A DNA stretch of 64,000 nucleotides from Linyphia triangularis (lineage: Eukaryota > Arthropoda > Arachnida > Araneae > Linyphiidae). The DNA lies in assembly GCA_963978545.1 (NCBI GenBank), contig OZ021722.1:36163365-36227364 (forward strand), written 5' to 3'. Under the pieces are notes generated by a model, which was not told the origin of the DNA, made no database searches, and was given only the letters and a program-made list of their open reading frames with translations. This document shows positions 1 through 64,000 of the stretch, one piece after another. Position 1 is the first letter of the stretch. The number at the start of each line of letters is the position of its first letter. A program made the translations under genes and the position numbers.

Positions 1-57
1 GAGTCAGTGAGTGAGTGAGTGAGTGAGTGAGTGAGGGCTTTGCCTTATATATATAGA
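1..57. repeat. Non-array flank: (GTGA)n run and TA-rich tail
   Basis: This is the only stretch in the window that is not tRNA satellite. Seven perfect GTGA units lie at 7-34, followed by gggctttgcctt and a short TA run. Homology to the array spacer begins at base 58 (gatagatttaac), partway through a spacer. It may be the array edge or the end of a transposon inserted into the array. It resembles the tails of some lepidopteran retroelements (memory only, not checked). Confidence 0.6.
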
Positions 58-69
58 GATAGATTTAAC

Positions 70-74
70 AAAAA
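70..74 (-). terminator. Pol III T5 terminator, type C spacer
   Basis: A T5 run on the minus strand just beyond the first Gln gene (CTCGTCTTTTTG). It is typical of C33 and A33 monomers, which have only T5, against T6 after UUG-intact copies and T7-T10 in type A spacers. Confidence 0.7.
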
Positions 75-78
75 GACG

Positions 79-227
79 AGGTTCTACCGAGATTCGAAAT
101 CGGATCGCTGGATTCAAGGTCCAGAGTGCTAACCATTACACGATAAAACCAATTTTTCCCACGCCGGGAATCGAACAAGGGCCGCCTGGGTGAAAGCCAG
201 GAATCCTAACCACTAGACCACATGGGC
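79..227 (-). tRNA. tRNA-Glu(UUC)-tRNA-Gln(UUG) pair, first of array; C33 prototype
   Basis: Gln 79-150, UUG C33: the anticodon loop reads CCUUGAA, so the U33 needed for the U-turn is C. T-stem G53 is U, which breaks the 53-61 pair that is also part of the B box. The acceptor has a U5.G68 wobble (GGTTTTA). Glu 156-227, UUC: this copy alone has a damaged T stem (aaggg where others have ccggg) and a changed first acceptor base, so the outermost pair of the array looks degraded. Probably not functional as a pair. Confidence 0.6.
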
Positions 228-332
228 CAATAAGCCTACGCATTCAAACACTTTAGATATTTAATAAAATTATAAATTGAATTATACGTAAAATTTTAAA
301 AATCATCGCATACATGAGGGATATTAATTTAG

Positions 333-340
333 AAAAAAAA
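333..340 (-). terminator. Pol III T8 terminator, type A spacer
   Basis: A T8 run on the minus strand begins 3-4 nt after the Gln discriminator base. The same placement (T7-T10) recurs in every type A spacer. No T4 lies inside the Glu-Gln pair, so this is the first stop signal a polymerase starting at Glu would meet. Confidence 0.85.
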
Positions 341-343
341 TTT

Positions 344-492
344 AGGTTCTCCCGAGATTCGAACTCGGATCGCTGGATTCAGAGTCCAGAGTGCTGACCA
401 TTACACCTTAGAACACAATTTTCCCAAGCCGGGAATCGAACCCGGGCCGCCTGGGTGAAAGCCATGAATAATAACCACTAGACCACATGGGA
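344..492 (-). tRNA. Glu(UUC)-Gln(CUG) pair
   Basis: Gln 344-415, CUG U1A8 with one extra change (gttctccc). Glu 421-492, UUC D-TTAT/A28. Confidence 0.65.
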
Positions 493-608
493 CAATAAGT
501 TTACGCATTCAAACACTTTAGATATTTAATAAAATTATAAATTGAATTATACGTAAAATTTTAAAAATCATCGCATACATGAGGGATATTAATTTAGAAA
601 AAAAAATT

Positions 609-757
609 AGGTTCTACCGAGATTCGAACTCGGATCGCTGGATTCAGAGTCCAGAGTGCTGACCATTACACCTTAGAACACAATTTTCCCAAGCCGGGAA
701 TCGAACCCGGGCCGCCTGGGTGAAAGCCAGGAATAATAACCACTAGACCACATGGGA
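609..757 (-). tRNA. Glu(UUC)-Gln(CUG) pair; U1A8 / D-TTAT prototype
   Basis: Gln 609-680: anticodon CUG, intact anticodon and T arms (CCGAG TTCGAAT CTCGG). The 5' end reads TGTTCTAAGG, so G1 is U (mismatch with C72) and U8, which normally stacks on A14, is A. Glu 686-757: anticodon UUC, intact acceptor and T arm; the 3' D-stem strand GGAT is TTAT, losing two D-stem pairs. The B boxes of both genes are good, so transcription is plausible while folding and charging are doubtful. This is the commonest altered type in the window. Confidence 0.72.
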
Positions 758-873
758 CAATAAGCCTACGCATTCAAACACTTTAGATATTTAATAAAAT
801 TATAAATTGAATTATACGTAAAATTTTAAAAATCATCGCATACATGAGGGATATTAATTTAGAAAAAAAATTT

Positions 874-1022
874 AGGTTCTACCGAGATTCGAACTCGGAT
901 CGCTGGATTCAGAGTCCAGAGTGCTGACCATTACACCTTAGAAAACAATTTTCCCAAGCCGGGAACCGAACCCGGGCCGCCTGGGTGAAAGCCAGGAATC
1001 CTAACCACTAGACCACATGGGA
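874..1022 (-). tRNA. Glu(UUC)-Gln(CUG) pair; U1U2A8 / G58 prototype
   Basis: Gln 874-945, CUG U1U2A8: two unpaired bases at the acceptor end plus A8. Glu 951-1022, UUC G58: the T loop reads TTCGGTT, replacing A58 (the m1A site that pairs with T54 and is a core B-box base), while all stems stay paired. The two changes always travel together in this window (nine copies), followed by a psi unit of subfamily a with a distinctive cttaaacgtg spacer variant. Confidence 0.68.
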
Positions 1023-1137
1023 CAGAATGCCTACGTATTCAAATAAATTTTATATTTAATAAAATAATGCAGAAAATTATACAGAAACATTTTTTAATCC
1101 TTGACATACTTAAACGTGAAATAATTGGGAAAAAATT

Positions 1138-1286
1138 ACGTTCAACTGAAATTTGAGCTGGTATCGCTTTATCCAGAGACAAGAGTGCTGACCATTACAT
1201 CATTGAACTTAATTTTCCCACGCAAGGAATCGAAAATTGGCAGCCTGGGTGATATGTAGTATTCCTAACCATATGACAAAATAGTC
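1138..1286 (-). pseudogene. Decayed Glu-Gln pair, subfamily a prototype
   Basis: Gln-derived part 1138-1209 and Glu-derived part 1215-1286 keep the lengths and order of intact pairs. The Gln T loop reads CTCAAAT where intact copies have TTCGAAT, so the B box is lost, and the anticodon stem is unpaired. The Glu T stem is CCAATT... and the acceptor 5' strand is lost (GACTATTTTG). A T7 run still follows on the minus strand. Confidence 0.9.
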
Positions 1287-1403
1287 TAATGAATTGCATT
1301 TTATCATCCTTTTGATTCAATAACTATATTGCGTAAAAAATACATATGTCCAAAAATATTTCATTCCAGATATATTTAGACATGATAGATTTAACAAAAA
1401 ACT

Positions 1404-1552
1404 AGGTTCTACCGAGATTCGAACTCGGATCGCTGGATTCAAAGTCCAGAGTGCTAACCATTACACCATAGAACCCAAATTTCCCACACCGGGAATCGAA
1501 CCCGGGCCGCCTGGGTGAAAGCCAGGAATATTAACCACTAGACCACATGGGA
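1404..1552 (-). tRNA. Glu(UUC)-Gln(UUG) pair; D-ATAT prototype
   Basis: Gln 1404-1475, UUG intact. Glu 1481-1552, UUC D-ATAT: the D stem loses the C12-G23 pair and gains U13-A22, a milder change than D-TTAT. Acceptor, anticodon and T arms are paired. First monomer of the four-monomer block. Confidence 0.85.
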
Positions 1553-1668
1553 CAATAATCCTACGCATTCAAACACTTTAGATATTTAATAAAATTATAT
1601 AGTCAACTATATGTAAAATTTTAAAAATAATCGCGTACATGAGGGATATTAATTTAGAAAAAAAACTT

Positions 1669-1817
1669 AGGTTCTACCGAGATTCGAACTCGGATCGCTG
1701 GATTCAGAGTCCAGAGTGCTTACCATTACACCATAGAACTCAACTTTCCCACGCCTGGCATCGAACCCGGGCCACTTGGGTGAGAGCCAGGATTCCTAAC
1801 CACTAGACCACATGGGA
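1669..1817 (-). tRNA. Glu(CUC)-Gln(CUG) pair; A1 / weak-stem prototype
   Basis: Gln 1669-1740, CUG A1: the only stem fault is A1 opposite C72. Glu 1746-1817, CUC weak: the anticodon stem has C28.A42 (CCTGG/CCAAG), the T stem has G51.A63 and U60 is G, which also alters the B box (GGTTCGATGCC). These changes occur together in every copy of this type. Second monomer of the four-monomer block. Confidence 0.7.
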
Positions 1818-1933
1818 CAATAAGACTACGCAATCAAACACTTTAGATATTTAATAAAATTTTAATGTCAACTATACGTAAAATTTTAAAAATCATCGCA
1901 TACATGAGAGATATTAATTTAGAAAAAAAACTT

Positions 1934-2082
1934 AGGTTCCACCGAGATTCGAACTCGGATCGCTGGATTCAGAGTCCAGAGTGCTGACCATTACATAATA
2001 GAACCCAATTTTCCCACGCCGGGAATCGAACCCGGGCCGCCTGGGTGAGAGCCAGGAATCCTAACCACTAGACCACGTGGGA
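1934..2082 (-). tRNA. Glu(CUC)-Gln(CUG) pair
   Basis: Gln 1934-2005, CUG with a D-arm change (acataatag for acaccatag). Glu 2011-2082, CUC intact. Confidence 0.85.
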
Positions 2083-2199
2083 CAGAATGCTTACGTAATC
2101 AAATAAATTTTATATTTAATAAAATAATGAAGAAAATTATACAGAAACATTTTATTAATCTTTGACATACTCAAGGGTGAAATAATTGGAAAAAAACTT

Positions 2200-2348
2200 A
2201 CGTTCTACTGAAATGTGAGCTGGTATTGCTGGATCAGGAGATAAGAGTGCTGACCATTACATCATGGAACTTAATTTTCCCTGGCAAGGAATCGAAAATT
2301 GGCAGCCTGGGTGAGATCTTGTACTCCTAACCCTATGACAAAAGATAC
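2200..2348 (-). pseudogene. Decayed Glu-Gln pair, subfamily b prototype
   Basis: Differs from subfamily a by ttctactg at the Gln 3' end, tattgctggatc in the anticodon region, and gagatcttgtactcc in the Glu part. The B box of Gln is lost as in subfamily a. Fourth monomer of the four-monomer block. Confidence 0.9.
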
Positions 2349-2466
2349 TCATGAGTTGCAATTTATCATCCTTTTGATTCAATAACTATATTGCGTAAAA
2401 AAATATATATATCCAAAAATATTTCATTCCAGATATATTTAGACATGATAGATTTAACAAAAAACT

Positions 2467-2615
2467 AGGTTCTACCGAGATTCGAACTCGGATCGCTGGA
2501 TTCAAAGTCCAGAATGCTAACCATTACACCATAGAACCCAAATTTCCCACACCGGGAATCGAACCCGGGCCGCCTGGGTGAAAGCCAGGAATCCTAATCA
2601 CTAGACCACATGGGA
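2467..2615 (-). tRNA. Glu(UUC)-Gln(UUG) pair
   Basis: Gln 2467-2538, UUG with one D-stem change (agaatgc). Glu 2544-2615, UUC intact apart from a D-loop change (taatcac) shared with the pair at 3528. Confidence 0.9.
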
Positions 2616-2731
2616 CAATAAGCCTACGCATTCAAACACTTTAGATATTTAATAAAATTATAAAGTCAACTATATGTAAAATTTTAAAAATAATCGCGTA
2701 CATGAGGGATATTAATTTAGAAAAAAAACTT

Positions 2732-2880
2732 ATGTTCTACCGAGATTCGAACTCGGATCGCTGGATTCAGAGTCCAGAGTGCTTACCATTACACCATAGA
2801 ACTCAACTTTCCCACGCCTGGCATCGAACGCGGGCCACTTGGGTGAGAGCCAGGAATCCTAACCACTAGACCACATGGGA
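2732..2880 (-). tRNA. Glu(CUC)-Gln(CUG) pair
   Basis: Gln 2732-2803, CUG A1, also C72 to A (atgttc). Glu 2809-2880, CUC weak with a further T-stem change (cgaacgcggg). Confidence 0.6.
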
Positions 2881-2995
2881 CAATAAGCCTACGCAATCAA
2901 ACACTTTAGATATTTAATAAAATTTTAATGTCAACTATACGTAAAATTTTAAAAATCATCGCATACATGAGAGATATTAATTTAGAAAAATACTT

Positions 2996-3144
2996 AGGTT
3001 CCACCGAGATTCGAACTCGGATCGCTGGATTCAGAGTCCAGAGTGCTGACCATTACACCATAGAACCCAATTTTCCCACGCCGGGAATCGAACCCGGGCC
3101 GCCTGGGTGAAAGCCAGGAATAATAACCACTAGACCACATGGGA
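2996..3144 (-). tRNA. Glu(UUC)-Gln(CUG) pair
   Basis: Gln 2996-3067, CUG intact. Glu 3073-3144, UUC D-TTAT. Terminator shortened: T5 followed by A (cttaggtt preceded by aaaaata). Confidence 0.8.
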
Positions 3145-3259
3145 CAGAATGCCTACGTATTCAAATAAATTTTATATTTAATAAAATAATGCAGAAAATT
3201 ATACAGAAACATTTTTTAATCCTTGACATACTCAAGGGTGAAATAATTGGAAAAAAATT

Positions 3260-3408
3260 ACGTTCAACTGAAATTTGAGCTGGTATCGCTTTATCCAGAG
3301 ACAAGAGTGCTGACCATTACATCATTGAACTTAATTTTCCCACGCAAGGAATCAGAAATTGGCAGCCTGGGTGAGATCTAGTATTCCTAACCATATGACA
3401 AAATAGTC
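3260..3408 (-). pseudogene. Decayed Glu-Gln pair
   Basis: Subfamily a, with aatcagaaattgg in the Glu T arm. Confidence 0.9.
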
Positions 3409-3527
3409 TAATGAATTGCATTTTATCATCAATTTGATTCAATAACTATATTGCTTAAATATATATATATATCCAAAAATATTTCATTTCTGATATATTT
3501 ATGCATGATAAATTTAACAAAAAGACG

Positions 3528-3675
3528 AGGTTCTACCGAGATTCGAAATCGGATCGCTGTATTCAATGTCCAGAGTGCTAACCATTACACGATAAAACCA
3601 ATTTTCCCACGCCGGGAATCGAACCCGGGCCGCCTGGGTGAAAGCCAGGAATCCTAATCACTAGACCACATGGGA
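3528..3675 (-). tRNA. Glu(UUC)-Gln(UUG) pair; A33 prototype
   Basis: Gln 3528-3599, UUG A33: the anticodon loop reads CAUUGAA, so U33 is A; G30.A40 mismatches the anticodon stem and G53 is U. Glu 3604-3675, UUC intact with taatcac. The linker is 4 nt here instead of 5, as in all A33 pairs. The Gln copy is unlikely to decode, while its Glu partner looks normal. Confidence 0.72.
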
Positions 3676-3791
3676 CAATAAGCCTACGCATTCAAACACT
3701 TTAGATATTTAATAAAATTATAAAGTCAACTATATGTAAAATTTTAAAAATAATCGCGTACATGAGGGATATTAATTTAGAAAAAAAACTT

Positions 3792-3940
3792 ATGTTCTAC
3801 CGAGATTCGAACTCGGATCGCTGGATTCAGAGTCCAGAGTGCTTACCATTACACCATAGAACTCAACTTTCCCACGCCTGGCATCGAACGCGGGCCACTT
3901 GGGTGAGAGCCAGGAATCCTAACCACTAGACCACATGGGA
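3792..3940 (-). tRNA. Glu(CUC)-Gln(CUG) pair
   Basis: Gln 3792-3863, CUG A1 with C72 to A. Glu 3869-3940, CUC weak (cgaacgcggg). Duplicate of the pair at 2732. Confidence 0.6.
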
Positions 3941-4055
3941 CAATAAGCCTACGCAATCAAACACTTTAGATATTTAATAAAATTTTAATGTCAACTATAC
4001 GTAAAATTTTAAAAATCATCGCATACATGAGAGATATTAATTTAGAAAAATACTT

Positions 4056-4204
4056 AGGTTCCACCGAGATTCGAACTCGGATCGCTGGATTCAGAGTCCA
4101 GAGTGCTGACCATTACACCATAGAACCCAATTTTCCCACGCCGGGAATCGAACCCGGGCCGCCTGGGTGAAAGCCAGGAATAATAACCACTAGACCACAT
4201 GGGA
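4056..4204 (-). tRNA. Glu(UUC)-Gln(CUG) pair
   Basis: Gln 4056-4127, CUG intact. Glu 4133-4204, UUC D-TTAT. Duplicate of the pair at 2996. Confidence 0.8.
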
Positions 4205-4319
4205 CAGAATGCCTACGTATTCAAATAAATTTTATATTTAATAAAATAATGCAGAAAATTATACAGAAACATTTTTTAATCCTTGACATACTCAAGGGTG
4301 AAATAATTGGAAAAAAATT

Positions 4320-4468
4320 ACGTTCAACTGAAATTTGAGCTGGTATCGCTTTATCCAGAGACAAGAGTGCTGACCATTACATCATTGAACTTAATTTTCC
4401 CACGCAAGGAATCAGAAATTGGCAGCCTGGGTGAGATCTAGTATTCCTAACCATATGACAAAATAGTC
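4320..4468 (-). pseudogene. Decayed Glu-Gln pair
   Basis: Subfamily a; duplicate of the unit at 3260. Confidence 0.9.
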
Positions 4469-4587
4469 TAATGAATTGCATTTTATCATCAATTTGATTC
4501 AATAACTATATTGCTTAAATATATATATATATCCAAAAATATTTCATTTCTGATATATTTATGCATGATAAATTTAACAAAAAGACG

Positions 4588-4735
4588 AGGTTCTACCGAG
4601 ATTCGAAATCGGATCGCTGTATTCAATGTCCAGAGTGCTAACCATTACACGATAAAACCAATTTTCCCACGCCGGGAATCGAACCCGGGCCGCCTGGGTG
4701 AAAGCCATGAATAATAACCACTAGACCACATGGGA
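4588..4735 (-). tRNA. Glu(UUC)-Gln(UUG) pair
   Basis: Gln 4588-4659, UUG A33. Glu 4664-4735, UUC D-TTAT/A28: the only A33 Gln joined to this Glu type, marking the end of the 1060-bp duplication. Confidence 0.62.
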
Positions 4736-4851
4736 CAATAAGTTTACGCATTCAAACTTTTTAGATATTTAATAAAATTATAAATTGAATTATACGTAAA
4801 ATTTTAAAAATCATCGCATACATGAGGGATATTAATTTAGAAAAAAAAATT

Positions 4852-5000
4852 AGGTTCTACCGAGATTCGAACTCGGATCGCTGGATTCAGAGTCCAGAGT
4901 GCTGACCATTACACCTTAGAACACAATTTTCCCAAGCCGGGAATCGAACCCGGGCCGCCTGGGTGAAAGCCAGGAATAATAACCACTAGACCACATGGGA
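4852..5000 (-). tRNA. Glu(UUC)-Gln(CUG) pair
   Basis: Gln 4852-4923, CUG U1A8. Glu 4929-5000, UUC D-TTAT. Confidence 0.72.
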
Positions 5001-5116
5001 CAATAAGCCTACGCATTCAAACACTTTAGATATTTAATAAAATTATAAAGTCAACTATATGTAAAATTTTAAAAATAATCGCGTACATGAGGGATATTAA
5101 TTTAGAAAAAAAACTT

Positions 5117-5265
5117 AGGTTCCACCGAGATTCGAACTCGGATCGCTGGATTCAGAGTCCAGAGTGCTGACCATTACACCATAGAACCCAATTTTCCTAC
5201 GCCGGGAATCGAACCCGCGCCGCCTGGGTAAAAGCCAGGAATCCTAAACACTAGACCACATGGGA
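5117..5265 (-). tRNA. Glu-body tRNA with UUU anticodon, and Gln(CUG)
   Basis: Gln 5117-5188, CUG intact. Glu-type 5194-5265, UUU (anticodon at 5230-5232). The body also has a C4.A69 acceptor mismatch (cctacg) and G49.G65 in the T stem (cgcgcc), so it is probably decaying. Confidence 0.7.
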
Positions 5266-5381
5266 CAATAAGACTACGCAATCAAACACTTTAGATATTT
5301 AATAAAATTTTAATGTCAACTATACGTAAAATTTTAAAAATCATCGCATACATGAGAGATATTAATTTAGAAAAAAAACTT

Positions 5382-5530
5382 AGGTTCCACCGAGATTCGA
5401 ACTCGGATCGCTGGATTCAGAGTATAGAGTGCTGACCATTACACCATAGAACCCAATTTTCCCACGCCGGGAATCGAACCCGGGCCGCCTGGGTGAGAGC
5501 CAGGAATCCTAACCACTAGACCACGTGGGA
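5382..5530 (-). tRNA. Glu(CUC)-Gln(CUG) pair
   Basis: Gln 5382-5453, CUG with an altered anticodon stem (gtatagag). Glu 5459-5530, CUC intact. Confidence 0.8.
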
Positions 5531-5647
5531 CAGAATGCTTACGTAATCAAATAAATTTTATATTTAATAAAATAATGAAGAAAATTATACAGAAACATTT
5601 TATTAATCTTTGACATACTCAAGGGTGAAATAATTGGAAAAAAACTT

Positions 5648-5796
5648 ACGTTCTACTGAAATATGAGCTGGTATTGCTGGATCAAGAGATAAGAGTGCTG
5701 ACCATTACATCATGGAACTTAATTTTCCCTCGCAAGGAATCGAAAATTGGCAGCCTGGGTGAGATCTTGTACTCCTAACCCTTTGACAAAAGATAC
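5648..5796 (-). pseudogene. Decayed Glu-Gln pair
   Basis: Subfamily b, with ccctttgac at the Glu 5' end. Confidence 0.9.
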
Positions 5797-5914
5797 TCAT
5801 GAGTTGCAATTTATCATCCTTTTGATTCAATAACTATATTGCGTAAAAAAATATATATATCCAAAAATATTTCATTCCAGATATATTTAGACATGATAGA
5901 TTTAACAAAAAACT

Positions 5915-6063
5915 AGGTTCTACCGATATTCGAACTCGGATCGCTGGATTCAAAGTCCAGAGTGCTAACCATTACACCATAGAACCCAAATTTCCCACAC
6001 CGGGAATCGAACCCGGGCCGCCTGGGTGAAAGCCAGGAATCCTAACCACTAGACCACATGGGA
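5915..6063 (-). tRNA. Glu(UUC)-Gln(UUG) pair
   Basis: Gln 5915-5986, UUG with one T-stem change (gatattcg). Glu 5992-6063, UUC intact. Confidence 0.88.
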
Positions 6064-6179
6064 CAATAAGCCTACGCATTCAAACACTTTAGATATTTAA
6101 TAAAATTATAAAGTCAACTATATGTAAAATTTTAAAAATAATCGCGTACATGAGGGATATTAATTTAGAAAAAAAACTT

Positions 6180-6328
6180 AGGTTCTACCGAGATTCGAAC
6201 TCGGATCGCTGGATTCAGAGTCCAGAGTGCTTACCATTACACCATAGAACTCAACTTTCCCACGCCTGGCATCGAACGCGGGCCACTTGGGTGAGAGCCA
6301 GGAATCCTAACCACTAGACCACATGGGA
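6180..6328 (-). tRNA. Glu(CUC)-Gln(CUG) pair
   Basis: Gln 6180-6251, CUG A1. Glu 6257-6328, CUC weak (cgaacgcggg). Confidence 0.68.
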
Positions 6329-6443
6329 CAATAAGCCTACGCAATCAAACACTTTAGATATTTAATAAAATTTTAATGTCAACTATACGTAAAATTTTAA
6401 AAATCATCGCATACATGAGAGATATTAATTTAGAAAAATACTT

Positions 6444-6592
6444 AGGTTCCACCGAGATTCGAACTCGGATCGCTGGATTCAGAGTCCAGAGTGCTGACCA
6501 TTACACCTTAGAAAACAATTTTCCCAAGCCGGGAACCGAACCCGGGCCGCCTGGGTGAAAGCCAGGAATCCTAACCACTAGACCACATGGGA
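6444..6592 (-). tRNA. Glu(UUC)-Gln(CUG) pair
   Basis: Gln 6444-6515, CUG U1U2A8 but with the ttccacc 3' end of the CUG intact type, so a recombinant. Glu 6521-6592, UUC G58. Confidence 0.68.
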
Positions 6593-6707
6593 CAGAATGC
6601 CTACGTATTCAAATAAATTTTATATTTAATAAAATAATGCAGAAAATTATACAGAAACATTTTTTAATCCTTGACATACTTAAACGTGAAATAATTGGGA
6701 AAAAATT

Positions 6708-6856
6708 ACGTTCAACTGAAATTTGAGCTGGTATCGCTTTATCCAGAGACAAGAGTGCTGACCATTACATCATTGAACTTAATTTTCCCACGCAAGGAAT
6801 CATAAATTGGCAGCCTGGGTGAGATCTAGTATTCCTAACCATATGACAAAATAGTC
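6708..6856 (-). pseudogene. Decayed Glu-Gln pair
   Basis: Subfamily a, preceded by the cttaaacgtg spacer variant. Confidence 0.9.
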
Positions 6857-6975
6857 TAATGAATTGCATTTTATCATCAATTTGATTCAATAACTATATT
6901 GCTTAAAAATATATATATATCCAAAAATATTTCATTTCTGATATATTTATGCATGATAAATTTAACAAAAACACT

Positions 6976-7124
6976 AGGTTCTAATGAGATTAGAAATCGG
7001 TTCGCCGGATTCAAAGTCTAGAGTGCTACCCATTACACGATAGAACCAATCTTTCCCACGCCGGGAATCGAACCCGGGCCGCCTGGGTGAGAGCCAGGAA
7101 TCCTAACCACTAGACCACGTTGGA
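6976..7124 (-). tRNA. Glu(CUC) with decayed Gln(UUG); prototype
   Basis: Gln-like 6976-7047, UUG decayed: the T loop is TTCTAAT (C56-G57 contact and B box damaged), the anticodon stem is CTAGA/TCCGG with an A.C mismatch, yet the anticodon loop CUUUGAA is intact. Glu 7053-7124, CUC intact except one acceptor change (cacgttgga). Seven copies of this type exist, each flanked by psi units on both sides. Confidence 0.75.
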
Positions 7125-7241
7125 CAGAATGCTTACGTATTCAAATAAATTTTATATTTAATAAAATAATGAAGAAAATTATACAGAAACATTTTATTAA
7201 TCTTTGACATACTCAAGGGTGAAATAATTGGAAAAAAACTT

Positions 7242-7390
7242 ACGTTCTACTGAAATATGAGCTGGTATTGCTGGATCAAGAGATAAGAGTGCTGACAATT
7301 ACATCATTGAACTTAATTTTCCCTCGCAAGGAATCGAAAATTGGCAGCCTGGGTGAGATCTTGTACTCCTAACCCTATGACAAAAGATAC
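7242..7390 (-). pseudogene. Decayed Glu-Gln pair
   Basis: Subfamily b (gacaattac variant). Confidence 0.9.
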
Positions 7391-7509
7391 TCATGAATTG
7401 CAATTTATCATCCTTTTGATTCAATAACTATATTGCGTAAAAAAATATATATATCCAAAAATATTTCATTCCAGATATATTTAGACATGATAGATTTAAC
7501 AAAAAGACG

Positions 7510-7658
7510 AAGTTCCACCGAGATTCGAACTCGGATCGCTGGATTCAGAGTCCAGAGTGCTGACCATTACACCATAGAACCCAATTTTCCCACGCCGGGA
7601 ATCGAACCCGGGCCGCCTGGGTAAAAGCCAGGAATCCTACACACTAGACAACATGGGA
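7510..7658 (-). tRNA. Glu-body tRNA with UUU anticodon, and Gln(CUG)
   Basis: Gln 7510-7581, CUG with one acceptor change (aagttcc). Glu-type 7587-7658, UUU (7623-7625); the D loop has lost G19 (ctacacac) and position 9 is changed. Confidence 0.7.
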
Positions 7659-7775
7659 CAGAATGCCTAAGTATTCAAATAAGTTTTATATTTCATAAAA
7701 TAATGAAGAAAATTATACGGAAACATTTTAATAATCCTCGACATACTCAAGGGTGAAATAATTGGAAAAAAATTT

Positions 7776-7924
7776 ACGTTCTACTGAAATTTTAGCTAGT
7801 ATCGCTGGATCCAGAGACAAGAGTGCTGACCATTACATCACTGAACTTAATTTTCCCACGCAAGGAATCAAAAATTGGCAGCCTGGGTGGGATCTAGTAC
7901 TCCTAACCATATGACAAAAGAGTT
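7776..7924 (-). pseudogene. Decayed Glu-Gln pair, subfamily c prototype
   Basis: Marked by gaaattttagct and tggatccagagac. Intermediate between a and b: its anticodon region still pairs partly with the intact consensus. Preceded by a diverged type B spacer (aagttttatatttcat). Confidence 0.9.
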
Positions 7925-8042
7925 TAATGAATTGCATTTTATCATCCTTTTGATTCAATAATTATATTGCGTAAAAAATACATATGTCCAAAAATATTTC
8001 ATTCCATATATATTTATACATGAGAGATTTAACAAAAAGACG

Positions 8043-8191
8043 AGGTTATACCGAGATTCGAAATCGGATCGCTGGATTCAAGGTCCAGAGTGCTAACCAT
8101 TACACGATAAAACCAATTTTTCCCACGCCGGGAATCGAACCCGGGCCGCCTGGGTGAAAGCCAGGAATCCTAACCACTAGACCACATGGGA
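8043..8191 (-). tRNA. Glu(UUC)-Gln(UUG) pair
   Basis: Gln 8043-8114, UUG C33 with an acceptor change (ggttatacc). Glu 8120-8191, UUC intact. Confidence 0.75.
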
Positions 8192-8308
8192 CAATAAGCC
8201 TACGCATTCAAACACTTTAGATATTTAATAAAATTATAAATTGAATTATACGTAAAATTTTAAAAATCATCGCATACATGAGGGATATTAATTTAGAAAA
8301 AAAAATTT

Positions 8309-8457
8309 AGGTTCTACCGAGATTCGAACTCGGATCGCTGGATTCAGAGTACAGAGTGCTGACCATTACACCTTAGAACACAACTTTCCCAAGCCGGGAA
8401 TCGAACCCGGGCCGCCTGGGTGAGAGCCAGGAATCCTAACCACTAGACCACGTGGGA
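8309..8457 (-). tRNA. Glu(CUC)-Gln(CUG) pair
   Basis: Gln 8309-8380, CUG U1A8 with a broken anticodon stem (gtacagag). Glu 8386-8457, CUC intact: an unusual combination. Confidence 0.75.
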
Positions 8458-8574
8458 CAGAATGCTTACGTAATCAAATAAATTTTATATTTAATAAAAT
8501 AATGAAGAAAATTATACAGAAACATTTTATTAATCTTTGACATACTCAAGGGTGAAATAATTGGAAAAAAACTT

Positions 8575-8723
8575 ACGTTCTACTGAAATATGAGCTGGTA
8601 TTGCTGGATCAAGAGATAAGAGTGCTGACCATTACATCATTGAACTTAATTTTCCCTCGCAAGGAATCGAAAATTGGCAGCCTGGGTGAGATCTTGTACT
8701 CCTAACCCTAAGACAAAAGATAC
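8575..8723 (-). pseudogene. Decayed Glu-Gln pair
   Basis: Subfamily b (ccctaagac variant). Confidence 0.9.
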
Positions 8724-8833
8724 TCATGAGTTGCAATTTATCATCATTTTGATTCAATAACTATATTGCGTAAAAAAATATATATATCCAAAAATATTTC
8801 ATTCCAGATATATTTAGACATGATAGATTTAAC

Positions 8834-8839
8834 AAAAAA
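8834..8839 (-). terminator. Pol III T6 terminator, type C spacer
   Basis: T6 on the minus strand two to three bases after the Gln gene (CCTAGTTTTTTG). It is the only T-run over four between the Gln 3' end and the psi unit downstream. Confidence 0.8.
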
Positions 8840-8853
8840 CTAGGTTCTACCGA

Positions 8854-8864
8854 GATTCGAACTC
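8854..8864 (-). promoter_or_regulatory. B box of tRNA-Gln (GAGTTCGAATC)
   Basis: Internal Pol III promoter (TFIIIC site) overlapping the T arm; it fits the GGTTCGANTCC consensus at nine of eleven positions. Lost in psi units, C33, A33 and decayed types. Confidence 0.8.
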
Positions 8865-8892
8865 GGATCGCTGGATTCAAAGTCCAGAGTGC

Positions 8893-8906
8893 TAACCATT
8901 ACACCA
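8893..8906 (-). promoter_or_regulatory. A box of tRNA-Gln
   Basis: TGGTGTAATGGTTA across the D arm, about 30 bp upstream of the B box, the usual spacing for an intronless gene. Confidence 0.75.
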
Positions 8907-8918
8907 TAGAACCCAAAT

Positions 8919-8990
8919 TTCCCACACCGGGAATCGAACCCGGGCCGCCTGGGTGAAAGCCAGGAATCCTAACCACTAGACCACATGGGA
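8919..8990 (-). tRNA. tRNA-Glu(UUC), intact prototype
   Basis: Delivers glutamate to GAA (and GAG by wobble). 72 nt: acceptor TCCCATG/TGTGGGA with U6.G67 and G7.U66 wobbles and discriminator A, D arm GTCT/GGAT, anticodon stem CCTGG/CCAGG with loop CTTTCAC (anticodon at 8955-8957), T arm CCGGG/CCCGG with loop TTCGATT. It closely matches animal tRNA-Glu(UUC). First gene of the pair. Upstream (9016-9035) lies an AT-rich TTTAGATATTTAATAAAATT stretch 26-45 bp from the gene, kept in all type A spacers, a possible TATA-like Pol III element. Confidence 0.97.
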
Positions 8991-9107
8991 CAATAAGCCT
9001 ACGCATTCAAACAATTTAGATATTTAATAAAATTATAAATTGAATTATACGTAAAATTTTAAAAATCATCGCATACATGAGGGATATTAATTTAGAAAAA
9101 AAAATTT

Positions 9108-9256
9108 AGGTTCTACTGAGATTCGAACTCGGATCGCTGGATTCAGAGTACAGAGTGCTGACCATTACACCTTAGAACACAATTTTCCCAAGTCGGGAAT
9201 CGAACCCGGGCCGCCTGGGTGAAAGCCATGAATAATAACCACTAGACCACATGGGA
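9108..9256 (-). tRNA. Glu(UUC)-Gln(CUG) pair
   Basis: Gln 9108-9179, CUG U1A8 with gtacagag stem break. Glu 9185-9256, UUC D-TTAT/A28 with a T-stem change (agtcggg). Confidence 0.62.
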
Positions 9257-9372
9257 CAGAATGCCTACGTATTCAAATAAATTTTATATTTAATAAAATA
9301 ATGCAGAAAATTATACAGAAACATTTTTTAATCCTTGACATACTCAAGGGTGAAATAATTGGAAAAAAATTT

Positions 9373-9521
9373 ACGTTCTACTGAAATTTTAGCTGGTATC
9401 GCTGGATCCAGAGACAAGAGTGCTGACCATTACATCATTGAACTTAATTTTCCAAAGCAAGGAATCAGAAATTGGCAGCCTGGGTGAGATCTAATACTCC
9501 TAACCATATGACAAAATAGTC
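9373..9521 (-). pseudogene. Decayed Glu-Gln pair
   Basis: Subfamily c (ttttccaaagcaagg variant). Confidence 0.9.
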
Positions 9522-9639
9522 TAATGAATTGCATTTTATCATCCTTTTGATTCAATAACTATATTGCGTAAAAAATACATATGTCCAAAAACATTTCATT
9601 CTAGATATATTTATACATGATAGATTTAACAAAAAGACG

Positions 9640-9788
9640 AGGTTCTACCGAGATTCGAAATCGGATCGCTGGATTCAAGGTCCAGAGTGCTAACCATTAC
9701 ACGATAAAACCAATTTTTCCCACGCCGGGAATCGAACCCGGGCCGCCTGGGTGAAAGCCAGGAATCCTAACCACTAGACCACATGGGA
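9640..9788 (-). tRNA. Glu(UUC)-Gln(UUG) pair
   Basis: Gln 9640-9711, UUG C33. Glu 9717-9788, UUC intact. Confidence 0.76.
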
Positions 9789-9904
9789 CAATAAGTTTAC
9801 GCATTCAAACACTTTAGATATTTAATAAAATTATAAATTGAATTATACGTAAAATTTTAAAAATCATCGCATACATGAGGGATATTAATTTAGAAAAAAA
9901 AATT

Positions 9905-10053
9905 AGGTTCTACCGAGATTCGAACTCGGATCGCTGGATTCAGAGTCCAGAGTGCTGACCATTACACCTTAGAACACAATTTTCCCAAGCCGGGAATCGA
10001 ACCCGGGCCGCCTGGGTGAAAGCCATGAATAATAACCACTAGACCACATGGGA
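9905..10053 (-). tRNA. Glu(UUC)-Gln(CUG) pair
   Basis: Gln 9905-9976, CUG U1A8. Glu 9982-10053, UUC D-TTAT/A28. Confidence 0.68.
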
Positions 10054-10169
10054 CAATAAGTTTACGCATTCAAACACTTTAGATATTTAATAAAATTATA
10101 AATTGAATTATACGTAAAATTTTAAAAATCATCGCATACATGAGGGATATTAATTTAGAAAAAAAAATT

Positions 10170-10318
10170 AGGTTCTACCGAGATTCGAACTCGGATCGCT
10201 GGATTCAGAGTCCAGAGTGCTGACCATTACACCTTAGAACACAATTTTCCCAAGCCGGGAATCGAACCCGGGCCGCCTGGGTGAAAGCCAGGAATAATAA
10301 CCACTAGACCACATGGGA
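10170..10318 (-). tRNA. Glu(UUC)-Gln(CUG) pair
   Basis: Gln 10170-10241, CUG U1A8. Glu 10247-10318, UUC D-TTAT. Confidence 0.72.
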
Positions 10319-10434
10319 CAATAAGCCTACGCATTCAAACACTTTAGATATTTAATAAAATTATAAATTGAATTATACGTAAAATTTTAAAAATCATCGC
10401 ATACATGAGGGATATTAATTTAGAAAAAAAATTT

Positions 10435-10583
10435 AGGTTCTACCGAGATTCGAACTCGGATCGCTGGATTCAGAGTCCAGAGTGCTGACCATTACACCTT
10501 AGAACACAATTTTCCCAAGCCGGGAATCGAACCCGGGCCGCCTGGGTGAAAGCCATGAATAATAACCACTAGACCACATGGGA
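10435..10583 (-). tRNA. Glu(UUC)-Gln(CUG) pair
   Basis: Gln 10435-10506, CUG U1A8. Glu 10512-10583, UUC D-TTAT/A28. Confidence 0.68.
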
Positions 10584-10698
10584 CAGAATGCCTACGTATT
10601 CAAATAAATTTTATATTTAATAAAATAATGCAGAAAATTATACAGAAACATTTTTTAATCCTTGACATACTCAAGGGTGAAATAATTGGAAAAAAATT

Positions 10699-10847
10699 AC
10701 GTTCAACTGAAATTTGAGCTGGTATCGCTTTATCCAGAGACAAGAGTCCTGACCATTACATCATTGAACTTAATTTTCCCATGCAAGGAATCGAAAATTA
10801 GCAGCCTGGGTGAGATCTAGTATTCCTAACCATATGACAAAATAGTC
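10699..10847 (-). pseudogene. Decayed Glu-Gln pair
   Basis: Subfamily a, with gagtcctgacc and aattagcagcc changes. Confidence 0.9.
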
Positions 10848-10964
10848 TAATGAATTGCATTTTATCATCCTTTTGATTCAATAACTATATTGCGTAAAAA
10901 ATACATATGTCCAAAAATATTTCATTCCAGATATATTTAGACATGATAGATTTAACAAAAAACT

Positions 10965-11113
10965 AGGTTCTACCGAGATTCGAACTCGGATCGCTGGATT
11001 CAAAGTCCAGAGTGCTAACCATTACACCATAGAACCCAAATTTCCCACACCGGGAATCGAACCCGGGCCGCCTGGGTGAAAGGCAGGAATATTAACCACT
11101 AGACCACATGGGA
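10965..11113 (-). tRNA. Glu(UUC)-Gln(UUG) pair
   Basis: Gln 10965-11036, UUG intact. Glu 11042-11113, UUC D-ATAT with an anticodon-stem change (aaaggcagg). Confidence 0.82.
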
Positions 11114-11229
11114 CAATAAGCCTACGCATTCAAACACTTTAGATATTTAATAAAATTATATAGTCAACTATATGTAAAATTTTAAAAATAATCGCGTACA
11201 TGAGGGATATTAATTTAGAAAAAAAACTT

Positions 11230-11378
11230 AGGTTCTACCGAGATTCGAACTCGGATCGCTGGATTCAGAGTCCAGAGTGCTTACCATTACACCATAGAAC
11301 TCAACTTTCCCACGCCTGGCATCGAACCCGGGCCACTTGGGTGAGAGCCAGGATTCCTAACCACTAGACCACATGGGA
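11230..11378 (-). tRNA. Glu(CUC)-Gln(CUG) pair
   Basis: Gln 11230-11301, CUG A1. Glu 11307-11378, CUC weak. Confidence 0.7.
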
Positions 11379-11494
11379 CAATAAGACTACGCAATCAAAC
11401 ACTTTAGATATTTAATAAAATTTTAATGTCAACTATACGTAAAATTTTAAAAATCATCGCATACATGAGAGATATTAATTTAGAAAAAAAACTT

Positions 11495-11643
11495 AGGTTC
11501 CACCGATTTTCGAACTCGGATCGCTGGATTCAGAGTCCAGAGTGCTGACCATTACACCATAGAACCCAATTTTCCCACGCCGGGAATCGAACCCGGGCCG
11601 CCTGGGTGAGAGCCAGGAATCCTAACCACTAGACCACGTGGGA
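11495..11643 (-). tRNA. Glu(CUC)-Gln(CUG) pair
   Basis: Gln 11495-11566, CUG with the 53-61 T-stem pair broken (gattttcg). Glu 11572-11643, CUC intact. Confidence 0.8.
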
Positions 11644-11760
11644 CAGAATGCTTACGTAATCAAATAAATTTTATATTTAATAAAATAATGAAGAAAATTA
11701 TACAGAAACATTTTATTAATCTTTGACATACTCAAGGGTGAAATAATTGGAAAAAAACTT

Positions 11761-11909
11761 ACGTTCTACTGAAATATGAGCTGGTATTGCTGGATCAAGA
11801 GATAAGAGTGCTGACCATTACATCATGGAACTTAATTTTCCCTGGCAAGGAATCGAAAATTGGCAGCCTGGGTGAGATCTTGTACTCCTAACCCTATGAC
11901 AAAAGATAC
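11761..11909 (-). pseudogene. Decayed Glu-Gln pair
   Basis: Subfamily b. Confidence 0.9.
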
Positions 11910-12027
11910 TCATGAGTTGCAATTTATCATCCTTTTGATTCAATAACTATATTGCGTAAAAAAATATATATATCCAAAAATATTTCATTCCAGATATATT
12001 TAGACATGATAGATTTAACAAAAAACT

Positions 12028-12176
12028 AGGTTCTACCGAGATTCGAACTCGGATCGCTGGATTCAAAGTCCAGAATGCTAACCATTACACCATAGAACCC
12101 AAATTTCCCACACCGGGAATCGAACCCGGGCCGCCTGGGTGAAAGCCAGGAATCCTAACCACTAGACCACATGGGA
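12028..12176 (-). tRNA. Glu(UUC)-Gln(UUG) pair
   Basis: Gln 12028-12099, UUG with agaatgc. Glu 12105-12176, UUC intact. Confidence 0.9.
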
Positions 12177-12292
12177 CAATAAGCTTACGCATTCAAACAC
12201 TTTAGATATTTAATAAAATTATAAAGTCAACTATATGTAAAATTTTAAAAATAATCGCGTACATGAGGGATATTAATTTAGAAAAAAAACTT

Positions 12293-12441
12293 AGGTTCTA
12301 CCGAGATTCGAACTCGGATCGCTGGATTCAGAGTCCAGAGTGCTTACCATTACACCATAGAAATCAACTTTCCCACGCCTGGCATCGAACGCGGGCCACT
12401 TGGGTGAGAGCCAGGAATCCTAACCACTAGACCACATGGGA
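12293..12441 (-). tRNA. Glu(CUC)-Gln(CUG) pair
   Basis: Gln 12293-12364, CUG A1-like with a further acceptor change (gaaatc). Glu 12370-12441, CUC weak (cgaacgcggg). Confidence 0.65.
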
Positions 12442-12556
12442 CAATAAGCCTACGCAATCAAACACTTTAGATATTTAATAAAATTTTAATGTCAACTATA
12501 CGTAAAATTTTAAAAATCATCGCATACATGAGAGATATTAATTTAGAAAAATACTT

Positions 12557-12705
12557 AGGTTCCACCGAGATTCGAACTCGGATCGCTGGATTCAGAGTCC
12601 AGAGTGCTGACCATTACACCATAGAACCCAATTTTCCCACGCCGGGAATCGAACCCGGGCCGCCTGGGTGAAAGCCAGGAATAATAACCACTAGACCACA
12701 TGGGA
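12557..12705 (-). tRNA. Glu(UUC)-Gln(CUG) pair
   Basis: Gln 12557-12628, CUG intact. Glu 12634-12705, UUC D-TTAT. Copy of the pair at 2996, 9561 bp away. Confidence 0.8.
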
Positions 12706-12820
12706 CAGAATGCCTACGTATTCAAATAAATTTTATATTTAATAAAATAATGCAGAAAATTATACAGAAACATTTTTTAATCCTTGACATACTCAAGGGT
12801 GAAATAATTGGAAAAAAATT

Positions 12821-12969
12821 ACGTTCAACTGAAATTTGAGCTGGTATCGCTTTATCCAGAGACAAGAGTGCTGACCATTACATCATTGAACTTAATTTTC
12901 CCACGCAAGGAATCAGAAATTGGCAGCCTGGGTGAGATCTAGTATTCCTAACCATATGACAAAATAGTC
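12821..12969 (-). pseudogene. Decayed Glu-Gln pair
   Basis: Subfamily a. Confidence 0.9.
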
Positions 12970-13088
12970 TAATGAATTGCATTTTATCATCAATTTGATT
13001 CAATAACTATATTGCTTAAAAATATATATATATCCAAAAATATTTCATTTCTGATATATTTATGCATGATAAATTTAACAAAAACACT

Positions 13089-13237
13089 AGGTTCTAATGA
13101 GATTAGAAATCGGTTCGCCGGATTCAAAGTCTAGAGTGCTACCCATTACACGATAGAACCAATCTTTCCCACGCCGGGAATCGAACCCGGGCCGCCTGGG
13201 TGAGAGCCAGGAATCCTAACCACTAGACCACGTGGGA
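13089..13237 (-). tRNA. Glu(CUC) with decayed Gln(UUG)
   Basis: Gln-like 13089-13160, UUG decayed. Glu 13166-13237, CUC intact. Confidence 0.77.
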
Positions 13238-13353
13238 CAGAATGCTTACGTAATCAAATAAATTTTATATTTAATAAAATAATGCAGAAAATTATACAGA
13301 AACATTTTTTAATCCTTGACATACTCAAGGGTGAAATAATTGGAAAAAAATTT

Positions 13354-13502
13354 ACGTTCTACTGAAATTTTAGCTGGTATCGCTGGATCCAGAGACAAGA
13401 GTGCTGACCATTACATCATTGAACTTAATTTTCAAAAGCAAGGAATCAGAAATTGGCAGCCTGGGTGAGATCTAATACTCCTACCCATATGACATAATAG
13501 TC
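13354..13502 (-). pseudogene. Decayed Glu-Gln pair
   Basis: Subfamily c (ttttcaaaagcaagg). Confidence 0.9.
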
Positions 13503-13620
13503 TAATGAATTGCATTTTATCATCCTTTTGATTCAATAACTATATTGCGTAAAAAATACATATGTTCAAAAACATTTCATTCTAGATATATTTATACATG
13601 ATAGATTTAACAAAAAGACG

Positions 13621-13769
13621 AGGTTCTACCGAGATTCGAAATCGGATCGCTGGATTCAAGGTCCAGAGTGCTAACCATTACACGATAAAACCAATTTTTC
13701 CCACGCCGGGAATCGAACCCGGGCCGCCTGGGTGAAAGCCAGGAATCCTAACCACTAGACCACATGGGA
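13621..13769 (-). tRNA. Glu(UUC)-Gln(UUG) pair
   Basis: Gln 13621-13692, UUG C33. Glu 13698-13769, UUC intact. Confidence 0.76.
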
Positions 13770-13885
13770 CAATAAGCCTACGCATTCAAAAACTTTAGAT
13801 ATTTAATAAAATTATATAGTCAACTATATGTAAAATTTTAAAAATAATCGCGTACATGAGGGATATTAATTTAGAAAAAAAACTT

Positions 13886-14034
13886 AGGTTCTACCGAGAT
13901 TCGAACTCGGATCGCTGGATTCAGAGTCCAGAGTGCTTACCATTACACCATAGAACTCAACTTTCCCACGCCTGGCATCGAACCCGGGCCACTTGGGTGA
14001 GAGCCAGGATTCCTAACCACTAGACCACATGGGA
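13886..14034 (-). tRNA. Glu(CUC)-Gln(CUG) pair
   Basis: Gln 13886-13957, CUG A1. Glu 13963-14034, CUC weak. Confidence 0.7.
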
Positions 14035-14150
14035 CAATAAGACTACGCAATCAAACACTTTAGATATTTAATAAAATTTTAATGTCAACTATACGTAAAA
14101 TTTTAAAAATCATCGCATACATGAGAGATATTAATTTAGAAAAAAAACTT

Positions 14151-14299
14151 AGGTTCCACCGATTTTCGAACTCGGATCGCTGGATTCAGAGTCCAGAGTG
14201 CTGACCATTACACCATAGAACCCAATTTTCCCACGCCGGGAATCGAACCCGGGCCGCCTGGGTGAGAGCCAGGAATCCTAACCACTAGACCACGTGGGA
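14151..14299 (-). tRNA. Glu(CUC)-Gln(CUG) pair
   Basis: Gln 14151-14222, CUG with 53-61 broken (gattttcg). Glu 14228-14299, CUC intact. Confidence 0.8.
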
Positions 14300-14416
14300 C
14301 AGAATGCTTACGTAATCAAATAAATTTTATATTTAATAAAATAATGAAGAAAATTATACAGAAACATTTTATTAATCTTTGACATACTCAAGGGTGAAAT
14401 AATTGGAAAAAAACTT

Positions 14417-14565
14417 ACGTTCTACTGAAATATGAGCTGGTATTGCTGGATCAAGAGATAAGAGTGCTGACCATTACATCATGGAACTTAATTTTCCCTG
14501 GCAAGGAATCGAAAATTGGCAGCCTGGGTGAGATCTTGTACTCCTAACCCTATGACAAAAGATAC
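14417..14565 (-). pseudogene. Decayed Glu-Gln pair
   Basis: Subfamily b. Confidence 0.9.
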
Positions 14566-14683
14566 TCATGAGTTGCAATTTATCATCCTTTTGATTCAAT
14601 AACTATATTGTGTAAAAAAATATATATATCCAAAAATATTTCATTCCAGATATATTTAGACATGATAGATTTAACAAAAAACT

Positions 14684-14832
14684 AGGTTCTACCGAGATTC
14701 GAACTCGGATCGCTGGATTCAAAGTCCAGAGTGCTAACCATTACACCATAGAACCCAAATTTCCCACACCGGGAATCGAACCCGGGCCGCCTGGGTGAAA
14801 GCCAGGAATCCTAACCACTAGACCACATGGGA
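14684..14832 (-). tRNA. Glu(UUC)-Gln(UUG) pair
   Basis: Gln 14684-14755, UUG intact. Glu 14761-14832, UUC intact. Confidence 0.95.
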
Positions 14833-14948
14833 CAATAAGCCTACGCATTCAAACAATTTAGATATTTAATAAAATTATAAATTGAATTATACGTAAAATT
14901 TTAAAAATCATCGCATACGTGAGGGATATTAATTTAGAAAAAAAATTT

Positions 14949-15097
14949 AGGTTCTACCGAGATTCGAACTCGGATCGCTGGATTCAGAGTCCAGAGTGCT
15001 GACCATTACACCTTAGAAAACAATTTTCCCAAGCCGGGAACCGAACCCGGGCCGCCTGGGTGAAAGCCAGGAATCCTAACCACTAGACCACATGGGA
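14949..15097 (-). tRNA. Glu(UUC)-Gln(CUG) pair
   Basis: Gln 14949-15020, CUG U1U2A8. Glu 15026-15097, UUC G58. Confidence 0.68.
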
Positions 15098-15212
15098 CAG
15101 AATGCCTACGTATTCAAATAAATTTTATATTTAATAAAATAATGCAGAAAATTATACAGAAACATTTTTTAATCCTTGACATACTTAAACGTGAAATAAT
15201 TGGGAAAAAATT

Positions 15213-15361
15213 ACGTTCAACTGAAATTTGAGCTGGTATCGCTTTATCCAGAGACAAGAGTGCTGACCATTACATCATTGAACTTAATTTTCCCACGCAA
15301 GGAATCGAAAATTGGCAGCCTGGGTGATATGTAGTATTCCTAACCATATGACAAAATAGTC
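15213..15361 (-). pseudogene. Decayed Glu-Gln pair
   Basis: Subfamily a, after the cttaaacgtg spacer. Confidence 0.9.
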
Positions 15362-15478
15362 TAATGAATTGCATTTTATCATCCTTTTGATTCAATAACT
15401 ATATTGCGTAAAAAATACATATGTCCAAAAATATTTCATTCCAGATATATTTAGACATGATAGATTTAACAAAAAACT

Positions 15479-15627
15479 AGGTTCTACCGAGATTCGAACT
15501 CGGATCGCTGGATTCAGAGTCCAGAGTGCTGACCATTACACCATAGAACCCAATTTTCCCACGCCGGGAATCGAACCCGGGCCGCCTGGGTGAGAGCCAG
15601 GAATCCTACCCACTAGACCACGTGGGA
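15479..15627 (-). tRNA. Glu(CUC)-Gln(CUG) pair
   Basis: Gln 15479-15550, CUG intact. Glu 15556-15627, CUC intact but for one D-loop change (ctaccc). Confidence 0.92.
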
Positions 15628-15744
15628 CAGAATGCTTACGTAATCAAATAAATTTTATATTTAATAAAATAATGAAGAAAATTATACAGAAACATTTTAT
15701 TAATCTTTGACATACTCAAGGGTGAAATAAGTGGAAAAAAACTT

Positions 15745-15893
15745 ACGTTCTACTGAAATATGAGCTGGTATTGCTGGATCAAGAGATAAGAGTGCTGACC
15801 ATTACATCATGGAACTTAATTTTCCCTGGCAAGGAATCGAAAATTGGCAGCCTGGGTGCGATCTTGTACTCCTAACCCTATGACAAAAGATAC
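15745..15893 (-). pseudogene. Decayed Glu-Gln pair
   Basis: Subfamily b. Confidence 0.9.
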
Positions 15894-16011
15894 TCATGAG
15901 TTGCAATTTATCATCCTTTTGATTCAATAACTATATTGCGTAAAAAAATATATATATCCAAAAATATTTCATTCCAGATATATTTAGACATGATAGATTT
16001 AACAAAAAACT

Positions 16012-16160
16012 AGGTTCTACCGAGATTCGAACTCGGATCGCTGGATTCAAAGTCCAGAATGCTAACCATTACACCATAGAACCCAAATTTCCCACACCGG
16101 GAATCGAACCCGGGCCGCCTGGGTGAAAGCCAGGAATCCTAACCACTAGACCACATGGGA
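16012..16160 (-). tRNA. Glu(UUC)-Gln(UUG) pair
   Basis: Gln 16012-16083, UUG with agaatgc. Glu 16089-16160, UUC intact. Confidence 0.9.
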
Positions 16161-16276
16161 CAATAAGCCTACGCATTCAAACACTTTAGATATTTAATAA
16201 AATTATAAAGTCAACTATATGTAAAATTTTAAAAATAATCGCGTACATGAGGGATATTAATTTAGAAAAAAAACTT

Positions 16277-16425
16277 AGGTTCTACCGAGATTCGAACTCG
16301 GATCGCTGGATTCAGAGTCCAGAGTGCTGACCATTACACCATAGAACCCAATTTTCCCACGCCGGGAATCGAACCTGGGCCGCCTGGGTGAAAGCCAGGA
16401 ATAATAACCACTAGACCACATGGGA
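16277..16425 (-). tRNA. Glu(UUC)-Gln(CUG) pair
   Basis: Gln 16277-16348, CUG intact. Glu 16354-16425, UUC D-TTAT with a T-stem change (cgaacctggg) shared only with 21586 and 33807. Confidence 0.78.
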
Positions 16426-16540
16426 CAGAATGCCTACGTATTCAAATAAATTTTATATTTAATAAAATAATGCAGAAAATTATACAGAAACATTTTTTAA
16501 TCCTTGACATACTCAAGGGTGAAATAATTGGAAAAAAATT

Positions 16541-16689
16541 ACGTTCAACTGAAATTTGAGCTGGTATCGCTTTATCCAGAGACAAGAGTGCTGACCATTA
16601 CATCATTGAACTTAATTTTCCCAAGCAAGGAATCAGAAATTGGCAGCCTGGGTGAGATCTAGTATTCCTAACCATATGACAAAATAGTC
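16541..16689 (-). pseudogene. Decayed Glu-Gln pair
   Basis: Subfamily a. Confidence 0.9.
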
Positions 16690-16808
16690 TAATGAATTGC
16701 ATTTTATCATCAATTTGATTCAATAACTATATTGCTTAAAAATATATATATATCCAAAAATATTTCATTTCTGATATATTTATGCATGATAAATTTAACA
16801 AAAACACT

Positions 16809-16957
16809 AGGTTCTAATGAGATTAGAAATCGGTTCGCCGGATTCAAAGTCTAGAGTGCTACCCATTACACGATAGAACCAATCTTTCCCAAGCTGGGAA
16901 TCGAACCCGGGCCGCCTGGGTGAGAGCCAGGAATCCTAACCACTAGACCACGTGGGA
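16809..16957 (-). tRNA. Glu(CUC) with decayed Gln(UUG)
   Basis: Gln-like 16809-16880, UUG decayed. Glu 16886-16957, CUC with T-stem and acceptor changes (aagctggg). Confidence 0.73.
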
Positions 16958-17073
16958 CAGAAAGCTTACGTATTCAAATAAATTTTATATTTAATAAATA
17001 AATGAAGAAAATTATACAGAAACATTTTATTAATCTTTGACATACTCAAGGGTGAAATAATTGGAAAAAAATT

Positions 17074-17222
17074 ACGTTCAACTGAAATTTGAGCTGGTAT
17101 CGCTTTATCCAGAGACAAGAGTGCTGACCATTACATCATTGAACTTAATTTTCCCATGCAAGGAATCGAAAATTAGCAGCCTGGGTGAGATCTAGTATTC
17201 CTAACCATATGACAAAATAGTC
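17074..17222 (-). pseudogene. Decayed Glu-Gln pair
   Basis: Subfamily a. Confidence 0.9.
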
Positions 17223-17339
17223 TAATGAATTGCATTTTATCATACTTTTGATTCAATAACTATATTGCGTAAAAAATACATATGTCCAAAAATATTTTAT
17301 TCCAGATATATTTAGACATGATAGATTTAACAAAAAACT

Positions 17340-17488
17340 AGGTTCTACCGAGATTCGAACTCGGATCGCTGGATTCAAAGTCCAGAGTGCTAACCATTAC
17401 ACCATAGAACCCAAATTTCCCACACCGGGAATCGAACCCGGGCCGTCTGGGTGAAAGCCAGGAATATTAACCACTAGACCACATGGGA
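17340..17488 (-). tRNA. Glu(UUC)-Gln(UUG) pair
   Basis: Gln 17340-17411, UUG intact. Glu 17417-17488, UUC D-ATAT with gccgtctggg. Confidence 0.83.
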
Positions 17489-17604
17489 CAATAAGCCTAC
17501 GCATTCAAACACTTTAGATATTTAATAAAATTATAAAGTCAACTATATGTAAAATTTTAAAAATAATCGCGTACATGAGGGATATTAATTTAGAAAAAAA
17601 ACTT

Positions 17605-17753
17605 AGGTTCTACCGAGATTCGAACTCGGATCGCTGGATTCAGAGTCCAGAGTGCTTACCATTACACCATAGAACTCAACTTTCCCACGCCTGGCATCGA
17701 ACCCGGGCCACTTGGGTGAGAGCCAGGATTCCTAACCACTAGACCACATGGGA
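17605..17753 (-). tRNA. Glu(CUC)-Gln(CUG) pair
   Basis: Gln 17605-17676, CUG A1. Glu 17682-17753, CUC weak. Confidence 0.7.
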
Positions 17754-17869
17754 CAATAAGACTACGCAATCAAACACTTTAGATATTTAATAAAATTTTA
17801 ATGTCAACTATACGTAAAATTTTAAAAATCATCGCATACATGAGAGATATTAATTTAGAAAAAAAACTT

Positions 17870-18018
17870 AGGTTCCACCGAGATTCGAACTCGGATCGCT
17901 GGATTCAGAGTCCAGAGTGCTGACCATTACACCATAGAACCCAATTTTCCCACGCCGGGAATCGAACCCGGGCCGCCTGGGTGAAAGCCAGGAATCCTAA
18001 CCACTAGACCACGTGGGA
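17870..18018 (-). tRNA. Glu(UUC)-Gln(CUG) pair
   Basis: Gln 17870-17941, CUG intact. Glu 17947-18018: a CUC-type body (perfect acceptor with C6-G67) carrying a UUC anticodon, the reverse of the usual association. Confidence 0.93.
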
Positions 18019-18134
18019 CAGAATGCTTACGTAATCAAATAAATTTTATATTTAATAAAATAATGAAGAAAATTATACAGAAACATTTTTTAATCCTTGA
18101 CATACTCAAGGGTGAAATAATTGGAAAAAAACTT

Positions 18135-18283
18135 ACGTTCTACTGAAATATGAGCTGGTATTGCTGGATCAAGAGATAAGAGTGCTAACCATTACATCAT
18201 TGAACTTAATTTTCCCACGCAAGGAATCGAAAATTGGCAGCCTGGGTGATATGTAGTATTCCTAACCATATGACAAAATAGTC
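18135..18283 (-). pseudogene. Decayed Glu-Gln pair
   Basis: Gln part subfamily b, Glu part subfamily a (gatatgtagtattcc): an inter-subfamily recombinant. Confidence 0.88.
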
Positions 18284-18400
18284 TAATGAATTGCATTTTA
18301 TCATCCTTTTGATTCAATAACTATATTGCGTAAAAAATACATATGTCCAAAAATATTTCATTCCAGATATATTTAGACATGATAGATTTAACAAAAAACT

Positions 18401-18549
18401 AGGTTCTACCGAGATTCGAACTCGGATCGCTGGATTCAAAGTCCAGAGTGCTAACCATTACACCATAGAACCCAAATTTCCCACACCGGGAATCGAACCC
18501 GGGCCGCCTGGGTGAAAGCCAGGAATATTAACCACTAGACCACATGGGA
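18401..18549 (-). tRNA. Glu(UUC)-Gln(UUG) pair
   Basis: Gln 18401-18472, UUG intact. Glu 18478-18549, UUC D-ATAT. Confidence 0.85.
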
Positions 18550-18665
18550 CAATAAGCCTACGCATTCAAACACTTTAGATATTTAATAAAATTATATAGT
18601 CAACTATATGTAAAATTTTAAAAATAATCGCGTACATGAGGGATATTAATTTAGAAAAAAAACTT

Positions 18666-18814
18666 AGGTTCTACCGAGATTCGAACTCGGATCGCTGGAT
18701 TCAGAGTCCAGAGTGCTTACCATTACACCATAGAACTCAACTTTCCCACGCCTGGCATCGAACCCGGGCCACTTGGGTGAGAGCCAGGATTCCTAACCAC
18801 TAGACCACATGGGA
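18666..18814 (-). tRNA. Glu(CUC)-Gln(CUG) pair
   Basis: Gln 18666-18737, CUG A1. Glu 18743-18814, CUC weak. Confidence 0.7.
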
Positions 18815-18930
18815 CAATAAGACTACGCAATCAAACACTTTAGATATTTAATAAAATTTTAATGTCAACTATACGTAAAATTTTAAAAATCATCGCATAC
18901 ATGAGAGATATTAATTTAGAAAAAAAACTT

Positions 18931-19079
18931 AGGTTCCACCGATTTTCGAACTCGGATCGCTGGATTCAGAGTCCAGAGTGCTGACCATTACACCATAGAA
19001 CCCAATTTTCCCACGCCGGGAATCGAACCCGGGCCGCCTGGGTGAGAGCCAGGAATCCTAACCACTAGACCACGTGGGA
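18931..19079 (-). tRNA. Glu(CUC)-Gln(CUG) pair
   Basis: Gln 18931-19002, CUG with 53-61 broken (gattttcg). Glu 19008-19079, CUC intact. Confidence 0.8.
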
Positions 19080-19195
19080 CAGAATGCTTACGTAATCAAA
19101 TAAATTTTATATTTAATAAAATAATGAAGAAAATTATACAGAAACATTTTTTAATCCTTGACATACTCAAGGGTGAAATAATTGGAAAAAAACTT

Positions 19196-19344
19196 ACGTT
19201 CTACTGAAATATGAGCTGGTATTGCTGGATCAAGAGATAAGAGTGCTGACCATTACATCATGGAACTTAATTTTCCCTGGCAAGGAATCGAAAATTGGCA
19301 GCCTGGGTGAGATCTTGTACTCCTAACCCTATGACAAAAGATAC
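19196..19344 (-). pseudogene. Decayed Glu-Gln pair
   Basis: Subfamily b. Confidence 0.9.
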
Positions 19345-19462
19345 TCATGAGTTGCAATTTATCATCCTTTTGATTCAATAACTATATTGCGTAAAAAAAT
19401 ATATATATCCAAAAATATTTCATTCCAGATATATTTAGACATGATAGATTTAACAAAAAACT

Positions 19463-19611
19463 AGGTTCTACCGAGATTCGAACTCGGATCGCTGGATTCA
19501 AAGTCCAGAGTGCTAACCATTACACCATAGAACCCAAATTTCCCACACCGGGAATCGAACCCGGGCCGCCTGGGTGAAAGCCAGGAATCCTAACCACTAG
19601 ACCACATGGGA
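19463..19611 (-). tRNA. Glu(UUC)-Gln(UUG) pair
   Basis: Gln 19463-19534, UUG intact. Glu 19540-19611, UUC intact. Confidence 0.95.
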
Positions 19612-19727
19612 CAATAAGCCTACGCATTCAAACAATTTAGATATTTAATAAAATTATAAATTGGATTATACGTAAAATTTTAAAAATCATCGCATACGTG
19701 AGGGATATTAATTTAGAAAAAAAATTT

Positions 19728-19876
19728 AGGTTCTACCGAGATTCGAACTCGGATCGCTGGATTCAGAGTCCAGAGTGCTGACCATTACACCTTAGAAAAC
19801 AATTTTCCCAAGCCGGGAACCGAACCCGGGCCGCCTGGGTGAAAGCCAGGAATCCTAACCACTAGACCACATGGGA
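19728..19876 (-). tRNA. Glu(UUC)-Gln(CUG) pair
   Basis: Gln 19728-19799, CUG U1U2A8. Glu 19805-19876, UUC G58. Confidence 0.68.
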
Positions 19877-19991
19877 CAGAATGCCTACGTATTCAAATAA
19901 ATTTTATATTTAATAAAATAATGCAGAAAATTATACAGAAACATTTTTTAATCCTTGACATACTTAAACGTGAAATAATTGGGAAAAAATT

Positions 19992-20140
19992 ACGTTCAAC
20001 TGAAATTTGAGCTGGTATCGCTTTATCCAGAGACAAGAGTGCTGACCATTACATCATTGAACTTAATTTTCCCACGCAAGGAATCGAAAATTGGCAGCCT
20101 GGGTGATATGTAGTATTCCTAACCATATGACAAAATAGTC
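19992..20140 (-). pseudogene. Decayed Glu-Gln pair
   Basis: Subfamily a, after the cttaaacgtg spacer. Confidence 0.9.
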
Positions 20141-20257
20141 TAATGAATTGCATTTTATCATCCTTTTGATTCAATAACTATATTGCGTAAAAAATACATA
20201 TGTCCAAAAATATTTCATTCCAGATATATTTAGACATGATAGATTTAACAAAAAACT

Positions 20258-20406
20258 AGGTTCTACCGAGATTCGAACTCGGATCGCTGGATTCAAAGTC
20301 CAGAGTGCTAACCATTACACCATAGAACCCAAATTTCCCACACCGGGAATCGAACCCGGGCCGCCTGGGTGAAAGCCAGGAATATTAACCACTAGACCAC
20401 ATGGGA
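20258..20406 (-). tRNA. Glu(UUC)-Gln(UUG) pair
   Basis: Gln 20258-20329, UUG intact. Glu 20335-20406, UUC D-ATAT. Confidence 0.85.
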
Positions 20407-20522
20407 CAATAAGCCTACGCATTCAAACACTTTAGATATTTAATAAAATTATATAGTCAACTATATGTAAAATTTTAAAAATAATCGCGTACATGAGGGA
20501 TATTAATTTAGAAAAAAAACTT

Positions 20523-20671
20523 AGGTTCTACCGAGATTCGAACTCGGATCGCTGGAATCAGAGTCCAGAGTGCTTACCATTACACCATAGAACTCAACTT
20601 TCCCACGCCTGGCATCGAACCCGGGCCACTTGGGTGAGAGCCAGGATTCCTAACCACTAGACCACATGGGA
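20523..20671 (-). tRNA. Glu(CUC)-Gln(CUG) pair
   Basis: Gln 20523-20594, CUG A1 with an anticodon-stem change (ctggaatc) shared only with 32744. Glu 20600-20671, CUC weak. Confidence 0.67.
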
Positions 20672-20787
20672 CAATAAGACTACGCAATCAAACACTTTAG
20701 ATATTTAATAAAATTTTAATGTCAACTATACGTAAAATTTTAAAAATCATCGCATACATGAGAGATATTAATTTAGAAAAAAAACTT

Positions 20788-20936
20788 AGGTTCCACCGAT
20801 TTTCGAACTCGGATCGCTGGATTCAGAGTCCAGAGTGCTGACCATTACACCATAGAACCCAATTTTCCCACGCCGGGAATCGAACCCGGGCCGCCTGGGT
20901 GAGAGCCAGGAATCCTAACCACTAGACCACGTGGGA
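20788..20936 (-). tRNA. Glu(CUC)-Gln(CUG) pair
   Basis: Gln 20788-20859, CUG with 53-61 broken (gattttcg). Glu 20865-20936, CUC intact. Confidence 0.8.
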
Positions 20937-21053
20937 CAGAATGCTTACGTAATCAAATAAATTTTATATTTAATAAAATAATGAAGAAAATTATACAGAA
21001 ACATTTTATTAATCTTTGACATACTCAAGGGTGAAATAAGTGGAAAAAAACTT

Positions 21054-21202
21054 ACGTTCTACTGAAATATGAGCTGGTATTGCTGGATCAAGAGATAAGA
21101 GTGCTGACCATTACATCATGGAACTTAATTTTCCCTGGCAAGGAATCGAAAATTGGCAGCCTGGGTGAGATCTTGTACTCCTAACCCTATGACAAAAGAT
21201 AC
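21054..21202 (-). pseudogene. Decayed Glu-Gln pair
   Basis: Subfamily b. Confidence 0.9.
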
Positions 21203-21320
21203 TCATGAGTTGCAATTTATCATCCTTTTGATTCAATAACTATATTGCGTAAAAAAATATATATATCCAAAAATATTTCATTCCAGATATATTTAGACAT
21301 GATAGATTTAACAAAAAACT

Positions 21321-21469
21321 AGGTTCTACCGAGATTCGAACTCGGATCGCTGGATTCAAAGTCCAGAATGCTAACCATTACACCATAGAACCCAAATTTC
21401 CCACACCGGGAATCGAACCCGGGCCGCCTGGGTGAAAGCCAGGAATCCTAACCACTAGACCACATGGGA
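21321..21469 (-). tRNA. Glu(UUC)-Gln(UUG) pair
   Basis: Gln 21321-21392, UUG with agaatgc. Glu 21398-21469, UUC intact. Confidence 0.9.
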
Positions 21470-21585
21470 CAATAAGCCTACGCATTCAAACACTTTAGAT
21501 ATTTAATAAAATTATAAAGTCAACTATATGTAAAATTTTAAAAATAATCGCGTACATGAGGGATATTAATTTAGAAAAAAAACTT

Positions 21586-21734
21586 AGGTTCTACCGAGAT
21601 TCGAACTCGGATCGCTGGATTCAGAGTCCAGAGTGCTGACCATTACACCATAGAACCCAATTTTCCCACGCCGGGAATCGAACCTGGGCCGCCTGGGTGA
21701 AAGCCAGGAATAATAACCACTAGACCACATGGGA
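21586..21734 (-). tRNA. Glu(UUC)-Gln(CUG) pair
   Basis: Gln 21586-21657, CUG intact. Glu 21663-21734, UUC D-TTAT with cgaacctggg. Confidence 0.78.
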
Positions 21735-21849
21735 CAGAATGCCTACGTATTCAAATAAATTTTATATTTAATAAAATAATGCAGAAAATTATACAGAAAC
21801 ATTTTTTAATCCTTGACATACTCAAGGGTGAAATAATTGGAAAAAAATT

Positions 21850-21998
21850 ACGTTCAACTGAAATTTGAGCTGGTATCGCTTTATCCAGAGACAAGAGTGC
21901 TGACCATTACATCATTGAACTTAATTTTCCCACGCAAGGAATCAGAAATTGGCAGCCTGGGTGAGATCTAGTATTCCTAACCATATGACAAAATAGTC
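21850..21998 (-). pseudogene. Decayed Glu-Gln pair
   Basis: Subfamily a. Confidence 0.9.
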
Positions 21999-22117
21999 TA
22001 ATGAATTGCATTTTATCATCAATTTGATTCAATAACTATATTGCTTAAAAATATATATATATCCAAAAATATTTCATTTCTGATATATTTATGCATGATA
22101 AATTTAACAAAAACACT

Positions 22118-22266
22118 AGGTTCTAATGAGATTAGAAATCGGTTCGCCGGATTCAAAGTCTAGAGTGCTACCCATTACACGATAGAACCAATCTTTCCCA
22201 AGCTGGGAATCGAACCCGGGCCGCCTGGGTGAGAGCCAGGAATCCTAACCACTAGACCACGTGGGA
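22118..22266 (-). tRNA. Glu(CUC) with decayed Gln(UUG)
   Basis: Gln-like 22118-22189, UUG decayed. Glu 22195-22266, CUC with aagctggg. Confidence 0.73.
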
Positions 22267-22382
22267 CAGAATGCTTACGTATTCAAATAAATTTTATATT
22301 TAATAAAATAATGAAGAAAATTATACAGAAACATTTTATTAATCTTTGACATACTCAAGGGTGATATAATTGGAAAAAAATT

Positions 22383-22531
22383 ACGTTCAACTGAAATTTG
22401 AGCTGGTATCGCTTTATCCAGAGACAAGAGTGCTGACCATTACATCATTGAACTTAATTTTCCCACGCAAGGAATCGAAAATTGGCAGCCTGGGTGATAT
22501 GTAGTATTCCTAACCATATGACAAAATAGTC
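22383..22531 (-). pseudogene. Decayed Glu-Gln pair
   Basis: Subfamily a. Confidence 0.9.
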
Positions 22532-22648
22532 TAATGAATTGCATTTTATCATCCTTTTGATTCAATAACTATATTGCGTAAAAAATACATATGTCCAAAA
22601 ATATTTCATTCCAGATATATTTAGACATGATAGATTTAACAAAAAACT

Positions 22649-22797
22649 AGGTTCTACCGAGATTCGAACTCGGATCGCTGGATTCAAAGTCCAGAGTGCT
22701 AACCATTACACCATAGAACCCAAATTTCCCACACCGGGAATCGAACCCGGGCCGCCTGGGTGAAAGCCAGGAATATTAACCACTAGACCACATGGGA
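22649..22797 (-). tRNA. Glu(UUC)-Gln(UUG) pair
   Basis: Gln 22649-22720, UUG intact. Glu 22726-22797, UUC D-ATAT. Confidence 0.85.
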
Positions 22798-22913
22798 CAA
22801 TAAGCCTACGCATTCAAACACTTTAGATATTTAATAAAATTATATAGTCAACTATATGTAAAATTTTAAAAATAATCGCGTACATGAGGGATATTAATTT
22901 AGAAAAAAAACTT

Positions 22914-23062
22914 AGGTTCTACCGAGATTCGAACTCGGATCGCTGGATTCAGAGTCCAGAGTGCTTACCATTACACCATAGAACTCAACTTTCCCACGCC
23001 TGGCATCGAACCCGGGCCACTTGGGTGAGAGCCAGGATTCCTAACCACTAGACCACATGGGA
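22914..23062 (-). tRNA. Glu(CUC)-Gln(CUG) pair
   Basis: Gln 22914-22985, CUG A1. Glu 22991-23062, CUC weak. Confidence 0.7.
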
Positions 23063-23178
23063 CAATAAGACTACGCAATCAAACACTTTAGATATTTAAT
23101 AAAATTTTAATGTCAACTATACGTAAAATTTTAAAAATCATCGCATACATGAGAGATATTAATTTAGAAAAAAAACTT

Positions 23179-23327
23179 AGGTTCCACCGAGATTCGAACT
23201 CGGATCGCTGGATTCAGAGTCCAGAGTGCTGACCATTACACCATAGAACCCAATTTTCCCACGCCGGGAATCGAACCCGGGCCGCCTGGGTGAGAGCCAG
23301 GAATCCTAACCACTAGACCACGTGGGA
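23179..23327 (-). tRNA. Glu(CUC)-Gln(CUG) pair
   Basis: Gln 23179-23250, CUG intact. Glu 23256-23327, CUC intact. Confidence 0.95.
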
Positions 23328-23443
23328 CAGAATGCTTACGTAATCAAATAAATTTTATATTTAATAAAATAATGAAGAAAATTATACAGAAACATTTTTT
23401 AATCCTTGACATACTCAAGGGTGAAATAATTGGAAAAAAACTT

Positions 23444-23592
23444 ACGTTCTACTGAAATATGAGCTGGTATTGCTGGATCAAGAGATAAGAGTGCTGACCA
23501 TTACATCATGGAACTTAATTTTCCCTGGCAAGGAATCGAAAATTGGCAGCCTGGGTGAGATCTTGTACTCCTAACCCTATGACAAAAGATAC
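23444..23592 (-). pseudogene. Decayed Glu-Gln pair
   Basis: Subfamily b. Confidence 0.9.
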
Positions 23593-23710
23593 TCATGAGT
23601 TGCAATTTATCATCCTTTTGATTCAATAACTATATTGCGTAAAAAAATATATATATCCAAAAATATTTCATTCCAGATATATTTAGACATGATAGATTTA
23701 ACAAAAAACT

Positions 23711-23859
23711 AGGTTCTACCGAGATTCGAACTCGGATCGCTGGATTCAAAGTCCAGAGTGCTAACCATTACACCATAGAACCCAAATTTCCCACACCGGG
23801 AATCGAACCCGGGCCGCCTGGGTGAAAGCCAGGAATCCTAACCACTAGACCACATGGGA
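23711..23859 (-). tRNA. Glu(UUC)-Gln(UUG) pair
   Basis: Gln 23711-23782, UUG intact. Glu 23788-23859, UUC intact. Confidence 0.95.
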
Positions 23860-23976
23860 CAATAAGCCTACGCATTCAAACAATTTAGATATTTAATAAA
23901 ATTATAAATTGAATTATACGTAAAATTTTAAAAATCATCGCATACATGAGGGATATTAATTTAGAAAAAAAAATTT

Positions 23977-24125
23977 AGGTTCTACTGAGATTCGAACTCG
24001 GATCGCTGGATTCAGAGTACAGAGTGCTGACCATTACACCTTAGAACACAATTTTCCCAAGCCGGGAATCGAACCCGGGCCGCCTGGGTGAAAGCCATGA
24101 ATAATAACCACTAGACCACATGGGA
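23977..24125 (-). tRNA. Glu(UUC)-Gln(CUG) pair
   Basis: Gln 23977-24048, CUG U1A8 with gtacagag. Glu 24054-24125, UUC D-TTAT/A28. Confidence 0.64.
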
Positions 24126-24241
24126 CAGAATGCCTACGTATTCAAATAAATTTTATATTTAATAAAATAATGCAGAAAATTATACAGAAACATTTTTTAA
24201 TCCTTGACATACTCAAGGGTGAAATAATTGGAAAAAAATTT

Positions 24242-24390
24242 ACGTTCTACTGAAATTTTAGCTGGTATCGCTGGATCCAGAGACAAGAGTGCTGACCATT
24301 ACATCATTGAACTTAATTTTCCAAAGCAAGGAATCAGAAATTGGCAGCCTGGGTGAGATCTAATACTCCTAACCATATGACAAAATAGTC
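24242..24390 (-). pseudogene. Decayed Glu-Gln pair
   Basis: Subfamily c. Confidence 0.9.
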
Positions 24391-24508
24391 TAATGAATTG
24401 CATTTTATCATCCTTTTGATTCAATAACTATATTGCGTAAAAAATACATATGTCCAAAAACATTTCATTCTAGATATATTTATACATGATAGATTTAACA
24501 AAAAGACG

Positions 24509-24657
24509 AGGTTCTACCGAGATTCGAAATCGGATCGCTGGATTCAAGGTCCAGAGTGCTAACCATTACACGATAAAACCAATTTTTCCCACGCCGGGAA
24601 TCGAACCCGGGCCGCCTGGGTGAAAGCCAGGAATCCTAACCACTAGACCACATGGGA
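24509..24657 (-). tRNA. Glu(UUC)-Gln(UUG) pair
   Basis: Gln 24509-24580, UUG C33. Glu 24586-24657, UUC intact. Confidence 0.76.
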
Positions 24658-24773
24658 CAATAAGCCTACGCATTCAAACACTTTAGATATTTAATAAAAT
24701 TATAAATTGAATTATACGTAAAATTTTAAAAATCATCGCATACATGAGGGATATTAATTTAGAAAAAAAAATT

Positions 24774-24922
24774 AGGTTCTACCGAGATTCGAACTCGGAT
24801 CGCTGGATTCAGAGTCCAGAGTGCTGACCATTACACCTTAGAACACAATTTTCCCAAGCCGGGAATCGAACCCGGGCCGCCTGGGTGAAAGCCAGGAATC
24901 CTAACCACTAGACCACATGGGA
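24774..24922 (-). tRNA. Glu(UUC)-Gln(CUG) pair
   Basis: Gln 24774-24845, CUG U1A8. Glu 24851-24922, UUC intact. Confidence 0.8.
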
Positions 24923-25038
24923 CAATAAGCCTACGCATTCAAACACTTTAGATATTTAATAAAATTATAAATTGAATTATACGTAAAATTTTAAAAATCA
25001 TCGCATACATGAGGGATATTAATTTAGAAAAAAAATTT

Positions 25039-25187
25039 AGGTTCTACCGAGATTCGAACTCGGATCGCTGGATTCAGAGTCCAGAGTGCTGACCATTACA
25101 CCTTAGAACACAATTTTCCCAAGTCGGGAATCGAACCCGGGCCGCCTGGGTGAAAGCCATGAATAATAACCACTAGACCACATGGGA
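25039..25187 (-). tRNA. Glu(UUC)-Gln(CUG) pair
   Basis: Gln 25039-25110, CUG U1A8. Glu 25116-25187, UUC D-TTAT/A28 with agtcggg. Confidence 0.65.
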
Positions 25188-25302
25188 CAGAATGCCTACG
25201 TATTAAAATAAATTTTATATTTAATAAAATAATGCAGAAAATTATACAGAAACATTTTTTAATCCTTGACATACTCAAGGGTGAAATAATTGGAAAAAAA
25301 TT

Positions 25303-25451
25303 ACGTTCAACTGAAATTTGAGCTGGTATCGCTTTATAAAGAGACAAGAGTGCTGACCATTACATCATTGAACTTAATTTTCCCACGCAAGGAATCGAAA
25401 ATTAGCAGCCTGGGTGAGATCTAGTATTCCTAACTATATGACAAAATAGTC
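25303..25451 (-). pseudogene. Decayed Glu-Gln pair
   Basis: Subfamily a, with ctttataaagag in the anticodon region. Confidence 0.9.
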
Positions 25452-25568
25452 TAATGAATTGCATTTTATCATCAATTTGATTCAATAACTATATTGCTTA
25501 AAAAATATATATATCCAAAAATATTTCATTCCAGATATATTTAGACATGATAGATTTAACAAAAAACT

Positions 25569-25640
25569 AGGTTCTACCGAGATTCGAACTCGGATCGCTG
25601 GATTCAGAGTCCAGAGTGCTGACCATTACACCATAGAACC
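25569..25640 (-). tRNA. tRNA-Gln(CUG), intact prototype
   Basis: Delivers glutamine to CAG. 72 nt, all stems paired: acceptor GGTTCTA/TAGAACC, anticodon stem CTGGA/TCCAG with loop CTCTGAA (anticodon at 25605-25607), T arm CCGAG/CTCGG. It differs from the UUG gene mainly at base 34 and in the D loop (GGTCAGC for GGTTAGC). About 39 monomers carry CUG of this body, some with a broken 53-61 pair or altered stems. Confidence 0.97.
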
Positions 25641-25645
25641 CAATT

Positions 25646-25717
25646 TTCCCACGCCGGGAATCGAACCCGGGCCGCCTGGGTGAGAGCCAGGAATCCTAAC
25701 CACTAGACCACGTGGGA
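25646..25717 (-). tRNA. tRNA-Glu(CUC), intact prototype
   Basis: Delivers glutamate to GAG. 72 nt with anticodon loop CTCTCAC (anticodon at 25682-25684). The acceptor TCCCACG/CGTGGGA is fully Watson-Crick: C6 (giving a CACGTG motif on the DNA) restores the pair that is a U6.G67 wobble in the UUC gene. CUC monomers are followed upstream by a type B spacer with aatgcttacgtaatc. Confidence 0.97.
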
Positions 25718-25834
25718 CAGAATGCTTACGTAATCAAATAAATTTTATATTTAATAAAATAATGAAGAAAATTATACAGAAACATTTTATTAATCTTTGA
25801 CATACTCAAGGGTGAAATAATTGGAAAAAAACTT

Positions 25835-25983
25835 ACGTTCTACTGAAATATGAGCTGGTATTGCTGGATCAAGAGATAAGAGTGCTGACCATTACATCAT
25901 TGAACTTAATTTTCCCTCGCAAGGAATCGAAAATTGGCAGCCTGGGTGAGATCTTGTACTCCTAACCCTAAGACAAAAGATAC
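25835..25983 (-). pseudogene. Decayed Glu-Gln pair
   Basis: Subfamily b (ccctaagac). Confidence 0.9.
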
Positions 25984-26101
25984 TCATGAGTTGCAATTTA
26001 TCATCCTTTTGATTCAATAACTATATTGCGTAAAAAAATATATATATCCAAAAATATTTCATTCCAGATATATTTAGACATGATAGATTTAACAAAAAAC
26101 T

Positions 26102-26250
26102 AGGTTCTACCGAGATTCGAACTCGGATCGCTGGATTCAAAGTCCAGAGTGCTAACCATTACACCATAGAACCCAAATTTCCCACACCGGGAATCGAACC
26201 CGGGCCGCCTGGGTGAAAGCCAGGAATCCTAACCACTAGACCACATGGGA
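26102..26250 (-). tRNA. Glu(UUC)-Gln(UUG) pair
   Basis: Gln 26102-26173, UUG intact. Glu 26179-26250, UUC intact. Confidence 0.95.
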
Positions 26251-26367
26251 CAATAAGCCTACGCATTCAAACAATTTAGATATTTAATAAAATTATAAAT
26301 TGAATTATACGTAAAATTTTAAAAATCATCGCATACATGAGGGATATTAATTTAGAAAAAAAAATTT

Positions 26368-26516
26368 AGGTTCTACTGAGATTCGAACTCGGATCGCTGG
26401 ATTCAGAGTACAGAGTGCTGACCATTACACCTTAGAACACAATTTTCCCAAGCCGGGAATCGAACCCGGGCCGCCTGGGTGAAAGCCATGAATAATAACC
26501 ACTAGACCACATGGGA
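26368..26516 (-). tRNA. Glu(UUC)-Gln(CUG) pair
   Basis: Gln 26368-26439, CUG U1A8 with gtacagag. Glu 26445-26516, UUC D-TTAT/A28. Confidence 0.64.
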
Positions 26517-26632
26517 CAGAATGCCTACGTATTCAAATAAATTTTATATTTAATAAAATAATGCAGAAAATTATACAGAAACATTTTTTAATCCTTGACA
26601 TACTCAAGGGTGAAATAATTGGAAAAAAATTT

Positions 26633-26781
26633 ACGTTCTACTGAAATTTTAGCTGGTATCGCTGGATCCAGAGACATGAGTGCTGACCATTACATCATTG
26701 AACTTAATTTTCCAAAGCAAGGAATCAGAAATTGGCAGCCTGGGTGAGATCTAATACTCCTAACCATATGACAAAATAGTC
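26633..26781 (-). pseudogene. Decayed Glu-Gln pair
   Basis: Subfamily c (gacatgagtg change). Confidence 0.9.
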
Positions 26782-26899
26782 TAATGAATTGCATTTTATC
26801 ATCCTTTTGATTCAATAACTATATTGCGTAAAAAATACATATGTCCAAAAACATTTCATTCTAGATATATTTATACATGATAGATTTAACAAAAAGACG

Positions 26900-27048
26900 A
26901 GGTTCTACCGAGATTCGAAATCGGATCGCTGGATTCAAGGTCCAGAGTGCTAACCATTACACGATAAAACCAATTTTTCCCACGCCGGGAATCGAACCCG
27001 GGCCGCCTGGGTGAAAGCCAGGAATCCTAACCACTAGACCACATGGGA
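26900..27048 (-). tRNA. Glu(UUC)-Gln(UUG) pair
   Basis: Gln 26900-26971, UUG C33. Glu 26977-27048, UUC intact. Confidence 0.76.
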
Positions 27049-27164
27049 CAATAAGCCTACGCATTCAAACACTTTAGATATTTAATAAAATTATAAATTG
27101 AATTATACGTAAAATTTTAAAAATCATCGCATACATGAGGGATATTAATTTAGAAAAAAAAATT

Positions 27165-27313
27165 AGGTTCTACCGAGATTCGAACTCGGATCGCTGGATT
27201 CAGAGTCCAGAGTGCTGACCATTACACCTTAGAACACAATTTTCCCAAGCCGGGAATCGAACCCGGGCCGCCTGGGTGAAAGCCAGGAATCCTAACCACT
27301 AGACCACATGGGA
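27165..27313 (-). tRNA. Glu(UUC)-Gln(CUG) pair
   Basis: Gln 27165-27236, CUG U1A8. Glu 27242-27313, UUC intact. Confidence 0.8.
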
Positions 27314-27429
27314 CAATAAGCCTACGCATTCAAACACTTTAGATATTTAATAAAATTATAAATTGAATTATACGTAAAATTTTAAAAATCATCGCATACA
27401 TGAGGGATATTAATTTAGAAAAAAAATTT

Positions 27430-27578
27430 AGGTTCTACCGAGATTCGAACTCGGATCGCTGGATTCAGAGTCCAGAGTGCTGACCATTACACCTTAGAAC
27501 ACAATTTTCCCAAGTCGGGAATCGAACCCGGGCCGCCTGGGTGAAAGCCATGAATAATAACCACTAGACCACATGGGA
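27430..27578 (-). tRNA. Glu(UUC)-Gln(CUG) pair
   Basis: Gln 27430-27501, CUG U1A8. Glu 27507-27578, UUC D-TTAT/A28 with agtcggg. Confidence 0.65.
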
Positions 27579-27693
27579 CAGAATGCCTACGTATTAAAAT
27601 AAATTTTATATTTAATAAAATAATGCAGAAAATTATACAGAAACATTTTTTAATCCTTGACATACTCAAGGGTGAAATAATTGGAAAAAAATT

Positions 27694-27842
27694 ACGTTCA
27701 ACTGAAATTTGAGCTGGTATCGCTTTATCCAGAGACAAGAGTGCTGACCATTACATCATTGAACTTAATTTTCCCACGCAAGGAATCGAAAATTAGCAGC
27801 CTGGGTGAGATCTAGTATTCCTAACCATATGACAAAATAGTC
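27694..27842 (-). pseudogene. Decayed Glu-Gln pair
   Basis: Subfamily a. Confidence 0.9.
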
Positions 27843-27959
27843 TAATGAATTGCATTTTATCATCAATTTGATTCAATAACTATATTGCTTAAAAAATATA
27901 TATATCCAAAAATATTTCATTCCAGATATATTTAGACATGATAGATTTAACAAAAAACT

Positions 27960-28108
27960 AGGTTCTACCGAGATTCGAACTCGGATCGCTGGATTCAGAG
28001 TCCAGAGTGCTGACCATTACACCATAGAACCCAATTTTCCCACGCCGGGAATCGAACCCGGGCCGCCTGGGTGAGAGCCAGGAATCCTAACCACTAGACC
28101 ACGTGGGA
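27960..28108 (-). tRNA. Glu(CUC)-Gln(CUG) pair
   Basis: Gln 27960-28031, CUG intact. Glu 28037-28108, CUC intact. Confidence 0.95.
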
Positions 28109-28225
28109 CAGAATGCTTACGTAATCAAATAAATTTTATATTTAATAAAATAATGAAGAAAATTATACAGAAACATTTTATTAATCTTTGACATACTCAA
28201 GGGTGAAATAATTGGAAAAAAACTT

Positions 28226-28374
28226 ACGTTCTACTGAAATATGAGCTGGTATTGCTGGATCAAGAGATAAGAGTGCTGACCATTACATCATTGAACTTAA
28301 TTTTCCCTCGCAAGGAATCGAAAATTGGCAGCCTGGGTGAGATCTTGTACTCCTAACCCTAAGACAAAAGATAC
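28226..28374 (-). pseudogene. Decayed Glu-Gln pair
   Basis: Subfamily b (ccctaagac). Confidence 0.9.
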
Positions 28375-28492
28375 TCATGAGTTGCAATTTATCATCCTTT
28401 TGATTCAATAACTATATTGCGTAAAAAAATATATATATCCAAAAATATTTCATTCCAGATATATTTAGACATGATAGATTTAACAAAAAACT

Positions 28493-28641
28493 AGGTTCTA
28501 CCGAGATTCGAACTCGGATCGCTGGATTCAAAGTCCAGAGTGCTAACCATTACACCATAGAACCCAAATTTCCCACACCGGGAATCGAACCCGGGCCGCC
28601 TGGGTGAAAGCCAGGAATCCTAACCACTAGACCACATGGGA
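28493..28641 (-). tRNA. Glu(UUC)-Gln(UUG) pair
   Basis: Gln 28493-28564, UUG intact. Glu 28570-28641, UUC intact. Confidence 0.95.
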
Positions 28642-28758
28642 CAATAAGCCTACGCATTCAAACAATTTAGATATTTAATAAAATTATAAATTGAATTATA
28701 CGTAAAATTTTAAAAATCATCGCATACATGAGGGATATTAATTTAGAAAAAAAAATTT

Positions 28759-28907
28759 AGGTTCTACTGAGATTCGAACTCGGATCGCTGGATTCAGAGT
28801 ACAGAGTGCTGACCATTACACCTTAGAACACAATTTTCCCAAGCCGGGAATCGAACCCGGGCCGCCTGGGTGAAAGCCATGAATAATAACCACTAGACCA
28901 CATGGGA
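28759..28907 (-). tRNA. Glu(UUC)-Gln(CUG) pair
   Basis: Gln 28759-28830, CUG U1A8 with gtacagag. Glu 28836-28907, UUC D-TTAT/A28. Confidence 0.64.
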
Positions 28908-29022
28908 CAGAATGCCTCCGTATTCAAATAAATTTTATATTTAATAAAATAATGCAGAAAATTATACAGAAACATTTTTTAATCCTTGACATACTCAAGG
29001 GTGAAATAATTGGAAAAAAATT

Positions 29023-29171
29023 ACGTTCAACTGAAATTTGAGCTGGTATCGCTTTATCCAGAGACAAGAGTGCTGACCATTACATCATTGAACTTAATTT
29101 TCCCACGCAAGGAATCAGAAATTGGCAGCCTGGGTGAGATCTAGTATTCCTAACCATATGACAAAATAGTC
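29023..29171 (-). pseudogene. Decayed Glu-Gln pair
   Basis: Subfamily a. Confidence 0.9.
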
Positions 29172-29290
29172 TAATGAATTGCATTTTATCATCAATTTGA
29201 TTCAATAACTATATTGCTTAAAAATATATATATATCCAAAAATATTTCATTTCTGATATATTTATGCATGATAAATTTAACAAAAACACT

Positions 29291-29439
29291 AGGTTCTAAT
29301 GAGATTAGAAATCGGTTCGCCGGATTCAAAGTCTAGAGTGCTACCCATTACACGATAGAACCAATCTTTCCCACGCCGGGAATCGAACCCGGGCCGCCTG
29401 GGTGAGAGCCAGGAATCCTAACCACTAGACCACGTGGGA
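29291..29439 (-). tRNA. Glu(CUC) with decayed Gln(UUG)
   Basis: Gln-like 29291-29362, UUG decayed. Glu 29368-29439, CUC intact. Confidence 0.77.
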
Positions 29440-29554
29440 CAGAATGCTTACGTAATCAAATAAATTTTATATTTAATAAAATAATGCAGAAAATTATACA
29501 GAAACATTTTTTAATCCTTGACATACTTAAACGTGAAATAATTGGGAAAAAATT

Positions 29555-29703
29555 ACGTTCAACTGAAATTTGAGCTGGTATCGCTTTATCCAGAGACAAG
29601 AGTGCTGACCATTACATCATTGAACTTAATTTTCCCACGCAAGGAATCGAAAATTGGCAGCCTGGGTGATATGTAGTATTCCTAACCATATGACAAAATA
29701 GTC
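29555..29703 (-). pseudogene. Decayed Glu-Gln pair
   Basis: Subfamily a, after the cttaaacgtg spacer. Confidence 0.9.
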
Positions 29704-29820
29704 TAATGAATTGCATTTTATCATCCTTTTGATTCAATAACTATATTGCGTAAAAAATACATATGTCCAAAAATATTTCATTCCAGATATATTTAGACAT
29801 GATAGATTTAACAAAAAACT

Positions 29821-29969
29821 AGGTTCTACCGAGATTCGAACTCGGATCGCTGGATTCAAAGTCCAGAGTGCTAACCATTACACCATAGAACCCAAATTTC
29901 CCACACCGGGAATCGAACCCGGGCCGCCTGGGTGAAAGCCAGGAATATTAACCACTAGACCACATGGGA
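29821..29969 (-). tRNA. Glu(UUC)-Gln(UUG) pair
   Basis: Gln 29821-29892, UUG intact. Glu 29898-29969, UUC D-ATAT. Confidence 0.85.
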
Positions 29970-30085
29970 CAATAAGCCTACGCATTCAAACACTTTAGAT
30001 ATTTAATAAAATTATATAGTCAACTATATGTAAAATTTTAAAAATAATCGCGTACATGAGGGATATTAATTTAGAAAAAAAACTT

Positions 30086-30234
30086 AGGTTCTACCGAGAT
30101 TCGAACTCGGATCGCTGGATTCAGAGTCCAGAGTGCTTACCATTACACCATAGAACTCAACTTTCCCACGCCTGGCATCGAACCCGGGCCACTTGGGTGA
30201 GAGCCAGGATTCCTAACCACTAGACCACATGGGA
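30086..30234 (-). tRNA. Glu(CUC)-Gln(CUG) pair
   Basis: Gln 30086-30157, CUG A1. Glu 30163-30234, CUC weak. Confidence 0.7.
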
Positions 30235-30350
30235 CAATAAGACTACGCAATCAAACACTTTAGATATTTAATAAAATTTTAATGTCAACTATACGTAAAA
30301 TTTTAAAAATCATCGCATACATGAGAGATATTAATTTAGAAAAAAAACTT

Positions 30351-30499
30351 AGGTTCCACCGACTTTCGAACTCGGATCGCTGGATTCAGAGTCCAGAGTG
30401 CTGACCATTACACCATAGAACCCAATTTTCCCACGCCGGGAATCGAACCCGGGCCGCCTGGGTGAGAGCCAGGAATCCTAACCACTAGACCACGTGGGA
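30351..30499 (-). tRNA. Glu(CUC)-Gln(CUG) pair
   Basis: Gln 30351-30422, CUG with 53-61 broken (gactttcg, a variant of gattttcg). Glu 30428-30499, CUC intact. Confidence 0.8.
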
Positions 30500-30616
30500 C
30501 AGAATGCTTACGTAATCAAATAAATTTTATATTTAATAAAATAATGAAGAAAATTATACAGAAACATTTTATTAATCTTTGACATACTCAAGGGTGAAAT
30601 AATTGGAAAAAAACTT

Positions 30617-30765
30617 ACGTTCTACTGAAATATGAGCTGGTATTGCTGGATCAAGAGATAAGAGTGCTGACCATTACATCATGGAACTTAATTTTCCCTG
30701 GCAAGGAATCGAAAATTGGCAGCCTGGGTGAGATCTTGTACTCCTAACCCTATGACAAAAGATAC
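30617..30765 (-). pseudogene. Decayed Glu-Gln pair
   Basis: Subfamily b. Confidence 0.9.
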
Positions 30766-30883
30766 TCATGAGTTGCAATTTATCATCCTTTTGATTCAAT
30801 AACTATATTGCGTAAAAAAATATATATATCCAAAAATATTTCATTCCAGATATATTTAGACATGATAGATTTAACAAAAAACT

Positions 30884-31032
30884 AGGTTCTACCGAGATTC
30901 GAACTCGGATCGCTGGATTCAAAGTCCAGAGTGCTAACCATTACACCATAGAACCCAAATTTCCCACACCGGGAATCGAACCCGGGCCGCCTGGGTGAAA
31001 GCCAGGAATCCTAACCACTAGACCACATGGGA
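30884..31032 (-). tRNA. Glu(UUC)-Gln(UUG) pair
   Basis: Gln 30884-30955, UUG intact. Glu 30961-31032, UUC intact. Confidence 0.95.
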
Positions 31033-31148
31033 CAATAAGCCTACGCATTCAAACAATTTAGATATTTAATAAAATTATAAATTGAATTATACGTAAAATT
31101 TTAAAAATCATCGCATACGTGAGGGATATTAATTTAGAAAAAAAATTT

Positions 31149-31297
31149 AGGTTCTACCGAGATTCGAACTCGGATCGCTGGATTCAGAGTCCAGAGTGCT
31201 GACCATTACACCTTAGAAAACAATTTTCCCAAGCCGGGAACCGAACCCGGGCCGCCTGGGTGAAAGCCAGGAATCCTAACCACTAGACCACATGGGA
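31149..31297 (-). tRNA. Glu(UUC)-Gln(CUG) pair
   Basis: Gln 31149-31220, CUG U1U2A8. Glu 31226-31297, UUC G58. Confidence 0.68.
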
Positions 31298-31412
31298 CAG
31301 AATGCCTACGTATTCAAATAAATTTTATATTTAATAAAATAATGCAGAAAATTATACAGAAACATTTTTTAATCCTTGACATACTTAAACGTGAAATAAT
31401 TGGGAAAAAATT

Positions 31413-31561
31413 ACGTTCAACTGAAATTTGAGCTGGTATCGCTTTATCCAGAGACAAGAGTGCTGACCATTACATCATTGAACTTAATTTTCCCACGCAA
31501 GGAATCGAAAATTAGCAGCCTGAGTGAGATCTAGTATTCCTAACCATATGACAAAATAGTC
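31413..31561 (-). pseudogene. Decayed Glu-Gln pair
   Basis: Subfamily a (cctgagtgag change). Confidence 0.9.
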
Positions 31562-31678
31562 TAATGAATTGCATTTTATCATCAATTTGATTCAATAACT
31601 ATATTGCTTAAAAAATATATATATCCAAAAATATTTCATTCCAGATATATTTAGACATGATAGATTTAACAAAAAACT

Positions 31679-31827
31679 AGGTTCTACCGAGATTCGAACT
31701 CGGATCGCTGGATTCAGAGTCCAGAGTGCTGACCATTACACCATAGAACCCAATTTTCCCACGCCGGGAATCGAACCCGGGCCGCCTGGGTGAGAGCCAG
31801 GAATCCTAACCACTAGACCACGTGGGA
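31679..31827 (-). tRNA. Glu(CUC)-Gln(CUG) pair
   Basis: Gln 31679-31750, CUG intact. Glu 31756-31827, CUC intact. Confidence 0.95.
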
Positions 31828-31944
31828 CAGAATGCTTACGTAATCAAATAAATTTTATATTTAATAAAATAATGAAGAAAATTATACAGAAACATTTTAT
31901 TAATCTTTGACATACTCAAGGGTGAAATAATTGGAAAAAAACTT

Positions 31945-32093
31945 ACGTTCTACTGAAATATGAGCTGGTATTGCTGGATCAAGAGATAAGAGTGCTGACC
32001 ATTACATCATTGAACTTAATTTTCCCTCGCAAGGAATCGAAAATTGGCAGCCTGGGTGAGATCTTGTACTCCTAACCCTAAGACAAAAGATAC
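31945..32093 (-). pseudogene. Decayed Glu-Gln pair
   Basis: Subfamily b (ccctaagac). Confidence 0.9.
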
Positions 32094-32211
32094 TCATGAG
32101 TTGCAATTTATCATCCTTTTGATTCAATAACTATATTGCGTAAAAAAATATATATATCCAAAAATATTTCATTCCAGATATATTTAGACATGATAGATTT
32201 AACAAAAAACT

Positions 32212-32360
32212 AGGTTCTACCGAGATTCGAACTCGGATCGCTGGATTCAAAGTCCAGAGTGCTAACCATTACACCATAGAACCCAAATTTCCCACACCGG
32301 GAATCGAACCCGGGCCGCCTGGGTGAAAGCCAGGAATCCTAACCACTAGACCACATGGGA
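32212..32360 (-). tRNA. Glu(UUC)-Gln(UUG) pair
   Basis: Gln 32212-32283, UUG intact. Glu 32289-32360, UUC intact. Confidence 0.95.
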
Positions 32361-32477
32361 CAATAAGCCTACGCATTCAAACAATTTAGATATTTAATAA
32401 AATTATAAATTGAATTATACGTAAAATTTTAAAAATCATCGCATACATGAGGGATATTAATTTAGAAAAAAAAATTT

Positions 32478-32626
32478 AGGTTCTACTGAGATTCGAACTC
32501 GGATCGCTGGATTCAAAGTCCAGAGTGCTAACCATTACACCATAGAACCCAAATTTCCCACACCGGGAATCGAACCCGGGCCGCCTGGGTGAAAGCCAGG
32601 AATATTAACCACTAGACCACATGGGA
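32478..32626 (-). tRNA. Glu(UUC)-Gln(UUG) pair
   Basis: Gln 32478-32549, UUG with the ctactgag 3' end and type A spacer of CUG U1A8 copies, so a crossover inside the Gln gene. Glu 32555-32626, UUC D-ATAT. Marks the left edge of the second ~6.6 kb segment. Confidence 0.83.
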
Positions 32627-32743
32627 CAATAAGCCTACGCATTCAAACACTTTAGATATTTAATAAAATTATATAGTCAACTATATGTAAAATTTTAAAA
32701 ATAATCGCGTACATGAGGGATATTAATTTAGAAAAAAAAACTT

Positions 32744-32892
32744 AGGTTCTACCGAGATTCGAACTCGGATCGCTGGAATCAGAGTCCAGAGTGCTTACCA
32801 TTACACCATAGAACTCAACTTTCCCACGCCTGGCATCGAACCCGGGCCACTTGGGTGAGAGCCAGGATTCCTAACCACTAGACCACATGGGA
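32744..32892 (-). tRNA. Glu(CUC)-Gln(CUG) pair
   Basis: Gln 32744-32815, CUG A1 with ctggaatc. Glu 32821-32892, CUC weak. Confidence 0.67.
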
Positions 32893-33008
32893 CAATAAGA
32901 CTACGCAATCAAACACTTTAGATATTTAATAAAATTTTAATGTCAACTATACGTAAAATTTTAAAAATCATCGCATACATGAGAGATATTAATTTAGAAA
33001 AAAAACTT

Positions 33009-33157
33009 AGGTTCCACCGATTTTCGAACTCGGATCGCTGGATTCAGAGTCCAGAGTGCTGACCATTACACCATAGAACCCAATTTTCCCACGCCGGGAA
33101 TCGAACCCGGGCCGCCTGGGTGAGAGCCAGGAATCCTAACCACTAGACCACGTGGGA
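33009..33157 (-). tRNA. Glu(CUC)-Gln(CUG) pair
   Basis: Gln 33009-33080, CUG with 53-61 broken (gattttcg). Glu 33086-33157, CUC intact. Confidence 0.8.
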
Positions 33158-33274
33158 CAGAATGCTTACGTAATCAAATAAATTTTATATTTAATAAAAT
33201 AATGAAGAAAATTATACAGAAACATTTTATTAATCTTTGACATACTCAAGGGTGAAATAAGTGGAAAAAAACTT

Positions 33275-33423
33275 ACGTTCTACTGAAATATGAGCTGGTA
33301 TTGCTGGATCAAGAGATAAGAGTGCTGACCATTACATCATGGAACTTAATTTTCCCTGGCAAGGAATCGAAAATTGGCAGCCTGGGTGAGATCTTGTACT
33401 CCTAACCCTATGACAAAAGATAC
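33275..33423 (-). pseudogene. Decayed Glu-Gln pair
   Basis: Subfamily b. Confidence 0.9.
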
Positions 33424-33541
33424 TCATGAGTTGCAATTTATCATCCTTTTGATTCAATAACTATATTGCGTAAAAAAATATATATATCCAAAAATATTTC
33501 ATTCCAGATATATTTAGACATGATAGATTTAACAAAAAACT

Positions 33542-33690
33542 AGGTTCTACCGAGATTCGAACTCGGATCGCTGGATTCAAAGTCCAGAATGCTAACCATT
33601 ACACCATAGAACCCAAATTTCCCACACCGGGAATCGAACCCGGGCCGCCTGGGTGAAAGCCAGGAATCCTAACCACTAGACCACATGGGA
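33542..33690 (-). tRNA. Glu(UUC)-Gln(UUG) pair
   Basis: Gln 33542-33613, UUG with agaatgc. Glu 33619-33690, UUC intact. Confidence 0.9.
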
Positions 33691-33806
33691 CAATAAGCCT
33701 ACGCATTCAAACACTTTAGATATTTAATAAAATTATAAAGTCAACTATATGTAAAATTTTAAAAATAATCGCGTACATGAGGGATATTAATTTAGAAAAA
33801 AAACTT

Positions 33807-33955
33807 AGGTTCTACCGAGATTCGAACTCGGATCGCTGGATTCAGAGTCCAGAGTGCTGACCATTACACCATAGAACCCAATTTTCCCACGCCGGGAATC
33901 GAACCTGGGCCGCCTGGGTGAAAGCCAGGAATAATAACCACTAGACCACATGGGA
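33807..33955 (-). tRNA. Glu(UUC)-Gln(CUG) pair
   Basis: Gln 33807-33878, CUG intact. Glu 33884-33955, UUC D-TTAT with cgaacctggg. Confidence 0.78.
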
Positions 33956-34070
33956 CAGAATGCCTACGTATTCAAATAAATTTTATATTTAATAAAATAA
34001 TGCAGAAAATTATACAGAAACATTTTTTAATCCTTGACATACTCAAGGGTGAAATAATTGGAAAAAAATT

Positions 34071-34219
34071 ACGTTCAACTGAAATTTGAGCTGGTATCGC
34101 TTTATCCAGAGACAAGAGTGCTGACCATTACATCATTGAACTTAATTTTCCCACGCAAGGAATCAGAAATTGGCAGCCTGGGTGAGATCTAGTATTCCTA
34201 ACCATATGACAAAATAGTC
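34071..34219 (-). pseudogene. Decayed Glu-Gln pair
   Basis: Subfamily a. Confidence 0.9.
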
Positions 34220-34338
34220 TAATGAATTGCATTTTATCATCAATTTGATTCAATAACTATATTGCTTAAAAATATATATATATCCAAAAATATTTCATTT
34301 CTGATATATTTATGCATGATAAATTTAACAAAAACACT

Positions 34339-34487
34339 AGGTTCTAATGAGATTAGAAATCGGTTCGCCGGATTCAAAGTCTAGAGTGCTACCCATTACA
34401 CGATAGAACCAATCTTTCCCAAGCTGGGAATCGAACCCGGGCCGCCTGGGTGAGAGCCAGGAATCCTAACCACTAGACCACGTGGGA
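34339..34487 (-). tRNA. Glu(CUC) with decayed Gln(UUG)
   Basis: Gln-like 34339-34410, UUG decayed. Glu 34416-34487, CUC with aagctggg. Confidence 0.73.
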
Positions 34488-34603
34488 CAGAATGCTTACG
34501 TATTCAAATAAATTTTATATTTAATAAAATAATGAAGAAAATTATACAGAAACATTTTATTAATCTTTGACATACTCAAGGGTGAAATAATTGGAAAAAA
34601 ATT

Positions 34604-34752
34604 ACGTTCAACTGAAATTTGAGCTGGTATCGCTTTATCCAGAGACAAGAGTGCTGACCATTACATCATTGAACTTAATTTTCCCATGCAAGGAATCGAA
34701 AATTAGCAGCCTGGGTGAGATCTAGTATTCCTAACCATATGACAAAATAGTC
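34604..34752 (-). pseudogene. Decayed Glu-Gln pair
   Basis: Subfamily a (aattagcagcc). Confidence 0.9.
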
Positions 34753-34869
34753 TAATGAATTGCATTTTATCATACTTTTGATTCAATAACTATATTGCGT
34801 AAAAAATACATATGTCCAAAAATATTTCATTCCAGATATATTTAGACATGATAGATTTAACAAAAAACT

Positions 34870-35018
34870 AGGTTCTACCGAGATTCGAACTCGGATCGCT
34901 GGATTCAAAGTCCAGAGTGCTAACCATTACACCATAGAACCCAAATTTCCCACACCGGGAATCGAACCCGGGCCGCCTGGGTGAAAGCCAGGAATATTAA
35001 CCACTAGACCACATGGGA
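34870..35018 (-). tRNA. Glu(UUC)-Gln(UUG) pair
   Basis: Gln 34870-34941, UUG intact. Glu 34947-35018, UUC D-ATAT. Confidence 0.85.
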
Positions 35019-35134
35019 CAATAAGCCTACGCATTCAAACACTTTAGATATTTAATAAAATTATAAAGTCAACTATATGTAAAATTTTAAAAATAATCGC
35101 GTACATGAGGGATATTAATTTAGAAAAAAAACTT

Positions 35135-35283
35135 AGGTTCTACCGAGATTCGAACTCGGATCGCTGGATTCAGAGTCTAGAGTGCTTACCATTACACCAT
35201 AGAACTCAACTTTCCCACGCCTGGCATCGAACCCGGGCCACTTGGGTGAGAGCCAGGATTCCTAACCACTAGACCACATGGGA
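35135..35283 (-). tRNA. Glu(CUC)-Gln(CUG) pair
   Basis: Gln 35135-35206, CUG A1 with an anticodon-stem change (gtctagag). Glu 35212-35283, CUC weak. Confidence 0.67.
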
Positions 35284-35399
35284 CAATAAGACTACGCAAT
35301 CAAACACTTTAGATATTTAATAAAATTTTAATGTCAACTATACGTAAAATTTTAAAAATCATCGCATACATGAGAGATATTAATTTAGAAAAAAAACTT

Positions 35400-35548
35400 A
35401 GGTTCCACCGAGATTCGAACTCGGATCGCTGGATTCAGAGTCCAGAGTGCTGACCATTACACCATAGAACCCAATTTTCCCACGCCGGGAATCGAACCCG
35501 GGCCGCCTGGGTGAGAGCCAGGAATCCTAACCACTAGACCACGTGGGA
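35400..35548 (-). tRNA. Glu(CUC)-Gln(CUG) pair
   Basis: Gln 35400-35471, CUG intact. Glu 35477-35548, CUC intact. Confidence 0.95.
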
Positions 35549-35664
35549 CAGAATGCTTACGTAATCAAATAAATTTTATATTTAATAAATTAATGAAGAA
35601 AATTATACAGAAACATTTTTTAATCCTTGACATACTCAAGGGTGAAATAATTGGAAAAAAACTT

Positions 35665-35813
35665 ACGTTCTACTGAAATATGAGCTGGTATTGCTGGATC
35701 AAGAGATAAGAGTGCTGACCATTACATCATGGAACTTAATTTTCCCTGGCAAGGAATCGAAAATTGGCAGCCTGGGTGAGATCTTGTACTCCTAACCCTA
35801 TGACAAAAGATAC
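35665..35813 (-). pseudogene. Decayed Glu-Gln pair
   Basis: Subfamily b. Confidence 0.9.
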
Positions 35814-35931
35814 TCATGAGTTGCAATTTATCATCCTTTTGATTCAATAACTATATTGCGTAAAAAAATATATATATCCAAAAATATTTCATTCCAGATA
35901 TATTTAGACATGATAGATTTAACAAAAAACT

Positions 35932-36080
35932 AGGTTCTACCGAGATTCGAACTCGGATCGCTGGATTCAAAGTCCAGAGTGCTAACCATTACACCATAGA
36001 ACCCAAATTTCCCACACCGGGAATCGAACCCGGGCCGCCTGGGTGAAAGCCAGGAATCCTAACTACTAGACCACATGGGA
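35932..36080 (-). tRNA. Glu(UUC)-Gln(UUG) pair
   Basis: Gln 35932-36003, UUG intact. Glu 36009-36080, UUC intact but for a D-loop change (aactac). Confidence 0.93.
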
Positions 36081-36197
36081 CAATAAGCCTACGCATTCAA
36101 ACAATTTAGATATTTAATAAAATTATAAATTGAATTATACGTAAAATTTTAAAAATCATCGCATACATGAGGGATATTAATTTAGAAAAAAAAATTT

Positions 36198-36346
36198 AGG
36201 TTCTACTGAGATTCGAACTCGGATCGCTGGATTCAGAGTACAGAGTGCTGACCATTACACCTTAGAACACAATTTTCCCAAGCCGGGAATCGAACCCGGG
36301 CCGCCTGGGTGAAAGCCATGAATAATAACCACTAGACCACATGGGA
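36198..36346 (-). tRNA. Glu(UUC)-Gln(CUG) pair
   Basis: Gln 36198-36269, CUG U1A8 with gtacagag. Glu 36275-36346, UUC D-TTAT/A28. Confidence 0.64.
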
Positions 36347-36462
36347 CAGAATGCCTACGTATTCAAATAAATTTTATATTTAATAAAATAATGCAGAAAA
36401 TTATACAGAAACATTTTTTAATCCTTGACATACTCAAGGGTGAAATAATTGGAAAAAAATTT

Positions 36463-36611
36463 ACGTTCTACTGAAATTTTAGCTGGTATCGCTGGATCCA
36501 GAGACAAGAGTGCTGACCATTACATCATTGAACTTAATTTTCCAAAGCAAGGAATCAGAAATTGGCAGCCTGGGTGAGATCTAATACTCCTAACCATATG
36601 ACAAAATAGTC
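36463..36611 (-). pseudogene. Decayed Glu-Gln pair
   Basis: Subfamily c. Confidence 0.9.
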
Positions 36612-36729
36612 TAATGAATTGCATTTTATCATCCTTTTGATTCAATAACTATATTGCGTAAAAAATACATATGTCCAAAAACATTTCATTCTAGATATAT
36701 TTATACATGATAGATTTAACAAAAAGACG

Positions 36730-36878
36730 AGGTTCTACCGAGATTCGAAATCGGATCGCTGGATTCAAGGTCCAGAGTGCTAACCATTACACGATAAAAC
36801 CAATTTTTCCCACGCCGGGAATCGAACCCGGGCCGCCTGGGTGAAAGCCAGGAATCCTAACCACTAGACCACATGGGA
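36730..36878 (-). tRNA. Glu(UUC)-Gln(UUG) pair
   Basis: Gln 36730-36801, UUG C33. Glu 36807-36878, UUC intact. Confidence 0.76.
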
Positions 36879-36994
36879 CAATAAGCCTACGCATTCAAAC
36901 ACTTTAGATATTTAATAAAATTATAAATTGAATTATACGTAAAATTTTAAAAATCATCGCATACATGAGGGATATTAATTTAGAAAAAAAAATT

Positions 36995-37143
36995 AGGTTC
37001 TACCGAGATTCGAACTCGGATCGCTGGATTCAGAGTCCAGAGTGCTGACCATTACACCTTAGAACACAATTTTCCCAAGCCGGGAATCGAACCCGGGCCG
37101 CCTGGGTGAAAGCCAGGAATCCTAACCACTAGACCACATGGGA
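36995..37143 (-). tRNA. Glu(UUC)-Gln(CUG) pair
   Basis: Gln 36995-37066, CUG U1A8. Glu 37072-37143, UUC intact. Confidence 0.8.
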
Positions 37144-37259
37144 CAATAAGCCTACGCATTCAAACACTTTAGATATTTAATAAAATTATAAATTGAATTA
37201 TACGTAAAATTTTAAAAATCATCGCATACATGAGGGATATTAATTTAGAAAAAAAATTT

Positions 37260-37408
37260 AGGTTCTACCGAGATTCGAACTCGGATCGCTGGATTCAGAG
37301 TCCAGAGTGCTGACCATTACACCTTAGAACACAATTTTCCCAAGTCGGGAATCGAACCCGGGCCGCCTGGGTGAAAGCCATGAATAATAACCACTAGACC
37401 ACATGGGA
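37260..37408 (-). tRNA. Glu(UUC)-Gln(CUG) pair
   Basis: Gln 37260-37331, CUG U1A8. Glu 37337-37408, UUC D-TTAT/A28 with agtcggg. Confidence 0.65.
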
Positions 37409-37523
37409 CAGAATGCCTACGTATTAAAATAAATTTTATATTTAATAAAATAATGCAGAAAATTATACAGAAACATTTTTTAATCCTTGACATACTCAAG
37501 GGTGAAATAATTGGAAAAAAATT

Positions 37524-37672
37524 ACGTTCAACTGAAATTTGAGCTGGTATCGCTTTATCCAGAGACAAGAGTGCTGACCATTACATCATTGAACTTAATT
37601 TTCCCACGCAAGGAATCGAAAATTAGCAGCCTGGGTGAGATCTAGTATTCCTAACCATATGACAAAATAGTC
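37524..37672 (-). pseudogene. Decayed Glu-Gln pair
   Basis: Subfamily a. Confidence 0.9.
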
Positions 37673-37789
37673 TAATGAATTGCATTTTATCATCAATTTG
37701 ATTCAATAACTATATTGCTTAAAAAATATATATATCCAAAAATATTTCATTCCAGATATATTTAGACATGATAGATTTAACAAAAAACT

Positions 37790-37938
37790 AGGTTCTACCG
37801 AGATTCGAACTCGGATCGCTGGATTCAGAGTCCAGAGTGCTGACCATTACACCATAGAACCCAATTTTCCCACGCCGGGAATCGAACCCGGGCCGCCTGG
37901 GTGAGAGCCAGGAATCCTAACCACTAGACCACGTGGGA
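37790..37938 (-). tRNA. Glu(CUC)-Gln(CUG) pair
   Basis: Gln 37790-37861, CUG intact. Glu 37867-37938, CUC intact. Confidence 0.95.
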
Positions 37939-38055
37939 CAGAATGCTTACGTAATCAAATAAATTTTATATTTAATAAAATAATGAAGAAAATTATACAG
38001 AAACATTTTATTAATCTTTGACATACTCAAGGGTGAAATAATTGGAAAAAAACTT

Positions 38056-38204
38056 ACGTTCTACTGAAATATGAGCTGGTATTGCTGGATCAAGAGATAA
38101 GAGTGCTGACCATTACATCATTGAACTTAATTTTCCCTCGCAAGGAATCGAAAATTGGCAGCCTGGGTGAGATCTTGTACTCCTAACCCTAAGACAAAAG
38201 ATAC
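38056..38204 (-). pseudogene. Decayed Glu-Gln pair
   Basis: Subfamily b (ccctaagac). Confidence 0.9.
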
Positions 38205-38322
38205 TCATGAGTTGCAATTTATCATCCTTTTGATTCAATAACTATATTGCGTAAAAAAATATATATATCCAAAAATATTTCATTCCAGATATATTTAGAC
38301 ATGATAGATTTAACAAAAAACT

Positions 38323-38471
38323 AGGTTCTACCGAGATTCGAACTCGGATCGCTGGATTCAAAGTCCAGAGTGCTAACCATTACACCATAGAACCCAAATT
38401 TCCCACACCGGGAATCGAACCCGGGCCGCCTGGGTGAAAGCCAGGAATCCTAACCACTAGACCACATGGGA
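38323..38471 (-). tRNA. Glu(UUC)-Gln(UUG) pair
   Basis: Gln 38323-38394, UUG intact. Glu 38400-38471, UUC intact. Confidence 0.95.
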
Positions 38472-38588
38472 CAATAAGCCTACGCATTCAAACAATTTAG
38501 ATATTTAATAAAATTATAAATTGAATTATACGTAAAATTTTAAAAATCATCGCATACATGAGGGATATTAATTTAGAAAAAAAAATTT

Positions 38589-38737
38589 AGGTTCTACTGA
38601 GATTCGAACTCGGATCGCTGGATTCAGAGTACAGAGTGCTGACCATTACACCTTAGAACACAATTTTCCCAAGCCGGGAATCGAACCCGGGCCGCCTGGG
38701 TGAAAGCCATGAATAATAACCACTAGACCACATGGGA
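38589..38737 (-). tRNA. Glu(UUC)-Gln(CUG) pair
   Basis: Gln 38589-38660, CUG U1A8 with gtacagag. Glu 38666-38737, UUC D-TTAT/A28. Confidence 0.64.
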
Positions 38738-38853
38738 CAGAATGCCTACGTATTCAAATAAATTTTATATTTAATAAAATAATGCAGAAAATTATACAGA
38801 AACATTTTTTAATCCTTGACATACTCAAGGGTGAAATAATTGGAAAAAAATTT

Positions 38854-39002
38854 ACGTTCTACTGAAATTTTAGCTGGTATCGCTGGATCCAGAGACAAGA
38901 GTGCTGACCATTACATCATTGAACTTAATTTTCCAAAGCAAGGAATCAGAAATTGGCAGCCTGGGTGAGATCTAATACTCCTAACCATATGACAAAATAG
39001 TC
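38854..39002 (-). pseudogene. Decayed Glu-Gln pair
   Basis: Subfamily c. Confidence 0.9.
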
Positions 39003-39120
39003 TAATGAATTGCATTTTATCATCCTTTTGATTCAATAACTATATTGCGTAAAAAATACATATGTCCAAAAACATTTCATTCTAGATATATTTATACATG
39101 ATAGATTTAACAAAAAGACG

Positions 39121-39269
39121 AGGTTCTACCGAGATTCAAAATCGGATCGCTGGATTCAAGGTCCAGAGTGCTAACCATTACACGATAAAACCAATTTTTC
39201 CCACGCCGGGAATCGAACCCGGGCCGCCTGGGTGAAAGCCAGGAATCCTAACCACTAGACCACATGGGA
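39121..39269 (-). tRNA. Glu(UUC)-Gln(UUG) pair
   Basis: Gln 39121-39192, UUG C33 with a further T-loop change (gattcaaaatcgg). Glu 39198-39269, UUC intact. Confidence 0.74.
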
Positions 39270-39385
39270 CAATAAGCCTACGCATTCAAACACTTTAGAT
39301 ATTTAATAAAATTATAAATTGAATTATACGTAAAATTTTAAAAATCATCGCATACATGAGGGATATTAATTTAGAAAAAAAATTT

Positions 39386-39534
39386 AGGTTCTACCGAGAT
39401 TCGAACTCGGATCGCTGGATTCAGAGTCCAGAGTGCTGACCATTACACCTTAGAACACAATTTTCCCAAGCCGGGAATCGAACCCGGGCCGCCTGGGTGA
39501 AAGCCATGAATAATAACCACTAGACCACATGGGA
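39386..39534 (-). tRNA. Glu(UUC)-Gln(CUG) pair
   Basis: Gln 39386-39457, CUG U1A8. Glu 39463-39534, UUC D-TTAT/A28. First of six U1A8 pairs in a row without a psi unit, the longest such run here. Confidence 0.68.
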
Positions 39535-39651
39535 CAATAAGTTTACGCATTCAAACACTTTAGATATTTAATAAAATTATAAATTGAATTATACGTAAAA
39601 TTTTAAAAATCATCGCATACATGAGGGATATTAATTTAGAAAAAAAAACTT

Positions 39652-39800
39652 AGGTTCTACCGAGATTCGAACTCGGATCGCTGGATTCAGAGTCCAGAGT
39701 GCTGACCATTACACCTTAGAACACAATTTTCCCAAGCCGGGAATTCAACCCGGGCCGCCTGGGTGAAAGCCAGGAATAATAACCACTAGACCACATGGGA
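39652..39800 (-). tRNA. Glu(UUC)-Gln(CUG) pair
   Basis: Gln 39652-39723, CUG U1A8. Glu 39729-39800, UUC D-TTAT with a T-loop change (gaattcaac) that replaces G57. Confidence 0.68.
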
Positions 39801-39916
39801 CAATAAGCCTACGCATTCAAACACTTTAGATATTTAATAAAATTATAAATTGAATTATACGTAAAATTTTAAAAATCATCGCATACATGAGGGATATTAA
39901 TTTAGAAAAAAAATTT

Positions 39917-40065
39917 AGGTTCTACCGAGATTCGAACTCGGATCGCTGGATTCAGAGTCCAGAGTGCTGACCATTACACCTTAGAACACAATTTTCCCAA
40001 GCCGGGAATCGAACCCGGGCCGCCTGGGTGAAAGCCATGAATAATAACCACTAGACCACATGGGA
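39917..40065 (-). tRNA. Glu(UUC)-Gln(CUG) pair
   Basis: Gln 39917-39988, CUG U1A8. Glu 39994-40065, UUC D-TTAT/A28. Repeats the 39386 monomer: a 531-bp dimer duplication. Confidence 0.68.
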
Positions 40066-40182
40066 CAATAAGTTTACGCATTCAAACACTTTAGATATTT
40101 AATAAAATTATAAATTGAATTATACGTAAAATTTTAAAAATCATCGCATACATGAGGGATATTAATTTAGAAAAAAAAAATT

Positions 40183-40331
40183 AGGTTCTACCGAGATTCG
40201 AACTCGGATCGCTGGATTCAGAGTCCAGAGTGCTGACCATTACACCTTAGAACACAATTTTCCCAAGCCGGGAATTCAACCCGGGCCGCCTGGGTGAAAG
40301 CCAGGAATAATAACCACTAGACCACATGGGA
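40183..40331 (-). tRNA. Glu(UUC)-Gln(CUG) pair
   Basis: Gln 40183-40254, CUG U1A8. Glu 40260-40331, UUC D-TTAT with gaattcaac, as at 39652. Terminator extended to T10. Confidence 0.68.
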
Positions 40332-40447
40332 CAATAAGCCTACGCATTCAAACACTTTAGATATTTAATAAAATTATAAATTGAATTATACGTAAAATTT
40401 TAAAAATCATCGCATACATGAGGGATATTAATTTAGAAAAAAAATTT

Positions 40448-40596
40448 AGGTTCTACCGAGATTCGAACTCGGATCGCTGGATTCAGAGTCCAGAGTGCTG
40501 ACCATTACACCTTAGAACACAATTTTCCCAATCCGGGAATCGAACCCGGGCCGCCTGGGTGAAAGCCATGAATCCTAACCACTAGACCACATGGGA
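40448..40596 (-). tRNA. Glu(UUC)-Gln(CUG) pair
   Basis: Gln 40448-40519, CUG U1A8. Glu 40525-40596, UUC with A28 but an intact D stem, separating the two changes that otherwise travel together. Confidence 0.72.
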
Positions 40597-40712
40597 CAAT
40601 AAGCCTACGCATTCAAACACTTTAGATATTTAATAAAATTATAAATTGAAATATACGTAAAATTTTAAAAATCATCGCATAAGTGAGGGATATTAATTTA
40701 GAAAAAAAATTT

Positions 40713-40861
40713 AGGTTCTACCGAGATTCGAACTCGGATCGCTGGATTCAGAGTCCAGAGTGCTGACCATTACACCTTAGAACACAATTTTCCCAAGCCG
40801 GGAATCGAACCCGGGCCGCCTGGATGAAAGCCATGAATAATAACCACTAGACCACATGGGA
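40713..40861 (-). tRNA. Glu(UUC)-Gln(CUG) pair
   Basis: Gln 40713-40784, CUG U1A8. Glu 40790-40861, UUC D-TTAT/A28 with C38 to U (ctggatgaaag). Confidence 0.65.
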
Positions 40862-40976
40862 CAGAATGCCTACGTATTCAAATAAATTTTATATTTAATA
40901 AAATAATGCAGAAAATTATACAGAAACATTTTTTAATCCTTGACATACTCAAGGGTGAAATAATTGGAAAAAAATT

Positions 40977-41125
40977 ACGTTCAACTGAAATTTGAGCTGG
41001 TATCGCTTTATCCAGGGACAAGAGTCCTGACCATTACATCATTGAACTTAATTTTCCCACGCAAGGAATCGAAAATTGGCAGCCTGGGTGATATGTAGTA
41101 TTCCTAACCATATGACAAAATAGTC
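40977..41125 (-). pseudogene. Decayed Glu-Gln pair
   Basis: Subfamily a (ccagggac change). Confidence 0.9.
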
Positions 41126-41242
41126 TAATGAATTGCATTTTATCATACTTTTGATTCAATAACTATATTGCGTAAAAAATACATATGTCCAAAAATATTT
41201 CATTCCAGATATATTTAGACATGATAGATTTAACAAAAAACT

Positions 41243-41391
41243 AGGTTCTACCGAGATTCGAACTCGGATCGCTGGATTCAAAGTCCAGAGTGCTAACCAT
41301 TACACCATAGAACCCAAATTTCCCACACCGGGAATCGAACCCGGGCCGCCTGGGTGAAAGCCAGGAATATTAACCACTAGACCACATGGGA
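41243..41391 (-). tRNA. Glu(UUC)-Gln(UUG) pair
   Basis: Gln 41243-41314, UUG intact. Glu 41320-41391, UUC D-ATAT. Confidence 0.85.
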
Positions 41392-41507
41392 GAATAAGCC
41401 TACGCATTCAAACACTTTAGATATTTAATAAAATTATATAGTCAACTATATGTAAAATTTTAAAAATAATCGCGTACATGAGGGATATTAATTTAGAAAA
41501 AAAACTT

Positions 41508-41656
41508 AGGTTCTACCGAGATTCGAACTCGGATCGCTGGATTCAGAGTCCAGAGTGCTTACCATTACACCATAGAACTCAACTTTCCCACGCCTGGCAT
41601 CGAACCCGGGCCACTTGGGTGAGAGCCAGGATTCCTAACCACTAGACCACATGGGA
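41508..41656 (-). tRNA. Glu(CUC)-Gln(CUG) pair
   Basis: Gln 41508-41579, CUG A1. Glu 41585-41656, CUC weak. Confidence 0.7.
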
Positions 41657-41772
41657 CAATAAGACTACGCAATCAAACACTTTAGATATTTAATAAAATT
41701 TTAATGTCAACTATACGTAAAATTTTAAAAATCATCGCATACATGAGAGATATTAATTTAGAAAAAAAACTT

Positions 41773-41921
41773 AGGTTCCACCGAGATTCGAACTCGGATC
41801 GCTGGATTCAGAGTCCAGAGTGCTGACCATTACACCATAGAACCCAATTTTCCCACGCCGGGAATCGAACCCGGGCCGCCTGGGTGAGAGCCAGGAATCC
41901 TAAAGACTAGACCACGTGGGA
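41773..41921 (-). tRNA. Glu(CUC)-Gln(CUG) pair
   Basis: Gln 41773-41844, CUG intact. Glu 41850-41921, CUC with a D-loop change (taaagac) that removes the GG pair. Confidence 0.88.
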
Positions 41922-42038
41922 CAGAATGCTTACGTAATCAAATAAATTTTATATTTAATAAAATAATGAAGAAAATTATACAGAAACATTTTATTAATCT
42001 TTGACATACTCAAGGGTGAAATAATTGGAAAAAAACTT

Positions 42039-42187
42039 ACGTTCTACTGAAATATGAGCTGGTATTGCTGGATCAAGAGATAAGAGTGCTGACCATTACA
42101 TCATGGAACTTAATTTTCCCTGGCAAGGAATCGAAAATTGGCAGCCTGGGTGAGATCTTGTACTCCTAACCCTATGACAAAAGATAC
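42039..42187 (-). pseudogene. Decayed Glu-Gln pair
   Basis: Subfamily b. Confidence 0.9.
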
Positions 42188-42305
42188 TCATGAGTTGCAA
42201 TTTATCATCCTTTTGATTCAATAATTATATTGCGTAAAAAAATATATATATCCAAAAATATTTCATTCCAGATATATTTAGACATGATAGATTTAACAAA
42301 AAACT

Positions 42306-42454
42306 AGGTTCTACCGAGATTCGAACTCGGAATGCTGGATTCAAAGTCCAGAGTGCTAACCATTACACCATAGAACCCAAATTTCCCACACCGGGAATCG
42401 AACCCGGGCCGCCTGGGTGAAAGCCAGGAATCCTAACCACTAGACCACATGGGA
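42306..42454 (-). tRNA. Glu(UUC)-Gln(UUG) pair
   Basis: Gln 42306-42377, UUG with a variable-loop change (cggaatgctgg). Glu 42383-42454, UUC intact. Confidence 0.9.
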
Positions 42455-42570
42455 CAATAAGCCTACGCATTCAAACACTTTAGATATTTAATAAAATTAT
42501 AAAGTCAACTATATGTAAAATTTTAAAAATAATCGCGTACATGAGGGATATTAATTTAGAAAAAAAACTT

Positions 42571-42719
42571 AGGTTCTACCGAGATTCGAACTCGGATCGC
42601 TGGATTCAGAGTCCAGAGTGCTTACCATTACACCATAGAACTCAACTTTCCCACGCCTGGCATCGAACGCGGGCCACTTGGGTGAGAGCCAGGAATCCTA
42701 ACCACTAGACCACATGGGA
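42571..42719 (-). tRNA. Glu(CUC)-Gln(CUG) pair
   Basis: Gln 42571-42642, CUG A1. Glu 42648-42719, CUC weak (cgaacgcggg). Confidence 0.68.
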
Positions 42720-42834
42720 CAATAAGCCTACGCAATCAAACACTTTAGATATTTAATAAAATTTTAATGTCAACTATACGTAAAATTTTAAAAATCATCG
42801 CATACATGAGAGATATTAATTTAGAAAAATACTT

Positions 42835-42983
42835 AGGTTCCACCGAGATTCGAACTCGGATCGCTGGATTCAGAGTCCAGAGTGCTGACCATTACACCAT
42901 AGAACCCAATTTTCCCACGCCGGGAATCGAACCCGGGCCGCCTGGGTGAAAGCCAGGAATAATAACCACTAGACCACATGAGA
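42835..42983 (-). tRNA. Glu(UUC)-Gln(CUG) pair
   Basis: Gln 42835-42906, CUG intact. Glu 42912-42983, UUC D-TTAT with an acceptor change (catgagaca). Confidence 0.78.
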
Positions 42984-43098
42984 CAGAATGCCTACGTATT
43001 CAAATAAATTTTATATTTAATAAAATAATGCAGAAAATTATACAGAAACATTTTTTAATCCTTGACATACTCAAGGGTGAAATAATTGGAAAAAAATT

Positions 43099-43247
43099 AC
43101 GTTCAAATGAAATTTGAGCTGGTATCGCTTTATCCAGAGACAAGAGTGCTGACCATTACATCATTGAACTTAATTTTCCCACGCAAGGAATCAGAAATTG
43201 GCAGCCTGGGTGAGATCTAGTATTCCTAACCATATGACAAAATAGTC
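43099..43247 (-). pseudogene. Decayed Glu-Gln pair
   Basis: Subfamily a. Confidence 0.9.
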
Positions 43248-43366
43248 TAATGAATTGCATTTTATCATCAATTTGATTCAATAACTATATTGCTTAAAAA
43301 TATATATATATCCAAAAATATTTCATTTCTGATATATTTATGCATGATAAATTTAACAAAAACACT

Positions 43367-43515
43367 AGGTTCTAATGAGATTAGAAATCGGTTCGCCGGA
43401 TTCAAAGTCTAGAGTGCTACCCATTACACGATAGAACCAATCTTTCCCAAGCCGGGAATCGAACCCGGGCCGCCTGGGTGAGAGCCAGGAATCCTAACCA
43501 CTAGACCACGTGGGA
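43367..43515 (-). tRNA. Glu(CUC) with decayed Gln(UUG)
   Basis: Gln-like 43367-43438, UUG decayed. Glu 43444-43515, CUC (aagccggg). Confidence 0.76.
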
Positions 43516-43632
43516 CAGAATGCTTACGTATTCAAATAAATTTTATATTTAATAAAATAATGAAGAAAATTATACAGAAACATTTTATTAATCTTTGACA
43601 TACTCAAGGGTGAAATAATTGGAAAAAAACTT

Positions 43633-43781
43633 ACGTTCTACTGAAATATGAGCTGGTATTGCTGGATCAAGAGATAAGAGTGCTGACAATTACATCATTG
43701 AACTTAATTTTCCCTCGCAAGGAATCGAAAATTGGCAGCCTGGGTGAGATCTTGTACTCCTAACCCTATGACAAAAGATAC
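43633..43781 (-). pseudogene. Decayed Glu-Gln pair
   Basis: Subfamily b (gacaattac). Confidence 0.9.
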
Positions 43782-43901
43782 TCATGAATTGCAATTTATC
43801 ATCCTTTTGATTCAATAACTATATTGCGTAAAAAATATATATATATCCAAAAATATTTCATTCCAGATATATTTATACATGATAGATTTAACAAAAAGAC
43901 G

Positions 43902-44049
43902 AGGTTCTACCGAGATTCGAAATCGGATCGCTGTATTCAATGTCCAGAGTGCTAACCATTACACGATAAAACCAAATTTCCCACACCGGGAATCGAACCC
44001 GGGCCGCCTGGGTGAAAGCCAGGAATCCTAACCACTAGACCACATGGGA
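43902..44049 (-). tRNA. Glu(UUC)-Gln(UUG) pair
   Basis: Gln 43902-43973, UUG A33. Glu 43978-44049, UUC intact with the cacaccggg 3' end normally paired to UUG intact Gln: a crossover near the linker. Confidence 0.72.
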
Positions 44050-44165
44050 CAATAAGCCTACGCATTCAAACACTTTAGATATTTAATAAAATTATAAATT
44101 GAATTATACGTAAAATTTTAAAAATCATCGCATACATGAGGGATATTAATTTAGAAAAAAAATTT

Positions 44166-44314
44166 AGGTTCTACTGAGATTCGAACTCGGATCGCTGGAT
44201 TCAGAGTCCAGAGTGCTTACCATTACACCATAGAACTCAACTTTCCCACGCCTGGCATCGAACCCGGGCCACTTGGGTGAGAGCCAGGAATCCTAACCAC
44301 TAGACCACATGGGA
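44166..44314 (-). tRNA. Glu(CUC)-Gln(CUG) pair
   Basis: Gln 44166-44237, CUG A1 with the ctactgag 3' end of U1A8 copies: recombinant. Glu 44243-44314, CUC weak. Confidence 0.68.
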
Positions 44315-44430
44315 CAATAAGCTTACACATTCAAACACTTTAGATATTTAATAAAATTATAAAGTCAACTATATGTAAAATTTTAAAAATAATCGCGTAC
44401 ATGAGGGATATTAATTTAGAAAAAAAACTT

Positions 44431-44579
44431 AGGTTCTACCGAGATTCGAACTCGGATCGCTGGATTCAGAGTCCAGAGTGCTGACCATTACACCATAGAA
44501 CCCAATTTTCCCACGCCGGGAATCGAACCCGGGCCGCCAGGGTAAAAGCCAGGAATCCTACACACTAGACAACATGGGA
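44431..44579 (-). tRNA. Glu-body tRNA with UUU anticodon, and Gln(CUG)
   Basis: Gln 44431-44502, CUG intact. Glu-type 44508-44579, UUU (44544-44546) with an anticodon-stem mismatch (gccaggg) and the D-loop damage seen at 7587. Confidence 0.66.
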
Positions 44580-44696
44580 CAGAATGCCTAAGTATTCAAA
44601 TAAGTTTTATATTTCATAAAATAATGAAGAAAATTATACGGAAACATTTTAATAATCCTCGACATACTCAAGGGTGAAATAATTGGAAAAAAATTT

Positions 44697-44845
44697 ACGT
44701 TCTACTGAAATTTTAGCTAGTATCGCTGGATCCAGAGACAAGAGTGCTGACCATTACACCTTAGAACACAATTTTCCCAAGCAGGGAATCGAACACGGGC
44801 CACCTGGGTGAAAGCCATGAATAATAACCACTAGACCACATGGGA
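44697..44845 (-). pseudogene. Hybrid unit: decayed Gln 3' half joined to U1A8 Gln 5' half and Glu(UUC)
   Basis: The left (Gln 3') part is subfamily c up to gtgctgaccattacac, and from there to the right the sequence is the CUG U1A8 type with Glu D-TTAT/A28 (44774-44845), itself with extra changes (aagcaggg, gaacacggg, ccacctggg). Length is unchanged, so the exchange was in register, within the Gln D arm at about 44740-44757. Confidence 0.85.
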
Positions 44846-44961
44846 CAGAATGTCTACGTATTCAAATAAATTTTATATTTAATAAAATAATGCAGAAAAT
44901 TATACAGAAACATTTTTTAATCCTTGACATACTCAAGGGTGAAATAATTGGAAAAAAATTT

Positions 44962-45110
44962 ACGTTCTACTGAAATTTTAGCTGGTATCGCTGGATCCAG
45001 AGACAAGAGTGCTGACCATTACATCATTGAACTTAATTTTCCCACGCAAGGAATCAGAAATTGGCAGCCTGGGTGAGATCTAGTACTCCTAACCATATGA
45101 CAAAAGAGTC
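44962..45110 (-). pseudogene. Decayed Glu-Gln pair
   Basis: Subfamily c. Confidence 0.9.
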
Positions 45111-45228
45111 TAATGAATTGCATTTTATCATCCTTTTGATTCAATAACTATATTGCGTAAAAAATACATATGTCCAAAAATATTTCATTCTAGATATATT
45201 TATACATGATAGATTTAACAAAAAGACG

Positions 45229-45377
45229 AGGTTCTACCGAGATTCGAAATCGGATCGCTGGATTCAAGGTCCAGAGTGCTAAGCATTACACGATAAAACC
45301 AATTTTTCCCACGCCGGGAATCGAACCCGGGCCGCCTGGGTGAAAGCCAGGAATCCTAACCACTAGACCACATGGGA
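45229..45377 (-). tRNA. Glu(UUC)-Gln(UUG) pair
   Basis: Gln 45229-45300, UUG C33 (ctaagcatt D-loop change). Glu 45306-45377, UUC intact. Confidence 0.75.
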
Positions 45378-45493
45378 CAATAAGCCTACGCATTCAAACA
45401 CTTTAGATATTTAATAAAATTATAAATTGAATTATACGTAAAATTTTAAAAATCATCGCATACATGAGGGATATTAATTTAGAAAAAAAATTT

Positions 45494-45642
45494 AGGTTCT
45501 ACCGAGATTCGAACTCGGATCGCTGGATTCAGAGTCCAGAGTGCTGACCATTACACCTTAGAACACAATTTTCCCAAGCCGGGAATCGAACCCGGGCCGC
45601 CTGGGTGAAAGCCAGGAATAATAACCACTAGACCACATGGGA
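45494..45642 (-). tRNA. Glu(UUC)-Gln(CUG) pair
   Basis: Gln 45494-45565, CUG U1A8. Glu 45571-45642, UUC D-TTAT. Confidence 0.72.
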
Positions 45643-45757
45643 CAGAATGCCTACGTATTCAAATAAATTTTATATTTAATAAAATAATGCAGAAAATTAT
45701 ACAGAAACATTTTTTAATCCTTGACATACTCAAGGGTGAAATAATTGGAAAAAAATT

Positions 45758-45906
45758 ACGTTCAACTGAAATTTGAGCTGGTATCGCTTTATCCAGAGAC
45801 AAGAGTGCTGACCATTACATCATTGAACTTAATTTTTACACGCAATGAATCAGAAATTGGCAGCCTGGGTGAGATCTAGTATTCCTAACCATATGACAAA
45901 ATAGTC
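45758..45906 (-). pseudogene. Decayed Glu-Gln pair
   Basis: Subfamily a (tttttacacgcaatg change). Confidence 0.9.
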
Positions 45907-46026
45907 TAATGAATTGCATTTTATCATCCTTTTGATTCAATAACTATATTGCGTAAAAAATATATATATATCCAAAAATATTTCATTCCAGATATATTTA
46001 TACATGATAGATTTAACAAAAAGACG

Positions 46027-46174
46027 AGGTTCTACCGAGATTCGAAATCGGATCGCTGTATTCAATGTCCAGAGTGCTAACCATTACACGATAAAACCAA
46101 TTTTCCCACGCCGGGAATCGAACCCGGGCCGCCTGGGTGAAAGCCAGGAATCCTAACCACTAGACCACATGGGA
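46027..46174 (-). tRNA. Glu(UUC)-Gln(UUG) pair
   Basis: Gln 46027-46098, UUG A33. Glu 46103-46174, UUC intact. Confidence 0.74.
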
Positions 46175-46290
46175 CAATAAGCCTACACATTCAAACACTT
46201 TAGATATTTAATAAAATTATAAAGTCAACTATATGTAAAATTTTAAAAATAATTGCGTACATGAGGGATATTAATTTAGAAAAAAAACTT

Positions 46291-46439
46291 AGGTTCTACC
46301 GAGATTCGAACTCGGATCGCTGGATTCAGAGTCCAGAGTGCTGACCATTACACCTTAGAACACAATTTTCCCAAGCCGGGAATCGAACCCGGGCCGCCTG
46401 GGTGAAAGCCATGAATAATAACCACTAGACCACATGGGA
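46291..46439 (-). tRNA. Glu(UUC)-Gln(CUG) pair
   Basis: Gln 46291-46362, CUG U1A8. Glu 46368-46439, UUC D-TTAT/A28. Confidence 0.68.
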
Positions 46440-46555
46440 CAATAAGTTTACGCATTCAAACACTTTAGATATTTAATAAAATTATAAATTGAATTATACG
46501 TAAAATTTTAAAAATCATCGCATACATGAGGGATATTAATTTAGAAAAAAAAATT

Positions 46556-46704
46556 AGGTTCTACCGAGATTCGAACTCGGATCGCTGGATTCAGAGTCCA
46601 GAGTGCTGACCATTACACCTTAGAACACAATTTTCCCAAGCCGGGAATCGAACCCGGGCCGCCTGGGTGAAAGCCAGGAATCCTAACCACTAGACCACAT
46701 GGGA
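46556..46704 (-). tRNA. Glu(UUC)-Gln(CUG) pair
   Basis: Gln 46556-46627, CUG U1A8. Glu 46633-46704, UUC intact. Confidence 0.8.
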
Positions 46705-46820
46705 CAATAAGCCTACGCATTCAAACACTTTAGATATTTAATAAAATTATAAATTGAAATATACGTAAAATTTTAAAAATCATCGCATAAGTGAGGGATA
46801 TTAATTTAGAAAAAAAATTT

Positions 46821-46969
46821 AGGTTCTACCGAGATTCGAACTCGGATCTCTGGATTCAGAGTCCAGAGTGCTGACCATTACACCTTAGAACACAATTTTC
46901 CCACGCCGGGAATCGAACCCGGGCCGCCTGGGTGAGAGCCAGGAATCCTAACCACTAGACCACGTGGGA
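46821..46969 (-). tRNA. Glu(CUC)-Gln(CUG) pair
   Basis: Gln 46821-46892, CUG U1A8 with a variable-loop change (ggatctctgg). Glu 46898-46969, CUC intact. Confidence 0.8.
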
Positions 46970-47086
46970 CAGAATGCTTACGTAATCAAATAAATTTTAT
47001 ATTTAATAAAATAATGAAGAAAATTATACAGAAACATTTTATTAATCTTTGACATACTCAAGGGTGAAATAATTGGAAAAAAACTT

Positions 47087-47235
47087 ACGTTCTACTGAAA
47101 TATGAGCTGGTATTGCTGGATCAAGAGATAAGAGTGCTGACCATTACATCATTGAACTTAATTTTCCCTCGCAAGGAATCGAAAATTGGCAGCCTGGGTG
47201 AGATCTTGTACTCCTAACCCTATGACAAAAGATAC
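47087..47235 (-). pseudogene. Decayed Glu-Gln pair
   Basis: Subfamily b. Confidence 0.9.
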
Positions 47236-47353
47236 TCATGAGTTGCAATTTATCATCCTTTTGATTCAATAACTATATTGCGTAAAAAAATATATATATC
47301 CAAAAATATTTCATTCCAGATATATTTAGACATGATAGATTTAACAAAAAACT

Positions 47354-47502
47354 AGGTTCTACCGAGATTCGAACTCGGATCGCTGGATTCAAAGTCCAGA
47401 GTGCTAACCATTACACCATAGAACCCAAATTTCCCACACCGGGAATCGAACCCGGGCCGCCTGGGTGAAAGCCAGGAATCCTAACCACTAGACCACATGG
47501 GA
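47354..47502 (-). tRNA. Glu(UUC)-Gln(UUG) pair
   Basis: Gln 47354-47425, UUG intact. Glu 47431-47502, UUC intact. Confidence 0.95.
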
Positions 47503-47618
47503 CAATAAGCCTACGCATTCAAACAATTTAGATATTTAATAAAATTATAAATTGAATTATACGTAAAATTTTAAAAATCATCGCATACATGAGGGATATT
47601 AATTTAGAAAAAAAATTT

Positions 47619-47767
47619 AGGTTCTACCGAGATTCGAACTCGGATCGCTGGATTCAGAGTCCAGAGTGCTGACCATTACACCTTAGAAAACAATTTTCCC
47701 AAGCCGGGAACCGAACCCGGGCCGCCTGGGTGAAAGCCAGGAATCCTAACCACTAGACCACATGGGA
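47619..47767 (-). tRNA. Glu(UUC)-Gln(CUG) pair
   Basis: Gln 47619-47690, CUG U1U2A8. Glu 47696-47767, UUC G58. Confidence 0.68.
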
Positions 47768-47882
47768 CAGAATGCCTACGTATCCAAATAAATTTTATAT
47801 TTAATAAAATAATGCAGAAAATTATACAGAAACATTTTTTAATCCTTGACATACTTAAACGTGAAATAATTGGGAAAAAATT

Positions 47883-48031
47883 ACGTTCAACTGAAATTTG
47901 AGCTGGTATCGCTTTATCCAGAGACAAGAGTGCTGACCATTACATCATTGAACTTAATTTTCCCACGCAAGGAATCGAAAATTGGCAGCCTGGGTGATAT
48001 GTAGTATTCCTAACCATATGACAAAATAGTC
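47883..48031 (-). pseudogene. Decayed Glu-Gln pair
   Basis: Subfamily a, after the cttaaacgtg spacer. Confidence 0.9.
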
Positions 48032-48148
48032 TAATGAATTGCATTTTATCATCCTTTTGATTCAATAACTATATTGCGTAAAAAATACATATGTCCAAAA
48101 ATATTTCATTCCAGATATATTTAGACATGATAGATTTAACAAAAAACT

Positions 48149-48297
48149 AGGTTCTACCAAGATTCGAACTCGGATCGCTGGATTCAAAGTCCAGAGTGCT
48201 AACCATTACACCATAGAACCCAAATTTCCCACACCGGGAATCGAACCCGGGCCGCCTGGGTAAAAGCCAGGAATATTAACCACTAGACCACATGGGA
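48149..48297 (-). tRNA. Glu-body tRNA with UUU anticodon, and Gln(UUG); best UUU copy
   Basis: Gln 48149-48220, UUG with one T-stem change (accaagattcg). Glu-type 48226-48297: anticodon loop CTTTTAC gives UUU (48262-48264), reading Lys AAA/AAG, in a body otherwise equal to the Glu D-ATAT type: acceptor, anticodon stem and T arm fully paired, B box good. Together with 55582 this is the copy most likely to make a tRNA with a Glu body and Lys anticodon. Which amino acid it would carry cannot be told from sequence. Confidence 0.8.
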
Positions 48298-48413
48298 CAA
48301 TAAGCCTACGCATTCAAACACTTTAGATATTTAATAAAATTATATAGTCAACTATATGTAAAATTTTAAAAATAATCGCGTACATGAGGGATATTAATTT
48401 AGAAAAAAAACTT

Positions 48414-48562
48414 AGGTTCTACCGAGATTCGAACTCGGATCGCTGGATTCAGAGTCCAGAGTGCTTACCATTACACCATAGAACTCAACTTTCCCACGCC
48501 TGGCATCGAACCCGGGCCACTTGGGTGAGAGCCAGGATTCCTAACCACTAGACCACATGGGA
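48414..48562 (-). tRNA. Glu(CUC)-Gln(CUG) pair
   Basis: Gln 48414-48485, CUG A1. Glu 48491-48562, CUC weak. Confidence 0.7.
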
Positions 48563-48678
48563 CAATAAGACTACGCAATCAAACACTTTAGATATTTAAT
48601 AAAATTTTAATGTCAACTATACGTAAAATTTTAAAAATCATCGCATACATGAGAGATATTAATTTAGAAAAAAAACTT

Positions 48679-48827
48679 AGGTTCCACCGAGATTCGAACT
48701 CGGATCGCTGGATTCAGAGTCCAGAGTGCTGACCATTACACCATAGAACCCAATTTTCCCACGCCGGGATTCGAACCCGGGCCGCCTGGGTGAGAGCCAG
48801 GAATCCTAACCACTAGACCACGTGGGA
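48679..48827 (-). tRNA. Glu(CUC)-Gln(CUG) pair
   Basis: Gln 48679-48750, CUG intact. Glu 48756-48827, CUC with one T-loop change (gggattcgaac). Confidence 0.92.
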
Positions 48828-48944
48828 CAGAATGCTTACGTAATCAAATAAATTTTATATTTAATAAAATAATGAAGAAAATTATACAGAAACATTTTAT
48901 TAATCTTTGACATACTCAAGGGTGAAATAATTGGAAAAAAACTT

Positions 48945-49093
48945 ACGTTCTACTTAAATATGAGCTGGTATTGCTGGATCAAGAGATAAGAGTGCTGACA
49001 ATTACATCATTGAACTTAATTTTCCCTCGCAAGGAATTGAAAATTGGCAGCCTGGGTGAGATCTTGTACTCCTAACCCTATGACAAAAGATAC
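48945..49093 (-). pseudogene. Decayed Glu-Gln pair
   Basis: Subfamily b (ttctacttaaat change). Confidence 0.9.
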
Positions 49094-49213
49094 TCATGAA
49101 TTGCAATTTATCATCCTTTTGATTCAATAACTATATTGCGTAAAAAATATATATATATCCAAAAATATTTCATTCCAGATATATTTATACATGATAGATT
49201 TAACAAAAAGACG

Positions 49214-49361
49214 AGGTTCTACCAAGATTCGAAATCGGATCGCTGTATTCAATGTCCAGAGTGCTAACCATTACACGATAAAACCAATTTTCCCACGCCG
49301 GGAATCGAACCCGGGCCGCCTGGGTGAAAGCCAGGAATCCTAACCACTAGACCACATGGGA
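49214..49361 (-). tRNA. Glu(UUC)-Gln(UUG) pair
   Basis: Gln 49214-49285, UUG A33 with accaagattcg. Glu 49290-49361, UUC intact. Confidence 0.73.
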
Positions 49362-49477
49362 CAATAAGCCTACGCATTCAAACACTTTAGATATTTAATA
49401 AAATTATAAATTGAATTATACGTAAAATTTTAAAAATCATCGCATACATGAGGGATATTAATTTAGAAAAAAAATTT

Positions 49478-49626
49478 AGGTTCTACCGAGATTCGAACTC
49501 GGATCGCTGGATTCAGAGTCCAGAGTGCTGACCATTACACCTTAGAACACAATTTTCCCAAGCCGGGAATCGAACCCGGGCCGCCTGGGTGAAAGCCATG
49601 AATAATAACCACTAGACCACATGGGA
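49478..49626 (-). tRNA. Glu(UUC)-Gln(CUG) pair
   Basis: Gln 49478-49549, CUG U1A8. Glu 49555-49626, UUC D-TTAT/A28. Confidence 0.68.
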
Positions 49627-49742
49627 CAATAAGTTTACGCATTCAAACACTTTAGATATTTAATAAAATTATAAATTGAATTATACGTAAAATTTTAAAA
49701 ATCATCGCATACATGAGGGATATTAATTTAGAAAAAAAAATT

Positions 49743-49891
49743 AGGTTCTACCGAGATTCGAACTCGGATCGCTGGATTCAGAGTCCAGAGTGCTGACCAT
49801 TACACCTTAGAACACAATTTTCCCAAGCCGGGAATCGAACCCGGGCCGCCTGGGTGAAAGCCAGGAATAATAACCACTAGACCACATGGGA
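49743..49891 (-). tRNA. Glu(UUC)-Gln(CUG) pair
   Basis: Gln 49743-49814, CUG U1A8. Glu 49820-49891, UUC D-TTAT. Confidence 0.72.
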
Positions 49892-50007
49892 CAATAAGCC
49901 TACGCATTCAAACACTTTAGATATTTAATAAAATTATAAAGTCAACTATATGTAAAATTTTAAAAATAATCGCGTACATGAGGGATATTAATTTAGAAAA
50001 AAAACTT

Positions 50008-50156
50008 AGGTTCCACCGAGATTCGAACTCGGATCGCTGGATTCAGAGTCCAGAGTGCTGACCATTACACCATAGAACACAATTTTCCCAATCCGGGAAT
50101 CGAACCCGGGCCGCCTGGGTGAAAGCCAGGAATCCTAACCACTAGACCACATGGGA
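50008..50156 (-). tRNA. Glu(UUC)-Gln(CUG) pair
   Basis: Gln 50008-50079, CUG with U8 intact but G1 to U: intermediate between CUG intact and U1A8. Glu 50085-50156, UUC intact body (aatccggg change near its 3' end). Confidence 0.82.
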
Positions 50157-50272
50157 CAATAAGCCTACGCATTCAAACACTTTAGATATTTAATAAAATT
50201 ATAAATTGAAATATACGTAAAATTTTAAAAATCATCGCATAAGTGAGGGATATTAATTTAGAAAAAAAATTT

Positions 50273-50421
50273 AGGTTCTACCGAGATTCGAACTCGGATC
50301 GCTGGATTCAGAGTCCAGAGTGCTGACCATTACACCTTAGAACACAATTTTCCCAAGCCGGGAATCGAACCCGGGCCGCCTGGGTGAAAGCCATGAATAA
50401 TAACCACTAGACCACATGGGA
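50273..50421 (-). tRNA. Glu(UUC)-Gln(CUG) pair
   Basis: Gln 50273-50344, CUG U1A8. Glu 50350-50421, UUC D-TTAT/A28. Confidence 0.68.
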
Positions 50422-50536
50422 CAGAATGCCTACGTATTCAAATAAATTTTATATTTAATAAAATAATGCAGAAAATTATACAGAAACATTTTTTAATCCT
50501 TGACATACTCAAGGGTGAAATAATTGGAAAAAAATT

Positions 50537-50685
50537 ACGTTCAACTGAAATTTGAGCTGGTATCGCTTTATCCAGAGACAAGAGTCCTGACCATTACATC
50601 ATTGAACTTAATTTTCCCATGCAAGGAATCGAAAATTAGCAGCCTGGGTGAGATCTAGTATTCCTAACCATATGACAAAATAGTC
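50537..50685 (-). pseudogene. Decayed Glu-Gln pair
   Basis: Subfamily a (gagtcctgacc, aattagcagcc). Confidence 0.9.
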
Positions 50686-50802
50686 TAATGAATTGCATTT
50701 TATCATCAATTTGATTCAATATATATATTGCTTAAAAAATATATATATCCAAAAATATTTCATTCCAGATATATTTAGACATGATAGATTTAACAAAAAA
50801 CT

Positions 50803-50951
50803 AGGTTCTACCGAGATTCGAACTCGGATCGCTATATTCAGAGTCCAGAGTGCTGACCATTACACCATAGAACCCGATTTTCCCACGCCGGGAATCGAAC
50901 CCGGGCCGCCTGGGTGAGAGCCAGGAATCCTAACCACTAGACCACGTGGGA
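50803..50951 (-). tRNA. Glu(CUC)-Gln(CUG) pair
   Basis: Gln 50803-50874, CUG with two anticodon-stem changes (gctatattcag). Glu 50880-50951, CUC intact. Confidence 0.82.
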
Positions 50952-51068
50952 CAGAATGCTTACGTAATCAAATAAATTTTATATTTAATAAAATAATGAA
51001 GAAAATTATACAGAAACATTTTATTAATCTTTGACATACTCAAGGGTGAAATAATTGGAAAAAAAGTT

Positions 51069-51217
51069 ACGTTCTACTGAAATATTAGCTGGTATTGCTG
51101 GATCAAGAGATAAGAGTGCTGACCATTACATCATTGAACTTAATTTTCCCTCGCAAGGAATCGAAAATTGGCAGCCTGGGTGAGATCTTGTACTCCTAAC
51201 CCTATGACAAAAGATAC
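51069..51217 (-). pseudogene. Decayed Glu-Gln pair
   Basis: Subfamily b (gaaatattagct). Confidence 0.9.
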
Positions 51218-51335
51218 TCATGAGTTGCAATTTATCATCCTTTTGATTCAATAACTATATTGCGTAAAAAAATATATATATCCAAAAATATTTCATTCCA
51301 GATATATTTAGACATGATAGATTTAACAAAAAACT

Positions 51336-51484
51336 AGGTTCTACCGAGATTCGAACTCGGATCGCTGGATTCAAAGTCCAGAGTGCTAACCATTACACCA
51401 TAGAACCCAAATTTCCCACACCGGGAATCGAACCCGGGCCGCCTGGGTGAAAGCCAGGAATCCTAACCACTAGACCACATGGGA
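51336..51484 (-). tRNA. Glu(UUC)-Gln(UUG) pair
   Basis: Gln 51336-51407, UUG intact. Glu 51413-51484, UUC intact. Confidence 0.95.
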
Positions 51485-51600
51485 CAATAAGCCTACGCAT
51501 TCAAACAATTTAGATATTTAATAAAATTATAAATTGAATTATACGTAAAATTTTAAAAATCATCGCATACATGAGGGATATTAATTTAGAAAAAAAATTT

Positions 51601-51749
51601 AGGTTCTACCGAGATTCGAACTCGGATCGCTGGATTCAGAGTCCAGAGTGCTGACCATTACACCTTAGAAAACAATTTTCCCAAGCCGGGAACCGAACCC
51701 GGGCCGCCTGGGTGAAAGCCAGGAATCCTAACCACTAGACCACATGGGA
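51601..51749 (-). tRNA. Glu(UUC)-Gln(CUG) pair
   Basis: Gln 51601-51672, CUG U1U2A8. Glu 51678-51749, UUC G58. Confidence 0.68.
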
Positions 51750-51864
51750 CAGAATGCCTACGTATCCAAATAAATTTTATATTTAATAAAATAATGCAGA
51801 AAATTATACAGAAACATTTTTTAATCCTTGACATACTTAAACGTGAAATAATTGGGAAAAAATT

Positions 51865-52013
51865 ACGTTCAACTGAAATTTGAGCTGGTATCGCTTTATC
51901 CAGAGACAAGAGTGCTGACCATTACATCATTGAACTTAATTTTCCCACGCAAGGAATCGAAAATTCTCAGCCTGGGTGATATGTAGTATTCCTAACCATA
52001 TGACAAAATAGTC
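51865..52013 (-). pseudogene. Decayed Glu-Gln pair
   Basis: Subfamily a (aaaattctcagcc). Confidence 0.9.
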
Positions 52014-52130
52014 TAATGAATTGCATTTTATCATCCTTTTGATTCAATAACTATATTGCGTAAAAAATACATATGTCCAAAAATATTTCATTCCAGATAT
52101 ATTTAGACATGATAGATTTAACAAAAAACT

Positions 52131-52279
52131 AGGTTCTACCGAGATTCGAACTCGGATCGCTGGATTCAAAGTCCAGAGTGCTAACCATTACACCATAGAA
52201 CCCAAATTTCCCACACCGGGAATCGAACCCGGGCCGCCTGGGTGAAAGCCAGGAATATTAACCACTAGACCACATGGGA
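52131..52279 (-). tRNA. Glu(UUC)-Gln(UUG) pair
   Basis: Gln 52131-52202, UUG intact. Glu 52208-52279, UUC D-ATAT. Confidence 0.85.
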
Positions 52280-52395
52280 CAATAAGCCTACGCATTCAAA
52301 CACTTTAGATATTTAATAAAATTATATAGTCAACTATATGTAAAATTTTAAAAATAATCGCGTACATGAGGGATATTAATTTAGAAAAAAAACTT

Positions 52396-52544
52396 AGGTT
52401 CTACCGAGATTCGAACTCGGATCGCTAGATTCAGAGTCCAGAGTGCTTACCATTACACCATAGAACTCAACTTTCCCACGCCTGGCATCGAACCCGGGCC
52501 ACTTGGGTGAGAGCCAGGATTCCTAACCACTAGACCACATGGGA
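52396..52544 (-). tRNA. Glu(CUC)-Gln(CUG) pair
   Basis: Gln 52396-52467, CUG A1 with an anticodon-stem change (gctagattc). Glu 52473-52544, CUC weak. Confidence 0.67.
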
Positions 52545-52660
52545 CAATAAGACTACGCAATCAAACACTTTAGATATTTAATAAAATTTTAATGTCAACT
52601 ATACGTAAAATTTTAAAAATCATCGCATACATGAGAGATATTAATTTAGAAAAAAAACTT

Positions 52661-52809
52661 AGGTTCCACCGAGATTCGAACTCGGATCGCTGGATTCAGA
52701 GTCCAGAGTGCTGACCATTACACCATAGAACCCAATTTTCCCACGCCGGGAATCGAACCCGGGCCGCCTGGGTGAGAGCCAGGAATCCTAACCACTAGAC
52801 CACGTGGGA
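52661..52809 (-). tRNA. Glu(CUC)-Gln(CUG) pair
   Basis: Gln 52661-52732, CUG intact. Glu 52738-52809, CUC intact. Confidence 0.95.
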
Positions 52810-52926
52810 CAGAATGCTTACGTAATCAAATAAATTTTATATTTAATAAAATAATGAAGAAAATTATACAGAAACATTTTATTAATCTTTGACATACTCA
52901 AGGGTGAAATAATTGGAAAAAAACTT

Positions 52927-53075
52927 ACGTTCTACTTAAATATGAGCTGGTATTGCTGGATCAAGAGATAAGAGTGCTGACAATTACATCATTGAACTTA
53001 ATTTTCCCTCGCAAGGAATCGAAAATTGGCAGCCTGGGTGAGATCTTGTACTCCTAACCCTATGACAAAAGATAC
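52927..53075 (-). pseudogene. Decayed Glu-Gln pair
   Basis: Subfamily b (ttctacttaaat). Confidence 0.9.
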
Positions 53076-53195
53076 TCATGAATTGCAATTTATCATCCTT
53101 TTGATTCAATAACTATATTGCGTAAAAAATATATATATATCCAAAAATATTTCATTCCAGATATATTTATACATGATAGATTTAACAAAAAGACG

Positions 53196-53343
53196 AGGTT
53201 CTACCAAGATTCGAAATCGGATCGCTGTATTCAATGTCCAGAGTGCTAACCATTACACGATAAAACCAATTTTCCCACGCCGGGAATCGAACCCGGGCCG
53301 CCTGGGTGAAAGCCAGGAATCCTAACCACTAGACCACATGGGA
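53196..53343 (-). tRNA. Glu(UUC)-Gln(UUG) pair
   Basis: Gln 53196-53267, UUG A33 with accaagattcg. Glu 53272-53343, UUC intact. Confidence 0.73.
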
Positions 53344-53459
53344 CAATAAGCCTACGCATTCAAACACTTTAGATATTTAATAAAATTATAAATTGAATTA
53401 TACGTAAAATTTTAAAAATCATCGCATACATGAGGGATATTAATTTAGAAAAAAAATTT

Positions 53460-53608
53460 AGGTTCTACCGAGATTCGAACTCGGATCGCTGGATTCAGAG
53501 TCCAGAGTGCTGACCATTACACCTTAGAACACAATTTTCCCAAGCCGGGAATCGAACCCGGGCCGCCTGGGTGAAAGCCATGAATAATAACCACTAGACC
53601 ACATGGGA
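53460..53608 (-). tRNA. Glu(UUC)-Gln(CUG) pair
   Basis: Gln 53460-53531, CUG U1A8. Glu 53537-53608, UUC D-TTAT/A28. Confidence 0.68.
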
Positions 53609-53724
53609 CAATAAGTTTACGCATTCAAACACTTTAGATATTTAATAAAATTATAAATTGAATTATACGTAAAATTTTAAAAATCATCGCATACATGAGG
53701 GATATTAATTTAGAAAAAAAAATT

Positions 53725-53873
53725 AGGTTCTACCGAGATTCGAACTCGGATCGCTGGATTCAGAGTCCAGAGTGCTGACCATTACACCTTAGAACACAAT
53801 TTTCCCAAGCCGGGAATCGAACCCGGGCCGCCTGGGTGAAAGCCAGGAATAATAACCACTAGACCACATGGGA
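53725..53873 (-). tRNA. Glu(UUC)-Gln(CUG) pair
   Basis: Gln 53725-53796, CUG U1A8. Glu 53802-53873, UUC D-TTAT. Confidence 0.72.
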
Positions 53874-53989
53874 CAATAAGCCTACGCATTCAAACACTTT
53901 AGATATTTAATAAAATTATAAAGTCAACTATATGTAAAATTTTAAAAATAATCGCGTACATGAGGGATATTAATTTAGAAAAAAAACTT

Positions 53990-54138
53990 AGGTTCCACCG
54001 AGATTCGAACTCGGATCGCTGGATTCAGAGTCCAGAGTGCTGACCATTACACCATAGAACCCAATTTTCCTACGCCGGGAATCGAACCCGCGCCGCCTGG
54101 GTAAAAGCCAGGAATCCTAACCACTAGACAACATGGGA
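53990..54138 (-). tRNA. Glu-body tRNA with UUU anticodon, and Gln(CUG)
   Basis: Gln 53990-54061, CUG intact. Glu-type 54067-54138, UUU (54103-54105), with the cctacg and cgcgcc stem faults seen at 5194. Confidence 0.7.
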
Positions 54139-54255
54139 CAGAATGCCTAAGTATTCAAATAAGTTTTATATTTCATAAAATAATGAAGAAAATTATACGG
54201 AAACATTTTAATAATCCTCGACATACTCAAGGGTGAAATAATTGGAAAAAAATTT

Positions 54256-54404
54256 ACGTTCTACTGAAATTTAAGCTGGTATCGCTGGATCCAGAGACAA
54301 GAGTGCTGACCATTACATCATTGAACTTAATTTTCCCACGCAAGGAATCAGAAATTGGCAGCCTGGGTGAGATCTAGTACTCCTAATCATATGACAAAAG
54401 AGTC
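54256..54404 (-). pseudogene. Decayed Glu-Gln pair
   Basis: Subfamily c (gaaatttaagct). Confidence 0.9.
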
Positions 54405-54521
54405 TAATGAATTGCATTTTATCATCCTTTTGATTCAATAACTATATTGCGTAAAAAATACATATGTCCAAAAATATTTCATTCCAGATATATTTAGACA
54501 TGATAGATTTAACAAAAAACT

Positions 54522-54670
54522 AGGTCCTACCGAGATTCGAACTCGGATCGCTGGATTCAAAGTGCAGAGTGCTAACCATTACACCATAGAACCCAAATTT
54601 CCCACACCGGGAATCGAACCCGGGCCGCCTGGGTGAAAGCCAGGAATCCTAACCACTAGACCACATGGGA
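54522..54670 (-). tRNA. Glu(UUC)-Gln(UUG) pair
   Basis: Gln 54522-54593, UUG with aggtcc (acceptor) and agtgcag (anticodon stem) changes. Glu 54599-54670, UUC intact. Confidence 0.83.
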
Positions 54671-54786
54671 CAATAAGCCTACGCATTCAAACACTTTAGA
54701 TATTTAATAACATTATATAGTCAACTATATGTAAAATTTTAAAAATAATCGCGTACATGAGGGATATTAATTTAGAAAAAAAACTT

Positions 54787-54935
54787 AGGTTCTAACGATA
54801 TTCGAACTCGGATCGCTGGATTCAAAGTCCAGAGTGCTAACCATTACACCATAGAACCCAAATTTCCCACACCGGGAATCGAACCCGGGCCGCCTGGGTG
54901 AAAGCCAGGAATCCTAACCACTAGACCACATGGGA
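54787..54935 (-). tRNA. Glu(UUC)-Gln(UUG) pair
   Basis: Gln 54787-54858, UUG with ctaacgatattcg. Glu 54864-54935, UUC intact. Confidence 0.87.
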
Positions 54936-55051
54936 CAATAAGCCTACGCATTCAAACAATTTAGATATTTAATAAAATTATAAATTGAATTATACGTAAA
55001 ATTTTAAAAATCATCGCATACATGAGGGATATTAATTTAGAAAAAAAATTT

Positions 55052-55200
55052 AGGTTCTACCGAGATTCGAACTCGGATCGCTGGATTCAGAGTCCAGAGT
55101 GCTGACCATTACACCTTAGAAAACAATTTTCCCAAGCCGGGAACCGAACCCGGGCAGCCTGGGTGAAAGCCAGGAATCCTAACCACTAGACCACATGGGA
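55052..55200 (-). tRNA. Glu(UUC)-Gln(CUG) pair
   Basis: Gln 55052-55123, CUG U1U2A8. Glu 55129-55200, UUC G58 with a variable-loop change (gggcagcctggg). Confidence 0.67.
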
Positions 55201-55315
55201 CAGAATGCCTACGTATCCAAATAAATTTTATATTTAATAAAATAATGCAGAAAATTATACAGAAACATTTTTTAATCCTTGACATACTTAAACGTGAAAT
55301 AATTGGGAAAAAATT

Positions 55316-55464
55316 ACGTTCAACTGAAATTTGAGCTGGTATCGCTTTATCCAGAGACAAGAGTGCTGACCATTACATCATTGAACTTAATTTTCCCACG
55401 CAAGGAATCGAAAATTGGCAGCCTGGGTGATATGTAGTATTCCTAACCATATGACAAAATAGTC
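55316..55464 (-). pseudogene. Decayed Glu-Gln pair
   Basis: Subfamily a, after the cttaaacgtg spacer. Confidence 0.9.
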
Positions 55465-55581
55465 TAATGAATTGCATTTTATCATCCTTTTGATTCAATA
55501 ACTATATTGCGTAAAAAATACATATGTCCAAAAATATTTCATTCCAGATATATTTAGACATGATAGATTTAACAAAAAACT

Positions 55582-55730
55582 AGGTTCTACCGAGATTCGA
55601 ACTCGGATCGCTGGATTCAAAGTCCAGAGTGCTAACCATTACACCATAGAACCCAAATTTCCCACACCGGGAATCGAACCCGGGCCGCCTGGGTAAAAGC
55701 CAGGAATATTAACCACTAGACCACATGGGA
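55582..55730 (-). tRNA. Glu-body tRNA with UUU anticodon, and Gln(UUG)
   Basis: Gln 55582-55653, UUG intact. Glu-type 55659-55730, UUU (55695-55697), D-ATAT body with acceptor and T arm intact: the 7433-bp repeat copy of 48149. Confidence 0.8.
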
Positions 55731-55846
55731 CAATAAGCCTACGCATTCAAACACTTTAGATATTTAATAAAATTATATAGTCAACTATATGTAAAATTTT
55801 AAAAATAATCGCGTACATGAGGGATATTAATTTAGAAAAAAAACTT

Positions 55847-55995
55847 AGGTTCTACCGAGATTCGAACTCGGATCGCTGGATTCAGAGTCCAGAGTGCTTA
55901 CCATTACACCATAGAACTCAACTTTCCCACGCCTGGCATCGAACCCGGGCCACTTGGGTGAGAGCCAGGATTCCTAACCACTAGACCACATGGGA
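55847..55995 (-). tRNA. Glu(CUC)-Gln(CUG) pair
   Basis: Gln 55847-55918, CUG A1. Glu 55924-55995, CUC weak. Confidence 0.7.
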
Positions 55996-56111
55996 CAATA
56001 AGACTACGCAATCAAACACTTTAGATATTTAATAAAATTTTAATGTCAACTATACGTAAAATTTTAAAAATCATCGCATACATGAGAGATATTAATTTAG
56101 AAAAAAAACTT

Positions 56112-56260
56112 AGGTTCCACCGAGATTCGAACTCGGATCGCTGGATTCAGAGTCCAGAGTGCTGACCATTACACCATAGAACCCAATTTTCCCACGCCGG
56201 GAATCGAACCCGGGCCGCCTGGGTGAGAGCCAGGAATCCTAACCACTAGACCACGTGTGA
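56112..56260 (-). tRNA. Glu(CUC)-Gln(CUG) pair
   Basis: Gln 56112-56183, CUG intact. Glu 56189-56260, CUC with one acceptor change (cacgtgtga). Confidence 0.9.
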
Positions 56261-56377
56261 CAGAATGCTTACGTAATCAAATAAATTTTATATTTAATAA
56301 AATAATGAAGAAAATTATGCAGAAACATTTTATTAATCTTTGACATACTCAAGGGTGAAATAATTGGAAAAAAACTT

Positions 56378-56526
56378 ACGTTCTACTGAAATATGAGCTG
56401 GTATTGCTGGATCAAGAGATAAGAGTGCTGACCACTACATCATTGAACTTAATTTTCCCTCGCAAGGAATCGAAAATTGGCAGCCTGGGTGAGATCTTGT
56501 ACTCCTAACCCTATGACAAAAGATAC
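56378..56526 (-). pseudogene. Decayed Glu-Gln pair
   Basis: Subfamily b (gaccactac). Confidence 0.9.
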
Positions 56527-56646
56527 TCATGAATTGCAATTTATCATCCTTTTGATTCAATAACTATATTGCGTAAAAAATATATATATATCCAAAAATA
56601 TTTCATTCCAGATATATTTATACATGATAGATTTAACAAAAAGACG

Positions 56647-56794
56647 AGGTTCTACCAAGATTCGAAATCGGATCGCTGTATTCAATGTCCAGAGTGCTAA
56701 CCATTACACGATAAAACCAATTTTCCCACGCCGGGAATCGAACCCGGGCCGCCTGGGTGAAAGCCAGGAATCCTAACCACTAGACCACATGGGA
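56647..56794 (-). tRNA. Glu(UUC)-Gln(UUG) pair
   Basis: Gln 56647-56718, UUG A33 with accaagattcg. Glu 56723-56794, UUC intact. Confidence 0.73.
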
Positions 56795-56910
56795 CAATAA
56801 GCCTACGCATTCAAACACTTTAGATATTTAATAAAATTATAAATTGAATTATACGTAAAATTTTAAAAATCATCGCATACATGAGGGATATTAATTTAGA
56901 AAAAAAATTT

Positions 56911-57059
56911 AGGTTCTACCGAGATTCGAACTCGGATCGCTGGATTCAGAGTCCAGAGTGCTGACCATTACACCTTAGAACACAATTTTCCCAAGCCGGG
57001 AATCGAACCCGGGCCGCCTGGGTGAAAGCCATGAATAATAACCACTAGACCACATGGGA
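56911..57059 (-). tRNA. Glu(UUC)-Gln(CUG) pair
   Basis: Gln 56911-56982, CUG U1A8. Glu 56988-57059, UUC D-TTAT/A28. Confidence 0.68.
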
Positions 57060-57175
57060 CAATAAGTTTACGCATTCAAACACTTTAGATATTTAATAAA
57101 ATTATAAATTGAATTATACGTAAAATTTTAAAAATCATCGCATACATGAGGGATATTAATTTAGAAAAAAAAATT

Positions 57176-57324
57176 AGGTTCTACCGAGATTCGAACTCGG
57201 ATCGCTGGATTCAGAGTCCAGAGTGCTGACCATTACACCTTAGAACACAATTTTCCCAAGCCGGGAATCGAACCCGGGCCGCCTGGGTGAAAGCCAGGAA
57301 TAATAACCACTAGACCACATGGGA
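57176..57324 (-). tRNA. Glu(UUC)-Gln(CUG) pair
   Basis: Gln 57176-57247, CUG U1A8. Glu 57253-57324, UUC D-TTAT. Confidence 0.72.
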
Positions 57325-57440
57325 CAATAAGCCTACGCATTCAAACACTTTAGATATTTAATAAAATTATAAAGTCAACTATATGTAAAATTTTAAAAAT
57401 AATCGCGTACATGAGGGATATTAATTTAGAAAAAAAACTT

Positions 57441-57589
57441 AGGTTCCACCGAGATTCGAACTCGGATCGCTGGATTCAGAGTCCAGAGTGCTGACCATTA
57501 CACCATAGAACACAATTTTCCCAATCCGGGAATCGAACCCGGGCCGCCTGGGTGAAAGCCAGGAATCCTAACCACTAGACCACATGGGA
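57441..57589 (-). tRNA. Glu(UUC)-Gln(CUG) pair
   Basis: Gln 57441-57512, CUG with U8 intact and G1 to U, as at 50008. Glu 57518-57589, UUC intact (aatccggg). Confidence 0.82.
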
Positions 57590-57705
57590 CAATAAGCCTA
57601 CGCATTCAAACACTTTAGATATTTAATAAAATTATAAATTGAAATATACGTAAAATTTTAAAAATCATCGCATAAGTGAGGGATATTAATTTAGAAAAAA
57701 AATTT

Positions 57706-57854
57706 AGGTTCTACCGAGATTCGAACTCGGATCGCTGGATTCAGAGTCCAGAGTGCTGACCATTACACCTTAGAACACAATTTTCCCAAGCCGGGAATCG
57801 AACCCGGGCCGCCTGGGTGAAAGCCATGAATAATAACCACTAGACCACATGGGA
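57706..57854 (-). tRNA. Glu(UUC)-Gln(CUG) pair
   Basis: Gln 57706-57777, CUG U1A8. Glu 57783-57854, UUC D-TTAT/A28. Confidence 0.68.
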
Positions 57855-57969
57855 CAGAATGCCTACGTATTCAAATAAATTTTATATTTAATAAAATAAT
57901 GCAGAAAATTATACAGAAACATTTTTTAATCCTTGACATACTCAAGGGTGAAATAATTGGAAAAAAATT

Positions 57970-58118
57970 ACGTTCAACTGAAATTTGAGCTGGTATCGCT
58001 TTATCCAGAGACAAGAGTCCTGACCATTACATCATTGAACTTAATTTTCCCATGCAAGGAATCGAAAATTAGCAGCCTGGGTGAGATCTAGTATTCCTAA
58101 CCATATGACAAAATAGTC
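57970..58118 (-). pseudogene. Decayed Glu-Gln pair
   Basis: Subfamily a (gagtcctgacc). Confidence 0.9.
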
Positions 58119-58235
58119 TAATGAATTGCATTTTATCATCAATTTGATTCAATATATATATTGCTTAAAAAATATATATATCCAAAAATATTTCATTCCA
58201 GATATATTTAGACATGATAGATTTAACAAAAAACT

Positions 58236-58384
58236 AGGTTCTACCGAGATTCGAACTCGGATCGCTATATTCAGAGTCCAGAGTGCTGACCATTACACCA
58301 TAGAACCCGATTTTCCCACGCCGGGAATCGAACCCGGGCCGCCTGGGTGAGAGCCAGGAATCCTAACCACTAGACCACGTGGGA
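58236..58384 (-). tRNA. Glu(CUC)-Gln(CUG) pair
   Basis: Gln 58236-58307, CUG with gctatattcag. Glu 58313-58384, CUC intact. Confidence 0.82.
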
Positions 58385-58501
58385 CAGAATGCTTACGTAA
58401 TCAAATAAATTTTATATTTAATAAAATAATGAAGAAAATTATACAGAAACATTTTATTAATCTTTGACATACTCAAGGGTGAAATAATTGGAAAAAAACT
58501 T

Positions 58502-58650
58502 ACGTTCTACTGAAATATGAGCTGGTATTGCTGGATCAAGAGATAAGAGTGCTGACCATTACATCATTGAACTTAATTTTCCCTCGCAAGGAATCGAAAA
58601 TTGGCAGCCTGGGTGAGATCTTGTACTCCTAACCCTATGACAAAAGATAC
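58502..58650 (-). pseudogene. Decayed Glu-Gln pair
   Basis: Subfamily b. Confidence 0.9.
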
Positions 58651-58768
58651 TCATGAGTTGCAATTTATCATCCTTTTGATTCAATAACTATATTGCGTAA
58701 AAAAATATATATATCCAAAAATATTTCATTCCAGATATATTTAGACATGATAGATTTAACAAAAAACT

Positions 58769-58917
58769 AGGTTCTACCGAGATTCGAACTCGGATCGCTG
58801 GATTCAAAGTCCAGAGTGCTAACCATTACACCATAGAACCCAAATTTCCCACACCGGGAATCGAACCCGGGCCGCCTGGGTGAAAGCCAGGAATCCTAAC
58901 CACTAGACCACATGGGA
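58769..58917 (-). tRNA. Glu(UUC)-Gln(UUG) pair
   Basis: Gln 58769-58840, UUG intact. Glu 58846-58917, UUC intact. Confidence 0.95.
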
Positions 58918-59033
58918 CAATAAGCCTACGCATTCAAACAATTTAGATATTTAATAAAATTATAAATTGAATTATACGTAAAATTTTAAAAATCATCGCA
59001 TACATGAGGGATATTAATTTAGAAAAAAAATTT

Positions 59034-59182
59034 AGGTTCTACCGAGATTCGAACTCGGATCGCTGGATTCAGAGTCCAGAGTGCTGACCATTACACCTTA
59101 GAAAACAATTTTCCCAAGCCGGGAACCGAACCCGGGCCGCCTGGGTGAAAGCCAGGAATCCTAACCACTAGACCACATGGGA
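59034..59182 (-). tRNA. Glu(UUC)-Gln(CUG) pair
   Basis: Gln 59034-59105, CUG U1U2A8. Glu 59111-59182, UUC G58. Confidence 0.68.
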
Positions 59183-59297
59183 CAGAATGCCTACGTATCC
59201 AAATAAATTTTATATTTAATAAAATAATGCAGAAAATTATACAGAAACATTTTTTAATCCTTGACATACTTAAACGTGAAATAATTGGGAAAAAATT

Positions 59298-59446
59298 ACG
59301 TTCAACTGAAATTTGAGCTGGTATCGCTTTATCCAGAGACAAGAGTGCTGACCATTACATCATTGAACTTAATTTTCCCACGCAAGGAATCGAAAATTCT
59401 CAGCCTGGGTGATATGTAGTATTCCTAACCATATGACAAAATAGTC
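59298..59446 (-). pseudogene. Decayed Glu-Gln pair
   Basis: Subfamily a (aaaattctcagcc). Confidence 0.9.
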
Positions 59447-59563
59447 TAATGAATTGCATTTTATCATCCTTTTGATTCAATAACTATATTGCGTAAAAAA
59501 TACATATGTCCAAAAATATTTCATTCCAGATATATTTAGACATGATAGATTTAACAAAAAACT

Positions 59564-59706
59564 AGGTTCTACCGAGATTCGAACTCGGATCGCTGGATTC
59601 AAAGTCCAGAGTGCTAACACCATAGAACCCAAATTTCCCACACCGGGAATCGAACCCGGGCCGCCTGGGTGAAAGCCAGGAATATTAACCACTAGACCAC
59701 ATGGGA
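59564..59706 (-). tRNA. Glu(UUC) with Gln(UUG) carrying a 6-nt D-arm deletion
   Basis: Gln-like 59564-59629 is only 66 nt: the D arm lost six bases (gtgctaacaccatag), removing much of the D loop and the A box. Otherwise UUG intact. Glu 59635-59706, UUC D-ATAT. The matching monomer at 52131 has no deletion, so it is newer than the 7433-bp duplication. Confidence 0.78.
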
Positions 59707-59822
59707 CAATAAGCCTACGCATTCAAACACTTTAGATATTTAATAAAATTATATAGTCAACTATATGTAAAATTTTAAAAATAATCGCGTACATGAGGGA
59801 TATTAATTTAGAAAAAAAACTT

Positions 59823-59971
59823 AGGTTCTACCGAGATTCAAACTCGGATCGCTGGATTCAGAGTCCAGAGTGCTTACCATTACACCATAGAACTCAACTT
59901 TCCCACGCCTGGCATCGAACCCGGGCCACTTGGGTGAGAGCCAGGATTCCTAACCACTAGACCACATGGGA
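59823..59971 (-). tRNA. Glu(CUC)-Gln(CUG) pair
   Basis: Gln 59823-59894, CUG A1 with a T-loop change (gattcaaactcgg). Glu 59900-59971, CUC weak. Confidence 0.67.
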
Positions 59972-60087
59972 CAATAAGACTACGCAATCAAACACTTTAG
60001 ATATTTAATAAAATTTTAATGTCAACTATACGTAAAATTTTAAAAATCATCGCATACATGAGAGATATTAATTTAGAAAAAAAACTT

Positions 60088-60236
60088 AGGTTCCACCGAG
60101 ATTCGAACTCGGATCGCTGGATTCAGAGTCCAGAGTGCTGACCATTACACCATAGAACCCAATTTTCCCACGCCGGGAATCGAACCCGGGCCGCCTGGGT
60201 GAGAGCCAGGAATCCTAACCACTAGACCACGTGGGA
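60088..60236 (-). tRNA. Glu(CUC)-Gln(CUG) pair
   Basis: Gln 60088-60159, CUG intact. Glu 60165-60236, CUC intact. Confidence 0.95.
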
Positions 60237-60353
60237 CAGAATGCTTACGTAATCAAATAAATTTTATATTTAATAAAATAATGAAGAAAATTATACAGAA
60301 ACATTTTATTAATCTTTGACATACTCAAGGGTGAAATAATTGGAAAAAAACTT

Positions 60354-60502
60354 ACGTTCTACTTAAATATGAGCTGGTATTGCTGGATCAAGAGATAAGA
60401 GTGCTGACAATTACATCATTGAACTTAATTTTCCCTCGCAAGGAATCGAAAATTGGCAGCCTGGGTGAGATCTTGTACTCCTAACCCTATGACAAAAGAT
60501 AC
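60354..60502 (-). pseudogene. Decayed Glu-Gln pair
   Basis: Subfamily b (ttctacttaaat). Confidence 0.9.
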
Positions 60503-60622
60503 TCATGAATTGCAATTTATCATCCTTTTGATTCAATAACTATATTGCGTAAAAAATATATATATATCCAAAAATATTTCATTCCAGATATATTTATACA
60601 TGATAGATTTAACAAAAAGACG

Positions 60623-60770
60623 AGGTTCTACCAAGATTCGAAATCGGATCGCTGTATTCAATGTCCAGAGTGCTAACCATTACACGATAAAACCAATTTT
60701 CCCACGCCGGGAATCGAACCCGGGCCGCCTGGGTGAAAGCCAGGAATCCTAACCACTAGACCACATGGGA
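60623..60770 (-). tRNA. Glu(UUC)-Gln(UUG) pair
   Basis: Gln 60623-60694, UUG A33 with accaagattcg. Glu 60699-60770, UUC intact. Confidence 0.73.
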
Positions 60771-60886
60771 CAATAAGCCTACGCATTCAAACACTTTAGA
60801 TATTTAATAAAATTATAAATTGAATTATACGTAAAATTTTAAAAATCATCGCATACATGAGGGATATTAATTTAGAAAAAAAATTT

Positions 60887-61035
60887 AGGTTCTACCGAGA
60901 TTCGAACTCGGATCGCTGGATTCAGAGTCCAGAGTGCTGACCATTACACCTTAGAACACAATTTTCCCAAGCCGGGAATCGAACCCGGGCCGCCTGGGTG
61001 AAAGCCATGAATAATAACCACTAGACCACATGGGA
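60887..61035 (-). tRNA. Glu(UUC)-Gln(CUG) pair
   Basis: Gln 60887-60958, CUG U1A8. Glu 60964-61035, UUC D-TTAT/A28. Confidence 0.68.
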
Positions 61036-61151
61036 CAATAAGTTTACGCATTCAAACACTTTAGATATTTAATAAAATTATAAATTGAATTATACGTAAA
61101 ATTTTAAAAATCATCGCATACATGAGGGATATTAATTTAGAAAAAAAAATT

Positions 61152-61300
61152 AGGTTCCACCGAGATTCGAACTCGGATCGCTGGATTCAGAGTCCAGAGT
61201 GCTGACCATTACACCTTAGAACACAATTTTCCCAAGCCGGGAATCGAACCCGGGCCGCCTGGGTGAAAGCCAGGAATAATAACCACTAGACCACATGGGA
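61152..61300 (-). tRNA. Glu(UUC)-Gln(CUG) pair
   Basis: Gln 61152-61223, CUG U1A8 with a ggttccacc 3' end. Glu 61229-61300, UUC D-TTAT. Confidence 0.72.
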
Positions 61301-61416
61301 CAATAAGCCTACGCATTCAAACACTTTAGATATTTAATAAAATTATAAAGTCAACTATATGTAAAATTTTAAAAATAATCGCGTACATGAGGGATATTAA
61401 TTTAGAAAAAAAACTT

Positions 61417-61565
61417 AGGTTCCACCGAGATTCGAACTCGGATCGCTGGATTCAGAGTCCAGAGTGCTGACCATTACACCATAGAACCCAATTTTCCTAC
61501 GCCGGGAATCGAACCCGCGCCGCCTGGGTAAAAGCCAGGAATCCTAACCACTAGACAACATGGGA
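61417..61565 (-). tRNA. Glu-body tRNA with UUU anticodon, and Gln(CUG)
   Basis: Gln 61417-61488, CUG intact. Glu-type 61494-61565, UUU (61530-61532) with cctacg and cgcgcc faults; copy of 53990. Confidence 0.7.
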
Positions 61566-61682
61566 CAGAATGCCTAAGTATTCAAATAAGTTTTATATTT
61601 CATAAAATAATGAAGAAAATTATACGGAAACATTTTAATAATCCTCGACATACTCAAGGGTGAAATAATTGGAAAAAAATTT

Positions 61683-61831
61683 ACGTTCTACTGAAATTTA
61701 AGCTGGTATCGCTGGATCCAGAGACAAGAGTGCTGACCATTACATCATTGAACTTAATTTTCCCACGCAAGGAATCAGAAATTGGCAGCCTGGGTGAGAT
61801 CTAGTACTCCTAATCATATGACAAAAGAGTC
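61683..61831 (-). pseudogene. Decayed Glu-Gln pair
   Basis: Subfamily c (gaaatttaagct). Confidence 0.9.
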
Positions 61832-61948
61832 TAATGAATTGCATTTTATCATCCTTTTGATTCAATAACTATATTGCGTAAAAAATACATATGTCCAAAA
61901 ATATTTCATTCCAGATATATTTAGACATGATAGATTTAACAAAAAACT

Positions 61949-62096
61949 AGGTCCTACCGAGATTCGAACTCGGATCGCTGGATTCAAAGTGCAGAGTGCT
62001 AACCATTACACCATAGAACCCAAATTTCCCACACCGGGAATCGAACCCGGCCGCCTGGGTGAAAGCCAGGAATCCTAACCACTAGACCACATGGGA
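61949..62096 (-). tRNA. Glu(UUC) with 1-nt deletion, and Gln(UUG)
   Basis: Gln 61949-62020, UUG with aggtcc and agtgcag. Glu 62026-62096 is 71 nt: one G is missing from the run before the variable loop (gaacccggccgcc), shortening the T-stem/variable region. The matching copy at 54522 is full length. Confidence 0.75.
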
Positions 62097-62212
62097 CAAT
62101 AAGCCTACGCATTCAAACACTTTAGATATTTAATAAAATTATATAGTCAACTATATGTAAAATTTTAAAAATAATCGCGTACATGAGGGATATTAATTTA
62201 GAAAAAAAACTT

Positions 62213-62361
62213 AGGTTCTAACGATATTCGAACTCGGATCGCTGGATTCAGAGTCCAGAGTGCTTACAATTACACCATAGAACTCAACTTTCCCACGCCT
62301 GGCATCGAACCCGGGCCACTTGGGTGAGAGCCAGGATTCCTAAACACTAGACCACATGGGA
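62213..62361 (-). tRNA. Glu(CUC)-Gln(CUG) pair
   Basis: Gln 62213-62284, CUG A1 with the ctaacgatattcg 3' end of the UUG copy at 54787: recombinant. Glu 62290-62361, CUC weak with a D-loop change (taaacac). Confidence 0.63.
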
Positions 62362-62477
62362 CAATAAGACTACGCAATCAAACACTTTAGATATTTAATA
62401 AAATTTTAATGTCAACTATACGTAAAATTTTAAAAATCATCGCATACATGAGAGATATTAATTTAGAAAAAAAACTT

Positions 62478-62626
62478 AGGTTCCACCGAGATTCGAACTC
62501 GGATCGCTGGATTCAGAGTATAGAGTGCTGACCATTACACCATAGAACCCAATTTTCCCACGCCGGGAATCGAACCCGGGCCGCCTGGGTGAAAGCCAGG
62601 AATCCTAACCACTAGACCACATGGGA
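62478..62626 (-). tRNA. Glu(UUC)-Gln(CUG) pair
   Basis: Gln 62478-62549, CUG with gtatagag anticodon-stem change. Glu 62555-62626, UUC intact. Confidence 0.82.
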
Positions 62627-62741
62627 CAGAATGCCTACGTATCCAAATAAATTTTATATTTAATAAAATAATGCAGAAAATTATACAGAAACATTTTTTA
62701 ATCCTTGACATACTTAAACGTGAAATAATTGGGAAAAAATT

Positions 62742-62890
62742 ACGTTCAACTGAAATTTGAGCTGGTATCGCTTTATCCAGAGACAAGAGTGCTGACCATT
62801 ACATCATTGAACTTAATTTTCCCACGCAAGGAATCGAAAATTGGCAGCCTGGGTGATATGTAGTATTCCTAACCATATGACAAAATAGTC
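62742..62890 (-). pseudogene. Decayed Glu-Gln pair
   Basis: Subfamily a, after the cttaaacgtg spacer. Confidence 0.9.
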
Positions 62891-63007
62891 TAATGAATTG
62901 CATTTTATCATCCTTTTGATTCAATAACTATATTGCGTAAAAAATACATATGTCCAAAAATATTTCATTCCAGATATATTTAGACATGATAGATTTAACA
63001 AAAAACT

Positions 63008-63156
63008 AGGTTCTACCGAGATTCGAACTCGGATCGCTGGATTCAAAGTCCAGAGTGCTAACCATTACACCATAGAACTCAACTTTCCCACGCCTGGCAT
63101 CGAACCCGGGCCACTTGGGTGAGAGCCAGGATTCCTAACCACTAGACCACATGGGA
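63008..63156 (-). tRNA. Glu(CUC)-Gln(UUG) pair, recombinant
   Basis: Gln 63008-63079: UUG body with the A1 5' end of the CUG A1 type. Glu 63085-63156, CUC weak. One monomer is missing relative to the block at 55582, so an unequal crossover inside Gln fused monomers one and two of the four-monomer block. Confidence 0.73.
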
Positions 63157-63272
63157 CAATAAGACTACGCAATCAAACACTTTAGATATTTAATAAAATT
63201 TTAATGTCAACTATACGTAAAATTTTAAAAATCATCGCATACATGAGAGATATTAATTTAGAAAAAAAACTT

Positions 63273-63421
63273 AGGTTCCACCGAGATTCGAACTCGGATC
63301 GCTGGATTCAGAGTCCAGAGTGCTGACCATTACACCATAGAACCCAATTTTCCCACGCCGGGAATCGAACCCGGGCCGCCTGGGTGAGAGCCAGGAATCC
63401 TAACCACTAGACCACGTGGGA
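63273..63421 (-). tRNA. Glu(CUC)-Gln(CUG) pair
   Basis: Gln 63273-63344, CUG intact. Glu 63350-63421, CUC intact. Confidence 0.95.
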
Positions 63422-63538
63422 CAGAATGCTTACGTAATCAAATAAATTTTATATTTAATAAAATAATGAAGAAAATTATACAGAAACATTTTATTAATCT
63501 TTGACATACTCAAGGGTGAAATAATTGGAAAAAAACTT

Positions 63539-63687
63539 ACGTTCTACTGAAATATGAGCTGGTATTGCTGGATCAAGAGATAAGAGTGCTGACAATTACA
63601 TCATTGAACTTAATTTTCCCTCGCAAGGAATCGAAAATTGGCAGCCTGGGTGAGATCTTGTACTCCTAACCCTATGACAAAAGATAC
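63539..63687 (-). pseudogene. Decayed Glu-Gln pair
   Basis: Subfamily b (gacaattac). Confidence 0.9.
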
Positions 63688-63807
63688 TCATGAATTGCAA
63701 TTTATCATCCTTTTGATTCAATAACTATATTGCGTAAAAAATATATATATATCCAAAAATATTTCATTCCAGATATATTTATACATGATAGATTTAACAA
63801 AAAGACG

Positions 63808-63955
63808 AGGTTCTACCGAGATTCGAAATCGGATCGCTGTATTCAATGTCCAGAGTGCTAACCATTACACGATAAAACCAATTTTCCCACGCCGGGAATC
63901 GAACCCGGGCCCCCTGGGTGAAAGCCAGGAATCCTAACCACTAGACCACATGGGA
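63808..63955 (-). tRNA. Glu(UUC)-Gln(UUG) pair
   Basis: Gln 63808-63879, UUG A33. Glu 63884-63955, UUC with a variable-loop change (gggccccctggg). A type A spacer follows and runs off the window. Confidence 0.73.
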
Positions 63956-64000
63956 CAATAAGCCTACGCATTCAAACACTTTAGATATTTAATAAAATTA

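Follow-up and report, generated by a model that had tools for sequence, protein, structure and literature searches.

What kind of sequence is a run of tRNA-Glu/tRNA-Gln pairs that fills a stretch of spider DNA (the window, 64,000 nucleotides in all): a set of genes kept for their number, or a satellite built from genes? We favour, as fairly probable, an origin in an old functional Glu-Gln cluster that was amplified into a higher-order satellite and now experiences little or no selection on single copies. In fact, the repeat structure is that of a satellite. An earlier note had described about 241 head-to-tail monomers of ~265 bp, uniform in orientation, as a satellite DNA whose monomer is the gene pair, and this was borne out. 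Tandem Repeats Finder (TRF), one of the checks it proposed, returned a single array at 79-64000 with a period of 265 and 240.7 copies, and anchor segmentation gave 240 monomers, all in the same orientation, with 238 of 239 spacings between 264 and 269 bp. The one odd spacing, a 525-bp interval (59296..59820, minus strand), reads as two monomers, one of class A and then a class B-like one that has lost a short piece of its Gln D arm, so that the total is about 241. The array, a long head-to-tail series of a single monomer, extends over 58..64000 with its tRNAs on the minus strand (TRF, ARAGORN, anchor segmentation and Rfam). It is preceded at 1..57 by a non-array flank with no strand assigned, a (GAGT)n microsatellite plus TATATATATAGA, array homology starting at about 58; the final monomer (63806..64000, minus strand, from anchor segmentation) is truncated by the window end.

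The monomers fall into three classes, A, B and C, arranged as A-B(n)-C units. Among 67 such units ABBC is commonest (23), followed by ABC (17) and AC (15), with 12 of other composition. Satellite-style higher-order repeats, also claimed earlier, are therefore real but irregular. Higher-order repeats of the alpha-satellite type have diverged monomer classes, multi-monomer units and block amplification; the spider array has in common with them the diverged classes in block-amplified units, but its monomer is a gene pair and its units range from 2 to 8 monomers. Could the assembly itself have produced this pattern, through a loop or a falsely expanded repeat? Near-identical monomers do recur in blocks as long as 17, and unusual variants of the first array monomer (about 58-271) reappear in the last one. 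However, the 240 monomers comprise 143 distinct sequences in units of varied composition, unlike a simple loop, and we regard an artefact as very unlikely.

Each monomer holds a tRNA-Glu and a tRNA-Gln position, both on the minus strand, and tRNA sequence accounts for 144 of its ~265 bp. ARAGORN recognised 326 tRNAs in the array, all on the minus strand: 166 Glu (TTC 111, CTC 55), 153 Gln (CTG 109, TTG 44) and seven with a Lys anticodon. The same program found no tRNA in any of 20 dinucleotide shuffles. Rfam gave 344 matches at or above the gathering score and, among the 150 of these that were listed, all are RF00005 (tRNA) on the minus strand. The "some 480 tRNA-like units" of the earlier note thus stand as positions (2 x 241) but not as recognised tRNAs, which number only 326-344; fewer still, 118 of the 342 tRNAs given a strict damage test, are undamaged. 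The test was applied to the 171 B and C monomers, with the 67 class A and two odd monomers left out. A functional Lys-reading variant, with a Glu body and a TTT anticodon, was considered for the seven Lys calls and rejected, all seven failing the strict test elsewhere in the tRNA.

On the gene strand, a monomer runs in the order Glu, a linker of 4-5 nt, Gln and a run of 5-10 T, which, judged from the sequence, is the layout of a compact two-gene Pol III unit. For example, an undamaged tRNA-Glu (CTC) at 63350..63421 is the first gene of its unit, and an undamaged tRNA-Gln (CTG) at 63273..63344 follows five bases past it (both minus strand; ARAGORN and Rfam); shortly 3' of this Gln lies a Pol III terminator-like T8 run (63262..63269, minus strand; A8 on the plus strand). 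Of the 171 B/C monomers, 163 have a linker of 5 nt and 8 have one of 4 nt, and the T-run after Gln was present in 238/238 A, B and C monomers. In 138/171 B/C monomers the longest T-run inside Glu-linker-Gln is 2-3, leaving the only terminator after the second gene, as in a dicistronic unit. The other 33 carry T4 within the pair, in the 5' part of Gln (17), at the linker/Gln border (9), in the Glu anticodon (7) or in the Gln T arm (1), one monomer having two such runs; T4 at these places might stop Pol III early and counts against a two-gene unit.

This layout bears on whether the monomer is a tandemly copied, tRNA-headed retroposon. Tandem tRNA-like sequence with Pol III boxes is indeed found in squamate SINE-derived satellites, as described in PMC10702118. 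But the spider monomer has two complete, different tRNAs in place of a single tRNA head. Many of these have a Glu or Gln anticodon and standard stems, the acceptor stem included, and the monomer's one T-run is placed after the second tRNA. We thus give a SINE origin almost no weight.

Does the promoter show signs of being maintained? Scored with a consensus for Pol III promoters, the A and B boxes were both found in 150/171 Glu and 87/171 Gln of the B/C monomers, and together in 0/67 class A monomers for either gene. These counts lean toward selection for the Glu promoter. That candidate was nevertheless rejected, since distinct box-breaking variants give it no support: 7 against 8.0 expected by chance in Glu, and 14 against 10.3 in Gln. 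Box-breaking Glu variants are rare, reaching at most 9/171, which is not significant (p 0.08 and 0.23). The same near-chance numbers weigh against a satellite with a structural role (as centromeric, subtelomeric or boundary DNA), where chromatin or the binding of TFIIIC would matter and the tRNA product would not. Such a role would fit the satellite-like evolution and higher-order units, and it has precedents, a human tRNA tandem repeat having been proposed as a boundary element (PMC4041453) and S. pombe tRNA arrays being described as dividing the core centromere from the outer repeats. We nonetheless hold it to be improbable.

The main alternative is a selected gene-dosage array, one of the roles that the earlier note considered. 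Glu and Gln tRNA genes would have been kept in number for translating Glu/Gln-rich proteins, perhaps in one tissue, comparable to what has been suggested for the Arabidopsis SYY cluster. In its favour, 61/171 Glu and 57/171 Gln in classes B and C pass the strict test, and these 118 undamaged genes in 64 kb cover all four isoacceptors (Glu TTC and CTC, Gln TTG and CTG); many of them are identical haplotypes. The universal T-runs after Gln, the retained Glu boxes and the rarity of their disruption, non-significant as it is, point the same way. So does the best-kept context, AB, where Glu diversity (0.025) is about half that of its spacer (0.047). However, 224 of the 342 B/C tRNAs fail the strict test, all four isoacceptors are undamaged together in only 1/67 units, and 67/240 monomers (28%), those of class A, retain a decayed Glu-Gln pair beside a different spacer (for example 1136..1401, minus strand).

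The variants themselves also argue against dosage. Among 121 variants, summed class by class so that one present in both classes is counted twice, 76 are damaging where 74.6 are expected, and the numbers stay near expectation in the four context classes too. Within-class diversity is about equal in tRNA and spacer (B: Glu 0.062, Gln 0.058, spacer 0.064; C: Glu 0.056, Gln 0.069, spacer 0.044). Variants per site, as a tRNA-over-spacer ratio, reach 1.5 in the decayed class A, 1.5 in B and 1.9 in C, so that B and C tRNAs appear no more constrained than dead ones. Some observations point toward selection. In raw mean frequency, damaging variants lie below benign ones in AB (0.069 vs 0.119) and BB (0.190 vs 0.289), but the two are about equal in BC, and damaging variants are the more frequent in AC. 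Undamaged Glu genes are concentrated after class A (the preceding monomer on the plus strand), with 43/66 there vs 18/104 in other B/C contexts; this could reflect selection, but shared ancestry accounts for it as well. Perfect haplotypes differ from one another in ways that preserve structure, but this was dropped as evidence of old selection because those haplotypes had been picked for perfection. Thus the dosage reading is weakened by chance-level damage, spacer-like tRNA diversity and the decayed 28% of monomers, and we find it doubtful. What survives of it is the undamaged minority and the argument that selection on array-wide dosage, divided among ~170 copies, might act so weakly on each as to be nearly invisible there.

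That roughly two thirds of the better-preserved genes are damaged is explained if copies mutate like ordinary satellite DNA, and it suggests a functional gene cluster turned satellite. The start would have been a small, functional tRNA-Glu/tRNA-Gln cluster at a eukaryotic nuclear locus, its unit consisting of Glu with an internal promoter, the 4-5-nt linker, Gln and the T-run, presumably read as a joint transcript. Judging from the pattern of variation, unequal crossing-over and gene conversion would then have amplified A-B(n)-C units and swapped tRNA haplotypes among spacer classes. Such exchange is indicated by polymorphism common to B and C (25/144 tRNA sites, 7/112 spacer sites) and by identical tRNA haplotypes that recur in different spacer contexts. 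In the recent phase the array would evolve as a satellite, with single copies accumulating damage at a random rate. The older phase seems to have differed, as B and C have no fixed difference across 144 tRNA sites and 18 across 112 aligned spacer sites, though gene conversion alone could produce the zero. The undamaged minority is probably competent for Pol III and may still be transcribed. A bolder version, which we think rather unlikely, is that an animal here has a two-gene Pol III satellite that is still alive and amplifies selfishly, and that a large part of the Glu and Gln tRNAs in the cell, in all four isoacceptors, comes from it, possibly in limited tissues; satellite turnover would then set the tRNA pool.

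The array seems to capture a functional RNA gene cluster in the course of becoming satellite DNA. Decayed, damaged and undamaged copies lie together as built-in controls. With these, one could gauge directly how strongly tRNA genes in tandem are held by selection, and learn if satellites can start from a Pol III unit. Were the array expressed, a change in copy number would shift Glu and Gln tRNA supply.

The array can fairly be called unusual, yet there are published examples both of tandem tRNA arrays and of satellites that contain tRNA sequence of the Pol III type. In Entamoeba almost all tRNA genes are arrayed, in units of up to five genes with mostly uniform copies per isolate; concerted evolution is invoked and the authors found no clear pseudogene evidence (PMC2652664). 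The spider array likewise consists of complete tRNA genes in tandem units, but it is limited to one pair of amino acids, its units are built from classes of monomer, and many of its copies are damaged. The Arabidopsis SYY (Ser-Tyr-Tyr) cluster, silent in most tissues, has 54 clustered tRNA-Tyr genes, 13 of them yielding tRNA-like RNAs, and resembles our array in its small mixed tandem unit, pseudogene copies and core expanded by duplication (PMC12308677); the spider array has about 241 units. Xenopus OAX (satellite I) and the newt PolIII/TAN repeat, transcribable in vitro, are tandem repeats with one tRNA-related segment, according to PMC10702118, unlike the two complete tRNAs of the spider monomer, many of which have standard stems and an anticodon for Glu or Gln. 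At human 1q23.3, a copy-number-variable tRNA tandem repeat has 9-43 units of 7.3 kb (PMC4041453), tRNA genes making up <6% of the unit, compared with more than half of the spider monomer.

Relatives were sought by exact-pattern scans, or in prokaryote, virus and phage collections, so that zero matches say little about eukaryotes. Spacer and Glu-linker-Gln patterns had no exact match in viral_contigs or genome_contigs, nor did the flank and Glu 5' patterns in viral_contigs. With blastn, one monomer matched three phage records, through partial tRNA matches at 80-81% identity.

From about position 58 to the end of the window runs a single tandem array with its tRNAs on the minus strand, preceded at positions 1-57 by an array-edge flank, a GAGT microsatellite and AT stretch (TATATATATAGA), whose pattern has 0 matches in viral_contigs. 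TRF gives a period of 265 and 240.7 copies; an anchor in the Gln gene recovers 240 monomers, spaced 264-269 bp apart in 238/239 intervals and 525 bp apart in one, and because this last interval reads as two monomers the total is about 241. The 326 tRNAs that ARAGORN finds (Glu 166, Gln 153, Lys anticodon 7) all lie on the minus strand, and 20/20 dinucleotide shuffles of the window give 0; Rfam counts 344 matches at gathering score, and among the matches listed all 150 are RF00005 on the minus strand. Beside human and fly sequences the tRNAs look animal-like. No ORF of at least 90 aa was found in the window (bacterial start codons; open-ended ORFs excluded).

Clustering by sequence divides the monomers into classes A (67), B (102) and C (69), with 2 odd ones. 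The B and C consensus sequences differ at 2 of 144 tRNA positions and show 25 mismatches in 110 spacer positions, plus 8 gaps; class A, a decayed pair, is unlike both in tRNA part and spacer. On the plus strand an A is followed, with few exceptions, by zero or more B and then C. Counted from each class A monomer, with the four monomers ahead of the first A excluded, these higher-order units (n=67) are ABBC 23, ABC 17, AC 15, ABBBC 6 and other 6. Blocks of up to 17 monomers reappear farther along the array, each monomer differing by no more than 1.2%, and 143/240 monomer sequences are distinct. A and B differ at 15/69 Glu and 15/72 Gln positions, and their spacers gave no meaningful match in the aligner used, so the class A gene pair probably died early and was then copied along.

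How many of the other genes are intact? A strict test, which requires all of 21 stem pairs to be standard and 12 conserved bases to be present (tRNA numbering), was applied to the 171 class B and C monomers, the 67 A and two odd monomers being excluded. It scored as undamaged 61/171 Glu, 57/171 Gln and both genes in 29/171; one alignment column was dropped per class, so that a one-base insertion may escape, and one Glu scored undamaged carries a one-base variable-loop deletion. The undamaged genes include all four isoacceptors (Glu TTC 37, CTC 24; Gln TTG 31, CTG 26). At least one undamaged Glu is present in 55/67 units, Gln in 43/67 and both kinds in 37/67; one unit of 67 has all four isoacceptors undamaged and 6/67 have none. 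Undamaged Glu is found in 43/66 B/C monomers that follow a plus-strand class A monomer vs 18/104 elsewhere (the first monomer, lacking a predecessor, is omitted), yet this link is not independent evidence of selection, because copies share descent. A TTT (Lys) anticodon sits on a Glu body in the monomers starting at 5115, 7508, 44429, 48147, 53988, 55580 and 61415; 7/7 fail the strict test at other positions too.

Diversity in Glu, Gln and spacer is 0.062, 0.058 and 0.064 in class B, 0.056, 0.069 and 0.044 in C, and 0.078, 0.065 and 0.065 in the decayed A. Distinct variants per site, tRNA vs spacer, are 53/137 vs 32/123 in A (ratio 1.5), 59/144 vs 31/114 in B (1.5) and 62/144 vs 26/114 in C (1.9). 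At G/C sites tRNA and spacer variation is about alike in A (0.54, 0.60); in B the tRNA varies less than the spacer (0.56, 0.74), in C more (0.59, 0.38). At A/T sites tRNA lies somewhat above spacer in all three. In no class are the tRNAs clearly protected. Damaging changes make up 76 of 121 tRNA variants (a class-by-class sum, a variant present in B and C counting twice) vs 74.6 expected if these changes fell on randomly chosen sites with the same base. By the four contexts, named for the preceding plus-strand class and the monomer's own, they number 20/33 (18.9 expected), 10/24 (12.2), 24/37 (22.9) and 22/35 (22.5). Raw mean frequencies put damaging variants below benign ones in the AB and BB contexts, roughly level with them in BC and above them in AC. 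The lower frequencies in AB and BB may point towards selection, as may the Glu diversity of 0.025 in AB vs 0.047 in AB spacer. Given the near-random rate of damage and tRNAs without clear protection, single copies are now under weak selection or none. A dosage role for the array is possible, because selection spread over about 170 copies is hard to detect per copy. On the gene strand, B/C tRNA variants include 29 G>T vs 14 C>A (86 G and 72 C sites; class-by-class sum), possibly a strand-biased mutation process.

The comparison of B with C reaches further back. Of 144 tRNA sites 0 show a fixed difference, as against 18 of 112 aligned spacer sites, with 76 and 47 polymorphic sites respectively (Fisher p 2e-7), and the lack of fixed tRNA differences fits an earlier constraint on the genes. 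Exchange alone, without earlier constraint, could also explain it: polymorphisms common to B and C number 25 in tRNA and 7 in spacers (p 0.008) and identical haplotypes are found in different contexts, patterns that show, at the level of sequence, that the two classes exchange.

The monomer is laid out, on the gene strand, as AT-rich spacer, tRNA-Glu, linker, tRNA-Gln and a T-run opening the next spacer (GC 0.20-0.24 in spacer consensus, 0.42-0.54 in the tRNA part). In B/C monomers the linker measures 5 nt in 163/171 and 4 nt in 8/171, most commonly AATTG, ATTTG or AGTTG. T-runs halt Pol III. The longest directly after Gln is 5-10 in 238/238 A, B and C monomers, and within Glu-linker-Gln it is 2-3 in 138/171 and 4 in 33/171 B/C monomers, which gives most pairs the look of a single transcription unit. 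The T4 sites (Gln 5' part 17, linker/Gln border 9, Glu anticodon 7, Gln T arm 1; two in one monomer) predict that Pol III may stop early in some pairs. Scored against consensus, the Pol III A and B boxes are both present in 150/171 Glu and 87/171 Gln of B/C; in class A the figure is 0/67 for each gene. In the stretch about 10-40 bases before Glu, the otherwise diverged B and C spacers have in common TTAAATAT and a TTTGAAT.CGTAGGC block, perhaps candidate upstream Pol III elements.

With the array, its classes, shared haplotypes and damage at the random rate directly observed, the best-supported reading is that a once functional Glu-Gln tRNA cluster would have become a satellite, its multi-monomer units presumably spreading by unequal crossing-over and gene conversion. 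A joint Pol III transcript of the pair, residual expression and the chromatin state of the array are inferred.

Entamoeba has nearly all its tRNA genes in tandem arrays, mostly uniform inside one isolate and without clear evidence, for the authors, of pseudogene copies (PMC2652664); the Arabidopsis SYY cluster, a tandem Ser-Tyr-Tyr array, includes pseudogenes and is active in root cap cells and silent in most tissues (PMC12308677); amphibians have tandem repeats containing tRNA-derived segments (PMC10702118); in zebrafish, stickleback and Nematostella a large part of the tRNA genes and pseudogenes is clustered (PMC2888827); and the human 1q23.3 tRNA repeat has a unit far longer than the ~265-bp monomer here (PMC4041453). 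Tandem tRNA arrays are already known; because no Glu-Gln tRNA satellite was described in titles and abstract openings of the open-licence literature, among the matches listed, we call this a new form among them.

The first (about 58-271) and last (63806-64000) monomers have unusual variants in common. This array-edge variant, reappearing at 63806, about 63.7 kb on, may point to a larger repeat or else to an effect of the assembly.
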